A DNA stretch of 64,000 nucleotides, from contig CP136065.1 of the NCBI GenBank assembly GCA_032622095.1, positions 22,742,134-22,806,133 on the forward strand. The letters run 5' to 3'. Within the stretch, counting starts at the first letter, position 1; the number at the start of each line of letters is the position of its first letter. The notes beneath the pieces were generated by a model. That model made no database searches, was not told where the DNA came from, and saw only the letters and a list, made by a program, of their open reading frames with translations. A program made the translations under genes and the position numbers. This stretch comes from Siphonodentalium dalli. Its lineage: Eukaryota; Mollusca; Scaphopoda; Gadilida; Siphonodentaliidae. Shown in pieces: positions 1 through 64,000 of the stretch.

Positions 1-3000
1 GATGGATCAGTTAGTACTTAGCTGTTCAGCAATAAGTATATTATTTATACTTTTGTCATGCAGAAGTGGGTTCCATGTAGGGGTGGGGTCAACAATGAAT
101 TTCCATTTCTTTTAAGGGTGGGTGTCAAAAATGAATTTCCATTTATTCTTTTAATGGGGAACAGTGTGTTTCAATTACATATGTTGTGACATATCATGGT
201 GGGACATAGTTGTGACATTCTGATATATCACTTAGGACTTACCTCTTCAGCAATAAGTATATTATTTATAATTTAGTCATGCATGTCAACAGGGAATTTA
301 ACTTAAACCTTTTTGATGAATCACTTAGGACTTAGCTGTTCAGCAATAAGTATATTATTTATAATTTGGTCATGCAGAAGTGGGTTCCATGTAGGGGTGG
401 GGTCAACAATGAATTTCATTTATTTTAAGGGTGGGTGTCAAAAATGAATTTCCATTTATTCTTTTAATGGGGAACAGTGTGTTTCAATTACATATATTGT
501 GACATATCATGGTGGGACATATTTGTGACATTCTGATATATCACTTAGGACTAACCTCTTCAGCAATAAGTTTATTATTTATAATTCAGTCATGCAGGAG
601 TGGATTCCATGCATGGGTAATAAATTCAATATAATTCCATTCATCATGACATATAGTGAATAGGTAGAACTTAGTTTTGTCAACAATAGTAACTTTTTAA
701 ATTATTCCTTTAAGGGTGGGGGTAAAGAAATGCATTTCAATTTCATTTGTTATTTTATATCATGACTGGGTATGACTTAGTTCTGTCAACAAATTAACAA
801 TAGATATATATTTTTCATTTTGTAATATGACATGTCAATATGTTTTCATTTATAATTTAGTCATGCATGTCAACAGGGAGTTTAATTTAAACCTTTCTGA
901 TATATCACTTAGGACTTACCTGTTCAGCAATAAGTATATTATTTATAATTTAGTCATGCATGTCAATAGGGAATTTAACTTAAACCTTTTAGATAAATAA
1001 CTTAGGACTTAGCTGTTCAGCAATAAGTATATTATTTATAATTTGGTCATGCAGAAGTGGGTTCCATGTAGGGGTGGGTCAACAATTAATTTCCATTTCT
1101 TTTAAGGGTGGGTTTCAAACATGAATTTCCATTTATATCACTTAGTACTTAGCTGTATCAGCAATAAATAAATTATTTATAATTTAGTCATGCTGGGTGG
1201 GGTCAACTATGAAGTTCAATTTATTATTTTAAGGGTGGGGGCCAACTATGAAATTCAGTTTATTATTTTAGGGGTAGGGGCCAGCTAAGTGTATTCCCTC
1301 TACATTATGACATCACAACTGGGTAGGAAAACAAATATATCATTTCTAATTTAGTTGTGCAAGTCAGCAATGAATTTAATTTCATCCATTCTGATATATC
1401 ACTTAGGGCTTAGCTGTATGGGCAGTAAATATATTATTTATAATTTAGTCATGTAGGTGTGGGGTCAACACAATGATTTTCAATGTATTCATTTAATGGT
1501 GGGGCCAACAAGTGCATTCCAATTGCATCCATTGTGACATCATAACTTCATAGGACATAAGTGTTGTAACAACAACAACAATAATACTTGTACATTGGTT
1601 TTGTATCCATTTAATAGTGGGGTAAGAATGTATTTCAATTCTATCCATTATGATACATCATGACTTGGTATGACTTAGTTTTGTCAACCAAAAGTGTATT
1701 TTAATTTATTCAATGTATTTCAGTTGCATCCATGCCATAATGAATGGGTAGGCATTGGCTGTTATCAATAAATATATTATTTCTAATTTAATTGTGCACT
1801 TCAGCAATGAATTTAGTTTCATCCATTTGTGACATCAATAATTATACATCTGTTATTTATTCATTTAAGGGTGGTGTAAGAATGCATATCAATTCTATCC
1901 CTTATGATATATCATGACTTAGTAGGACTTGGCTCTGTCAACCAAAGTATATATTTTTAATTCATTTCAGGGGTTGGGTCAAAAATGCATTCACTTACAT
2001 CCAATATGTTACGTGCCCCTGTACGACTAAGCTGTATCAACAACAAAATATTAATTATAACTATTTGATCAACAATGAATTTTATTCCATCCATTCATAT
2101 AATTAGATATAATGACTTGATAGAACTCAAGAGTGCTAAACATATATTATTGTTATAAATTATTCATGAGACTTGAGTGGGTTAGGTCATAGTATAATCC
2201 AATTCCATCCATCATGGTTTATAATGACTAGGTGGGACTTAGGTCTGTCAATAATAAGTGACAGTTTATAAATTATTCATTTAGTGATGGGACAAGAATG
2301 CTTTTCAGCTCCATTCATTTAAGGGTGGGGTTAACATTTCATTCCAGTTCCACACAAAGTATATATTTTTAGTTCAATCATTTCAGGGGTAGGGTCAAAA
2401 ATGCATTTCAATAATAATTACATCCATTATGTCATATGCCTCTATAGGACTTGGCTTTGTCAACAGTAAAATATGTATAATTAGTCATGCAACAGGTGGG
2501 ATCAACAATGAATTTAATTCCATCCATTCATATAATTATAGATAATGATTTGGTAGAAATAAAGAGTGCCAAATATATACTATTGTTATAACTTATCCAT
2601 GAAATTTGAGTGGGTTGGGTCATAATATATTCAAATTTCATCCATAATGATATTTATTGACTGGGTGTAACTTAGGTCTGTCAACAATAAATGAAAATAT
2701 TTTAATTATTCATTTAAGGATGGGTCAATAATGCAATTCAGTTCCATTCCATTAAGGGTGTGGGTTAACATTTCATTTTAATTCCACCCATTCAAGGGTG
2801 GGGTCACCACGAGTTTCAATTTCATCCAGTATGATATATCATGACTGCTTAGGATTTAGTTGTGTCAACAATAGTTATATATTTTCGGCTTATTCATTTA
2901 AGGGTCAAGTCAACAATGCATTCCAGTTACACCAATCGACTATCATGACTGGGTTGGCATGGTTATGTCAGCAATAAATATATAATTCATAAATTAATTG

Positions 3001-3960
3001 TGCAAGGCAGCAATGAATTTAATTTTATCCATTCTGATACATCACTTAGAACTTAGCTCTATGAGCAGTAAAAAGATGTTTTATAATTGAGTCATGCAGG
3101 GGTGGGGTAAACAATGATTTTCAATGTATTCATTCAGGGGTGAGGGCGACAAATGCACTCCAATTACTTCCATCGTGACATCATAACTGGATAGGACACA
3201 TGTGTTGTAATAATAAGAACAATAATTGTACATATACAATGTATGCATTCAATGTAGTTCAGTTCTGTCCATTATGATATATCATGACTTAATTGGACTT
3301 TTTGTCCACCCAAAGTATATATTTTGATTTATTCAGTGTATTCCAGTTAAACACATGACATAATGAATGGGCAAGCATTGACTCTGTTATTAATGGGTAT
3401 ATTATTTCTAATTTAGTTGTGCAATTCAGCAATGAATTTAATTTGGTCCATTCTGATATATCATTTTGGACTTAGCTGTATGAGCAGTGACTATATTATT
3501 TATTATTTAGTCATGCAGGGGTGGGATTAGCAATGATTTGTAATGCATCAATCTAAGGGTGGACCAGCAAATGCATTAAAATTACAACCACTGTGGCATC
3601 TTGACTGTGTAATAACAATAATTGTACATTTATAATTTATTCATTTAAGTGTGGGATAAGAATGCTTATCAATTCTATCCATCACGATATACCATGACTA
3701 GTTAGGTCTTCGTTTTGTCAACCAATGTATATATTTGTAATTTATTCATTTATGGGATGGGGTCAACAATATAATCCAATTACAGATACACCCACTAAAT
3801 TTATTCATTTAAGTGTGGGATAGGAATCCACATCAATTCTATCCATCACGATATATCATGACTAGGTAGGACTTCATTTTGTCAACCAATGTATATATTT
3901 GTAATATAATCATTTATGGGATGGGGTCAACAATGTATTTCAATTAGAGTTACACCCATT
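1..3960. repeat. Degenerate tandem array (satellite-like), about 3.9 kb
   Basis: The stretch is built from diverged copies of a monomer of roughly 100-120 bases. Each monomer carries the same ordered blocks: a GGGTGGGGTCAACAATG-type block, a TTCAATTCCATCCATTATG-type block, a GATATATCATGACT block, a GGACTTAGCT..GTCAACAATAAG block and a TATTTATAATTTAGTCATGC block. Near the left edge a longer higher-order period is visible: the first roughly 300 bases recur almost unchanged from about 300 to 545. No coding frame is present. The left boundary is outside the window. Confidence 0.85.
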
Positions 3961-3982
3961 ATGCAATATGCCTCTGTGTCAA

Positions 3983-4097
3983 CAATATATACATGCATAT
4001 ATATACACACAACATACACATATATATACATACATATACATACATATATACCCATATGCATATACATACATATACACATCATACATATACACATATA
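3983..4097. repeat. TA/CA-rich microsatellite (TATACATA-type)
   Basis: Runs of TATATACATACA-like units lie between the tandem array and the LINE ORF1 fragment. Short open frames across it are low-complexity His/Ile/Tyr strings and are not genes. Confidence 0.9.
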
Positions 4098-4250
4098 TGG
4101 ACTGACTTTTTCAAAGGACTTTAAACACACATGTATACCATATACTAATGGACATAGTGGACTGATAATATTCACTACAATTTTGTGGACATGGCTGATG
4201 ATCAAACAATAGACAAACATTTCCAATCTGCACATTATGGGAATGTTTAA

Positions 4251-5168
4251 TTATATGTCTCTCAAACATTTAATAACTTTGTTTCTCTTGTTATCATCAG
4301 TATATTTTATGAATATTTTACCATTCATTGTCCACGAATCTTTAACCCCTTGTGTTTCTTTTGCTGTTTTCAACAAGATATTGTTTATTTGGGTGAGGTC
4401 ATCTTTTATGACAGTCTTTTGCCCCTTCAGCACCTTTCTTGCACCAATCACTTCATTCTTTGTTCTTCTCGATACAAATTTACATATCATAGGTCTAGGT
4501 TGATCTTGATTGTCAGTATAGTGACCCAGTCTATGTGCAATACTGATATCTGACAATGATATTTTCATACTTAACTTATCATTGCACATTCTTACAACTT
4601 TCTGTTCGCATTCCAGCCGAGTTTCATTCTTACTGTCACCATCTATCCCGAATATTCTCACACTCTCCTTCCTTGTCTGTTGCTCTAGATTATTGATGTT
4701 ATCATTTAGCTTTCTGTTCACTTCTTTGAGTTTTACTATCTCATCACTTTTATCATCTGAATCATCTTTTAGCTGTTTCACTTCTTGCTTTAATGAGTCC
4801 ATTGATTTTTCTAATTTGTAAATGTTGCTTGCATCCCTCACATCTACTATTTTTTTGTCATAGTCACCTCTCATCTTTTCCAGAATTGTGTTCAAGTCAT
4901 CCACTTTCACCAACGGCTTAAGTCTATTATCTAATTGTTCTGTTGTCACAAGCATATCCAGTTTCTTATTTATCAACTCCAAACTTTTCTCAATGGCTGA
5001 GCTACTATTGACTTGTTTTTTGGGGTCAGGACCAAAGTTCAATGTTGGTTGGCTAGGTGTTTTTTGTTTTTTATTTGGCAATACCGCCTTTAGTTTAGGC
5101 TTTACCGATTCCGTATGCAAGCTTTCATCAGCGCTTGATGTTGATGCTGGTAGACGTTTGTCAGGCAT
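4251..5168 (-). CDS. LINE-type ORF1 protein (coiled coil plus RRM-like), intact, no ORF2 beside it
   Basis: This 305-residue open frame starts at the first ATG (5168); the extra upstream codons lack an ATG. Residues 1-57 are Ser/Lys/Pro-rich and probably disordered. Residues 58-165 form a long heptad-rich coiled coil (KLEKSMDSLKQEVKQLKDD and following). Residues 168-245 look like the RRM of L1-type ORF1 proteins, with SVRIFGI as the first strand, an ISIAHRLG segment, and RPMICKFVSRR as the RNP1-like strand. Residues 246-300 resemble the C-terminal domain. Such proteins are trimeric RNA chaperones that package LINE RNA. There is no frameshift or stop, but no endonuclease or reverse-transcriptase frame follows: a microsatellite begins about 150 bases downstream. 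It may be a deleted LINE, a non-autonomous derivative, or a captured ORF1. The family is confident, the clade is not. Confidence 0.8.
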   Translation of the reverse strand: MPDKRLPASTSSADESLHTESVKPKLKAVLPNKKQKTPSQPTLNFGPDPKKQVNSSSAIEKSLELINKKLDMLVTTEQLDNRLKPLVKVDDLNTILEKMRGDYDKKIVDVRDASNIYKLEKSMDSLKQEVKQLKDDSDDKSDEIVKLKEVNRKLNDNINNLEQQTRKESVRIFGIDGDSKNETRLECEQKVVRMCNDKLSMKISLSDISIAHRLGHYTDNQDQPRPMICKFVSRRTKNEVIGARKVLKGQKTVIKDDLTQINNILLKTAKETQGVKDSWTMNGKIFIKYTDDNKRNKVIKCLRDI

Positions 5169-5480
5169 ATTTCTCAGTAGTAAACAGTTGCACGACAATT
5201 GGTGATGTGTTTTTGTGGATTTTCAAACTTGATTTATTTATATGTATTTTATGCAATCAAGTCACTCACTGCGATCATATGACCAGTCGGTCGATTGTGT
5301 CTTCGACGCTACTTGTTGTGATGCAGGATACCGCCTATACAGGTTGATTTATACGTGTTTTGATTCCCATCAAAAAAATTTCACCCGTTTAAGTCGCCAT
5401 CTGGATGGGTTAAGTTGGCCTCATATGCCAGGGTTTCTGCTAGGGTTTGGGGGAATGGTACCCCTGTAACCGCGGGGGGA
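5169..5480 (-). other. Probable 5' leader of the LINE-type element
   Basis: This non-coding stretch sits just upstream of the ORF1 start on the minus strand. It is more GC-rich than its surroundings, with a CCGCGG block near 5470 that may mark the element's 5' edge. No target-site duplication was identified. Confidence 0.35.
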
Positions 5481-5614
5481 ATTCGCAGACCATCAACAAA
5501 CTGGAAATGGATAATAGTATTTACCAATAGTAAATCAATTGATAATTTAAATCCAAGTTTTGAATGTCTATGCTAATATAAGTAGATAAAGTTAAGGAAT
5601 CATAATTGTGTTTT

Positions 5615-5748
5615 GCAGTAATGCCAGAAGTATATGACCCTGAGAGATTTCCGATGAATGGCAACAAGCCATATCTCTGACTAAATCATGAAAAATTACC
5701 CTTAATTCTGCTGTGGTTAAGGAGTTGATTATTTAGGGCATTACTGTA
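5615..5748. mobile_element. MITE-1 copy (deleted form, TA-flanked)
   Basis: It begins CAGTAATGCC and ends GGGCATTACTG followed by TA, with the internal block ATGGCAACAAGCCATAT. The left arm is replaced by a short variant (GAAGTATATGACCCT), as in the copy at 6965. MITE-1 is the name used here for the TA-flanked palindromic family seen about a dozen times in the window. Confidence 0.85.
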
Positions 5749-6299
5749 AGGGTGTCGTCATTTAGCACTTCATGTAAACTGACAAAACCATTAATACCAT
5801 AAATATTACGACAAAACAACAAGTTAAATCGGTGGCTAAAATAAGCGTGCAGACAATTTTTCTTATTGGCGCCAACAATTGTAGAGGCAATTTTTAAATT
5901 TTGCATTCCTATGTCTGGCTTCACTAACATTACATTCATGAAAACATGTTATACCAGGAAATATTTCTTATCACCATTCAGTGGATAACATTTTGACCTT
6001 TTCTACATAATTATAAATAAGAACCAGTTAGAACAGTGTGTTATTTGACAACATAATCACAACGTAACCAGGCAGAATTAATCACATGGCTTTTATCAAT
6101 GTCGGCTTCAATATCTTTTAGAATAAGGCAATAATTGTTGAAAAAACAATCTTTTCACGTGACATGGTTTTACCTGAGTTGGCTGGCAAATAAAATTATC
6201 TTCATTTATCATTCCCTGTTGTGTTATTTAGTGGCAGATACACATGTGAAGTAGGCATTAATCTGTCAGTCAGGTAGGGGAATACATGTCAGAGGGGAT
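5749..6299. other. No gene seen
   Basis: AT-rich sequence with no open frame resembling the missing second SRCR exon and no clear repeat. Confidence 0.5.
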
Positions 6300-6420
6300 A
6301 TTTGGGTGTGGGGGAAAGGGACCATGAAAGAGACCCGCTACCACTCTAGAGGAAACACGGGCTATGAACATTACCAACTGAGCCACTTGAGCCCCCAACC
6401 TCAATCCCCTCCCAAGGTAT
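6300..6420 (-). repeat. tRNA-derived SINE relic or tRNA pseudogene
   Basis: On the minus strand TGGCTCAGTTGG matches the polymerase III A-box consensus exactly, about 15 bases into a GGGCTCAAG start. A B-box-like region (GCGGGTCTC...GGTCCC) follows at a tRNA-like distance but is degraded. No tRNA cloverleaf can be closed, so this is probably a SINE head or pseudogene. Confidence 0.5.
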
Positions 6421-6527
6421 AAGAAAGATGTCAGGAAATCCAATGTATACCTGTACTTGTATTAGCTAGAGCATTCTAATTATCTTTAATATTTTTCATG
6501 TAATTCATCATTACTGTATATGTATAC

Positions 6528-6675
6528 CTGAATCCCAGCATCCTGCAAATGACTGTAGCATCATTGTTATCCCAGCTGTCATCACAAATTGTACCCCACT
6601 GTCCTTGGTAGTAAATCTCTACTCGACCATAATTTCTTGCATTTTGACCAGCCAGTCTCACCAGAATCCCAGGAT
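6528..6675 (-). CDS. Exon: N-terminal half of an SRCR domain
   Basis: The acceptor (CTTTTAG) and donor (GGATTCAG then GTATAC) bound 148 bases, phase 1 to phase 2. The translation carries the SRCR hallmark [18 protein letters not shown], then TICDDSW, then [12 protein letters not shown]. This covers the first strands, the WGT-CDD core and the VxCRxLGF helix of a scavenger receptor cysteine-rich domain. Splitting after LGF in phase 2 is a usual SRCR exon boundary. SRCR domains are extracellular ligand-binding modules, often recognising polyanions or microbial surfaces. The second half (WLDDVxC, final Cys) is not found between here and position 1, where LINE and satellite DNA fill the space, so the next exon is probably left of the window. 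Confidence 0.92.
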
Positions 6676-6732
6676 CTAAAAGTAAACAGAATGTGCACAG
6701 CACTGATTCAGAATGGTGTGTTCATTGCTTCA

Positions 6733-6954
6733 TACAGTAATGCCCTAAATAATCGACTCGGGTCCTTAACCACAGCAAAATTATGGGTAACTTTTCAGGA
6801 TAGAGCTTGAAATATGGATTGTTGCCATTCATCGGAAACCTCTCAGTGAGAGCTTTCCGATGAATGGCAACAAGCCATATTTCAAGCTATATCCTGAAAA
6901 GTTACCCATAATTCTGCTGTGGTTAAGGAGTCAATTATTTAGGGCATTACTGTA
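6733..6954. mobile_element. MITE-1, full palindromic copy
   Basis: TA plus CAGTAATGCCCTAA on the left and TTAGGGCATTACTG plus TA on the right. The two arms are near-perfect inverted repeats over their whole length and meet at GGAAACCTCTCAGTGAGAGCTTTCC near 6845. TA flanks and CAGT termini suit a Tc1/mariner-type non-autonomous element. Confidence 0.92.
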
Positions 6955-6964
6955 TGCATGAACA

Positions 6965-7104
6965 TACAGTAATACCTGAGGTATATGACCCTTTAACCAC
7001 AGCAGAATTATGGGAATTTTTTCAGGATTTAGTCGGAAATATGGCTTGTTGCCATTCATCGAAAAGCTGTGGTTAAAGGATCATATACTTTGGGCATTAC
7101 TGTA
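6965..7104. mobile_element. MITE-1, shortened copy
   Basis: It starts TACAGTAAT and ends GGGCATTACTGTA, carries the ATGGCTTGTTGCCATTC core and lacks most of one arm. It lies only 10 bases from the full copy. Confidence 0.85.
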
Positions 7105-7658
7105 TAAATTATTATTTTAATTTAGATTGCCGTGTTACAAATATATTGGCACATTGAGTGTCATTCAGCTCAGATCAAGCTAGAAAATTGTCCTACAACC
7201 AGTCACTTAAGCATTATATGCCATATGACATCAGAATACTGACATTGCACCGTTCCTTGAACATTGCCCACGAAGGTTAGGTATGAATGAAAGCTGGGAC
7301 TGGAATAAATTCAATGTAATTTTATAGAAGACGTTTTTATGTTAATTTACAATTTCAAATTTTGTTACTTTAAATTTTTTATTATTATTATTTAATGCCT
7401 TACCAATTTAATTAGTTGGTTTACGAACATGGGACCCAAAAAAATGTAGATGGAGGAGGGGAAAAAAAACTCCCTTCGGGCTTGTTCTATCCGGTATGAA
7501 TTTTCACACGACATCACCACTGGAATTTTGTAACTTAAAATGGACATGTTATTTACCCTGAACACTTTATTCAACTTAAACTTTCAAATATATTAATATT
7601 TTATTATATATTTTATTATATATTATTTTTATTTATTTATTCATATTCATTTTTTTGG
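7105..7658. other. No gene seen
   Basis: AT-rich, low-complexity sequence with poly-A/T runs. No supported frame. Confidence 0.5.
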
Positions 7659-7752
7659 TTAAATTGAGCAAGGAAATCATTCTAAAAAAAATAATATTTT
7701 TTTAATGAATATATTTTTTCGAAAAAGGGCCATAACTCAGTTATATATATAA
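7659..7752. repeat. Dispersed repeat shared with 46824-46917
   Basis: Both places carry TTAAATTGAGCAAGGAAATC followed by TTTTTCGAAAAAGGGCC and ATAACTCA. The second copy begins exactly at the right edge of segmental-duplication copy B. Confidence 0.7.
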
Positions 7753-7794
7753 GAGATGCACTGACTAACAAGGTCAATGTAAATAATGTTAGGT

Positions 7795-7940
7795 TAATGT
7801 ATTCTCTTATATATGCAAGGCTCCCAAAAACAAAACAAAAACATTTTTTATATTTTTTAGGGCCGATTTTATCGGCCCTGGCAATCTACATACCGTAAAT
7901 TAGGGCCGATAAGATCGGCCCCTGGCAATGAAAGAGTTAA
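7795..7940. mobile_element. Degenerate TTAA-type MITE related to 52787-53076
   Basis: It contains ATTCTCTTATATATGCAAGG, two GGGCCGAT..ATCGGCCC hairpins and a right end reading GGCAATGAAAGAGTTAA. The same blocks, in the same family, occur at 52.8-53.1 kb. The left end is degraded. Confidence 0.55.
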
Positions 7941-8036
7941 GGTTAATTTGAGGTTAATTTTGACAGTGTGTAACACAGATAAATACAAAATGAGAATTTC
8001 CTTCAATTTCACAATTATACCTCCCAAAAACTTTGA

Positions 8037-8550
8037 GCTTTGTCGACGATGAGCTAGAATCTTGGGCCGACAGTGGGGCGATTAGTGGTAGACATAAGGT
8101 GAGCTGCAAAAGTTGATTCGGGCAACCAATCTGAAGCTCCGGCCACTGAACCTTGGGTCCCCACTGTCGGTCGAGGATTCTGTCGTTCCTCGGAAACGCG
8201 CTTTTGCATCTAAAAGATTTGTCAACGATGAGCTAGAATCTTGGGACCGCTCTTTTGTGACTGAAAACGACTGAGGTGATTTCTTGCACAACCTTCATCA
8301 CAGGATACAGGTCAAATCTTGTTTAAATTGATTTACCACAACCATAACACCAACCATGCCAGTCTTTAGCTCGGTCCTGCCCGGTTCTGGTCCCATGGTC
8401 CTACTACAGAAGTCAGGACCAGTGGCAGATAAAATGCTTATATCACTGATTCGGGAAACCAATCTTCAAGGGCGAAAGTCCCAACATCACTGCCTTCGGA
8501 GGCTGTTCTGGATGGGTAAGACTCGCTGCCGCGTACCGTCATTTTGCTAA
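8037..8550. repeat. Short direct and inverted repeats, possible relic of a coding element
   Basis: GATGAGCTAGAATCTTGGG occurs at about 8049 and again near 8228. CCGACAGTGGGG near 8068 has an inverted partner at CCCCACTGTCGG near 8159. A GATTCGGG(C/A)AACCAATCT block recurs at about 8115 and 8450. The GC content is higher than the surroundings. A 69-codon minus-strand frame and a 64-codon plus-strand frame match no family I know. Confidence 0.4.
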
Positions 8551-9733
8551 CAATTTAACAAGTTTGAAAGGTATATATGGTTACAGGACACCAATTATTC
8601 TCCATAGGCGACAGTGTTAATGTCCGGGGCTATGCTCGATTCCTTGTGAATTCAGGAACTTTCTAACCTAGTCAATTTTGAAGAATGGCTCTTCGGACCC
8701 AATTTGACCCAAAAAAATTAATAGGTACGTGTGGGTTTTCCATCTTTAAATTTACCGCTTTTGATACTGCCCTAATTCCGCAGAAAAAATCATCACCAAA
8801 TTTTCAAACATACCCCCATTAAATGCCAGGTTAATTATTTCACCCACTCGGGATCAATATTCATCTAGGTATAATATTTCCATAGTGGCTTTGATTTGTT
8901 CTTGTTTTTGCATTAATTTTCTCCCAATCATAATCAACCATTCAGCTGCCAGATGTTATTTTATGCTGACTTGAGTGTGGGTGACAGCACATCAAGGGGG
9001 ATAATGTTTTATAATTGGTGTACTATAACCTATATGAAAGGTATATAATTATACAGCCATCAATCTCATCACATGACAACGAGAAGAGAATAACACGATG
9101 AAAGAAGATGTCTCTACTTGCTCGGTTTTTAGCTAGCGTGGCATGCAGGCAGGGTTATCTCAAGGGAGTATTTTTCTGGATTGCGAGTTTATCAACTCAA
9201 TATTTATTGTTCATAACAAACTTGCAATTTATCCGTCGCCTACCGGTCGCTAATTAACGCCGGGGAATATATATATTAACGCACAAAAACTTTTCGTTTC
9301 GAAAGAATCCGTGTTTTTTATCAACTCAATGACGACCCGCAGTCCGATTTGGAACTGTATGTGAAGTCTCCTAATTTCGTGCTACACATGTTCTGTTCCA
9401 TTTTTACGAAGTCAACTCCTCGCTAGTTCATATCATGTATACTGCTAAGGCATACATGTCACAGCTATGTTAGCTCATGCCATACGTTGCCCAGGACAGA
9501 AATGTTTCGCTTGGCAATAATATACATGACCAAATAAAACAGATAGTCCAATGAACCTGACATTTCATTTGCTTGACCCAGAGCTAAAAATTCGCTAAAA
9601 TATTCTCGCAAGATACCTTGGATTCTTGCGAAATGTCTGGCCATTCAAGTAATCCACTTTCAAATGTAAATTTATAGGATGCAAGCACAAAAACTTATGG
9701 TACCATATATAAGCCAGTCTCCATCTAGTAACA
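8551..9733. other. No gene seen
   Basis: Single-copy-looking AT-rich DNA inside the last large intron. No splice-bounded domain exon was recognised on either strand. Confidence 0.45.
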
Positions 9734-10173
9734 TGCCTGAAAATAGTGTGTCTGTCATTTTTCCCAGTGGGTGAATTTAGTAGTGATGTAATCTCATATG
9801 GTGGGCTAGCATCACCAAATTCACCCTCTGAGGACCTCATTCTGCTCAGGCCTAAACTGCTATGGGAGAGCTAGGATCAGATTGTAGTTCCCCAGTTGAA
9901 GTTACATGGTTATGTTTACCCAATAGTCACCTCAATTAAAAAATTAAAAAAAGTTCTCCAAATTAAGGTTTAATAGATACTTCCCACAAAGGAAAAAGTA
10001 ACTAAAACAATGTTAATTTTTGACTATAGATACCTCCCTGAAGATGAGATCTAAGCAGAATTAGATCCCAAGAGGGTGAATTTGGTGATGCTAACCTGCT
10101 GTGCATGTTAACTCAATAAATTCACCCTGTGGGGACTTCATTCTTCAAATGACAGACACACTATTTGCAGGCT
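9734..10173. mobile_element. MITE-2, full copy (about 440 bp)
   Basis: Terminal inverted repeats: GCCTGAAAATAGTGTGTCTG on the left and CACACTATTTGCAGGC on the right. The subterminal GGTGAATTTGGTGATGCTA-type blocks are also inverted. The same family occurs at 31221-31611 and 62175-62558, with fragments elsewhere. Confidence 0.88.
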
Positions 10174-10227
10174 TGCCCAGTAGATGACCTTGCTATATCA
10201 TGCCGGTCAACACATGTTTGACATGAT

Positions 10228-10690
10228 CCCAGATAGCACACGTTGGACCAATGTCGGCTTTTGTGGTTGGTACGACGATGGCCAGACGTCGACTTGCGTT
10301 GGAATAATTACGTTGGCCCAACGAGGGCTTTTGTGGTTGGTACGACGATGGCCCAACGTCGATTTGCGTTGGAATAATTACGTTGGCGCAACGTCGGCTT
10401 TAGTGGTTGGTACAACGATGGCGCAACGTCGACATGTGTTGGAATAATTACGTTGGCGCAACGTCGGCTTTTGTGGTTGGTACAACGATGGCGCAACGTC
10501 GACATGCGTCAGATTTTGCGCGTTTCAAACATGGCTACGTTGGCCCAACGTTGGGGCAACGTTGGTTTTACCGCTGGTTTAACGTTGGCCCGACGTTGAA
10601 AACGTAACGCACTAGGCGATATGTGAGGTTAGTAGGTGCGTTAGATGTCGACGTTGGACCAACGATGGCCCAACGTTGGTCATAGTGTGG
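10228..10690. repeat. CGTTGG-type inverted-repeat end with a 70-bp tandem repeat
   Basis: It starts with CCCAGATAGCACACGTTGG. A 70-base unit with GTGGTTGGTAC.ACGATGG and GGAATAATTACGTTGG repeats at 10261, 10331, 10401 and 10471 (the last partial). CGTTGGCCCAACGTTGG palindromes follow to about 10680. The terminus has an inverted partner at 19155-19168. Open frames here are repeat shadows. Confidence 0.8.
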
Positions 10691-10820
10691 AGAAATCGGT
10701 CGATTACGTTGTAGCGTCATTTAACGTCATTCTTAACTGGTCGCGTGTTTCTTTTTCAAATAACGCTCTTGGTTTATTGACTGAACGTGCGTTTGTGTTC
10801 TGAGTGAGCTTCTCGGTTTA

Positions 10821-10888
10821 ATGGATTATTATTTGGATAATGCACCACGGAACACCATCACCAGCTATAGGGACCCGAAGAAGTACCG
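10821..10888 (+). CDS. Candidate first coding exon of an unrecognised gene or transposon
   Basis: An ATG opens 22 codons plus 2 bases (MDYYLDNAPRNTITSYRDPK and two to three more residues) and runs directly into CCG|GTAAGTAC, a near-ideal splice donor. It sits about 130 bases after the CGTTGG repeats, in sequence that is less repetitive than its neighbours. I recognise no family from so short a peptide and found no acceptor-bounded partner exon. It could be the first exon of an element bounded by the CCCAGATAGC inverted repeats, or chance. Confidence 0.3.
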
Positions 10889-11099
10889 GTAAGTACTTTA
10901 GTTGAGAATATCATGCCGAATAACTTGGAATTTCAACGATAAGCGTGCGTCGTCGGATTCATTTCCTCCACAACCAACTTAAAGTTTGAATTTGAAGTTT
11001 AACCCTTCAATTCTCAGAAACGAAAACAAATAAATTTATGTCAGTTTCGTGTGATGGCATCCTACTGTACGAGGAAGCAAATGTCATTCTAATTACTAT

Positions 11100-14000
11100 C
11101 TAAATTTCACAATCCATGTGTGATCATGCATGGATTTAGGGACATGGCGGCAGGGGTGTTGCACAGGTGTCTCACATCGCCACCCACTACAACTTTGGTC
11201 AAAATTGTCAACAGATGGATATTTCATACATGACACAACATTAATTGGAACTTTCGCACGGTCACACCAACAATATTATAGGTTGATATTGTTCTCGTAG
11301 TTTGATTTTCCAACAATTATTAATTGTTTTTGGAACATTATTTGCACATTGTCCTACTTTTGGTAAAAAAAATTGACTGAAATGGCATCAGTTGGAAACT
11401 TTACGACCTTAGGGTGGGGGGGGTCTCAGGTTGGAAATTTCCAACAATTGGAATTCTTGAGGCCAGTCTAGACGTTAGGAGTTTGCTATTTTCAGGTTTG
11501 GATCTCAAAATGTTCTCAGTGTATTCCGTTCCTCTTCTGGTTGTGGCAACAATACTACTGATCCATAGAATAATGCTAATGCACAGGGGGGTGCAGTTGA
11601 AAATTCCAAGGTGGATGCACCCCTCCCCAACGCTGAAACCCATCTAGCCACGTCCCTGTCATGGATTTCCATGGATAATTAAGTTCAGCCTACGACAGTG
11701 GACACCGTTCCACTTTCAGTTGTATACTCTAATAGGCTATTATGCTTATAGCTGTTGGGGGGGGGGGGGTACGTGTACTACCAGAATAGGAATTTACGAT
11801 TGCACCACCCCCTTTCGTTGAATAAAATGCTCAAGCTGCAAACCAGAGTTCAGTCCCCTCGCTACGGTGTCTGACGCCCTGTTATGTAGGAGATTGATTT
11901 ATGCATGGAGTTTGCCAAATGCTAAGTAACTATATTCGAACAACCTCCCCTTAATTCGGTATTTTCCAACCGGTACCTTAAATCCACTTGTCGGTTTGCG
12001 CTCCAAAATACACCTAATAATATTCTCTTGTGGATTTTTCCCCGTATCGAAATAGGTCGATAAATAAATGTTACAGAAAGATGCATTGACGTCATAACAA
12101 ATACAAGATTGAACACGATGTTTGGGTCCCAACCAAAACTCAGCTATTTACACGGAGCGTTCCGTGTTCGTCTATATATTCCTGATATGTTATAAATAAA
12201 GAGCGTTCGATTCACTTCTGTGCGAAAAATTTAAAACAGTTGGAAAATGACAATGGGAAGTACTTACCAGAGCATATGACGCCAATGTATCAATATTTTG
12301 TCAACCAGGCCATTCCTGTGTGATTACCAGTACACACTTAATCGGAGGGGGGCTTATATTAAGGTGTGAAAGGGTCTATCTGCTCTTTCGAGTATGATTC
12401 CCGGGGAAGTTTTTAGTTTCTGAAATATGTACATGTACCTATTTATGGTCTCAGAATCAGTGACGTGGCTACATGGTCTTTGTTATGGTGTGTCAACGTT
12501 GAATTTCCTCTTGGACCAGACACCAAACTCCTTCGCGAGTTTCCATTTACACCCCCCCCCCCCCCCCCCCCCGCTTTGCATTGAAACTTTCCAACCGGCA
12601 CTCAGGCTTTTCAACTGTTGGCAAACAACATTGAATAAGACTGGAACATTTCCAAAATGGTGTTAATTTCAGACAACAATTTTTTACTAAAGTCTAAAAG
12701 TTGAAAAAATATGATACTGGAGGTGTAAACAAAAATATTCGTACTGATTGTTGGAAAATCAGACAATGAAAACACGTACTTAAAGTTACCAAGTAATGAT
12801 GTGTCAGACATGAAATTTTCAACTCTTTTCTACAATGACTCACGTCAACAGGGGTTTGAAACGCGCTCCGCTGCCCAACAATGGGCATACACCCATAGTT
12901 GCAAAAAAATAATTTCATTTTACAAACTTTACATTACGTGCGTATCATTTTACATTGTTTATGTCAAAGAAGCACGTCATATTGATACGTTGTGTCAATG
13001 TTCACATGACTGGAGCTGTTGGAAGGATGTTATTACGTTGTCACAATAATTATTTCAGCTGTAGTGTAGGCCTAGAGTCGTAACGTTGAGTAATATTAGG
13101 ATTTATGCATCCCCCAAAAACGACAAAATTTAATGACTACATAATGGACGTTGTCACTGTATTAAATGCCGCGTGTCCCTAAAACATAAATTTGAACACC
13201 CCCACCCCCCCCCCCCCCAATAATAGACATGATTAGTTATTGTTTGGCTGGTAATTTAACTTCTTGGGGATATGTGGGACGTGGCGACATGCACAACTTT
13301 TGGAATTTTTTTAATAATTTTGGCGATACATATGGGGCATTTTTAACCAGTAAACAAATATTACCCATCCCATATTTTGTCTGAGGTATTCATATCAATT
13401 AATTACTTGGCTTGGGGCTCACCAAGCTACCAACTAAAATAGTTTGTTGTTCTAACCAGTAGGCCTACATTTAGAGCAGTTTGGCAGAAAGGCGGTCTGC
13501 TATCAATATGCTGTTGTCAAGCCCCCACCCCGTTGTCCGCACGCCCCTGACAGTAAGGATTTAATATCTGTGACAATGTGGGTTGGAATAAATAAGGTAA
13601 TGTGTGCAAAAATGGATATGGCGACAGGGTTTGAACATTGAGGTGTTACCACCCCTCTCCAATTTTTGTCAAACTTTTCAACATTTTGGAATTTTCAATA
13701 ACTTAAATTAATGTTGTGTCAGTCATAAAATGCCTAACTGTTGAACATTTTGATCGGGACAACCTTACCCGTATGTCCCTGACCTGACAGTAAGATTGCC
13801 CACTCTGGGAGGTTGTGGGTTAGAACAAATAATTAGGGTGATCGCAACATTGATAGAGGTCGAGGTATTACCCCCCCCCCCCCCCCCCCCCAAATAATTT
13901 CAACATTTTAAATTTTCAATAACTTTATAAGTTGAACATCTTAGGCAAAATCTGTTTGAGATCATTTCGATAGTTTACATTTCCAAATTTATAATGAATA

Positions 14001-14350
14001 TCGTGGCAGCCATGGAATGCCTAACGTTTTGGTCATTATTATGCGGTGAGCTAATTTCAAGATTTGGAATTTTCAATAACATAAGTTGAATTTCAGGCAA
14101 AATCTTTCTGAGATCGTCTGGATAGTTTCGGTTCCCAACAGATATGTAATATTTAGAGTACATTATATTATTTTCTACAAAGACTATATTATAGCTATTA
14201 AATGGTAGTGTGTTTGATTTCAAACTCAGCATCGAATGGGAGACCAGATGAAACTTGGTCAAGTTGGGAAAACGGATTGGTTCACGGGTGTTGCAATTTA
14301 ACCCCTCAACAAAGGAAGACTTTCTGTCAAAGTCCCTGACATATTACCCT
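11100..14350. repeat. Region of diverged units containing long poly-C/poly-G tracts
   Basis: Homopolymers occur at 11757-11769 (G), 12552-12572 (21 C), 13205-13218 (C) and 13871-13891 (21 C). Around them recur phrases such as TTTCAACATTTTGGAATTTTC, TTTTCAATAACTT, GTCCCTGACAGTAAG and GTTGTGGGTTAGAAC, at spacings of roughly 250-700 bases. This indicates a diverged tandem or dispersed unit whose C-tract expanded. No gene is seen; the 60-95-codon frames are unsupported. Confidence 0.6.
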
Positions 14351-14735
14351 CTCCCCGTTCTCAAACCCCGTTCTGCATATCCATTCCGATTTGTCACAAA
14401 ATGCTGAGATTTTTTATAAAGCAAGTTTTCAAACCGCTGTTTAATATTCATCGTACTAGTAAATGGGCATTGAAACACAAACGCTCTTTATCATTGATGT
14501 TATGACTGACAACAATTCAAAACCTGCTAAAATAATTACTCGATATCGTGCGAATTTACTAATATGTTCGGTCTCATATTTGCTGGGGAAAATTTCCAAT
14601 GAGCAGAAACTTACCATGCACTGGCTCTTGTGGGAGCTGTGCAATTTTATTAATGAACTGATTGACAGTTTTGCTAGAAATTGACACCGACGAGAGTGAG
14701 CAGTACGTAGGCTTAGCGAGTTTTGAGAATCCGTG

Positions 14736-14800
14736 ACCAATTGGTTGATTGAGACGATCGTGGGTATTGGGTATATAAGATAATTACCTGCTGTTCTCAG
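14736..14800 (+). promoter_or_regulatory. Promoter-like CCAAT and TATA arrangement
   Basis: GACCAATTGG near 14737 is followed by GGGTATATAAGAT near 14768, about 30 bases before CTCAGAGATATTC. The spacing suits a core promoter, but no gene with a recognisable product follows. Chance is quite possible in AT-rich DNA. Confidence 0.25.
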
Positions 14801-16560
14801 AGATATTCATGAGTTGAGAAAAACTTCGCGCACACATAACACCTCCGCCTACCGGCGTCGGTGTCATCAGCACGTGCTCAAGTCCTTCCAACTCACGAAT
14901 TCCTCGAGATCAGTATATGTAACGATTACGTACCGCGTGCAAATGTATAGTATCTAGATACTATCGGGAACCGTTCGAATAATTAAAGTACCATATGCAT
15001 ACATATTTTATATATATCATTGGCAACCGGTCAAATAATTAAAGTACTCTCGTGCATGCAAATGCATGTAGGAATTTCCAGGATTGGTCTGGTTCTTATA
15101 TATCAAGATGTGTACAGTATGTGACAATGTCAAGCTGCACATAGAAAATGCATTGGGCTAAAGTCATTCTCTGTTTCTTTCAGGACTTATTTACTTGCTA
15201 TCCTGTTTCTGGATCTGGATATTTTGTGTATAAGCTACGGTACTATACAATCGGATTCGATCAAAGTTTACTCGTCTGTCGAAACCATCAACGGCTTGGG
15301 GATATGGACTTACATGTACCAGTATTCCAGCATGGTCTATATCGTGTTGCACATCGTTATATTGTGAATATTATTGCACGACTGACACCAGCGCGACCGA
15401 CATAACACAATGTGCGACATGAATTCGTCAATTTATGGTTATTCACTTGGATGGAATTCCTACTTGTCCTGTGTTGTGCATTCAATCAGACCAAAAAAAA
15501 ACTCAGCATTCATCGGTGTATCGATAATCGGCAATGAAAGGATGATGTGTGTTCATCTTGTTGTGGCAGTTATACATCTGATACATCAGTTATTGATAAC
15601 GTAATGATAACCTATGAAAATGGTAAATTCCAGATATTCAAGGAGGTGAATATAAAATGGTTTCTCTCGCGATATGATTTCTTCAAAAGAATTGTCAATC
15701 AATGTCCTACAAAACAGTTGCTGCATACAAGCCAAGTTCCTGCATACATATATGCATGAGCCATGAGTACACTGAATCCAGTTCATGATAGATATGGAAT
15801 GATGGAAATATTATATTTCATATAATATGTTGGATTTTGTATACATAAATTAATCTTTATGGATCCATGGGTTTAATTTCTCCCAGATAAATAATTCCAA
15901 CATATGCAACAAGCGGCATACATATGTGCATAGATACAAATAAGCTTAGTAATTGCTCATTTCATAATATGTCAACAGATAAAATTAATTGGTGTACATG
16001 CATGTATTGAATTTATATAATTATGGACTAATTAGAAAACGGATACGTAAATGAGCAATTACTAGGTTTAATTTAATCATATGTACTTTGAGCCGTTTCA
16101 AATTTTGCACATCTACATCAGATCACCCCCCAGAATAATGATGTTCGAAGAAGATGTAACCTGACCAAAATTTAAAGCCACATAATGTTTGAATATTTTG
16201 TTCCCAACATTATCGAGAGCACAAAATCGCAAATTAAGCTGAAATAAACACATTTCTTTTGTATGGTAAAGGGATATATATTAAGCTAACGATAACTTTA
16301 TTCGGGAGACCAATAAAATAATATTTTTCTTTAGAGTGAGTAGATGGTCAAGATTCTTAAAATCAACAACTAATGACATGTCATTTTGTCTTTATTTAAA
16401 TCGGCATACACTTTTTTTCTATATATGTTTCATTTTCTTCTGGTTTTATATTTGTGAATTTGAATGTTATTTCCAATTATAATACTTTGAAGTTGCAAAC
16501 ATTATGTGGCACTTTAAATTTATTGGTATGAAAGTATCTCATCGGATGTTAATTTTTATA
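14801..16560. repeat. Mostly unassigned DNA; inverted repeat at 15945-15962 / 16049-16065
   Basis: CTTAGTAATTGCTCATTT and AAATGAGCAATTACTAG are inverted partners about 90 bases apart and could be the arms of a small foldback element. The rest holds no recognised exon. The 85-codon plus-strand frame at 15148 has no family match. Confidence 0.4.
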
Positions 16561-16629
16561 AGGACGCCCTAATGTGAGGGGAATCGTCCCTACGAATGGA
16601 GCCTCGATCCGTCCCTGTCAATGCCCAAA

Positions 16630-16890
16630 CACAACGTTGGCCCAACGTTGCCATAATGTCGTATTATTAGTGGAATTCACTGTTGATTCGACGTCGTTTA
16701 AACGTCGGGTGCCCGACGGCGCACCAGACGTCGGCTCGACGTCGAACCACCGTCGAGTCGACGACGGGATCCGACGTCAAGCTGACGCCGAGCCAGCGGC
16801 AACAGCCATAGTTGGCCCAACGTTGGGTTCCAACGTTGATAGCAACCAACATTGATAGAAATGACGTTGGCCCAACGTTGGCCCAACGTC
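16630..16890. repeat. CGTTGGCC/GACGTCG palindromic repeat, copy 1
   Basis: Dense ACGTTGGCCCAACGTTGG and GACGTCG units. GTATTATTAGTGGAATTCAC opens the block and recurs at 18965. The sequence is CpG-rich in an AT-rich setting. Frames on both strands are shadows. Confidence 0.8.
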
Positions 16891-17189
16891 GTATTGAAAC
16901 ATTTGTGTACCGGCATCATTTTTTCTTCGTAATCGTTAAAACTTTCCCGTAATGTTTTTCATATTTATCTATTTTACGTAACTTATTCTTACTTAAATTT
17001 GAAGCATGTATTACGAACGTTGCACGCCTCCTCTAGTTCATCCATTCTCAATTCATAACCACGTTTAAGAATTCGCACAATTAGCGTTTTACTCAAATAT
17101 CTTGTGTATTTACATTTCTGTATTTCGCGGCAAAATTTCATAATTATTACTTCCGGTTACTTTCCTAGTAACCTCTTTTATAACGGCCA

Positions 17190-17470
17190 TTCTCATTGGT
17201 CAATATTTTCTAACGGCTTTTAAGTTACTATATAAGCCTTCCAATCAGAAGCCTCGGGGCTTCTGTCCGTCATCGGTTCGCGTGCTATTTGCGTGACACG
17301 TAAACAATAACAGCTGATTAATTAGGTCATAACTGTCAGATTTATCTCAGGTGCAGTCGCATCGCTATTTCGGCATTTGTTGATATTGGTTTTCGGAGTT
17401 GTAAAGATTTACAGTAGCAGTGGTCATTTAATAATATTATTCATACTTGGAATAATATTTAGTAGTTAAA
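17190..17470 (+). promoter_or_regulatory. Promoter-like segment with possible untranslated first exon
   Basis: CATTGGTCAA (inverted CCAAT) near 17197, ACTATATAAGCC near 17228, then CCAATCAG and a GC-rich CTCGGGGCTTCTGTCC stretch where a start site would lie. A possible donor, TTAAAG|GTAATT, ends the segment near 17470. This could be a cellular promoter or the promoter of a retroelement LTR. No LTR pair, primer-binding site or product was recognised. Confidence 0.3.
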
Positions 17471-18560
17471 GGTAATTCTTCGTTTTATGCATTTGATGGA
17501 TCTTTTAGGTATTTTACCTGGATTTCACCTGAGTAGACACTTTGCCATTTTCCGAGATCGAGAATCATGAGGCGGAACCATGGATTGATTAGTTTGCAAT
17601 TGGTGACATAGTCTTAGTAAGCCATGAGCTAATATGATATCTAATGGTGGAATACATGGACATGAGGATCTAGGGCATTGGTTAACTTACATGTATAAAG
17701 TGGATTAATATTCCACTTATTTACAGGCACCATCCAGCCTGAGGCTGAATGGAATTCCAGGATATGGATGTGGTGGATTTCAGAAACCATGCAAGGCCAG
17801 GGTAGATCAAGTATAGTCATGATAAGTGTCTGATCAGGTGGTCCAGGGTAAAATGCTGCTTATAGGTTACAATCTTGGCTCATTACTTAGTGATATTAGA
17901 TTGCGGTTGGGTTTCACCCTTTATTCATGGTTTAGATATTTTCTGGGAATTTACCCGAATATATTCTACAACTTTGGTCCCTACTATTCATGTATATCGG
18001 ATAGTATTTTAGAAGTAAATGAAATGGTTTAAGGTATGCAAGTATGGTAGTTCTGTCTAAGAACTGTCCATATAGGACACGGAATTTAATAGACGTTGCA
18101 AAGAGTACAGCATTTTGCAGTTTGCTTGTAATTAATAATTACCAAATTAATGCAGTAATGGAACATTTTCATATCAGACTTTCAAATACATGCCTTTTGC
18201 TCCCATTAGTATTAAGCATTTTTATAGTGCAATTATGTCACTGGTAAATACTGGAGTTAAACAATCAGTGGTTATATTCATCATTTATTGTTGAAGTTGT
18301 TTATGCATTTATTGGTTAATAAATATCATTGTTGTTAGTTACATCTGACTCATATTGCTGTCACTTTGGCCAATAACTGTGGTAGGATTATTTCTAAATA
18401 GGCATGTGAGGTATGCGCACACTTCATATTGTACTGGGACGCCATTATAGATCCATAACTATACCCTGTGGGGAAACAGGGGTTATATAGGTAAATTCGA
18501 TATACCATGAGAAGGTTGTAAGCTGTTGTGGCTGGACTATGAACGGCACCAATCTATATC
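17471..18560. other. No gene seen
   Basis: AT-rich sequence. Two plus-strand frames of 67-68 codons (17826 and 18044) contain hydrophobic stretches but have no family match or splice context. Confidence 0.4.
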
Positions 18561-18579
18561 ACTGAGGCCGGGATGAGAT

Positions 18580-18780
18580 AATCTATCCACTGGAGAAGCT
18601 AGGGACCAACTTCCAGGTCATGTGCTGTTAATCACCTTGATTAACCTATACTGGAGAGGTCAGGGACCCACTTCCGGGTCATGTGCCATTATCCAGGGGA
18701 GATGACAGGGACAAACTTCCAGGTCATGTGCCGTTAATCCCTTTGATTAACCTATATTGGAGAGGTCAGGACCATCCGAC
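18580..18780. repeat. Short tandem repeat (AACTTCCAGGTCATGTG unit)
   Basis: The block AACTTCC(A/G)GGTCATGTGC followed by GTTAATC and TTGATTAACCTATA recurs three times at roughly 60-base spacing. Confidence 0.8.
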
Positions 18781-18964
18781 AGAAATATACATTACAAGTC
18801 ACTGCCCCCTCTGTTACTAGTATGCTATTGAGCACGATTTACGCTATCGGTTATTATGGTTAAACTTGTATATGGGCGAGTCGTTCATAGGCATTCCGCT
18901 CGGCCAATTGTTTTAGTAGGGCTTTGTAATATCTAAGGACCCCCTACCCCCTCGCTCGTTACAG

Positions 18965-19168
18965 TATTATTAGTGGAATTCACCGTTGGTTCGACGTCGA
19001 TTCAACGTCGGGTGCCCGATGGCGCACCAACGTCGGCTCGACGTCGAACCACTGTCGAATCGACGACGGGATCCGACGTCGAGCCGATGCCGAGCCAGCG
19101 GCAACGTTGGCCCAACGATAGAAATGACGTTGGCCCAACGTTGGCCCAACATAGGTGTGCTATCTGGG
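18965..19168. repeat. CGTTGGCC/GACGTCG palindromic repeat, copy 2, with inverted-repeat terminus
   Basis: It repeats the 16.65-kb block (same GTATTATTAGTGGAATTCAC opening and GACGTCG ladder) and ends GTGTGCTATCTGGG. That end is the inverse of the CCCAGATAGCACAC start at 10228. Confidence 0.8.
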
Positions 19169-19811
19169 ATGCCAGCTTCGTTTTTTGCAACTGGGCCACC
19201 AATGAATATTTTTGAAAATTGAAAAAAGTTTCCCTTGAACTGGATGCGTGATTGACAGGCATTTGTTACCAAGACATTATTGTTGATTGTAATGAATGTA
19301 TAATTTTTCTATTATATATACATATATTGGTGAAGTCATCTTTTTCCAATATTGGGATTAAATTTTTAATATAGAAATAACTCTTGTTTAATATGAGTTA
19401 TAACTGAAAAGTTTGAATACAAAGTTTAATATGAGTTAATATAACTGAAAAGTTTGAATACAAATTTACTATATAAATAAGCTGCGCGCATTATAGAAAT
19501 CATCTTCAGACTTTTCGGTTATAACCAAATAACTTTAATCCAAAACAATTTCTTAGTAACAATAATATGATCATACGCTAGCTTAATTAACGAACCAAAG
19601 CAAAACCACTCACACGAGGGTAGCTGTGGCTTTTTTTTTTTTTTATCAAAATCAGTTATAGATTCCCTGGTATTCCCTCCAAATAAGATTCACATAAGGC
19701 AATATTTCCTGGGTTCATCGAATGAATGGACCCCAATCGTAATTTTGAGTATAAATTAGGCAAATTATACTTCCAGGTAGTCTTGATCAGCAGCTTGACT
19801 ATTCATACTCC
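19169..19811. other. No gene seen; short duplicated phrase
   Basis: AT-rich sequence. TTTAATATGAGTTA..AACTGAAAAGTTTGAATAC occurs twice in tandem near 19385-19460. Confidence 0.5.
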
Positions 19812-19919
19812 CCGAGAGTTTTATGATGAATGGCAACAAGCCATATTTCCGACTAAATCCTGAAAAGTTACCCATAATTCTGCTGTGTTTAAGGAGTCGA
19901 TTACTTAGGGCATTACTGC
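19812..19919. mobile_element. MITE-1, half copy
   Basis: Right arm only, from TTATGATGAATGGCAAC to TTAGGGCATTACTG. The left breakpoint of the segmental duplication falls inside it (19846). Confidence 0.85.
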
Positions 19920-20426
19920 TATATGCCATGTAATCCCAATAACAGTTATCACCAGGTTTTCCTATGCAAATTATAACAATAAACTTATCTACATCATTTG
20001 TTTGTGGCAATTATGTTTTCCTATTTAAAATTTTGTTAAAATACTAAATATCATATTTAAATGACTTTGAAATATACATGTATTGAGTATATGGCCTTGC
20101 TATAAAGCCATGCTCATCAACATTTATCACCAGGTTTCCCTTTACAATCTATATAGACGCCACATTCCCTTTTTCTATCACGTACATGTACATTGGCTGG
20201 TCTGATTTCGTACCAAATGCGATGGCGGTTTGTGCATTGGCTGATTTTCCGGCCAACCAGGTTCAAAGGGCTAACCCTTATTTGACAATAACAGCCGTAG
20301 AGTGGGGGCTTTAAATACATTGTCTATGTCACTCAGATCTAACCAATTTCTTACCACATGATACTGAGTGATCTTGGTCACTTTTTATGAGCATGCATGA
20401 TAACAATTCTCACATAAATTGCTTAC

Positions 20427-20480
20427 TTGGTGTAGTTGTGAACAGTGGTAATCTGGTGGATGTCAAAGGTGAAGTATAAC
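20427..20480 (-). CDS. Exon: Thr/Ser/Pro linker, copy A (between MAM and SRCR)
   Basis: A polypyrimidine acceptor (GGTTCTATTTCAG) and a consensus donor (AA|GTAAGC) bound 54 bases, phase 1-1. It encodes YTSPLTSTRLPLFTTTP plus a Ser from the split first codon. The preceding MAM exon ends in phase 1 (A + GT = Ser) and the following SRCR exon begins in phase 1 (A + AT = Asn). The Thr/Ser/Pro content fits an O-glycosylated spacer between folded domains. The exon is identical base for base to the one at 44128-44181. It has no ORF long enough to be picked by length; support comes from splice signals, phase fit and its duplicate. Confidence 0.82.
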
Positions 20481-20900
20481 CTGAAATAGAACCAAAGAAG
20501 ACACGAAGAATTAGCCGAGGAATGGATCATTACACAGCCAGTCTTAGGGGCGGAGCATAGCTGTTGCTAGGAGACAATCGTCTGATCATATACATTAAAT
20601 TGTTTACAGCCTGTGCTTATACTGGTTTTGACAATCAAAAAAACTTTGTTCTCATCTTAATTAAAGACAGTGCATCTTTTCATAACAAGTTTTATATACA
20701 TGTATTTTCTGGGGTATAAAATAACACATATGAATCGAAGACACCTGTCCGTAAATGGTTTTATCAATTAATTATGATTTTATTTCAATTTCTCAGGTAT
20801 TATACATTCAACCTTATGGGACATACTATTTTTAGAACAGATCAATCATGAAATTTTAGGCGAACTCACGGAAACAATCGGAGCATAGGAAGAGGGAGAA

Positions 20901-21031
20901 CTATGGCTTGTTGCAATTCATCGAAAAGTTCTTCCGTTGAATGGCAACAAGACATAGTTCTGACTAAATCCTGAAATATTACCCATAATTCTGCTGTGGT
21001 TATAAACTTGATTATTCAGGGCCTTACTGTA
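20901..21031. mobile_element. MITE-1, core copy (in duplication A)
   Basis: It runs CTATGGCTTGTTG...CATCG, then ATGGCAACAAGACATAG, and on to CAGGGCCTTACTGTA. The same copy is found in duplication B at 44611-44741. Confidence 0.8.
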
Positions 21032-21601
21032 CGTTACAGGAATAAACCACTTTATTATGCTTTTATAGACAAATAATATACCAAATATTCAGTGTTTTAT
21101 TCGCAGAAAAGGGTATTTGATCTCTTGAAATCGGGTTTTATAAAAATTAAGTTGCAATTGTGACCAGAAAGAGATACGCCATCTTTAATGTATGTAAATT
21201 AGCAAATATACAATAAACAACAGTTATTATAGGCATGGACAAATTCCCAACATCTTTTACATTTACGAACTGTGAGTGCCGGAAAATAGAAATGTGCAAC
21301 ATTTTACAAATTTGTCTATAATTCCATGGTATGCCATGAGGAACAAGTTACACAACCCAGTAAACAAATATTTTAGGCTGGCAGGAATGTTATTTGTATG
21401 TTAAAAATTCTTAGAATTGAGATGGGACACGTGTATAACAAGAAAGTGGTGCGTTGTTGCGGTATTTTATCGGGTTATCCATATTTACGGAATTCCCATG
21501 GCAAACTGGGACTCTCACAAACAATCCGTGAAACTTAACAGTTTTGTTACAGAAGGAGTCCAATTTATTGGAAGGAAATATTTAGACAATAAATTCAACT
21601 A

Positions 21602-22381
21602 GAGGTGTGACTGTCCCAATGGGACTAAGGATACCCCCTGTGATTTTAAAACACTAAGATATTTCATGTCAGTAAACATTTAGTTAAAAATAATAAAATA
21701 ACAGATTCCCATTGCAGGTGCACAACACCTAACACCTAACCCTAATATCCTAAACCTATTGACCGAAAAATGTAGGTATAATAGCTCGGACAAAATTATG
21801 CATGTTGCAAAATGTTCTAAGTTGAAAAAGGGGAATAACTCTCCAAAAAAAGTCAGACAGACCTCATAATTGCAGGTGCACACGTTTCCATGGTACTACA
21901 TATATGTGTCAAGTTTCAAAAACAATGACTAAAATGTAGGAATAAAAGCTTGGACAAAACAATGCACCTTGCTAAACATTTTCTAAGTAAATAAAGGGGA
22001 TAACTCCACCAGAAAAAGTCCGACATATGTCATAATCGCAGGTGCACAGGTTCCCATGGTACTAACTATTCGAGTAAGTTTTAAAAATAAATTAACCTAA
22101 AAATGTGGGAATAAAAGCTCGGACTATACATTTCGTGGAAAATTTCTAAGTCGAAAAATGGGGTAACTCCACCAAAAAAGTCTGACAGACATGTCATAAT
22201 CGCAGGTGCACAGGTTCCCATGGTGGTTGATGTCTACAACAAGTTTCATGGAAAATGATAAAAAAAATGACTGAGAAAAACTCCGTACAACCTTGTGTCC
22301 ACAGAGGGATGACGGATGGATGACGGATGGACAAGCTGATTCTAGTATACTACCCCCTACAACTTTGTTGCAGGGGGTATA
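21602..22381. mobile_element. Hairpin-ended element, family H2 (in duplication A)
   Basis: It begins GGTGTGACTGTCCCAATGGG. It then carries three or four diverged internal units of about 170 bases (GGATAACTCCACCA, AAGTC(C/T)GACAGAC, CATAATCGCAGGTGCAC, TTCCCATGGTACTA) and a GACGGATGGA block. It ends in a stable hairpin (ACCCCCT.CAAC TTT GTTG.AGGGGGTA). Non-coding. H2 is a name used here. This tandem core plus 3' hairpin suits a non-autonomous rolling-circle (Helentron-like) element. Confidence 0.75.
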
Positions 22382-23042
22382 ACAAACATCTTATTGAACT
22401 TATTATCTGAATATCTACAAAGGGAAAACAAGTTGTCAATGAGTATTTAGCATAAAAAGGGCTAAACAAGTTTTGCTCATCAAAGATGGCTTAGTCGAGT
22501 TTTTTGCCCATAAACGTGCATCTGTCTGACCGAGAATCACTAAAATAGACAAAAGTATTAAAGAACCATAACTCAGAACTAAGGGCCAAAACCTCCGGTG
22601 AAAATAAGACTGCTGACTGCTGCCAGCTGCCATGCTTTTCATCGAAAAAATTTCAGATTCGATAGCTCGCATCTACAGGCGATCCTAAAAGACCCTGTAA
22701 AGTTTAAAAAAGAATTCTAATAAATGTGGGCTGCAAGGTGTGTTGATGGATTCATATTTGTAATCCAAGATGGCTGCTGGTAGCCATTTTTTTTTTAAAC
22801 GATCAAAATATATAAAAATAGACAAAGTAAATCCCATGATTATAGTATAAAGATTGGACAAACATGGTTTTCGAACTCAAGCTAGATATTGTTGCAAAAG
22901 ATACCAAATATCATTACATCGGTCAACGTTTGATTGAGTTATCATGGTCTCGCGCCCAGCCGTATGCCCAGTTGCCCACCCGACTGCCCACCTACCGCCT
23001 TGCCAAAGCATAAGTTGAGTTTTTTTTTAAACTTGACTTAAA
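22382..23042. mobile_element. Hairpin-ended element, family H3 (in duplication A)
   Basis: It carries ATAACTCAGAACTAAGG, GGACAAACATGGTTTTCGAA, GATATTGTTGCAAAAGA and TGAGTTATC blocks, a CCCACCCGACTGCCC stretch and a terminal hairpin AAGTTGAG(T)n..AAACTTGACTT. The same blocks form the tandem elements at 47-48.6 kb and 61.3-61.9 kb. A TCCAAGATGGCTGCTGGTAGCC dyad lies inside. Confidence 0.65.
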
Positions 23043-23179
23043 ACTACTGGTGGTTCTCTCTTGATAAAACCAGCTAACGTAATGCTAATTAGAATGATTT
23101 AATCATATTTTATTATCCCTCAGTCAATAAACAAAATGCAAATAGAGATAATACAGTTGGTGACATGGATGAGAGGTGA

Positions 23180-23380
23180 TAAAGGGATCGGAGCACAAGT
23201 TAGGGGTCATCTCAAAACTACTATCGGGATCCCGATAAATATCCTGACAACTATCTTCTAACTTTCCCGATAGATCCCGATAGAGCGGTCGAGATTTCCG
23301 GAAAATATTCCGATACCGCATCTAAATATTCTGATAACATGCCGAGTTCCCGAATATTTCCCGATAAAAGTCTGAAAGTA
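23180..23380. repeat. Clustered CCCGATA motif
   Basis: TCCCGATA or a one-base variant appears about eight times on both strands in 150 bases (for example TCGGGATCCCGATA near 23225). Non-coding. Confidence 0.6.
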
Positions 23381-23859
23381 ATGTAGCGTATTGCCAATAA
23401 CTTTCTGATCATTTACCCATCTATTTCACGAATAATTATGTCTGTTTTGGTAATCGATGAATCGAGCATGTTGTTTTGTTTATATATATGTTTCTTTTTC
23501 CGGTTCATTGTGTTATCATTACTTTTGGATTCGTCCACAGCTTCCTTCGTAAGCACATTTGTATTGGGGTGGAAGCTTGTTTAAAAGCATTACGATAATT
23601 ACTACACATTGGCTTCAAATAGTTGATTTTCAATCGCAGGTAGCTTTCTTTAAACAATATTTGAGAACTATATTGTTCTGCTGATTTACCCCCCACCTGA
23701 TTTGCTCTTATTTTTGGGTGCCATCAGTGTCTAGTAAACAAATCGTGCTTCCAGGATTTCAATTCATCATTCAAGAATAAATTTGTTCTCAAAACTACGG
23801 ACAATAGATATAATTTCTCCCAGAGTATTTTTTCTCAAATCATACTCAATGTAACATTC

Positions 23860-24283
23860 TTAAAATGCAGATAACGAAATGCGTTGAAACATTATTTTTG
23901 AAAAAGGCGCATCTTGCACGTGTTTCGCCTCGCCGCCTACTGACACAAGCAATTCAAATAACCCAACAAACCCTAGCGATACTAGATATATCTGCGATTA
24001 CATTAAATCATGTGCAGAATCAACCTAGAAATACAAAGTACACTTTAAAAAAACTCATTTAAAAAGAACTCAGTAGAACAGTAAACCATAAATATAAAGC
24101 ACATATTTCCAAGCTAGATACTTTGATATTGATTATATAGAGTGTGTTGGGATTACCCATTCATTGTTCTGTACTAGTCACTTTGCATGTTACTGTTATA
24201 TTTTCAGTTTTTGTGTTTAAATTGTTTGGCTGATACCATTGTAATGGTTTGCTTTCAATAAAATCTTGAAATCTTGAATAAAA
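23860..24283 (+). mobile_element. Probable 3' end of a LINE
   Basis: It ends with AATAAAATCTTGAAATCTTGAATAAAA, a tail of short TCTTGAAA repeats after an AATAAA signal. Several non-LTR retrotransposon clades end this way. No reverse-transcriptase frame remains; the 65-codon frame at 23865 is unassigned. Confidence 0.45.
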
Positions 24284-24645
24284 CATAACACAAGTTTTAC
24301 ACTGTCAATTCTTTATTTTTCAAGTCACAATTTGGCGAATTTGCTGGAGGCTATCTAAGTGATAATGCGCAGTGAATGTGTACTTTAGTGATCACACAAG
24401 AACAAAATAATCAGCACTACGAATTGGATGGCACCACATGGGATGTTTCTTCCAAAACCAAGGGGGGAGGTACACGTTTGAGCAATATAGAACTCTAACT
24501 TGGTGAGTTATTTTCACGTAACTAATCATAACAGATTCATTAAGAGTCCACATTTATGGGCAATCTGTTTAAGAAGAGTACATTCCTCTCTAAATATGGC
24601 TATTAACTTTATTGCTCGTGCCTCCTCCTGGGCTTGCATTCTAAT

Positions 24646-25000
24646 CCATATAGTTCAGTGTGAAAGGCTTCCTTTAGCGGCAATATATTATTTTAAAAAG
24701 TATAATACATTTTTCCTTAAAGAAAGCCTGAACACTGAACTATCATAGGTCCCTCCCATGGCGGTGCCATTCCCAACCCCGCAACTCGCCAATCTCCTGA
24801 TAAGAGTCGGAAATAAAACTGAAGAATTCAATCGTGTACAGCGGGTTATATTGGGACGGCTCATGCGTGACTAATCCGGACAAGCCAATGAACGTCGAGA
24901 GGCAACCAAAAAGTTAACCCATTTCCTACTGGTTTACAAAGCAGGACATATATCCATATAGTTCAGTGTGAAAGGCTTCCTGTAGTGGAAAAATCAGGCC
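24646..25000. mobile_element. Foldback repeat with TATAGTTCAGTGT ends
   Basis: CCATATAGTTCAGTGTGAAAG near 24648 has an inverted partner, CCTGAACACTGAACTAT, ending near 24746, giving a 100-base foldback. The left arm recurs in direct orientation near 24955 (CATATAGTTCAGTGTGAAAG), marking a second, partial copy. Confidence 0.7.
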
Positions 25001-25110
25001 ACAAAAAAACAGAGGGATAAATATCAGATAACACATGTGTACCTCAACAAAAACAATATTTATTTGACTGGATAAGAAGTTGACAATACAATGTGTTGGA
25101 TCTCCCTTTT

Positions 25111-25834
25111 TCAAATGACATTTACTATATATTTTGAGACTTCGTATATATGTCCGCTATCGACTTGAGAACTGCTGGGCCGATTGAACCCAAACTTGCT
25201 GTGTAAGGATAAAAAGCCACAGACAGTGGACTCGGATCATTCGCGAGCCCGTGCAACCACTCCTTCACCCTTCAACTGCCACCACAATGGGGATAGATGG
25301 GTTAATCGAGTGATAATTAATGAGTGTTTGTATATGAGGCATTGTTATTAAAGAGCGTTTATCGACTTGAGTGAAAATACAACATTTGACCATCTCGGAA
25401 ACTGGGGATATCGAGACGGAATTTCGTACTTAGGGGTTCCAAGGGACGGGGGAGATTTTCATCGAGTCAGTTTGTCCGCCCAATATGAACCTGACCTTGA
25501 AACAGGTACCCAAAAATAACCTTGGGCGATATCTCGGTCATCAGTGGTGGCAGCGACATGAAATTTGTGACGTATGGTCAACTCGGGATGGGGACTATTT
25601 TGTCGGGTTATTTTATCCACCCAACTTGACCTTGAAGTGGGTACCCGCAAATTACCTTGGACAATATTTCGGGCATCAGCTGTGGCAGCGACATGACATT
25701 TGTTATGTATGGTCAACTCGGGACAGGAAATATTTTCGTCGGGTCAGTTTGTCCACCCTTGAAAAACAAAAATTAATGGATCGACCAAAGCCATGGGACC
25801 AATCCCACCAGTGTCTGGCATATCAGCTAGTATA
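25111..25834 (+). mobile_element. Helitron-like non-autonomous element (candidate)
   Basis: The right end reads CATATCAGCTAGTATA, with CTAG followed by T as in Helitron 3' termini. About 22 bases upstream is a TGGGA CCAA TCCCA stem-loop. The left edge may be a TC near 25111 before ATTTACTATATATTTTGAG. The body carries two tandem units of about 140 bases (GACCTTGAA..GGTACCC, TGGCAGCGACATGA, ATGGTCAACTCGGGA). The 116-codon frame across the units repeats itself and lacks any Rep or helicase motif. Confidence 0.55.
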
Positions 25835-25928
25835 ATATAAAATATGTTGTATTGAATTGTGATATGGGGATTCAAACATTAAGTGGATGTAGCTCTCAGG
25901 ATCATCCAAATGATATCCATTCACTCAC

Positions 25929-26019
25929 TCGCTTGGGTGCATGATCCATCAACAATCTTGACATCATCCAGTGCTATGTCTCCTCTATAGTTTCGTCCTC
26001 GTACAGATTCAAATGCAAT
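25929..26019 (-). CDS. Exon: C-terminal part of the MAM domain
   Basis: A TTTTATTTCATAG acceptor and a GA|GTGAGT donor bound 91 bases, phase 0 to 1. The translation reads [19 protein letters not shown] then VKIVDGSC. This is the canonical MAM end: a FExVRG strand, GDIALDDV, and the last conserved Cys. It joins in frame to the exon at 30752-31173 to complete a single MAM domain of about 160 residues with four cysteines. MAM domains mediate homophilic or heterophilic adhesion in receptors, meprins and related extracellular proteins. Confidence 0.95.
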
Positions 26020-26254
26020 CTATGAAATAAAATCAAATATAAGTTTGCACCTGCTCAATTCAATGGAATCAACAGCGCACATATCTGACTTCCAACATAA
26101 TTATGTTGGTATTGCAATGCAATGTATTCCCTTAGTACAGTGTTCCGCACATTAACATGTAAATGTAAATATTTTAGTCCGTCGTTAATCCCAAAATTAA
26201 TCACTGATTAATTAACGGAATCATTTCACCAACAAGAGTTACAGGTAGAGTAAC

Positions 26255-26381
26255 ATCGGAAAGCTCTCCGGAGAGAGTTTTCCGATGAATGGCAACAAGC
26301 CATATTTCCGACTAAATCCTGAAAAGTTACCCATAATTCTGCTGTGTGTTAAAGAAGTCAATTACTTATTACATTACTGTA
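26255..26381. mobile_element. MITE-1, half copy
   Basis: It runs from a short GGAAAGCTCTCCGGAGAGAG palindrome, through ATGGCAACAAGCCATAT, to CATTACTGTA. One arm remains. Confidence 0.85.
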
Positions 26382-27239
26382 CTACATATAACTTAGGACA
26401 TTAAAAATAAATACCTGTGTTCTCAGGCCATTTACATATAGGAATTTGGATGAGGGAGGAAGGCTTTTTATTTTAATTAAGAAATTAATAGTCCATGTGT
26501 CAGCTGAGGCAAGGTGTCACCCGGAGAGGGAATTTATGGCACTTATGTTTTCTTGTAGGCCGATAACTGAAGTTTCACGATCCGGGTTTCGCAGAGACGT
26601 AACAGGACGCGTTTTTTGGATGCAGCTGATTTTCAGAAAAACTTTACCTCGATTTTTGTCATTTTTCGAAAATGACAAATTTTAACTTTTCATTATTAAA
26701 CACCAGACAGAGAAATGATCCACGATTTTTTGTCTCACGATAGTTTAGACTTGAGTGCTGAATAAAATGAAATAAAAAACAACGCCAAGTTTTACGTATG
26801 CGTGACGTCATGCTCGTTTGAATTTCATTTCGTGCATTTTTTTTCTTGACGATTCAGGCAAACGACCACATTTCAATCATTGTAGAATTCGCATTTGATG
26901 AAACGTTGAATTAATTTGCATATCATATGAAAGTACATTCACTTTGCGTCACGAAAGCCAAACATTGGCGTCTGTGGTATGAACTGGGGCGGGGAAAAAA
27001 TTAAAAACCTTACCCTTCCCCCAAACGAGAACATTTGCTCGTATGACTCAGATTTAGCTCAGGCTCGTTTTAAACTAATCGGGCATGATACCTGAACCTA
27101 TTATACCATTTAGACACATTGGACTCTTGTTATATAGTATACGTTGCGATAATTAGTATACTTATCAATTGACTCTGTAGTCATATACATGCAAATGTAC
27201 ACATATGCATATATACATGTATGCGTATAACCATATCAC
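26382..27239. other. No gene seen
   Basis: Intronic AT-rich DNA. The 79-codon plus-strand frame at 26446 has no family match. Confidence 0.45.
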
Positions 27240-27249
27240 ATAATACATA

Positions 27250-27980
27250 TATAGTCCGGGAGCTAATAGGGGTACCCTAGCACCCACAGGACTTAACTTC
27301 ACCCCACTCATTTTGTTCCTTTTTATGTACTTCAAATTTTAAACAGTGTTAACAAGAACAAAAAGTGGCCGTTTAAACTCCAGACAAGATGGCGTCCATC
27401 GTGGCCGCCGTTTTTCAGACAAGACCCTAAGTCAGTGTTATGCAAATTATAGTGGGAAAATCAAGTAAAATGTATACAAATGTATATATTTGCGTGAAAC
27501 TAAGACATAATGACACATTTTTAGGGCAAAATTGAAACTCACCATCCAATATGGCCACCAAAAATGGCTGCCGGAAGTAGAAAATATGACGTTTTTTACT
27601 AATATCTTCTAGATCAGTTCATGCTGTTTGGAACTGGTTGAGTAATATGACTTTATTTTGTGTTTTTATATTAACTGATCATTGGAGCAATTCAAGATGC
27701 AATTATTAGGGTCATAGCCCCTTCCAATCCCTCAAATATTTGTTTTTACAGAACGTTGTATAAAATTTCACAAAAAAAACATAACTGGGATTCTAGTCAT
27801 ATTTCAATAAGAAATGAACAGAACCTTGTAATATAAGTGAGGCATATCATTACCTATGAATATTCCAACTCGCTGTCTAGAGCCAAAATACTTACTTTGG
27901 CTCAAAATGGCTGCCAACATGGCCGCCAAAATATGGAAAAAGGTAAATATTGCTCCAGCATGTCCTGCAATCGCTTTCAA
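27250..27980. repeat. ATGGC-dyad element segment, sibling of 63340-64000
   Basis: It shares the ordered phrases AGGACT(T/C)AACTTCACCCCAC, AACAAAAAGTGG and GACTCCAGACAAGATGGCG-type sequence with the right edge of the window. CAAGATGGC/GCCAAAATGGC-type dyads lie near 27393, 27550 and 27900. No transposase frame was seen. Confidence 0.6.
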
Positions 27981-27999
27981 GTTGTGGTTCATATATACA

Positions 28000-29395
28000 A
28001 ATCAAAGAGTGTCTCAATGGTCATATGTGAGGTGAATCAGTATACAGTGACCGTACGATGTATGGTTGTGGCCGATGTGACCGTATGGGGATTAATGTGG
28101 TGTATGGATATAACGAGAGTATCTACATGGATACCCGTGTGTTGTTTATGTATATATGGAGTGACTGTATGTCGTGGTGTCCTTGTGGTAACGGGTGGGA
28201 TATATATTTATATATCCTGTGGATGTATTATCATTGGTGGGTGTGTAGGGATTAGCTGTATGATAATGGATGGCGTGTATGATTATACAGTGAGTTGCTG
28301 CATTGTGAGGTGTATATGCAAGTATGGAAGGTATGAGTGGTCGTGTTTTTGTATATCTGGAAGGGCTGAATGGCCATTGGTGAGGTGTACATATGTATAC
28401 CTGGAGTGACTCTGTGGTCTAGGGCGGGCTGCATAGCCAGCATATGTATATATCAAGTGATTATATGACTATGTGTGTCGAATATGTATACATGTAATGA
28501 CTGCATGGTCAATGGTGAGATGAGTAGATAGACAAGGAGTGGGTGTATGGTCATAAACGTAATGCATATGTATACATGGAATGGGAGTGATTAAATGGCC
28601 ATGTGCCAGGTGTATGAGTATACCTTGTGTTCCTGCTTGGTGACTCGTGGCGGCATGTGTGGGTCATACGGGTATACACACGTGGCTGTATGGTCATGGG
28701 TAAGGGGTATGTGTATATAGCGAGTGGCAATATGGCCATGGATGATGTGCATATGCATACATGGAGTGACAATACTGACATGGTTGGGGTGTATTAGTAT
28801 ATCTTGAGTGGCTATTCGGCTATGGTGTGACCAATAGGGATACGGGAGTGACATGGCCAATGATGAAGTGGATATGAATACAATGATTGACCATGGTCAT
28901 GTACAAATGTTTTGGATAGGTACACATGGGTGACTATATGACTATAGGTTAGATGAGTGAGTATACCAGGTGCCATTGGTGATGGGCTGAGGGCATGTGT
29001 ATGAAGTCAGTGGCTATAGGGCGATTTGTGAGGTGCATATGTATCCTGGAGTGTTGTGGTGTAACTGGTGTTGATGTATATATTGAATGTATTTGACCAT
29101 GTGTGTGGGGAATTATGTATACATGGATGATCGTTTGACCAATGATGAGGTGAATGGGTATACAGGGAGTGACTATATGGTTATGGGTCATGTTTATGAG
29201 TATACCCGGTGTGCCTACATTGTGACTCATGGCTGTATGGTCGTCCGTGGCATGTACGGGTATAACCGAGTATGGCTGTATGGTCATGGGCCAGGTGTGC
29301 GTGCATATAGTGGATGACTATAGTGTTATGTACACATGTGGTATGTATGTATATATGGAATGATTATGTGATAATGCGTGGCTATCGCTTTCCAT
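28000..29395 (+). repeat. Diverged minisatellite array (60-72-bp unit), forward orientation
   Basis: A unit of the form GTATACATGGAGTGACTATA, TGGTCATGGGTGAGGTGTAT repeats about 20 times with much divergence. It keeps the strand open for 190 codons at 27837-28409 (Cys/Tyr/Val-rich), which is a repeat shadow. Confidence 0.82.
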
Positions 29396-29499
29396 GTTTA
29401 ACGTTCCCACGTTGTACATAAACACCATCAAGATGGAGAACTCTCGGACATGACCTCTCTATTGATTAACATATTTTTAGTTATTGTGGATATCCACAC

Positions 29500-29742
29500 A
29501 AGGTTCACACATACAACCAAGCCATTACCTCAGCCACTCCATATCTGCTTAAACACGACACAAATGACAATTTAGTCACCCACTTTATACATGTACGCCT
29601 GACCATGCAGCCATACGTGGTTAACCCGCCGTACGTACCACAAATGAGGATACAGACATGAATCACCATACATGAACACCAGGTATACTCCTACACCCGA
29701 CACATGCTCATATAGTCACTCTATGTATACCACATTCAAGAC
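29500..29742 (-). repeat. Same minisatellite in inverted orientation
   Basis: Read on the minus strand it gives GTATACATAGAGTGACTATA, GAGCATGTGTCGGGTGT, GTATACCTGGTGTTCATG, the same unit order as 28000-29395. The two arrays converge on a non-repeat centre at about 29396-29499. Confidence 0.78.
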
Positions 29743-29880
29743 CGTTTCTATATAAAGAGAAATTGTTCCTGTTAACTTTTGCCAAGGGTGCTATGGGATA
29801 TTTTGGGCTGGTTTTGTCACGATACACTTTTCGATTTAAATACATTTACAAAAGTGGCTTTTTCGCTAAATGTATATAAA

Positions 29881-30026
29881 TATAAGAATTAACTGTCATG
29901 TGGACTGTTTTTATGGAGTGGTCATAACTTGTATGTAAAACCCTTTGGGTTTTACACAAGTTATGACCACTTGCCTCACGGTTACATCTCCATAAAAACA
30001 GTCCACATGACAGTTAATCCTTATAT
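29881..30026. repeat. Long hairpin (imperfect palindrome)
   Basis: The arms are TTAACTGTCATGTGGACTG and its inverse CAGTCCACATGACAGTTAA, plus TGGTCATAACTTG and CAAGTTATGACCA. They meet at GTAAAACCC TTTG GGTTTTAC near 29942. The right arm carries an extra 18 bases (CTTGCCTCACGGTTACAT). Likely a foldback element or part of one. Confidence 0.85.
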
Positions 30027-30059
30027 AATGTGCATGAAGCACACAGAAGGGCCGAGCCG

Positions 30060-30400
30060 AGACGCCTCTCCCGCGAAATAAAGGTTCCCAAATGGATCTG
30101 GTTTCAGTTAGTATATAGTAATAAATTAAAATATCTTGATCATTCCATATGTTCATGCATATATGTGGGTTGGAGAGAGAGGGGGTAGAAAATAGTGTTT
30201 TATTGAAATAATGTGTTCCTACAAATGGGCCGCAGTGCAGGGGCCAGTGATTATTAGGCTGCATGCTGAATACAGGCTCAAAAGGGGATCTGTTTAAGAT
30301 AAAAATGTACCGCAACCTCCCTTCGTTGCTGAATAAAGGCTCCGGAATTGAGTACATTTCAGTTAGTGTATAGTAATATTTAAAGTGATGTGATGTTGTT
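30060..30400. repeat. Direct repeats of about 130-250 bp
   Basis: TTTCAGTTAGT(A/G)TATAGTAATA with an upstream AAATAAAGG(T/C)TCC occurs at 30075-30122 and 30329-30376; a weaker third copy starts near 30263. The overlapping 207-codon minus-strand frame at 29911-30534 shows the same duplication in its translation (YYYxLTExxSIxEPLF twice). Confidence 0.7.
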
Positions 30401-30751
30401 TCGTTCAAAGTGTACATGCGACTAATAAAGTGTTCCGTCGCGCATCCAGTGACAAAAATAGAGAAGCATGACCATTCCATTTCTAATATAGAAATGAGAA
30501 CTTGTTCATGACCGCGGACACTAGAAAGTAACAAAGAACATTTATATGCCTGTCATTTTGTGACAGGCAACCCCCTAGTATAATAAATAAATGCAATGAG
30601 TCTCGATGGCGAAATGATTTGTGTTAGTTTATCACCCATTGTTGCATCCAGAGTAGAGATCTAAATATTTACAATAGAGCGTAGTTCAGACGATGTTTTC
30701 TATGGAGTATCAAATCTGGAAAAAGTACATCCAAAAATGACATAAACATAC

Positions 30752-31173
30752 CCCATAACTGGCAGGAGGATTGATAGTGACTGTTCCTTGAATCCATATG
30801 TTGCCCTGATTATACGATCTTGACCAGATTGGGTTAATGAAGGTCGTCTGTCTGTTATTCATGAAATACACATTGAGTGTTCCGATATCGATGCCATACA
30901 TATGATAATAGAACTGGACGCATTTCGTCCCACCGTTGGTATTGGTGTACATCGGACTAAGGATTCTAGCCATGTCGTTCAGTCTATGAGGTGCTGATGC
31001 TTCAGCATACACATAGTGGCCTCTCTGTGTGCCGTAAGTGTGATCTAATTGTGGACCGGTGGACACAGATATGGTGCTGCCGTTGTGGTATGTCCAGTCA
31101 TACTTGTCTGTTTTGTCTTGATGATAGTTACAGATTGTAGCCGCCTCAAAGTCGCAGACTGTTGGATTATTAT
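30752..31173 (-). CDS. Exon: N-terminal and central MAM domain
   Basis: A TTTTATTGTAG acceptor and a GGG|GTATGT donor bound 422 bases, phase 1 to 0 (140 codons plus the split first one). The translation starts DNNPTVCDFEAATICNYHQD, the CdFE...C opening of a MAM domain. It continues with DWTYHNGS, GHYVYAEAS, ARILSPMY and GTKCVQFYYHMYGIDIGTL, the signature CxxFxYHMxG strand, then WIQGTVTINPP. Cys residues 1, 2 and 3 of the four MAM cysteines are here and the fourth is in the next exon. The preceding linker exon ends phase 1 (A + AT = Asn). Domain identity is secure; the ligand is unknown. Confidence 0.96.
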
Positions 31174-31220
31174 CTACAATAAAATACAGTAGTTAGTAGA
31201 GAAATCAGAACGCAAAAATC

Positions 31221-31611
31221 AAGCCTGCAAATAGTGTGTCTGTCATTTGTAAAATTAAGTCCCCAGAGGGAGAATTTAGCGATGCCATACCACATGGTGG
31301 GCTAGCATCACTAAATTCAGCCTCTGGGAACCTTATTCTGCTTAGGCCTTAACTGCTATGGGAGACATATGATCAGATTGAATTTCCCCAGTTAAAGTTG
31401 GTGATGTTCACCCTTTAATCACCTCAATTATGTATTTTATCTTCTGCAAATTAGGGGATACAGAAACTTCCAGGAAGGTAAAAACAATGTTAATTTGAGA
31501 CAATAGATAATTCCAAGAAAATGAAGCCTAAGTCCCCAGAGGGTGAATTTGGTGATATTAGCCTGCTGGGAACACCATTCTGCAAATGACAGACACACTA
31601 TTTGCAGACTT
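31221..31611. mobile_element. MITE-2, full copy (391 bp)
   Basis: The ends AAGCCTGCAAATAGTGTGTC and GACACACTATTTGCAGACTT are inverted repeats. Internal GGTGAATTTGGTGAT-type blocks are mirrored. It is inserted about 50 bases upstream of the MAM exon acceptor. Confidence 0.92.
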
Positions 31612-32363
31612 GGCAATTTTTTTATTTTTGTTAAATGTGACACTACTGCTTTGATGATTTAGTTATTTCATTTTCCATTTTGTTTTGATGATATATCAGA
31701 TTTATGGTGGCACAGACCCAGTATGTTTCATAATGATTCAAATGTGCTTGCTTCATTGAGTGTAAACATATTCTCATTTCTTATCGAAATGGCCATGAAC
31801 TGATCAGAATAGCATATTGAGATGTCCAACTCAAACCAAGCTTGAAAATCAGTCCTAATCTCGTCTGGCCCAGACTGTGATGATCTTATCCACAATGCAA
31901 CCACCTCGGCTATGGGGACATCCTTAGAAATGAAGCCCTTTCACCGAAAGTTGAGGAGTGCATCAGTCTGAACATGGATTCGAATATAGAAACAGATCTA
32001 CCATTATATTGGAACAGCACAATGCACTTCCTTCCAATTGTATCTGCGACCATACAATTACAGGTTCTGACGTATAGATATATAATATCTAAGGAGGCAC
32101 GGACGCACTATTATTTTTCATTTCATCGCTTCAAATGTTCTTGCTTCAGTAACAGAATGTTGGGTTATCTGCATTAAAATAAAAGGTCGCTGACCATAAT
32201 GTCCCCCGACATAGGTAGCAGGTTTGTAAGGATTTATGGGTTTCAGATTCATATACTACAAACAGTAAGAATTGATTAAACCAATATGCTACAAAGCATA
32301 TATTCACTAAATATGTTGCACATCTTCAATGTGTCGAGAAATGCTCATCAATAACTCTAAAAT
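31612..32363. other. No gene seen
   Basis: AT-rich intronic DNA without recognised repeats or exons. Confidence 0.45.
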
Positions 32364-33194
32364 ATGAAAGTGTCAATGACACTGTAGCTCAACTTTGTAA
32401 AGAAGGTAATTTTTTTGTGATGCGCAATGAATAGAGATTAAAAAGGAGTGTAAAAAATGAGCAGTAAAGGATTTAGTCATGCATACACAGAGTAAAATCC
32501 AAGATGGCTGCTGGCGGCAATGTTTTTTGGCCGAATGACCCCAAAATGACTCATTCCCATCTACATGTCATTAACATCCATGACAAATTTTATGATGATC
32601 AAACTAAAGCTACGACCTGTAGCCCGTGCTAAAGGATTTAGTCATACAAAGAGTAAAATCCAAGATGGCTGCTGGCGGCCAGGTTTTTTGGCCCAATGAC
32701 CTCAAAATGATTCGTTCCCATCTACATCTCATTGTTAACATCCATGACAAATTTTATGATGATCAGACTAAAGGTACGACCTGTAGCCCGTGCTAAAGGA
32801 TTTAGTCATTCAAGGAGTAAAATCCAAGATGGCTGCTGGCGGCCATGTTTTTGGGTCGAATGACCCCAAAATTACTCGTTCCCATCTACTCGTCAATATT
32901 AACATCCACGACAAATTTCATGATGATCAGACGAACAGTACGACCTGTAGCCGGTGCTAATGGATTGAATATTGAAATCCAAGATGGCCGCTGGCGGCCA
33001 TGTTTTTTTCCGAATGACCTCAAAATGAATCATTCCGGTCTAAATGTTGATGTCAACAGCTATGACAAATTTCATAATGATCCGACCAAAGGTACGACCT
33101 GTAGCCTGTATTGTTGACGAATCACGCACACACGCACACGCGGACGACAAAGCGATGGCAATAGCTCAAACTTTACAAAGTAAAGTTGAGCTAA
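32364..33194 (+). mobile_element. Tandem-core element, family H1 (pearl-like), complete copy 1
   Basis: The left end is TGAAAGTGTCAATGACACTG then TAGCTCAACTTT. The core has four units of about 160 bases (unit starts near 32501, 32661, 32825 and 32981), each with AAGATGG(C/N)..GGCGGCCATG, GAATGACC(C/T)CAAAAT, CTCGTTCCCATCTACATGTC, CATGACAAATTT, GATGATCAGAC and GTACGACCTGTAGCC. A (CACACG)(CGGACGA) tail ends in a perfect hairpin, AGCTCAA.CTTTAC AAA GTAAAGTTGAGCT. The two ends are inverted (TAGCTCAACTTT). This matches the bivalve pearl / DINE-1-like Helentron architecture. No protein is encoded. Confidence 0.8.
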
Positions 33195-33397
33195 AAAGAA
33201 AGTCTGACCGCACCCCAATTAGCATCATGCGGAGAGGCGGTCCTAAGGAGATTGCATACAAAAAATTATTGAAATTGGTTCATAGTTGTTCGAGTTATGA
33301 GGACGGATGGACGGACACATGGAGGGAGAAAGTGTGACGGACGGACAGATACAATAAATCCAGTATACCCCCCATTTTCTTCGAAAGTCGGGGTATA
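33195..33397. mobile_element. Tail of a hairpin-ended element (H2-like)
   Basis: GAGTTATGAGGACGGATGGACGG and CCAGTATACCCCCCAT...GGGGTATAA reproduce the 3' end of family H2, with a variant hairpin loop. Copy 1 of H1 appears to interrupt this element. Confidence 0.6.
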
Positions 33398-33515
33398 AAA
33401 AGGGGTGATAACTCCACCAAAAAAAGTCCGACAGACGTTATAATCGCAGGTGCACAGATTCCCAGGTTCCCATGGTGTTTGATGTCTGTGCCAAGTTTCA
33501 CGGAAATTGATAAAA
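33398..33515 (+). mobile_element. H2 element, left fragment (continues at 40805-40943)
   Basis: It carries GGGTGATAACTCCACCA, AAGTCCGACAGAC and AATCGCAGGTGCACAG and stops at GGAAATTGATAAA. The missing continuation, AATGACTGAGAAAAACTCCGG, is found directly after the H1 hairpin at 40804. The intact H2 copy at 22250 shows the two pieces joined. Confidence 0.85.
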
Positions 33516-36500
33516 TGAAAGTGTCAATGACACTGTAGCTCAACTTGGAAAGGGAATAATTTAATGTATTACAGTCAATGGAGCGATTAGGAATGTGGAA
33601 AGTTGAATGTCTAATACTATACATGAAGAAAAAAGTAAAATCCAAGATGGCTGCTGGCGGCCATGTTTTCGGACGTTTGACCCCAAAATGAGTCGTTCCG
33701 TTCCCATCTACATGTCATCGTTAACATCCATGAACATTTTTATGACGATCAGACTAAAGGTACGACCTGTAGCCTGTATGAATTTAGTCATACAAAGAGT
33801 AAAATCCAAGATGGCTGCTGGCGGCCATGTTTTCGGTCGAATGACCCCAAAATGACTCGTTACCATCTACATGTCATCGTTAACAACCATGACAAATTTT
33901 AAGATGATCAGACTAAAGGTACGACCTGTAGCCCATGCTAAATAATTTAGTCATACAAAGAGTAAAATCCAAGATGGCTGCTGGCGGCCATGTTTTTTGG
34001 CCAAATGACCCCAAAATTACTCGTTCCCATCTACATGTCAATATTAACATCCATGACAAATTTCATGATGATCAGATGAACAGTACGACCTGTGGCCCAT
34101 GCTAATGGATTAAATTTTGAAATCCAAGATGGCCGCTGGTGGCCATGTTTTTTGTCCGAATGACCCCAAAATGACTCGTTCTCATTTACATTCCAATTTC
34201 AACAGCCATGACAAATTTTATGATGATCAGACTAAAGGTACGACCTGTAGCCCGTGCTAAAGGAATTAGTCATACAAAGAGTAAAATCCAATATGGCTGC
34301 TGACGGCCATGTTTTTTGGCCGAATGACCCCAACATAACTCGTTCCCATCTACCTGTCATTATTAACATCCATGACAAATTTTATGATGATCAGACTAAA
34401 GGTACGAGCTGTAGCCCGTGCTAAAGAATTTAGTCATACAAAGAGTAAAATCCAAGATGGCTGCTGGCGGCCATGTTTTTTGGCCAAATGACCCCAAAAT
34501 TTCTCGTTGCCATCTGCATGTCAATATTAACATCCGTGGCAAATTTTATGATGATCAGACTAAAGGTACGACCTGCAGCTCCTGCTAAAGAATTTAGTCA
34601 TACAAAGAGTAAAATCCAAGATGGCTGCTGGCGGCCATTTTTTTGGCCGAATGACCCCAAAATTACTCGTTCCCATCTACATGTCAATATTATCATCCAT
34701 GACAATTTCATGATGATCAGACAAACAGTACGACCTGTAGCCCGTGCTAATGGATTAAATTTTGAAATCCAAGATGGCCCCTGGCGGCCATGTTTTTTGT
34801 CCGAATGACCCCAAAATGACTCGTTCACATCTACATTCCAATTTCAACAGCCATGACAAATTTTATGATGATCAGACTAAAGGTACGACCTGTAGCCCGT
34901 GCTAAAGGATTTAGTCATACAAAGAGTAAAATCAAAGATGCCTGCTGGCGGCCATGTTTTTTGACCGAATGACCCCAAAATGACTCGTTCCCATCTACAT
35001 GTCATTATTAACATTCATGACAAATTAGTCATACAAAGAGTAAAATCCAAGATGGCTGCTGGCGGCCATGTTTTTGGGCGAAATGACCCCAAAATTACTC
35101 GTTCCCATCTACATGTCAATATTAACATCCATGACAAATTTGATGATGATCAGAGTAAAGGTACGACCTGTAGCCCGTGCTAAAAAATTTAGTCATACAA
35201 AGAGTAAAATCCAAGATGGCTTCTGGCCGCCATGTTTTTTGGCCAAATGACCCCAAAATTACTCGTTCCCATCTACATTAGTAGAGTCGCTTATATCAGA
35301 TTTTGGGCTCCCGTGGGAAATGCATGAACAAATATAGAGACCATGTTCATGAGCCAGTACATGGTCTCTACTTCAGAAAAACATTTGTTAGACCCCCTGG
35401 GGTCGCGACTGGGTGGTCTGATGACGTCACAAAGATGGCCGCCATGCTCATTTTTTTAAGTTCGCCATTGTTAGATTTCATGATAAAAATATAATTTTGA
35501 TATAAAATAAATGACAATCCTTTTGTACCGTGTATGGTGTGACGCCATGTTATAGTTTTATATAAAAATTTGTCCTCTCGATCAAAGATGGCCGCCAAAA
35601 TGGCGATCGGAAGTGGGAAATTTATGATTGTCCATACATGTCGCCTACATCATTTCCGATTGTATCGAACTGGTGACGATTAGGGAATATACTTCTCTTC
35701 AATCTTGATAATAACTCACTTAGGCATCATATTAGTTGATTTCTTGAATCATAACCTTGATTGTCTTCTCAAAATGCGATGATTTAAAGGAATTGGTATG
35801 AATTTCGCCAAAATATACTTCTTTATTTTCTAACTATATCCTTATAGAAATTTAGAAATAATCGATGATGGAAATGGGTATGATCATTACATAAGGTATT
35901 TACTTGTAACTAGTTCCAGAAACTGTCAACTTAATCCAAGATGGCTTCCAAGATGGCATCCAAATACGTTTCTGTCATGTAGAAGGTGAATGTAGTATAC
36001 TAATTTGCTTCTTCCAATTAAATATTCGCCATGCTACGGCACATTCATAGTAGTTGTCTTTCCGCAATGACTCAATATGCGAGTTCATATCACAATTATT
36101 TTCCAAATGAGCATCGTGAAAATTCGCCAAACATTATATTTGCACACGTCAACTAACATGTCCACAACAGGAGAACGATATCTCGTTGTTAGATATATGA
36201 ATGAATGTACTCCGATTTAGTTTATCCGGAGTTATTAATATCTCATTGTAATCGAGATGGCCGCCAATGTGGCGGAAATGGCGAAATTTGACATTAAAAT
36301 AGATATATTTCCGAAATATATCACAGCGTGCAAGAAAGGTACATACGCATATCATTATCATACATGGGCTTTCGGTGAGAAATATATAAAACTGAAATAT
36401 ATGTTCAAGCACGTTAAGTATATGGACTTGTGCCAAACTTAATTATGATATTATATAAATAATTTAATAGAGACCTACGTGGTATGTGGATATAATAGAG

Positions 36501-39500
36501 AAGTTTCCAACTTCAGGCGATGTCAGCTACCGATGATCAAATCATGCATGTGATCGCCATACGTTCTTGCATATCGATAACGATTGAGTTTATCTACTCG
36601 TATACTAAAAGGTATAGCGACGGACCCAATCAGATTACTGTATATAGCTAACAGTAGCTGGCTTTTGAAGCCTGAAATTGAATATATAAACCAGGAGATC
36701 GCCCGAGGCATTGTTAAGATATTCTAGCTATACTTTATTATTTTTCATTTCACCATGATACATGTATACCGCCGGTATAGTCTTGGTAGATGAACGAGGT
36801 TGGATAGTCTGTCGAAGTTACACGGACGTTTTCTGACATAATATCCATAAAAGTCTTCGTAAAATCAATTCTTGTATGGGTACTCTTGGCGATTGGAATG
36901 GAAAATCGACACAAAATGATCAGAAACCCCATTCTACCATTCTGGCAAACATATGTGTAGGAAGAAATGTTGATGATTGCCTCATGCTTAGACTGCTTCT
37001 TGTTACCAGTTCATACTAAGTACCGCTACATTTCCACACGTGCATTACTATGACGACCAAGATGGGATCTTGACAAATTTGAACAAGAACTCAACCAATA
37101 TATTTACTTGTATTACAGCGATATTAGCATATTTATGTATCACTACAATGACTACATGTATGTACAAATGTATATAATTAGTTTGTTTCATATACAAGTA
37201 GCGCTAATGTGTATCTGGACCATAATACTATAGTTAGGTGGGGTGAATATAAAATGATTCCCGGAAATTACTCACATAAGGCTGCACAGTTGATGTCGAA
37301 TCCGGTCCACGATTAAACGTATACTAATATGTTTTGTATTATTCATGGAATAAATACTGTTTGAACTAAAGTCTATCTGATCAAACTGGATTTATTTTCA
37401 CGTGAACATGTATGTAGCTCTGCGTACCATAGCCTCACCATGACCGTGTTCTGCTGAAGTTAATCTATATATGCCACTTGGTTGGAGGATTATCAAGATG
37501 CATGAATGCAGCATGATATATACAATTTATGGGATATAGCCAGACTGATCTGATAACTCCTAGTCGAATAGAATTGGAACAATTTGAGTCATTAGAATAT
37601 ATATGGATCGGCCTATATAATATGATCTGAAAGATGCCATTATTATATTGAACCATGGTCACCTCCGTAGTTACGCGTGCTAATTCAACTTTTCCTTCAT
37701 TTCCACATTTCCTTTGGTTCATGATAACGTTATAACCAGAATCAACATGGCACGTCATGAGCTGTTATTAACTCCAAATATTACTTCACATTATGTAGTA
37801 AGAAGTTAGTGGACTGCGTTGCCCCATACTGTCATTCAGTATTAAGAACCTGGATTCCAGAGTACATTGGACATAATAAATCAAACTGATGACATGAGAC
37901 CGGAAGACCCATCACTACCAATGGACGTTTCACCCGTTTCCCATACATTGTGTGGTCGTACAGTTTGTCAAAACGCGGGAATTAGTATCATAATAAGTAT
38001 CGCCTGTCTATTTTTGGCTCGCATCTATTGCGCTTACCATTCACATTCTTTCGTCATCTAAGCTGCATGGTTGTATATGCAAAGCAGTTGCGCAGTCCCT
38101 GTTGATTTCGATAAACTTCAAAATAACCGCTAATCAAGTGCGACCGGCAGCACAGTCATAACCATTGCCCATAACCACTTTCCTATTAAACTGATGTACA
38201 AGCGTAATGCATTGTCTCGCTAAACTTTTCACATGCCTAAATCATAGAAATCAATATGGGATATTAGTTTGCTGTATACTATCAATGGTCCATACCGGCC
38301 TACCGTGTTCATGCCAAGCCACCTTTCGTATATTGGGCGAATCACTTTGTGTGGCTACCACCAATTAACTGAACACGAAGCCAAGAACCAGACATTCCAC
38401 TTCGCCCATTTGTGGGGGTCTAGCCTGGTGTATGGTAATGTTCATTTCAACAGAATAACATGTCCTGTGGGGTCAATAACTTCTATTAACTTTTCAAAAC
38501 TCCACATTTGCAATGAAAGTGGTTGGACTACTTTGGTGAAAACAATCATCCAGATTTCAGAACCTGGTATTCACAATATATCACTTTAAGCTTGACACGG
38601 GACACTACCGCTTATACGGATATTTTACCCACATATGGGTGTCTATTCTATTTTGATCTGTCGTGGTTATCAATACGATTGAAACCTGCTAAGTTCAGCT
38701 AAACGAGGTTCAAATGGTGTTGCCATGCAAATTTAATTAAAGGTTTCAGCGCAACCAACAGTGAGACAAGCAGGCAAAATGACAGCCATAGCATTAATTC
38801 TACTATTGTTTGTGTTTTATAAACAAGGATGTGTTGTTTCTTGCTATAGCTGAGAAGTACAATCCAACTTCATAGCTATCACAATAAACAATTACGTATT
38901 GCTACCTGCTATGATACACTATATGCATTTTCTACCGATATGTCACGACAACACTAACGATTAACTGCATCATCAATTACCATATTTGATATGGTAAACA
39001 CCAATACTTCTCACTTAGTACTTTGGCTTAGGGTATAGCACAGAAGTCTAGACATTGAAATAGTAACACCTGCCCATCCCAAGCTAAGATGGCGGTATAA
39101 GATACTTTCTAATTTCACATAGTGAGTTGGATTTTCTCTTTATCACCCTCCTCTCTTAATATCAGGAAATTTGAAGAAATGCCGCGTATGCCGTATAGGA
39201 CATCGCTAATGTGTATAAGAAATTAAAGCTATGCGCATTTACTTAAAAGTAGCCGATTAACCTAATTCCCCATGATGGAATGCCAGGGCAACATTTGGTG
39301 ATGTACCGTAACGAACACTGACTTTTATATTTTGACTGCCATTTTGGTAGCCATATTGGATGAAATTGAACAGTTTTGTTGAAGTTTGATAATAATTTCG
39401 TATGTGGCACGAATACTTCTTTCCCATCACTGAATGCCGCTCATTTCTTTAAATATATTGCTACAATATCGGAATTAATTTTTGACAAGATGCTATAATT

Positions 39501-40804
39501 CGATTTTCTAAAGTGGATTTTTGACAGATCGAACATGTTTTGTACAATACATTTGGTCACCACATTGCTGAAGCAATAATTAAAAACAGAATTGTCACAA
39601 TTCGCAGTCGATACCAAACTGAAGGTCATTTACATGAGATTCTTGAAAATCGCAAAATTGTTGATTTTTTAGTGGTATTTTGGCAGCCATCTTTGACTGG
39701 AATAACATTTTCCCGTGAAATTGGGTACTGTACTTCGAGAACTACTATTGATGATTTGCCCTTACTGAAAAAAGAATGTATAAAAATTAAGAAATTTGCG
39801 CTGAATTCGTCAGTTCTTATGACAACCCAACATCTGAACTGAACTGACAATGACGTCATCTTTGTGACGTCATAATTCTCTCCAGTCGCGGACCCATGAA
39901 GTCTAACAAACTTTTTCCGACAAAGTAAGTGATACCCTATCATAATATCATAGTCTCTACATTTGTTCAAAAAATTCCCACGAAAGTACATAAGCGACTC
40001 TACTACATGTCAATCTTAACAACCATGACAAATTTCATGATGATCAGACGAACAGTACGACCTGTGGCCCGTGCTAATGGATTGAATTTTGAAATCCAAG
40101 ATGGCCGCTGGCGGCCATGTTTTTTGTCAGAATGACCCCAAAATGACTCGTTCCCATCTACATTCCAATTTCAACAGCCATGACAAATTTTATGATGATC
40201 GGACTAAAGGTACGACCTGTAGCCCGTGCTAATGGATTTAGTCATACAAAGAGTGAAATCAAAGATGCCTGCTGGCGTCCATGTTTGTTGGCCGAATGAC
40301 CCCAAAATGACTCGTTCCCATCTACATGTCATTATTAACATTCTTGACAAATTTTATGATGATCAGACTAAAAGTACGACCTGTAGCCCGTGCTAAAGAA
40401 TTTAGTCATACAAAGAGTAAAATCCAAGATGGCTGCTGGCGGCCATGTTTTTGGGACAAATGACCCCAAAATTACTCATTCCCATCTACATGTCAATATT
40501 AACAGTACGCCAATATTAACAGTACTATCAATATTAACAGTACGCCCTGTAGCCCGTGCTAATGGAATGAATTTTGAAATGCAAGATGGCCACTAGCGGC
40601 CATGTTTTTTTACCGAATGACCCCAAAATTGATCATTCTGGTCTAAATGTTGATGTCAACAGCTATGACAAATATAATAATGATCCGACCAAAGGTGCGA
40701 CCTGTAGACTGCATTGTTGACGCCTTACGCACACACGCACACACGGACGACGGACGACAAAGCCATGGGAATAGCTCAAACTTTACAAAGTAAAGTTGAG
40801 CTAA
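33516..40804 (+). mobile_element. H1 tandem-core element copy 2, split by a 4.7-kb insertion
   Basis: The left end TGAAAGTGTCAATGACACTG is at 33516 and the terminal hairpin at 40773-40802. Eleven core units run from 33643 to 35278 and about four more from 40009 to 40714. Alternating unit subtypes are visible: a GCCCGTGCTAAAGGATTTAGTCAT type and a GCTAATGGATTAAATTTTG type. Removing the insertion leaves an element of about 2.6 kb. Many 60-120-codon frames here are unit shadows. Confidence 0.85.
35279..40003. mobile_element. 4.7-kb inverted-repeat element of unknown class
   Basis: The left end TAGTAGAGTCGCTTAT is mirrored by ATAAGCGACTCTAC at the right end. The inversion continues inward with GTGGGAA..GAACAAAT.TAGAGAC, then GTTAGAC...GTCGCGACTGG and GACGTCACAAAGATG, so the arms are at least about 170 bases and probably several hundred. 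TACAT (or CTACAT) flanks both sides, and the uninterrupted H1 unit has a single copy (CCCATCTACATGTCAAT), so this is a target-site duplication. AAGATGGC/GCCATCTT dyads recur through both arms. Interior frames (62-106 codons) match no transposase, integrase or polymerase I know. Confidence 0.85.
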
Positions 40805-40943
40805 AAATGACTGAGAAAAACTCCGGACAAATTTCTGTCCACGGACGGACGATGGACGACGGACGTACGATGGACGGATGACGGACGGACAGACGAGCTG
40901 ACTCCAGTATACCCCCCTAACTTCGTTGCGGGGAGGTATAATG
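40805..40943 (+). mobile_element. H2 element, right fragment
   Basis: It resumes the H2 sequence interrupted at 33515 (AATGACTGAGAAAAACTCCGG), then a GGACGGACGATGGACG microsatellite-like block, and ends in the ACCCCCC.TAACTTCGTTG.GGGGAGGTATAA hairpin. Confidence 0.85.
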
Positions 40944-40974
40944 ATAAATACATACACCATTACTTCAATAATAA

Positions 40975-43708
40975 TGAAAGTGTCAATGACACTGTAGCTC
41001 ATCTTGGAAAGGGAATAATTTAATGTATTACAGTCAATGGAGCGATTAGGAATGTGGAAAGTTGAATGTCTAATTAAGAAATAAATACACGGTGTAGAGG
41101 TGTGTATGGTCAAGTTGTACCACAAAAAACAATCAGTTTTTTTTTTGGTACAACTTGACCATACACACCGATACACCGTGTATTTATTTCTTTTGTAATG
41201 CGACTGAAAGTTTATGGTCACAATTCGACTGAATAGTCAACGAAATACTGCGCTTTTTCGGTCTCAGGTGAGAAAAACTTTCGTGGTGTAATTCGTATTG
41301 GGCGTACTCAGTTTCTTTGCATGGAGTACTCTGGTAATGTCTTGTCTTGTTATGAAATTCCCCCGTTGACTTTTCGAGGCACCTCTTCTAGAAATAATCG
41401 TTGTGATTGGCTAAAAAACGATGTGTTTTCAGCGGCGCCCGTGCGTTTCATTTAAATTGTACAGGACATACGATTGCGGTCATTTCTGTTTTGAACGTTG
41501 TTGGGACAACATGAATATATGATCATCGACTATGGACCAATTTCCTTGCACAAAGCGATCTAAATGATCTAGTTTACTAAACTAATCTTATTCCCCTTCT
41601 GTACTGGTGAACAAACGCTTTCATTTTCAACTTGATTCCGAAATATCGAATATGATCGAGATTCGAATCGACGAATGCACAGCCCGGCCCCATGGATTTA
41701 TTTTTTCATTTAATATACTTATTAAGTAACTTTCTTTGGTCGTAACATATATCAATATACCATAACATCATTTGGACCATATTCATTGGCAACCAAACTG
41801 GTTTCAAGCGACAAATCGCTAGAAAATTCGCAAGATTGTCAAGATGTAGAAACATTCAAAGGGTTACGGGTGCGTGTGTACTCCGTTGATGCCCCGTTTG
41901 CGCGGAGTTAGAAAAGACGGGAAAAGTCGCGTGCGGCGATCTGAATAAACCTATTTTTTTCGTGGTACAATTGGAAAAAGTAGAATTGTACCACAAAACT
42001 GGAACGAGATACCCATGGTAACTCGGGCCACTGGCCAATCAGGACATGGCTGTTAAGCATAGTTAGGCAGGGTCGTATTACAATACTAGTTTATAGACAT
42101 GAAGAGAAAAGTAAAATCCAAGATGGCTGCTGGTGGCCATGTTTTCGGCCGAATGACCCGTAAATGAGTCGTTCCCATCTACATGTCATCGTTAACATCC
42201 ATAACAAATTTTATGACGATCAGACTAAAGGTACGACCTGTAGCCCATGCTAAAGAATTTAGTCATACAAAGAGTAAAATCCAAGATGGCTGCTGGTGGC
42301 CATGTTTTCGGCCGAATGACCTCAAAATGAGTCGTTCCCATCTACATGTCAATAATAACATCCATGACAAATTTCATGATGATCAAACGAACAGTACGAC
42401 CTGTGGCCCTTGCTAATGGATTAAATTTTGAAATCCAAGATGGCCACTGGCAGCCATGTTTTTAGTCTGAATGACCCCAAAATGACTCGTTCCAATCTAC
42501 ATTCAAATTTCAACAGCCATGACAAATTTTATGATGATCAGACTAAAGGTACGACCTGTAGCCCGTGCTAAAGGATTTAGTCATACAAAGAGTAAAATCA
42601 AATATCGCTGCTGGTGGCCATGTTTTTTGGCCAAATAATCCCAAAATGACTCATTCCCATCTACCTGTCATTATTAACATTTATGACAAATTTTATGATG
42701 ATCAGACGAAAGGTACAACCTGTAGCCCGTGCTAAAGGATTTAGTCATACAAAGAGTAAAATCCAAGATGACTGCTGGCGACCATGTTTTGTGGCCGAAT
42801 GACCCCAAAATTACTCGTTCCCATTTACATGTCATTGTTAACATCCAAGACAAATTTCATGGTGATCAGACAAACAGTATGACATGCAGCCCGAGCTACA
42901 GAATTTAGTCATACAAAGAGTAAAATCCAAGATGGCTGCTGGCGGCCATATTTTTTGGCCGAATGACCCCAAAATTACTCGTTCCCATCTACATGTCAAT
43001 ATTATCATCCATGACAAATGTCATGACGATCAGACGAACAGTATGACCTGTGGCCCGTGCTAATGGATTAAATTTTGAATCCAAGATGGCCACTGGCAGC
43101 CTTGTTTTTTGTCCGAATGACCCCAAAATGATTCGTTCCCATCTACATTCCAATTTCAACAGCCATGACAAATTTTATGATGATCAGACTAAAGGTACGA
43201 CCTGTAGCTCGTGCTAAAGGATATAGTCATACAAAGAGTGAAATCAAAGATGCCTGCTGGCTGCCATGTTTTTTGGCCGAATGAACCCAAAATGACTCGT
43301 TCCCATCTACATGTCATTATTAACATTCTTGACAAATTTTATGATGATCAGACTAAAAGTACGACCTGTAGCCCATGCTAAAGAATTTAGTCATACAAAG
43401 AGTAAAATCCAAGATGGCTGCTGGCGGCCATGTTTTTGGGCCAAATGACCCCAAAATTACTTGTTCCCATCTACATGTCAATATTAACATCCATGACAAA
43501 TTTCATGACGATCAGACAAAACAGTACGCCCTGTAGCCCGTGCTAATGTATTGAATTTTGAAATGCAAGATGGCCACTAGCGGCCATGTTTTTTTACCGA
43601 ATGACCCCAAAATTGATCATTCTGGTCTAAATGTTGATGTCAACAGCTATGACAAATTTCATAATGATCCGACCAAAGGTACGACCTGTAAACTGCATTG
43701 TTGACGCC
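40975..43708 (+). mobile_element. H1 tandem-core element copy 3, interrupted and 3'-truncated
   Basis: The left end TGAAAGTGTCAATGACACTG and the leader (ATTACAGTCAATGGAGCG) match copy 2, then break at about 41074. The leader resumes at about 42090 (ACATGAAGAGAAAAGTAAAATCC) and ten core units follow to 43700. The element stops in TGTTGACGCCTT and continues directly as segmental duplication B, so its tail and hairpin are lost. Confidence 0.82.
41075..42090. mobile_element. About 1-kb insertion inside H1 copy 3, with a terminal hairpin
   Basis: Comparison with the uninterrupted leader at 33610 places the extra DNA here. Its left end is a near-perfect hairpin: AGAAATAAATACACGGTGT..GGTGTGTATGGTCAAGTTGTACC (41078-41124) against its inverse (41143-41191), separated by about 18 bases of A/T. 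A second short palindrome, GTGGTACAATT...AATTGTACCAC, lies near 41962. The rest is more GC-rich than the arrays and shows no recognised frame. Exact edges and any target duplication are uncertain. Confidence 0.6.
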
Positions 43709-44127
43709 TTTCCGACTAAATCCTGAAAAGTTACCCATAATTCTGCTGTGTTTAAGGAGTCGATTACTTAGGGCATTACTGCTATATGCCATGTAATCCC
43801 AATAACAGTTATCACCAGGTTTTCCTATGCAAATTATAACAATAAACTTATTTACATCATTTGTTTGTGGCAATTACGTTTTCCTATTTAAAATTTTGTT
43901 AAAATACTAAATATCATATTTAAATGACTTTGAAATATACATGTATTGAGTATATGGCCTTGCTATAAAGCCATGCTCATCAACATTTATCACCAGGTTT
44001 CCCTTTGCAATCTATATAGACGCCACATTCCCTTTTTCTATCACGTACATGTACATTGGCTGGTCTGATTTCGGACCAAATGCGTTGGCGGTTTGTGCAT
44101 TGGCTGATTCTCGCATAAATTGCTTAC

Positions 44128-44181
44128 TTGGTGTAGTTGTGAACAGTGGTAATCTGGTGGATGTCAAAGGTGAAGTATAAC
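44128..44181 (-). CDS. Exon: Thr/Ser/Pro linker, copy B (between mucin-like repeat and MAM)
   Basis: The 54 bases are identical to the exon at 20427-20480, with the same TTCTATTTCAG acceptor and AA|GTAAGC donor, phase 1-1. It joins the Thr-rich exon upstream (G + GT = Gly) and the MAM exon downstream (A + AT = Asn) without a frame change. The encoded YTSPLTSTRLPLFTTTP would extend the glycosylated stalk just before the MAM domain. Intact splice signals and zero coding differences suggest either a very recent origin or selection on both copies. Whether both copies are spliced into one transcript cannot be told from sequence. Confidence 0.75.
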
Positions 44182-44610
44182 CTGAAATAGAACCAAAGAA
44201 GACACGAAGAATTAGCTGAGGAATGGATCATTACACAGCCAGTCTTAGGGGGCGGAGCATAGCTGTTGCTAGGAGACAATCGTCTGCTCATATACATTAA
44301 ATTGTTTACAGCCTGTGCTTATACTGGTTTTGACAATCAAAAAAACTTTGTTCTCATCTTAATTAAAGAGAGTGCATATTTTCATAACAAGTTTTATATA
44401 CATGTATTTTCTGGGGTATAAAATAACACATATGAATCAAAGACACCTGTCCGTAAATGGTTCTATCAATTAATTATGATTTTATTTCAATTTCTCAGGT
44501 ATTATACATTCAACCTTATGGGACAGTTTTACATACTATTTTTAGAACAGATCAATCATGAAATTTTAGGCGAACTCACGGAAACAATCGGAGCATAGGA
44601 AGAGGGAGAA

Positions 44611-44741
44611 CTATGGCTTGTTGCCATTCATCGAAAAGTTCTTCTGTTGAATGGCAACAAGCCATAGCTCTGACTAAATCCTGAAATATTACCCATAATT
44701 CTGCTGTGGTTATAAACTTGATTATTCAGGGCCTTACTGTA
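44611..44741. mobile_element. MITE-1, core copy (in duplication B)
   Basis: Same copy as 20901-21031, carried along by the duplication, with a few base differences (ATGGCAACAAGCCATAG here). Confidence 0.85.
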
Positions 44742-45310
44742 CGTTACAGGAATAAACCACTTTATTATGCTTTTATAGACAAATAATATACCAAATCTTC
44801 AGTGTTTTATTCGCAGAAAAGGGTATTTGATCTCTTGAAATCGGGTTTTATAAAAATTAAGTTGCAATTGTGACCAGAAGGAGATACGCCATCTTTAATG
44901 TATGTAAATTAGCAAATATACAATAAACAACACTGTTATTATAGGCATGGACAAATTCCCAACATCTTTTACATTTACGGACTGTGAGTGCCGGAAAATA
45001 GAAATGTGCAACATTTTACAAATCTGTCTATAATTCCATGGAATGCCATGAGGAACAAGTTACACAACCCAGTAAACAAATATTTTAGGCCGGCAGGAAT
45101 GTTATTTGTATGTTAAAAATTCGTAGAATTGAGATGGGCCACGTGTATAACAAGAAAGTGATGTGTTGGTGCGGTATTTTATCGCGTTATCCATATTTGC
45201 GGAATTCCCATGACAATCTGTGAGTCTCACAAACAATCCGAGAAACTTAACAGTTCTGTTACAGAAGGAGTCCAATTTATTGGAAGGAAATATTTAGACA
45301 ATAATTCAAC

Positions 45311-46087
45311 TAGAGGTGTGACTGTCCCAATGGGACTAAGGATACCCCCTGTGATTTTAAAACACTAAGATATTTCATGTCATTAAACATTTAGTTAAAA
45401 ATAATAAAATAACAGATTCCCATTGGAGGTGCACAACACCTAACACCTAACCCTAATATCCTAAACATATTGACCGAAAAATGTAGGTATAATAGCTCGG
45501 ACAAAATTATGCATGTTGCAAAATGTTCTAAGTTGAAAAAGGGGAATAACTCTCCAAAAAAAGTCAGACAGACCTCATAATTGCAGGTGCACACGTTTCC
45601 ATGGTACTACATATATGTGTCAAGTTTCAAAAACAATGACTAAAATGTAGGAATAAAAGCTTGGACAAAATAATGCATCTTGCTAAACATTTTCTAAGTA
45701 AATAAAGGGGATAACTCCACCAGAAAAAGTCCGACATATGTCATAATCGCAGGTGCACAGGTTCCCATGGTACTAACTATTTGAGTAAGTTTTAAAAACA
45801 AATTAACCTAAAAATGTGGGAATAAAAGCTCGGACTATACATTTCGTGGAAAATTTCTAAGTCGAAAAAGGGGGTAACTCCACCAAAAAAGTCTGACAGA
45901 CATGTCATAATCGCAGGTGCACAGGTTCCCATGGTGGTTGATGTCTACAACAAGTTTCATGGAAAATGATAAAAAAAATGACTGAGAAAAACTCCGGACA
46001 ACCTTGTGTCCACAGAGGGATGACGGATGGACAAGCTTATTCTAGTATACTACTCCCCCCCCCACAACTTTGTTGCAGGGGGTATAA
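45311..46087. mobile_element. Hairpin-ended element H2 (in duplication B)
   Basis: Counterpart of 21602-22381, beginning GGTGTGACTGTCCCAATGGG and ending in the AACTTTGTTG-loop hairpin. The terminal C run is longer (ACTCCCCCCCCCAC) than in A and the GACGGATGGA block is one unit shorter. Confidence 0.8.
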
Positions 46088-46825
46088 CAAACATCTTATT
46101 GAACTTATTATCTGAATATCTACAAAGGGAAAACAAGTTGTCAATGAGTATTTAGCATAAAAAGGGTTAAACAAGGTTTGCTCATCAAAGATTGCTTAGT
46201 CGAGTTTTTTGCCCATAAACGTGCATCTGTCTGACCGAGAATCACTAAAATAGACAAAAGTATTAAAGAACCATAACTCAGAACTAAGGGCCAAAACCTC
46301 AGGTAAAAATAAGACTGCTGACTGCTGCCAGCTGCCATGCTTTTCATCGAAAATATTTCAGATTCGATAGCTCGCGCATCTACAGGCGATCCTAAAAGAC
46401 CCTGTAAAGTTAAAAAAAAAATTCTAATAAATGTGGGCTGCAAGGTGTGTTGATGGATTCATATTTGTAATCCAAGATGGCTGCTGGTAGCCATATTTTT
46501 TTTTAAACGATCAAAATCTATAAAAATAGACAAAGTAAATCCCATGATTATAGTATAAAGATTGGACAAACATGGTTTTCGAACTCAAGCTAGATATTGT
46601 TGCAAAAGACACATATACCAAATATCATTACATCGGTCAATGTTTGATTGAGTTATCATGGTCTCGCGCCCAGCCGTATGCCTAGTTGCCCACCCGACTG
46701 CCCACATACCGACCTTGCCAAAGCATAAGTTGAGTTTTTTTTTTAAACTTGACTTAAAACTACTGGAGGTTCTCTCTTGAAAAACCAGCTAACGTAATGC
46801 TAATTAGAATGATTTAATCATATTT

Positions 46826-48655
46826 AAATTGAGCAAGGAAATCAATCTAAAAACAAAAATGTTTTTGTTTTGAGTGAATATAATTTTTCGAAAAAGGGCC
46901 ATAACTCACTTAAATATAGTCGGATCAAACCCATATTCGAACTCGATCTGTATTTTGGGCTGAGAAACTCGCATACCAAATTGGTTGCGATCAGATAGAA
47001 AATATTTGAGTTATCGCACCATGCGTAAAGTGTCTACGGACAGACAGACAGACGGACGGACAGACTGACGCTCGCATGCACGACAAGTGGTCAATCCGGA
47101 CAACGACACTATGTTTACCATACTATGATATGGGTAAACATAAAAATGCTAAAAATAGACAAACTAAGGACCATAACTCAGGGGAAAAAATTCGAACTAG
47201 CCGAGATATTGTTACAAGAGACTCATATATCAAATATGGTTTGAATCAGTTGATATTTTATTAAGTTATCACGCTAACGGTGAATAAAATGCTAAAAATA
47301 GACAGGGGAACAAATTCGGGCTAACCTGGTTTACAACCTCGTCCGAGATATTGTTGTAAGAGACTCATATATCAAATATGGTTTGAATCAGTTAATATTT
47401 TATTGAGTTATCATGCTAACGGTGAAAAAAAATGCCGCCCGCCTGCCGCCCGCCAACTGTCCCTCGTCAAACCATAAGTCGAGTTTTTTATAAACTCGAC
47501 TAAAAAAAAGACTTTTATGATGAGCTAGTTGGAATCTAATGTAACAAGATTGCCAACAAATTGGCAACAAAAATCGCCTAGAGTCATTAATTTTTTTACT
47601 TCCTAGACTTTGGGACTGTGGTATTTTTCCGTTCTTCCGACATGTCGTCAGGAATTTTGACAACAGAAAGATCCTATTTTGAATGGAAACTCAATGTTTG
47701 ATTTATTTAAAATGCCATTTAAAAATGTATGGTCAAATGGCATGCTTGCATTACCTTTCTGAAATCAGAGTGTTATATATCTTAAACACTCGACTCTGAA
47801 GATAGTGTTTGTATATGACACATGTAGTTGGATTGGAATTATTGTAATTGCATATACATTTAGGGCCTACAGGTTTGAATTGCCTTTCAGTTCATGATAC
47901 CCTTATACAACATTATTGAAGGAGCAGTCTCAACATTTAATAAACAAACTAAGGCCCATAACTCCGGGGAAAAAATTCGGACAAACCTGGTTTTCGAACT
48001 CGTCCGAGATATTGTTGCAAGACTCTCATATATCAAATATGGTTTGAATCAGTTAATATTTTATTCAGTTATCGCGCTAACGGTGAAAAAACTGCTAAAA
48101 ATAGACAAACTAAGGCCCATAACTCCGAGGAAAAAATTCGGACAACCCTGGTTTTCGAACTCGTCCGAGATATTGTTGCAAGAGACTCATATCTCAAATA
48201 TAGTTTGAATCAGTTAATATTTTAGTCCGTTATCGTGCTAACGGTAAAAAAAATGCAAAAAAGTCATCAAAGATGGATAACTCTTGTCAAAAAAAGTTCA
48301 GACGTGACCCATTTTCTACAGGCAGCAAATAGTCATTGGGAGCAACTCACATACACAAATTTTTTTAATCCGTTCATAAATGTCAAAGTTATAAGGCATT
48401 ATTTAGGTCCGCCAGCCCGCCGCCCGCCAACCGTCCCTCGTCAAACCATAAGTCAAGTTTTTTATAAGTTCAGACGTGACCCATTTTCTACAGGCAGTAA
48501 ATAGTCATTGGGAGCAACTCACATACCAAAATGTCTTTGAATCCATTCACAAATGTCAAAGTTATAAGGCATTCTTTAGGTCCGCCCGCCCGCCGCCCGC
48601 CCGCCAACCGTCCCTCGTCAAACCATAAGTCGAGTTTTTTATAAACTCGACTAAC
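46826..48655. mobile_element. H3 hairpin-ended tandem elements (cluster)
   Basis: A unit of about 150 bases (GGCCCATAACTCCGGGGA, TTCGGACAAACCTGGTTTT, CGAACTCGTCCGAGATATTG, ATATCAAATATGGTTTGAAT, GAGTTATCGCGCTAACGGTGA) repeats near 47140, 47284, 47935 and 48086. Each block ends with CCCGCCAACCGTCCCTCGTC, AAACCATAAGTCGAG and a hairpin GTCGAGTTT.TTATAAACTCGAC (47480 and 48630). A tandem duplication of about 185 bases spans 48288-48650. A GACAGACAGACGGACGGACA tract lies near 47040. Non-coding. Confidence 0.75.
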
Positions 48656-48790
48656 AATGCATAATACAGGGGACTATAATGGGTGAACATCACCAACTGG
48701 GTAACTTCAATCTGATCCTCAGTCTCCCAGTTGTGGCCTGAACAGAATGAGGTCCAGAGGGTGAATATGGTGATGCTAGCCAACTATGAA
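48656..48790. mobile_element. MITE-2 fragment
   Basis: It contains GGGTGAACATCACCAACTGG, CTGAACAGAATGAGGTCC and GGGTGAATATGGTGATGCTA as in the MITE-2 interior; the terminal repeats are missing. Confidence 0.75.
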
Positions 48791-49220
48791 TTTAGAGAGA
48801 AAATGAAGTAATACTGGGGCAATCTCTCAGTTTAATCCCGGGTCATATCTCTGGCAAAGGGGTCATAATTCTGGGAAAAAAGTGCGGACAAAACAAACCC
48901 CGGGTCGTATCTCTGGCAAAGGGCTATAACTGTGGAAAAAAATGAGGACAAAACCTGCACTATGAAGGATCAACAGACGAAGTTCTCCACTATATACCCC
49001 CAAATCCTCAATTCAAAAATGTCCATGTCAAACAAGGGCCGTAATTTTGGTAAAAATTAATGGATGAAAACCGTAGTATGTGGGTATCTGTTCCAGCAAC
49101 CTGTGCTATAACCATGCCAAAGGACAACGAAATATGTTAACACCTGAGTTACAAGCTGAAATGTTCTTTTGGACACAAAATTCACAAATCAAACAAGAGC
49201 TTTAACTCTGGTAAATATTA
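48791..49220. repeat. Diverged short units (CATAACTCTGG/AAAATTCGGACAAAAC type)
   Basis: GGGTC(A/G)TATCTCTGGCAAAGGG occurs twice near 48840 and 48902, each followed by AACT(C/G)TGG.AAAAAA and GGACAAAAC. Related weaker units continue to about 49210. Resembles degraded H2/H3 cores. Confidence 0.5.
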
Positions 49221-49231
49221 ATGAGCAAAAC

Positions 49232-49411
49232 CTGGAGCTTTCGTGTTTGTTGTTGGAGCTTTCGTGGTTGTTGTTGGAGCTTTCGTGGTTGTTGTTGGAG
49301 CTTTCGTGGTTGTTGTTGGGGCTTTCGTGGTTGTTGTTGGAGCTTTCGTGGTTGTTGTTGGGGCTTTCGTGGTTGTAACTGGAGCTTGTGTTGTCACAGT
49401 CTTCTTAGACA
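49232..49411 (-). CDS. Exon: mucin-like Thr/Lys/Ala/Pro repeat
   Basis: A GTTAATTTTTCAG acceptor and a CCAG|GTTTTG donor bound 180 bases, phase 1-1. It encodes VSKKTVTTQAPV, then seven near-identical octapeptides of the TTTTKAPT type, and ends at KAP plus the split Gly. The DNA is a 24-base minisatellite, so copy number can change without shifting frame. Dense Thr with nearby Pro is the pattern of O-glycosylated mucin stalks; the regular Lys is unusual for a mucin. It sits between the SEA and MAM modules. The donor is weak, so the 3' edge is the least certain of the eight exons. Plus-strand frames of 64-84 codons (Cys/Trp/Val-rich) are shadows. Confidence 0.85.
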
Positions 49412-49799
49412 CTGAAAAATTAACAAGAAGTGTATCACAGTATCAGAGATACATATTGGTGGCTAACAGGCTTAAATTATTATGGATAGACTCCTGAGCC
49501 AGGGTTTCAGTTTAGAGGGCAGCTAGTGGACACATTTTAGTGTCCTTTTCGATAAATTTTCCGCCAGCCATTCATTACTCTCGTTGAGATTTGAGAAATG
49601 ACATGTGGAATAACTATGGAGCATGACAAGGGTTAATTAAACAATAAAGTATGATACATCACGATCCAAACAAACAGTTTTTAAATGGTAAAATACACAA
49701 GTAATTTTATCAGGTATAATTTAGCCCTCATGAATCATCAACATCTGTGAAGATCCAGTCTCCGAAACTTCAGATGCACATAATTATACAATAGTGAGT

Positions 49800-49873
49800 C
49801 TGATACTAGCCTGCTAAATTCACCTTCTGGGGACCTCATTCTGCAAATGTCAGACACAATATTTCAAGGCTTG
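49800..49873. mobile_element. MITE-2, right end only
   Basis: CTAGCCTGCTAAATTCACC, GGGGACCTCATTCTGCAAATG and CAGACACAATATTTCAAGGCTT match the right terminal region of MITE-2. Confidence 0.75.
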
Positions 49874-50965
49874 ATTTACAAACCCTTCCAAAAAATGACA
49901 AGTCGACCACAAATTTGATAATTAATTCTGTATATAAGTGACTATGAGTGAATGTTTACACATACTTGTGTATTAACTAGCAAGTTAGAAAATTGTTAAA
50001 AATCCATTTTTTGAGAATGAACATTAAAATTAACAAGTGCACGGCCCAGAGTATCCCCAGCCAAGGTGGCTTTCTGCAAAGGCTTATTAATTTTATGATG
50101 CGGCTTAATTTGAAAGATGTCTTAATCTGGCCTGTGATAACTAAATAAAATATGCATGAATACCAAAGTATTTTACAATTGGTTCATATTTGTTTGAGCT
50201 ATCAAGCTGGACAAACCAAAATTGCGAAAAATTGACAGACTAAGGACTAAAACTGAGACAATTGGAAATGCAAACAATGCCATTTGGCATTCCTTTAAAA
50301 GCATTCATTATGGCAAACATCCATACACAATTTCATTCAGATCTGACAACCCATGGCTGGGATATCTTCTTGAGCAGACAAAAAGAGATGATTTCTATAT
50401 TAAAAATGGAAACGTTAACCTCATTTGTCCCTATTTTGTAAGCAGTCATGATGTTGAAACTCCATACTAAATTTAATTTTGATCCTATAACTATTGGTTG
50501 AGATATATGCATGTATGGACAAAAATAACATTCCCAGATAAGATGGCTGCAAGAGGCCATTTATTATGACGCACGGCCACGAAACAAATATTAACTTGAT
50601 GATCAGATATCTGGAAGAGTGGCAGTGATTTGCTGTGAAATTATTAGCAAAGAGTGCATGTATGTCCGACACAAACTAGGGTATATAGGGTGGGGCTATG
50701 TCTGCCATGCAGGGAGTAAAATAACAGGTATAGCACAGCAATTTGGAAACAGCTATAAAATTTAATTTCTTCCTATAGCGTGAACCTACACACTATATAG
50801 TGTTAATGAAATGTATCAAGTTACATGTATTACATGTACATGTACTTAATTCACATCTATTCCAAACCATTACCAGCCATCCTTGTCACTTCCTCTAACA
50901 GGTACTTGTATGAATGTTCTGATGGGTAGGCGAGTCTAGAGATGATGCTTTCACCAGCGATGTAT
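49874..50965. other. No gene seen; scattered H2/H3-like phrases
   Basis: Phrases such as TTGGTTCATATTTGTTTGAG, ATTGACAGACTAAGGACTA and AACCCATGGCTGGGATAT recall the hairpin-element cores, and AAGATGGCTGCAAGAGGCC lies near 50542. Open frames of about 80 codons on both strands are unsupported. Confidence 0.45.
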
Positions 50966-51176
50966 CCCTTTCAGTGCCAAGTGTGATTTTTGTATCAACC
51001 CATATTTCCTTGATCATTTTTCAAATTTATTGATTATAGTAATGTGATACATTGATGGAAAGAGCTCTAAGAGCTCTTTCCATCAATGTATCACATTATT
51101 AAAATCCATAAATTTGAAAAATGATCAAGGAGATATGGGTTGATACAAAAATCAGACTTGGCACTGAAAGGGTTAA
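50966..51176. mobile_element. TTAA-type foldback MITE (211-bp palindrome)
   Basis: CCCTTTCAGTGCCAAG on the left mirrors CTTGGCACTGAAAGGG plus TTAA on the right. The two arms are almost perfectly complementary over about 100 bases and meet at AGAGCTC TAA GAGCTCT near 51070. The terminal CCCTTT and TTAA flank are piggyBac-like. The left TTAA has decayed to GTAT. Confidence 0.88.
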
Positions 51177-52786
51177 GAGATATTTGCTATTTTATTGTAG
51201 AAATAGCAGGAGTTTTGGAAATCAGCCAGCATCAAACACTTTAAAGATATGGGCATCCTTCGCGGTGGGTATTGCAGATTTGCATCTAAAATAGTCACAT
51301 CTGTTAATTTCGCCATAAACAGAAAGAATATTTCAAAATAGACATACATGTATGTTGTCCTTACGGTGTACCAATCATAAATAACACTTAAATAATTTGT
51401 TATTGTCAAATAGTATGCTATGCAGGGTTTCCGCCAAGGGAAAATTTATGAGTCTGTATTGGGGAAACACATAACGCGACGGGACGAACATGGTTTGTCC
51501 TGTCGGGCAAAATTTTGTTATTTGACACTGAAAAGTAGCCATTTCCTTGCACCTGAGTGTCCCACAAAGCAATCCAAAGCTACGTATATTACGCAAGTCG
51601 ATCATTTTCCGTGGGTGCATTAATTCTGTTGATGGCCGTTATCCAGATAATTAATCATGTAATTACGCACGTAAGCCTGCCGTCTGATTGAAGACTATAT
51701 CAAGCTACAAGTTACAGCATTTAAAAATTTATAACTTACAATAAGATTCCGACAGGTATAATGAAACTAAACACTAAAAAGCATCTATGCATTGTCCAAT
51801 ACTACCTAGCTCATGGGAGAATTTAATTAAGTATTTCCTAGAATTTCAAGTAGCTTCCGTGAAAATGAAACTGATTTTTGCATGTATTCTGTCAATCGTA
51901 AAACTATTTGTGCGCTGTGACGTCATATATACTGCAGGGTTTGTCTGCAGGATATATTTATAGCGGCAAAATACGAATGGTAGCCAAATCTTTCAAACTC
52001 GGAACGCATAGCTTGTCAATAGTCTGTATTAGTCCAACAACTGACGACCGCTGCTGCAGAGTTTTAGCCAACGTGTTATAAAATATAATTGAGTTTTGGC
52101 GGGAAATGGGAACATGTGCGCCGGTGTTTGTGTTTGAGGACCCAGGCGGGACAACGAAACTATTATTGACCGTACTTTGACTTTATCTCCATATTGGGGG
52201 GGGGAGACATTGGTTCCTCGAGGAGAGAATCCGCAATGTTGCCCTCGAGCCAGGTCACCATTTTTATAATGTTACCGCGACATTTATTACGTTGTATATA
52301 TATTTCAATGCACACCAAACATTATGTTGTAGTTTTGGCGCTTTGATTTCAAAGGGTTGCGCTGTACTGGTAACACACTGTGCTCAATTGACCCGCTTTT
52401 TCACCAGTATTCTGTTCAACCCCCCGAACTCCCATTGCAACCGGATTTTTTATGACATATTGCTACTGACTTGGTATATGTATGAATCGAACAGATCATC
52501 TGCGAGGGGAATTGGTCCGTGGGACGGACCCACAGCCGGCCTGGCGGAAACCTAGCCTATGTTATGTAAATAAAAGCCAAAAAAGATCCAGAAATTTGTA
52601 TATGAACAAACTCTCAGAACCTGCCGTAGTCAATCAAAGATTTTCCACTTTCACTGCATTGTTTATAGGGGGCGCTGTGGAAGGCGGAGATAAAAATTCT
52701 TGGTGGCATGTGTGCAGCGATCTCATTCAAATCACAATAATCAACCCATACTACCCATTGTCAGTGCAAAATATGGATAATGTACG
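51177..52786. other. No gene recognised; lower repeat content
   Basis: One of the few stretches without clear repeats. An E2F-like TTTTGGCGGGAAA lies at 52094-52106 and a G-run near 52197. Frames of 64-102 codons (for example 52482 plus strand) lack family matches or convincing splice context. Confidence 0.45.
52094..52106 (+). promoter_or_regulatory. E2F-consensus-like site
   Basis: TTTTGGCGGGAAA matches the E2F/DP consensus TTTSSCGS closely. No TATA box or gene start was identified beside it, so function is unproven. Confidence 0.25.
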
Positions 52787-53076
52787 TTAACCCTTTCAGT
52801 GCCAGGGGCCGATCCCATCGGCCCTAATTTACAGTCCGTTAAATCGGCCCTAAAAAATAAACAAATAAATAAATAAATAAAAAATGTCTGTTAAAGAATA
52901 TAAGAAAAAATGATTAAAATTGTAAAAAATAACAAGAAATGATGAAAAGTTGTTAGGCCAATGCATTCTCTTATATATGCGAGGCGACCTATGATCGACT
53001 CGCATATATAAGAGAATGCATTGGCACAGGGTATATGGGTTGATACAAAAATCGGACTTGGCACTCAAAGGGTTAA
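52787..53076. mobile_element. TTAA-flanked MITE (290 bp) with internal hairpins
   Basis: TTAA plus CCCTTTCAGTGCCA on the left, and TTGGCACTCAAAGGG plus TTAA on the right. Inside are GGGCCGAT..ATCGGCCC and a long hairpin, CCAATGCATTCTCTTATATA against TATATAAGAGAATGCATTGG, around 52950-53025. An AAAT microsatellite lies at about 52856-52885. PiggyBac-like ends, non-coding. Confidence 0.9.
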
Positions 53077-53365
53077 TGCATGATTGGGTAATGATCAGAC
53101 ACAACATGTTTACATACCTAATGGAATGGTTTTTGCAAAGAGATCAAATTTTATATATCCAGTGAGTATTTTTCTCGCAAGATGTTATAATTATGTCACA
53201 TTATGCCAAATAAAGAATTTACGATGCTATCTAGTTGTATCTGGTAAGTTTTGAAGTCTAAATAAGGAGAAGATGCAATAGTATGCCACTCTATAAGTAG
53301 ATGGCATGTTTGTCATTATATAATTTTTTTCTTGTTTATTCATGTTTATTATTCATTTTTTTTTT

Positions 53366-53425
53366 CAGGATTTAGTTGGAAATATGGCTTGTTGCTTACT
53401 GAGAGCTTCCGATGAATGGCAATTC
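53366..53425. mobile_element. MITE-1 fragment
   Basis: CAGGATTTAGTTGGAAATATGG and GCTTCCGATGAATGGCA remain; both termini are lost. Confidence 0.7.
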
Positions 53426-53439
53426 AGATAAAGTCGAAA

Positions 53440-53620
53440 AAGGCAGGTAAATCCACAAAAAAAGTCTGACGGGCCTCATAATCGCAGGTGCACAGGTTCC
53501 CATGGTACTAAATAACTGTGCCAACTGTCACTGCCAAGTTAAAAAAAATTGACCAAAAAATGTAGGAATAAAACTCAGATGGACAAAATTATGCATCATG
53601 ACAAAAATTTCTAAAGCACC
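53440..53620. mobile_element. H2 fragment
   Basis: AAGTCTGACGGGCCTCATAA, TCGCAGGTGCACAGGTTCCC and AATGTAGGAATAAAA blocks of H2; no end hairpin. Confidence 0.75.
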
Positions 53621-53624
53621 ATGA

Positions 53625-53960
53625 TAGCTTTCCGATGAATGGCAACAAGCCATATTTCCGTCTAAATCCTTAAAAATTACCCATAATTCTGCTTTGGTTA
53701 AGGAGTCGATTATTTAGGGCATTACTGTAAGATTTTTTTCTGATGTACTCATGGGGGTGTAAACCAATTTTTTCCAGGCACTTACAGTAATGCCCTGATT
53801 ACGACCCCTTAACCAAAATATGGATTGTTGCCATTCATCGGAAAGCTCTCCCCAAGATCTTTCCGATGAATGGCAACAAGCCATATTTCTGACCAAATCC
53901 TTAAAAGATACCCATAATTCTGCTGTTGTTAAGGGGTCGATTACTTAGGCCATTACTGTA
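53625..53960. mobile_element. Two MITE-1 copies (half 53625-53729; full 53782-53960)
   Basis: The first runs from AGCTTTCCGATGAATGG to GGGCATTACTGTA. The second starts TACAGTAATGCCCTGATT, folds at GAAAGCTCTCCCCAAGATC and ends CCATTACTGTA. Both have TA edges. Confidence 0.85.
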
Positions 53961-54080
53961 TGAGGGAATGAGTGGGTGGTCAAGAGGACACAAAAGCAAT
54001 TTTTTTTGACAGTTCATAAAATATTTTTCATCTATTTTTGGCCTTAAAACTTAGAGATGATATAATTCTAACATCAATAC

Positions 54081-54173
54081 TGCCTTCAGGCAGTCCGTAC
54101 AGATTGTTTCTTGCCTTCAGACAGTCCGTACAGATTGTTTCTTGCCTTCAGACAGTCCGTACAGATTGTTTCT
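54081..54173. repeat. 31-bp tandem repeat, three copies
   Basis: TGCCTTCAG(G/A)CAGTCCGTAC followed by AGATTGTTTCT, three times with one base difference. Located in the intron between the SEA and Thr-rich exons. Confidence 0.95.
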
Positions 54174-54522
54174 TGTTGTAAAATTACTAAATACCCGGTA
54201 TATGTCAGTCCAGGTCACTCCGAACATAAAAAGCATGTACACATTACATAAGCAATCACTACCATGTCAAACTAAGCCAATCATATACATGTACACCAAC
54301 TGTAATGGGTAGTTGATAAGAAACAGAGTAAACGGTGAAAATTATGATATTCTTGCGGGAAAAAAATTCATTTTGCATTTTTTTGAGAGTGGGCATTGAA
54401 AAATAGTCAGAAAAAAACAGAAAACAGAAACAAATAAGGTCGCGGGTGGGTGGGCCCAAAAAATGGCCTACGGGAAAAAATCATCTTATTTGTCTAAAAT
54501 TTGTTTACTGCACGTTACTTAC

Positions 54523-54782
54523 CACGAATTACTTTCAGTGCTTTGGGAACAACAGAAACTTGTACGTTAACATTCACAGTGACAGTAGTCCCTGGTAGGA
54601 TCTGCGGCCCAGCTGTAGCCTTGATCACGGAGACAACCACTCCCATGTTGATACCACTCTTAGAAGACTGCTGATGTTGCTTTATCTCCTCCTCATTAGT
54701 TGAGTCTTGGATATTATCTGGCTCCGTGGTTTCAAATTTCTCATTGAACACAATGTAATATCTAGTTACAATGCTCCCAGAA
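54523..54782 (-). CDS. Exon: C-terminal half of the SEA domain and following linker
   Basis: A TTATTTCTTTTCAG acceptor and a CGTG|GTAAGT donor bound 260 bases, phase 2 to 1. Joined to the preceding exon it reads NGFS|SGSIVTRYYIVFNEKF. The central GSIVT strand followed by a hydrophobic beta strand is the SEA hallmark, and the Gly-Ser step is the position where many SEA domains self-cleave. A charged, Gln-rich stretch follows (TEPDNIQDSTNEEEIKQHQQ), then MGVVVSVIKA and TTVTVNVNVQVSVVPKALKV, a beta-rich segment. SEA domains are found next to glycosylated regions in membrane mucins and proteases. It leads directly into the Thr-rich exon. Confidence 0.82.
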
Positions 54783-55149
54783 CTGAAAAGAAATAAAAGC
54801 AAGGAAAATTGTTTAGCTTTAGAATGTCATAACCCTTTCTTTTCTAAATGGATTCTCCCAACAGTTATAAAAGTATAAGTTAGAATGGTCTATTATTCAT
54901 CAGGAATGATGTTCAGGAAATATTAGCAGACAACACATTATGTAAGGATTCTTATTGATCAATAGGAAATGTTTGGATAAGTCCAACAAAACACCTTTGT
55001 TGAACTTATTAATAATTATCTGAACATGCCCTTAGGGACTACTCACCAATGAGTATATTTAGTAAAGAAAGTGTTGAACAATATTTATTTGACCACGAAA
55101 TACATTGGAATATTAGAAACGTATCAAAATGAATATAAACATGCTTTAC

Positions 55150-55690
55150 ATAAGATAGCGAGGTTACCACTTCACACTTTCTGGTTTGTAGATGTCACAT
55201 ATTTAGGCAAGAAACATCGCGCAATCAGTTCTGGGATACCCCTGTGGTGCCAATTGAAATACAGGACGGAAACCAAATTTAAAAAGATATATGAGGGGAC
55301 GGACAAAAAAATCAACATTTTCAAATGAACAAACAAGGATAACTCTTGAAGTTGACCGAAAAATGCAAACAACAAAGCTGAACCATCTTTAGAAAGCCAT
55401 TCTGATGACAAACTTCCATATCAAATGTCATCAAAATCCGATAACCCATGGTAATGATGGTTGATATATATGAGTGGATGAAGGAAAACCAACATTTGCA
55501 GATAAACAAAAAGGGATAACTCTTGATAGAAAAATGTGAACAATGTCAATGAACCCTGTTTTGATAGCCCTCCTGATGCCAAAACTCTATACCAAATCTT
55601 ATCAAGATCTGATAATCCATGGTTGAGATATATGAACAGGCGTATGAAATCCAACATTTGCAGATAAACGAAGAGAGATAACTCTTGAAA
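55150..55690. repeat. About 170-bp tandem units (GGATAACTCTTGA type)
   Basis: AACATTTGCAGATAAAC(A/G)AA, GGATAACTCTTGA, GATGCCAAAACTCTATACC, ATCAAAATCCGATAACCC and ATGGTTGAGATATATGA recur about three times. Related in style to H2/H3 cores. Confidence 0.6.
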
Positions 55691-55799
55691 TGAGTTCCAT
55701 TCGGAACCTTGATTATGCAATGTGTCGTCTGCCAATTTGGGGATATAGAGAAAATAAACTAAAAAAAAATAGAATCTATGAGAAGCAGTTTCTATAGAA

Positions 55800-55910
55800 A
55801 TTTGATAATACAGAAACTTTCCAGAGAAGATGAGGCCTAAGCAGAATGAGGTCCCCAGAGCATCACTATATTTCATTCTGCAATTGGCAGGCACCTTGTT
55901 ATCAGGCCTG
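55800..55910. mobile_element. MITE-2 fragment
   Basis: GAGGCCTAAGCAGAATGAGG, TCCCCAGAG, CATTCTGCAATTGGCAGGCA and a degraded CTTGTTATCAGGCCTG end. Confidence 0.65.
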
Positions 55911-56004
55911 GGCTGTGGAAGCATTGTATAAGATAGGAATGGCGTATTTGAGGGAACAGGTGACAATGTGTAAGTAGAGAAAGATAGACAGAGTATGATA
56001 TATA

Positions 56005-56662
56005 AAACAATAACAGCTGAAGGACAACGGAGACATGAGGGATATATGAAACAATAACAGCTGAAGGACAACGGAGACATGAGGGATAGACGAAACAATA
56101 ACAGCTGAAGGACAACGGAGACATGTGGGATAGATGAAACAATAACAGCTGAAGGACAACGGAGACATGAGGGATAGATGAACCAATAACAGCTGAAGGA
56201 CAATGGAGACATGAGGGATAGATAAAACAATAACAGCTGAAGGACAATGGAGACATGAGGGATAGATAAAACAATAACAGCTGAAGGACAATGGAGACAT
56301 GATGGATAGATAAAACAATAACAGCTGAAGGACAATGGAGACATGAGGTATAGAGAAAACAATAACAGCTGAAGGACAATGGAGACATGAGGCATAGTTA
56401 AAACAATAACAGCTGAAGGACAACGGAGACATGCTGGATAGAGAAAACAATAACAGCTGAAGGACAACGGAGACATGATGGATAGATAAAACAATAACAG
56501 CTGAAGGACAAGGGAGACATGAGGGATAGAGAAAACAATAAAAGCTGAAGGACAACGGAGACATGAGGGATAGATAAAACAATAACAGCTGAAGGACAAC
56601 GGAGACATGAGGGATAGAGAAAACAATAACAACTGAAGGACAATGGAGACATGAGGGATAGA
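56005..56662. repeat. 44-bp minisatellite, about 15 copies
   Basis: The unit is ACAATAACAGCTGAAGGACA, A(C/T)GGAGACATGAGGGATAGA, plus a 4-base joint. Copies differ by one to three bases. All three minus-strand frames stay open (up to 403 codons) because 44 is not a multiple of 3 and no unit frame holds a stop. The translations are Ser/Cys/Leu/Tyr-rich 44-residue repeats and have no splice or start context. Confidence 0.95.
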
Positions 56663-56699
56663 TGGTAAATGAACCGATTACACTAACCTATGTTCAGAA

Positions 56700-56800
56700 T
56701 GATACGCTTCCAATTGCTCAGTGAAAGGGCTTCCTTTTTAGACAAGGCTGGCGTGGGTTCAAGCCCTGACATGTGCAAAAATTGAGACCAATTTTCAAGC
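56700..56800 (+). repeat. tRNA-derived SINE-like head
   Basis: TTGCTCAGTGAAAGGG (A-box-like) is followed about 35 bases later by GTGGGTTCAAGCCCTGAC, a good B box. A CTTCCTTTTTAGACAAG anticodon-like loop lies between them. The acceptor stem does not close, so this is a SINE head or tRNA pseudogene. Confidence 0.5.
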
Positions 56801-57031
56801 TTGATTGAATCAACTGATATCTCGATGTGCCATTCCAATTGATACATGGCCATTTTGATAATAAATAAGAAATTGTACAATGAAGCAAGCACATTTGAAG
56901 CAATGAACACTCATACAGAGTCCGTACCTCCATAAATCTGACATATAGATATGTGAGGATATTGGTTAGCGGTTCCCATAATGTGCCCAACAGACACAGT
57001 GCTATACTCTTCAATAAAACATGCTCAAATA

Positions 57032-57631
57032 GTGGTGTGACTGTCCCAATGGGACTAAGGATACCCCCTAAACACTTTAGATGTCAGTAAACTTTAAGTT
57101 AAATGAAAATTGAAAAAAGTTGAAAAGGGGGATAACTCAACAAAAAAAAGTCAGATCGACCTCATAATCACAGGTGCACAGGTTCCCATGGTACAAAATA
57201 CCTGCCAAGTCTTTAAATAATTTAACAAAAAATGTAGGAATAAAAGCTTGGACAATGGTAACCCCTGTATAAAAGAAATTATAAGTCAAAAAGGGGAATA
57301 ACAGACCGCATACTCACAGGTGCATACAGTAATGCCCTACTTAAGCGACTCCGTAACCACAGCAGAATTATGGGTACTTTTTCAGGATTTAGTCGGAAAT
57401 ATGGCTTGTTGAATGGCAACAAGCCATATTTCCGACTAAATCCTGAAAAATTACCCATAATTCTGCTGTGGTTATGGAGTCGCTTAATTAGGGCATTACT
57501 GTAGGTTCTGTGCCAAGTTTCATGGAAAATTATTTTTAAATGATTGAGGAAATTTATGGACAACGGACGAAACAAGCTTATACATGTATACCCAATATAA
57601 CCCTCACAACTTTGTTGAGGGGAGGGGGGAG
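57032..57631 (+). mobile_element. H2 element interrupted by a MITE-1 (57325-57503)
   Basis: The left end GGTGTGACTGTCCCAATGGG and the right end hairpin CCTCACAACTTTGTTGAGGGG define the H2 copy. Between them a complete MITE-1 (TACAGTAATGCCC...GGGCATTACTGTA) splits the phrase GTGCA..GGTTC, with TA at both edges. MITE-1 therefore moved after this H2 copy. Confidence 0.88.
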
Positions 57632-57681
57632 TATCATTACAATCATTTCTTAGATAAAGACTTATATGAGCTGTAACTTAC

Positions 57682-57749
57682 GAGAACCCATTCACCACTG
57701 TTCTCTCATATGTGGCAGCCAAAGAACTATTTTTAAATTTTGCATCCAT
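57682..57749 (-). CDS. Exon: middle of the SEA domain
   Basis: A TTTTTTCATATTTCAG acceptor and a CTC|GTAAGT donor bound 68 bases, phase 0 to 2. It encodes MDAKFKNSSLAATYERTVVN then GFS across the splice; the Met is internal, since an acceptor precedes it. The F..SS..ATYERTVVNGF pattern is the helix and turn that precede the GS(I/V) strand of SEA domains, and the phase fits the 54523-54782 exon exactly. An upstream exon with the first SEA strands and a signal peptide is expected but was not recognised between here and the right edge. Confidence 0.75.
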
Positions 57750-58839
57750 CTGAAATATGAAAAAACATTTTCAATGACATTGTCATCATTATTATATCTT
57801 GCACAATTGCATTCAACTGTAATTCACATACATGTAGACTCCATATATATATATATTGTAATTATTTTTAAGTGTAAATAAATTATGCTTGAGAAAGGTT
57901 GGTTTATCAATGATTTTAATTTGATCGGCCATATCATGACGTCAGTTTAATAGGTGGACGATAGACAACACAGTTATTATTAATCTATTCGGTTAGACAT
58001 GCCTGACAAAGTGTATAAACCAGCTCATACTTAGTCTTAGTACTCTATGTCAGTACCTCTATAAATCTGATACATGACTTGTATATGTACCAGCTGCTAC
58101 TATGTCAATATATACCTCTATCAATCTGATATAGACTTTACTCTAGTGGTAGAAATTATTATATACAAATTATAGTCAGGACTATTATACATCATTGATT
58201 CTTGGTATACTAAAGTTAGTATGAAGAATTAAGTAGTTATTCCATAAAAGCATGAGTTCCCTGTATGCGAAAAATATTCCACAAATGAGCAATGTTTCAT
58301 CCAATTATCATACTGGGGTTACATGCTTTAATTGCTAACTATCAGAATATTTAACAACAGATTGTTGAGAATTTCTATGAAACAATCAGTTGTCATATAC
58401 ATCCAATCATTTAATTTCTATTAATCAACACCCATAAACATATTAAATTGTGTTGATAAACATATCCCATACCCATGAGTCTAACAAACTTTGTTTAATT
58501 TTCCTGTTTTTGAGGAATTGCGTTTTTGGATGTTTGTTAGCCCACTAACCCCGGTTTTGGTATGTTTTGTGAGCCCGAATTTGCAAGTTAATTACTAATG
58601 ACTCAATGAATTAAAATCAGCAACTTAAACTAATAGAAAATAGAAGAATAAGGTCAAGTTGGGAGAACGAGATTGGGAACTTTCAGGCTGTAAATTGGTA
58701 ACTTAAAAAAAAAATTATTTTGCAAAGTTTAGGGGGGATGACCGTCCGGCGAAAATGGCGGTAGTATGAACGTAGCATTTTTTAGGCCTAACCCTTCCAT
58801 AACTGAAGCTTCCTGAAATTTTGCGAAAACCCTACCCAA
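57750..58839. other. No gene seen; short repeated phrase
   Basis: GTACCTC(C/T)ATAAATCTGA and relatives occur near 56927, 58073 and 58120. The sequence is otherwise AT-rich without supported exons, although it should lie near the missing upstream part of the gene. Confidence 0.45.
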
Positions 58840-58985
58840 TGCATTCTCTTCTATATGTGAATCTCCCATAGGAAGCCTAGCTTGCATATATAAGAGAATA
58901 TGGAGCCTCGCATATATAAGAGAATGCACTGACAGAGGATCTTTAATGCTGCACCAGCGCAGCTCCTGGCATCAAAAGGTTGTTA
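58840..58985. mobile_element. Degenerate TTAA-family MITE
   Basis: Three partly mirrored CATATATAAGAGAATGCA-type blocks and a decayed CTCCTGGCATCAAAAGGTTG end, related to 52787-53076. Confidence 0.6.
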
Positions 58986-59278
58986 ATTCATGTCAGAATA
59001 CAGACTTTTATTGGTGGGAGCACATTGGACGCAAGTAATGTTTTTGGTCTGTCCAGATCTTTGTTCGGATGTTCGGATATTTCACTGTCTATCCTTGCTT
59101 CCACGATATGTGACGTCAAATCGGAAGTACAAAAAGTACAGAACGCACATGCATTATTGTTCATGTAATTTTTAATGAAAATGGCCGCTTAGAATTTGTT
59201 GGAAATTCCTATCACAATATGCCGATAAATACATATACCATCACTGATACCATTACTTTAATAATACTGACATACATG

Positions 59279-59740
59279 TATGTGACCCGCCATATCAAAT
59301 CCAGTCGGAACTCGGGATTTTTTTACCCTGTGCCAATGCATTCTCTTATATATGCGAGTCGACCATAGGTCGCCTCGCATAATTAAGAGAATGAATTGGC
59401 TTAACAATTTTTTATCATGTTTTTTAAATAAATGTTTCTTACAATTTTTAGGACATAAAATAAAAAAACATCCATAACCCTGCAGGGAGCCCCACACATA
59501 TATAGAAGCACATAGAAGAGTGTCGTCTGCTCATGTTTGTCTGGGGCTCTGTATGGGTGAAATTATAAAATTGTTAAAGAATACAAGAACAAATTATTAA
59601 AATTGTAAAAAATTGTTAGGCCAATGCATTCTCTTATATATGCGAGCCGACCTATGGTCGACTCGCATATATAAGAGAATGCATTGGCACAGGGTAAAAA
59701 AATCCCGACTTCCGACTGGATTTGATATGGCTGGTCACAT
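59279..59740. mobile_element. Nested foldback element (about 460 bp)
   Basis: Outer arms TGTGACC(C/A)GCCATATCAAAT, CCAGTCGGAA and GGGATTTTTTTACCCTGTG are inverted at 59279-59330 and 59690-59740. Inside each arm is its own hairpin built from CCAATGCATTCTCTTATATA. The centre holds unrelated DNA with a CATAGAAG repeat near 59510. Confidence 0.85.
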
Positions 59741-59954
59741 ATATACAAGTATAGAAGGCAAGCAACCTGGAGATTGTAACATCATGACCAACCCATGCTT
59801 CAAATTATAGCATGTGAGAGACTCCATGGATGGCCACTCCTTAGATTTTAGAATTCCAAATCCGAGGTGTAATGTTAATGTAATGTTTGCTGTTCCAAAT
59901 CGCATATTAAATGTCCTTTATGTGGGATTTTCAGGTATCATTCCTATTGGAACA

Positions 59955-60066
59955 ACAGTAATGCCCTAAGTAAATGACTCCTTAACCACAGCAGAATTAT
60001 GGGTAACTTTTCAGGATTTAGTCGGAAATATGGCTTGTTGCCATTCATTGGAAAGCTCTCAGTGAG
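59955..60066. mobile_element. MITE-1, left half
   Basis: ACAGTAATGCCCTAAG to GGAAAGCTCTCAGTGAGA; the second arm is missing. Confidence 0.85.
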
Positions 60067-60440
60067 ATATTTGCTCATCGGCAAACAGTTAGTTGGATTT
60101 CACTTTAATAAATTAACTATTGAGCCATTTTTAGGGTATGGGAAATTTCTGACCTGGAAAACTAATTTTCATTTATAAAATAACTTTTTCGCAAAATTTC
60201 AACAATATAATTTCGATAGATATGCATATATTCACACCTGCTATCAACCCATTAACGGAAAGTTGCTTAACAAACAGTTAGATTGACTTTTGGGCCACTT
60301 TTCCAATTATGAAAAAATCCCTATGGGAATTTAGAACGGGAAAATGATTTTCAGCCAAAAAACACATTTTCGATAAAAAATTAAGAAACTAATTCTTTTA
60401 GATCTGTTGATAGCTCACAATATATAACATATCATAGCAT
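60067..60440. repeat. Diverged duplication of about 190 bp
   Basis: AACAGTTAGNTGGA, GAGCCATTTTTAGG / GGGCCACTTTTCC and TTTTCAGCCAAAAAACAC / TTTTCATTTATAAAATAAC segments are in the same order twice. Confidence 0.45.
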
Positions 60441-60670
60441 AAAGTCCAACTTCTGCTAGGGCCTGACCGAAAGAAACAACCGATACCGGTTACCACATCG
60501 GTGAAATTGCACTTAGCTCTGTGAATTTCATGAGTGAGTATAAAATATTCTGTACACGTACGTCTCTGATAACGATATGAATATATGTAATGAAAAGAAC
60601 TGGATAACCCCTAGATATTAAATGTAATTTACGAATACCTTATTAATAATAAAATATAACTGATCAATTT

Positions 60671-60712
60671 ATTTACCGCATTATATGGTGAATTTACCGC
60701 ATTATATGGTGA
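60671..60712. repeat. 21-bp perfect tandem duplication
   Basis: ATTTACCGCATTATATGGTG plus A, twice in a row, just upstream of a 64-codon plus-strand frame at 60733 that I cannot assign (starts MSGAKQSLYERPS). Confidence 0.9.
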
Positions 60713-61269
60713 ACCGAGTACTCCTTTAACAAATGAGTGGTGCGAAGCAGTCACTGTATGAGCGACCTAGCTTGCTCAAGGATCATAACAGCATACGATA
60801 TGACAATTGCACCTCTCTCAATTCGATCAAACCACTGTTGTATGAAACTTACAATATACCACCGGTGGCCATAAACTTCCAATCCTTCCAAAGGTCCCCC
60901 CAGTGCAATATTGAGAAGGATTACTAGAAGGATCTGAAGCTAATGATTCATGTACATGTATATTTCCAAGCCGATAAAGATGTTATACTAAGTTTCATTT
61001 CATATTTCAAATCAGCGTAAGGAACAATATAGGACACAACTTCATTCAAATAACTGGGAACTGACATTTAGCAGAATGTATTTCAATGTCTTCTGGTCGC
61101 AACTGACACCTAATATGTGAACCATAACCACATTATGTTATTCCCGATTTCATTAACAGACAGGTTGGGTTTGGGGGAGATGAACTTTGGCCAAAACAGT
61201 TAGAATTTTCATTCATGACATGAAATAAAATTACAGACCAACAAGGGGTACACATCTATTTAAGAGGCT

Positions 61270-61908
61270 ATGTCGAGTTTATTGGCAGTCGAAAAAAACT
61301 TCTGCCAATAACTTGGCAACAAGTCCCACACAAGGCCCAAAAAGTCGCTAAAAATAGACAAACTATAAGGCACATAACACCGGGGAAAACTTCGGACAAA
61401 CCTGGCTTTCGAACTCGTCCGAGATATTGTTGCATGCAAGAGACTTATATACCAAATATGGTTTGAATCAGTTAATATTTAATTGAGTTATCGATCGTGC
61501 TAGGGTGAACAAAATGCTAAAAATAGACAAACTAAGGCCCGTAACTCAGGGGAAAAAATTCGGAAAACCTGGTTTTCGAACTCGTCCAAGATATAGTTGC
61601 ATGAGACTCATATATCAAATATGGTTTGAATATTTGATTGAGTTATCGCGCTAACGGTGAAAAAAGATGCCAAAAAGTAATCAAAGATGGATAAATCTTG
61701 TCAAAAAGTTCGGACGCAACCCATTTTCTACAGGCAGTAAATAGTCATTGGGAGCAACTCACATACCAAATTTTGTTTGAATCCTTTCACAAATTTAAAA
61801 GTTATAACATATAAGGCATTCTTTGGGTCCGCCCGCCCGGCCGCTGCCCGCCCGCCAACCGTCCCTTGTCAAACCATAAGTCGAGTTTTTTTATAAACTC
61901 GACTAAAA
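61270..61908. mobile_element. H3 hairpin-ended tandem element
   Basis: Units near 61330, 61510 and 61670 repeat the blocks of 47-48.6 kb. The end is CCGCCCGCCAACCGTCCC, AAACCATAAGTCGAG and the GAGTTT.ATAAACTC hairpin followed by GACTAAA. Confidence 0.8.
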
Positions 61909-62174
61909 AATAGGTTGCAATTAGGTTGGATATTAGTCAAATATTTTCCTATTTTATGGAGGTGAAATTTTTTCATTCAAATTGCCATCAGTTGGAAAAT
62001 TTCCAAACACCACCTCTTGGAGACCCTCCAATCACGTCCCTGACTACCTGTCTCTTTTCAGTGATGACACAAAATAACATGATGTATATGTCAGATCTGA
62101 AAGCACAATTAACTTTATGGCCACGCTTCCATTTCATGGTTCGGATACTTGTCTTATAAAGTTGATTTGTCTCC

Positions 62175-62558
62175 AAGCCTGAATTTAGTGTCTGGCATTT
62201 GCAGAATGAGGAGAGTGAATTTAGTGATGGCATCCCGCATGGGAACCTCATTCTGCTTAGTACTCATCTTCTGTGAAGTACCTATAGTCTCAAATTACAT
62301 TGTTTTTAGTTACTATTTCTGTTCTGTTCAGTTTCTATATCCCTTAATTTGAAGAAGATAAAATGCATAATCGAGGTAACTAATGGGTGAACATCACCAG
62401 CTTAATCAACTGGCGTACTTTAATTTAATCCTTGGTCTCCCATAGCAGTTGAGGCCTAAGCAGAATGAGGTCCCCAAAGGTGAACTTGGTGATGCTAGCA
62501 CACTGCTCCCATTGGGGACCTCATTCTACATATGTCAGACACACTAAAGTCATGCCTG
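62175..62558. mobile_element. MITE-2, full but diverged copy
   Basis: The ends AAGCCTGAATTTAGTGTCTG and CAGACACACTAAAGTCATGC are inverted; the interior GGTGAATTTAGTGATGGCAT and GGTGAACTTGGTGATGCTAG blocks are mirrored. Confidence 0.82.
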
Positions 62559-63339
62559 TTTGTCTCTATGTATGGCACAGAAAAGCTTTAGTAAATGATT
62601 ATGAACTTGCTTTAATTCATTCGTCCAGCTTGATATACATCAATTAGGTAATCACGATAGATCAATCTTCTCTAAAACTCATAAATTCGAGCATGCATAC
62701 ATGTATAAACTTTTGTATTGGGAGCTAGATCCTTTCCTAGATTTTCATTCTACGGAAACAGAGCACTGATAAAATTCTCAAACAATCACAAAAAGTGTCA
62801 CATCACACAGACAGTTGCTTCTTGTAGCAAAATGTAATCAGTTAGGCTTTCCAAATCTACTGTGAACAAAATTGCACTTTTTTCGAGTCTGTCAGGATAA
62901 ATCACTAATTAACTGACTAGACTAAATGCTTGCATGCATGATCATGTAAAACTAACACAATGAAGCATAATTGAGGGGGACCACCCCCTTTCGTACGCCA
63001 TATTCCGGGTTTAATATAGAGTATTCCGGATACCGAGTGTCAGTATGCCGGATGCCGAAACCTGATGTATATTTCGTATTCCGGATGCCGAAATCACAAT
63101 GACAGATATTATTTAGTGTTGTTTTTTGCATTTATAATTAACTATGGTTGTCAGCTATTTAATTTTCCTACCCGTCGAACGACGGCATTTCACAATAGTC
63201 CCACGTCAATATAGAAACAATGACAACAATAGGCCTAGTGTAGACGGTGAACGCAAAATGTATAGTACAATATATAACTCGATCGCTTTCGAGACTTCGA
63301 CTTGCGACCTTGACAATCTAACTTAGTAAACATGGCGCT
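62559..63339. other. No gene seen; TATTCCGGATGCCGAAA cluster
   Basis: TATTCCGG(A/G), GGATGCCGAAA and GGATACCGAG recur within 62998-63090. The rest is AT-rich and unassigned. Confidence 0.5.
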
Positions 63340-64000
63340 CAAATTTGAGGCATCTCATATAGGAGATATTGGTCGACCTCTGCACACCCAGGACTCAACT
63401 TCACCCCACAAATTTTCTTTCTTAATGTGAATGTCTCCTCTAACAAACAAAAAGTGGTCGCAGAGACTCCAGACAAGATGGCGCCCATCATGGCGGTCAT
63501 TTTATTTATATGCATCAGGTCTCTTTGATCGCCGTTATAGTAAAGAAGATATCACATCGGTCTTGTTTTCCACTCGATTCGTTATGCTAATATACAACCC
63601 TTACAAATTAGCCAAAAATCTTATTCCGAAATCCAATATGGCGGCAAAGATGGCCACCGAAATGTGAAAATATGCTATTTTATGACATTTCACCACCTTT
63701 CGTTTTTCTCTGTGGGAAAATATTGGCATCTCGGAGTGAATTTATACATTTATCGTATAGAAGAGTCATTAGTAAACACAAGGCGACCATAATATACATT
63801 CATTCTGGGATATATTTTTGTTCGATATCACGTTTTCCCAAATGCCGGTATAATAGGTCAAAGCCGAATCGACGCTAATAACGCGATGTAATGTTTCGAA
63901 TCAATGAATGTACAGGTGCAGTATATACTCGAGTTAGGATTCATCTTATACCTGAGTTGAGGAATATTCACCCAAATCCAAGATGGCGGCCAAAATGGCC
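63340..64000. mobile_element. ATGGC-dyad element, cut by the window edge
   Basis: It shares ordered phrases with 27250-27980 (AGGACTCAACTTCACCCCAC, ACAAAAAGTGGTCG, GACTCCAGACAAGATGGCG). Dyads are CAAGATGGCGCCCATCATGG near 63474, CAATATGGCGGCAAAGATGG near 63635, and CAAGATGGCGGCCAAAATGG in the last 20-odd bases. The right end is outside the window. Confidence 0.6.

Follow-up and report, generated by a model that had tools for sequence, protein, structure and literature searches.

Exons of phase 1-1 are favoured in extracellular domain shuffling. The nearest working model for the gene reported here is DMBT1 (human salivary agglutinin/gp340). In two accounts, its SRCR domains are described as parted by Ser/Thr-rich SIDs of 20-24 residues, where most of the potential O-glycan sites lie and which presumably take an extended form, and the number of units differs between people and goes with bacterial binding (PMC3100851, PMC5435793). 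The window gene, too, has Ser/Thr-rich linkers between globular domains. The DMBT1 binding 11-mer is given as GRVEVLYRGSW, and the SRCR exon of the window gene has an 11-residue stretch at the position of this peptide. The window gene is no DMBT1: its MAM and SRCR modules alternate, with linkers between them, and the linker exon was apparently copied without a globular domain. The DMBT1 order of tandem SRCR-SID units followed by CUB, SRCR, CUB and ZP was not encountered, the nearest MAM/SRCR matches on both sides of the window SRCR being MAMs. The window SRCR is split over exons, whereas that of DMBT1 (group B) is described as lying in a single exon (PMC3100851).

Intragenic exon duplication is a known process, exemplified by the Gr39a locus (PMC2204066). 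As in such cases, an existing exon and its flanking intron appear to have been copied inside their own gene; unlike in them, the copy is dispersed, being ~23.7 kb away from its source with a whole domain in between, and is a symmetric linker. Exon gains by duplication are mostly recognised long after they took place. Thanks to sister genes, the window is a clear, well-resolved example: one can read a likely donor, the copy, both of its junctions, the copy-less place in a pair of sister genes and two parallel duplications of linkers. The route from segmental copy to in-frame spacer is thereby open to tests with RNA and population data. Among the matches listed, the titles and abstract openings held no literature on the window gene. 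Its MAM domain best matches MDGA1 (5oj2; E 3.3e-42) and also an SR-C-like scavenger receptor (8yt7; E 1.9e-26) and enteropeptidase (E 3.7e-21), the comparison covering the MAM sequence.

Structure of the window gene

We analysed a stretch of 64,000 nucleotides from Siphonodentalium dalli (C5:22742134-22806133), here called the window, and made comparisons over the 2.2-Gb, nine-contig genome. The predicted exon order on the minus strand is N-terminal exon, TTTKAP linker, linker copy B, MAM (two exons), linker copy A and SRCR half, with the following features:

54523-54782, minus strand: upstream ('N-terminal') exon, matched once in each C5 gene; phase 2 to 1
49232-49411, minus strand: TTTKAP-repeat linker exon, 180 bp, phase 1-1
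44128-44181, minus strand: linker exon copy B, type I, same letters as A; between the TTTKAP linker exon and MAM
30752-31173, minus strand: MAM exon 1, phase 1 to 0
25929-26019, minus strand: MAM exon 2, phase 0 to 1
20427-20480, minus strand: linker exon copy A (54 bp, phase 1-1); of type I and placed as that type usually is, with MAM before it and SRCR after
6528-6675, minus strand: exon for the first half of the SRCR domain (phase 1 to 2); the second half was not found
42110-43690: satellite array with a 164-bp unit, adjoining B
32482-33106, 33630-35026 and 40003-40707: other satellite arrays in the window

Spliced together, the predicted chain comprises 402 codons without a stop, and the gene may have further exons that are absent from it. 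A preliminary description of this DNA had held that A and B are phase 1-1 exons, that both landed in frame and that they bracket the MAM domain, and all of this stood. The exon reads xGT YTSPLTSTRLPLFTTTP A, and both copies fit the stop-free chain with their neighbours; the chain also stays open (384 codons) without B or without A. The MAM exons (31173-30752 and 26019-25929) lie between the two copies. The predicted product of copy A is (S)YTSPLTSTRLPLFTTTP(N), 18 amino acids.

The MAM domain covers profile positions 1-157 of 158 in Pfam PF00629 (E 1.2e-40; 139.4 bits against a gathering score of 26.4). For the SRCR exon, Pfam returned positions 3-41 of 100 (E 1.8e-13); its frame stays open to profile position 46 of 100, and the predicted exon ends at 41 with a donor. 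For the upstream exon, a Pfam match was not found. The donor of the TTTKAP exon, GTTTTG, is weak; gene 2 and one of the gene 3 copies have this donor too, and another gene 3 copy has GTTTTT.

Linker exons A and B lie in closely similar blocks

We observed that A and B are identical at 54 of 54 bases, as the preliminary description had claimed, and that their donors also agree over 14 bases. The acceptor is GTTCTATTTCAG, an AG after a pyrimidine-rich run, and the donor is GTAAGCAATTTATG (minus strand). The surrounding near-identical blocks of 3.1-3.3 kb were likewise recovered, at about 97% likeness:

19846-23110, minus strand: block A (3.3 kb), the part in common with B; homology to other gene copies extends past both ends
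43709-46825, minus strand: block B (3.1 kb), a trimmed version of block A, with 159 bp deleted shortly beyond the donor
20247-20405, minus strand: 159 bp of A absent from B, starting ~20 bp past the donor

Over a 2732-column alignment the blocks share 96.6% identity, with 54 mismatches and 13 gap openings, and over a further 401 columns 98.8%, with 5 mismatches. This likeness is beyond chance (BLAST E = 0). At the block substitution rate of 1.9%, the probability of no difference in 54 bases is 0.36, so the identity of the two exons calls for no special cause. The 159 bp missing from B are retained in A, and a gap of matching size shows their presence in L002, L006 and the C9 copy L011.

A family of genes with two types of linker

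The N-terminal exon has four C5 matches, at 96-100%; the corresponding genes are numbered 1 to 4, the window gene being gene 4. A single 80% match lies on C9 (query 1-331 of 341). As predicted from these letters, the four C5 genes are near-identical and multidomain; besides a Thr/Lys/Ala/Pro linker exon, they carry modules of the MAM and SRCR kinds parted by short Thr/Ser/Pro phase 1-1 linker exons. MAM copies at 93-95% occur at seven further C5 places and at one on C7, where there are also four short partial matches. The SRCR exon has matches at 97-100% at seven C5 places (the window counted) and two on C9, with eight others at 72-78%.

Among the 16 block loci examined (A, B and L001-L014), the linker exon is present at 13 and was not found in L004, L008 and L009. 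Blocks L004 and L009 retain other block parts. Type I comprises A, B, L002 and L006 on C5 and L011 and L012 on C9; type II comprises L001 and L007 (54 bp), L003, L005 and L010 (24 bp, through one 30-bp in-frame deletion) and the C9 copies L013 and L014. In a tree of the exon and downstream intron (12 rows, B being omitted owing to its deletion), the two types are parted by a branch with 97/93 support. Both sides of this branch include C5 and C9 copies, which argues that the types predate the C5-C9 split.

The types also differ in their neighbours along the contigs. An SRCR match comes after type I at A, L002, L006 and L012, L011 being followed by L012. It precedes type II at L001, L003, L005, L010, L013 and L014; in this ordering, an SRCR match before the type II copy L007 was not found. 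A MAM comes after type II at L003, L005, L007 and L010. L013 and L014 are followed by a weaker SRCR match and then a MAM, and after L001 a weaker SRCR match was all that we saw before another near-identical one. B stands apart from the other type I copies in preceding a MAM, the first of the window gene.

B is absent from the matching place in sister genes

Gene 1 matches the window over 54999-47191 and 47093-46824 and then over 40978-31154, with no block between. Gene 3 has the same outline, with no block between the TTTKAP exon and the first MAM. In the intervals of both genes at the place of B, likeness to the block is limited to short repeats, the longest match covering 183 aligned bases. 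These intervals are not a clean empty site, consisting of 5.4 and 6.9 kb of partly different DNA; they have three aligned stretches in common, of 130 bases (96%), 493 bases (97%) and 563 bases (91%), for which no window match of at least 200 bases was found. About 50 bp of the 130-base stretch belongs to a repeat that is also present near 7.6 kb. Since the right flank of B is a repeat, it was matched to genes 1 and 3 by its position and by its identity, which is 93 and 92% in these genes against 86-91% for most other full-length copies among the matches listed. Gene 2 jumps from window position 47305 to 15051 and is without the first MAM, A and B together. B is cut back at both ends relative to A.

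Since genes 1 and 3 match the window on both sides yet carry an older interval without B, these comparisons support B as a segmental copy gained in the window gene. The older interval appears to have been lost, with B now in its place. We assign a probability of roughly 0.83 to a segmental exon copy from A to B, with in-frame gain, as the explanation of the window.

The best alternative is that nothing was gained: a linker exon or type II block of long standing at this position would have been overwritten by conversion from A to give B. Type II linkers do lie upstream of other MAMs (L003, L005, L007, L010), and upstream block segments appear homogenised across types. However, B is without the flanks that type II blocks and A have in common, its homology ending sharply at 43709 and 46825; genes 1 and 3 have no block of the linker family between the TTTKAP exon and the first MAM; and self-comparison of the window and an exon search found no copies in it other than A and B. 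We consider overwriting improbable. In-place conversion of a type II exon was rejected in view of the block-less genes 1 and 3 and the missing type II flanks.

The copied segment carries a pre-existing exon

The preliminary description spoke of exon gain by copying intronic DNA. A segmental copy with in-frame gain agrees with our observations; a conversion of intron into exon does not, as the exon in the block existed beforehand, in an old family represented at 13 of 16 loci. Exonisation implies formerly non-exonic sequence, whereas exon-like copies with shared splice sites and frame occur at 13 C5/C9 loci. Since the block carried a linker exon already, the event is an exon duplication and not exonisation. 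There are two copies in the same orientation with flanking intron, in one transcript as predicted from phase and order, and the copy keeps the frame and has no counterpart at the corresponding position of genes 1 and 3.

It could be objected that the linker is not an exon and that its open reading frame and splice sites arose by chance. Rates of N and S change are alike between types (A against L001/L007: N 0.195, S 0.20-0.26), so there is no sign of amino-acid constraint. On the other hand, AG, GTAAG and an open frame are kept in 13 of 13 copies, with a 30-bp in-frame deletion as the sole length change, and the linker phases agree with those of the MAM and SRCR neighbours. A chance origin of these features is therefore very unlikely.

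Junctions and proposed mechanism

The ends of B could be placed on either side of the copied block:

43700-43712: left junction of B, satellite tail to block, with a 2-bp TT overlap
46818-46830: right junction of B, block to interspersed repeat, with a 2-bp TT overlap

At the left junction, the satellite tail ...GACGCC TT runs onto block TT CCGACTAAATCC; at the right junction, block ...CATAT TT runs onto repeat TT AAATTGAGC, and this repeat extends ~50 bp further in genes 1 and 3. Reading the junctions by eye, we saw no target-site duplication at B. The TT overlaps and the lack of such a duplication fit end-joining or template switching rather than transposition. Chance could also produce overlaps of two bases.

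An assembly or haplotype artefact might be suspected, as tandem repeats adjoin B and the copy is known from the genome assembly alone. The two blocks differ by 59 substitutions over ~3.1 kb and by the private 159-bp deletion, and the junctions are unseen in other copies, which makes misassembly unlikely; as the right flank also agrees with the flanks in genes 1 and 3, we regard an artefact as highly improbable. That the block is a mobile element carrying the exon about is hardly credible: although its middle (query ~729-1514) is an interspersed repeat with 82-85% matches on all nine contigs (40 scored of 21260 rough candidates) and several block copies lie near satellite arrays, the exon occurs at 8 places in a 60-mer search and 13 loci in all, only on C5/C9 beside domains of the MAM/SRCR family, and B shows neither the target-site duplication nor the constant ends of a transposon-carried exon, its ends being unlike those of other copies.

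Under the segmental copy, ~3.1 kb around type I exon A would have been copied in direct orientation to a site ~23.7 kb upstream. The insertion, into the intron ahead of the same (first) MAM, would have been accompanied by loss of older sequence there, and the copying itself may have proceeded by end-joining or replicative template switching. Because the B exon is symmetric (1-1), lies in a phase 1 intron and has intact splice sites, it should splice in with the frame kept. From its sequence, B is predicted to be included in the mRNA, and the spacer to be glycosylated. The outcome would be an 18-residue spacer, probably O-glycosylated, flanking the MAM on both sides.

Relationship of B to other type I copies

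By six segments, the distance between A and B is 1.6, 2.4, 3.1, 1.6, 2.0 and 1.2%. A is the nearest copy to B in four of them (S1, S2, S4, S7). In S5b, B is nearer to L006 (1.3) and L010 (1.5) than to A (1.6), and in S5_near5 the B-L005 distance is 1.7 against 2.0 for A-B; in S4, A is nearer to L006 (2.2) than to B (3.1). The tree of 20800-21740 (10 rows) has A and B as sisters (support 90/91, not starred). In the near-upstream tree their grouping has support of only 72/0, and in the S7 tree B is grouped with L006 (45/0), A+B not being rejected (p-AU 0.474). For 22250-23110, where two of 16 loci passed the length filter for a tree, relationships were taken from distances. Since A is not the closest to B everywhere, a different type I copy may have served as donor, or conversion may have acted; overall, A itself is the likely donor. 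The suggestion that the event was caught early holds in a relative sense only, as the A-B divergence of 1.2-3.1% by segment overlaps that among the gene copies.

Parallel linker changes

Linker changes were also found elsewhere in the family. In gene 3 the TTTKAP exon and its introns are repeated, giving two full 180-bp exons, a copy that lacks the normal end and donor, and a fragment. A pair of type I blocks, 94.6-96.9% alike over two stretches, lies in series on C9, 34 kb apart. The TTTKAP exon of gene 2 measures 159 bp, one 21-bp unit fewer. These parallel duplications and losses suggest that linker exons have been repeatedly gained and lost in the family.

With B excluded, type I and II copies on C5 differ at 10-13 positions in the 54-bp exon and at 13-16 in the next 99 bp. 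In the 120 bp upstream there are 3-13 differences (median 5.5 of 20 pairs), L006 being highest. The history appears to switch near the linker acceptor, and our reading of these letters is conversion upstream of the acceptor. A tentative and rather doubtful possibility is that in this receptor-like family spacer length before the first binding module evolves fast, has changed independently and by different routes (B, the gene 3 TTTKAP copies, one 21-bp unit fewer in gene 2, the type I doubling on C9) and is kept for reach or glycan load; with types I and II ~20% apart beside a homogenised upstream intron, the positional identity of the linkers may be under selection. We dropped the view that selection on the linker exon is demonstrated, given small counts and N close to S between types.

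We also rejected an ancestral linker I-MAM-linker I order. In the 30 kb examined between the C9 type I copies L011 and L012, tblastn detected neither a MAM (lowest E 6.4) nor an SRCR (lowest E 3.6); ~1 kb of the interval, 88190501-88191499, lay outside this sequence. The two copies group together, with support of 90/86 and 92/95 (not starred).

Type I and type II linker exons

We compared the two sequence types of the linker exon, I and II, at 20300-20600 and at the corresponding places in the homologous loci L001-L014. Between the types, the exon itself diverges by ~20% and the sequence downstream of it by 15%, compared to 3-11% directly upstream of the acceptor. These sequence data indicate that the history switches abruptly where the linker exon begins. 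In addition, the type II exons of three different genes (L003, L005 and L010) carry an identical 30-bp in-frame deletion, which reflects either intergenic conversion or shared descent.

Tandem repeats in the window

We observed four arrays of a 164-bp satellite within the stretch upstream of MAM, and the corresponding stretches of genes 1 and 3, two near-identical MAM/SRCR genes, seemingly hold one such array.

32482-33106, 164-bp satellite array
33630-35026, 164-bp satellite array
40003-40707, 164-bp satellite array
42110-43690, 164-bp satellite array
55997-56663, minisatellite, 44-bp period, ~15 copies

Local expansion of the 164-bp satellite may have set the stage for the origin of B, the linker exon gained before MAM. 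On its minus strand, the 44-bp minisatellite maintains open reading frames, the longest of 418 aa, although 44 is not divisible by 3.

Other linker-exon duplications

On C9, the type I linker exon is duplicated at L011 (88193170) and L012 (88158764), with 34 kb separating the copies. This duplication is a separate event. A tblastn search of 30 kb of the C9 interval between them found no MAM or SRCR matches. Gene 3 (L028-L029) carries tandem copies of the TTTKAP (Thr/Lys/Ala/Pro) linker exon together with the introns belonging to it.

C5:22154159-22159809, gene 3 TTTKAP copies: two full (180 bp), one truncated, one fragment

Further MAM, SRCR and open-frame observations

6528-6675, SRCR exon of the window gene
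4251-5222, minus strand, open frame of 323 aa

The SRCR exon encodes an 11-residue stretch similar to the DMBT1 binding 11-mer GRVEVLYRGSW. The 323-aa frame, whose Pfam matches are weak and fall below the cutoff (Baculo_FP_2nd, E 0.0052), is perhaps an ORF1-like protein of a retroelement.

One MAM copy of gene 1 (C5:20449216-20449647) has a single TAA within the profile match, possibly reflecting only a read-through intron, or a decayed module. With the best 150 of 285 candidates scored, MAM matches are densely clustered at C7:93.42-93.80 Mb, and the copy at C7:93626690 shows 93% DNA identity to the window MAM exon.
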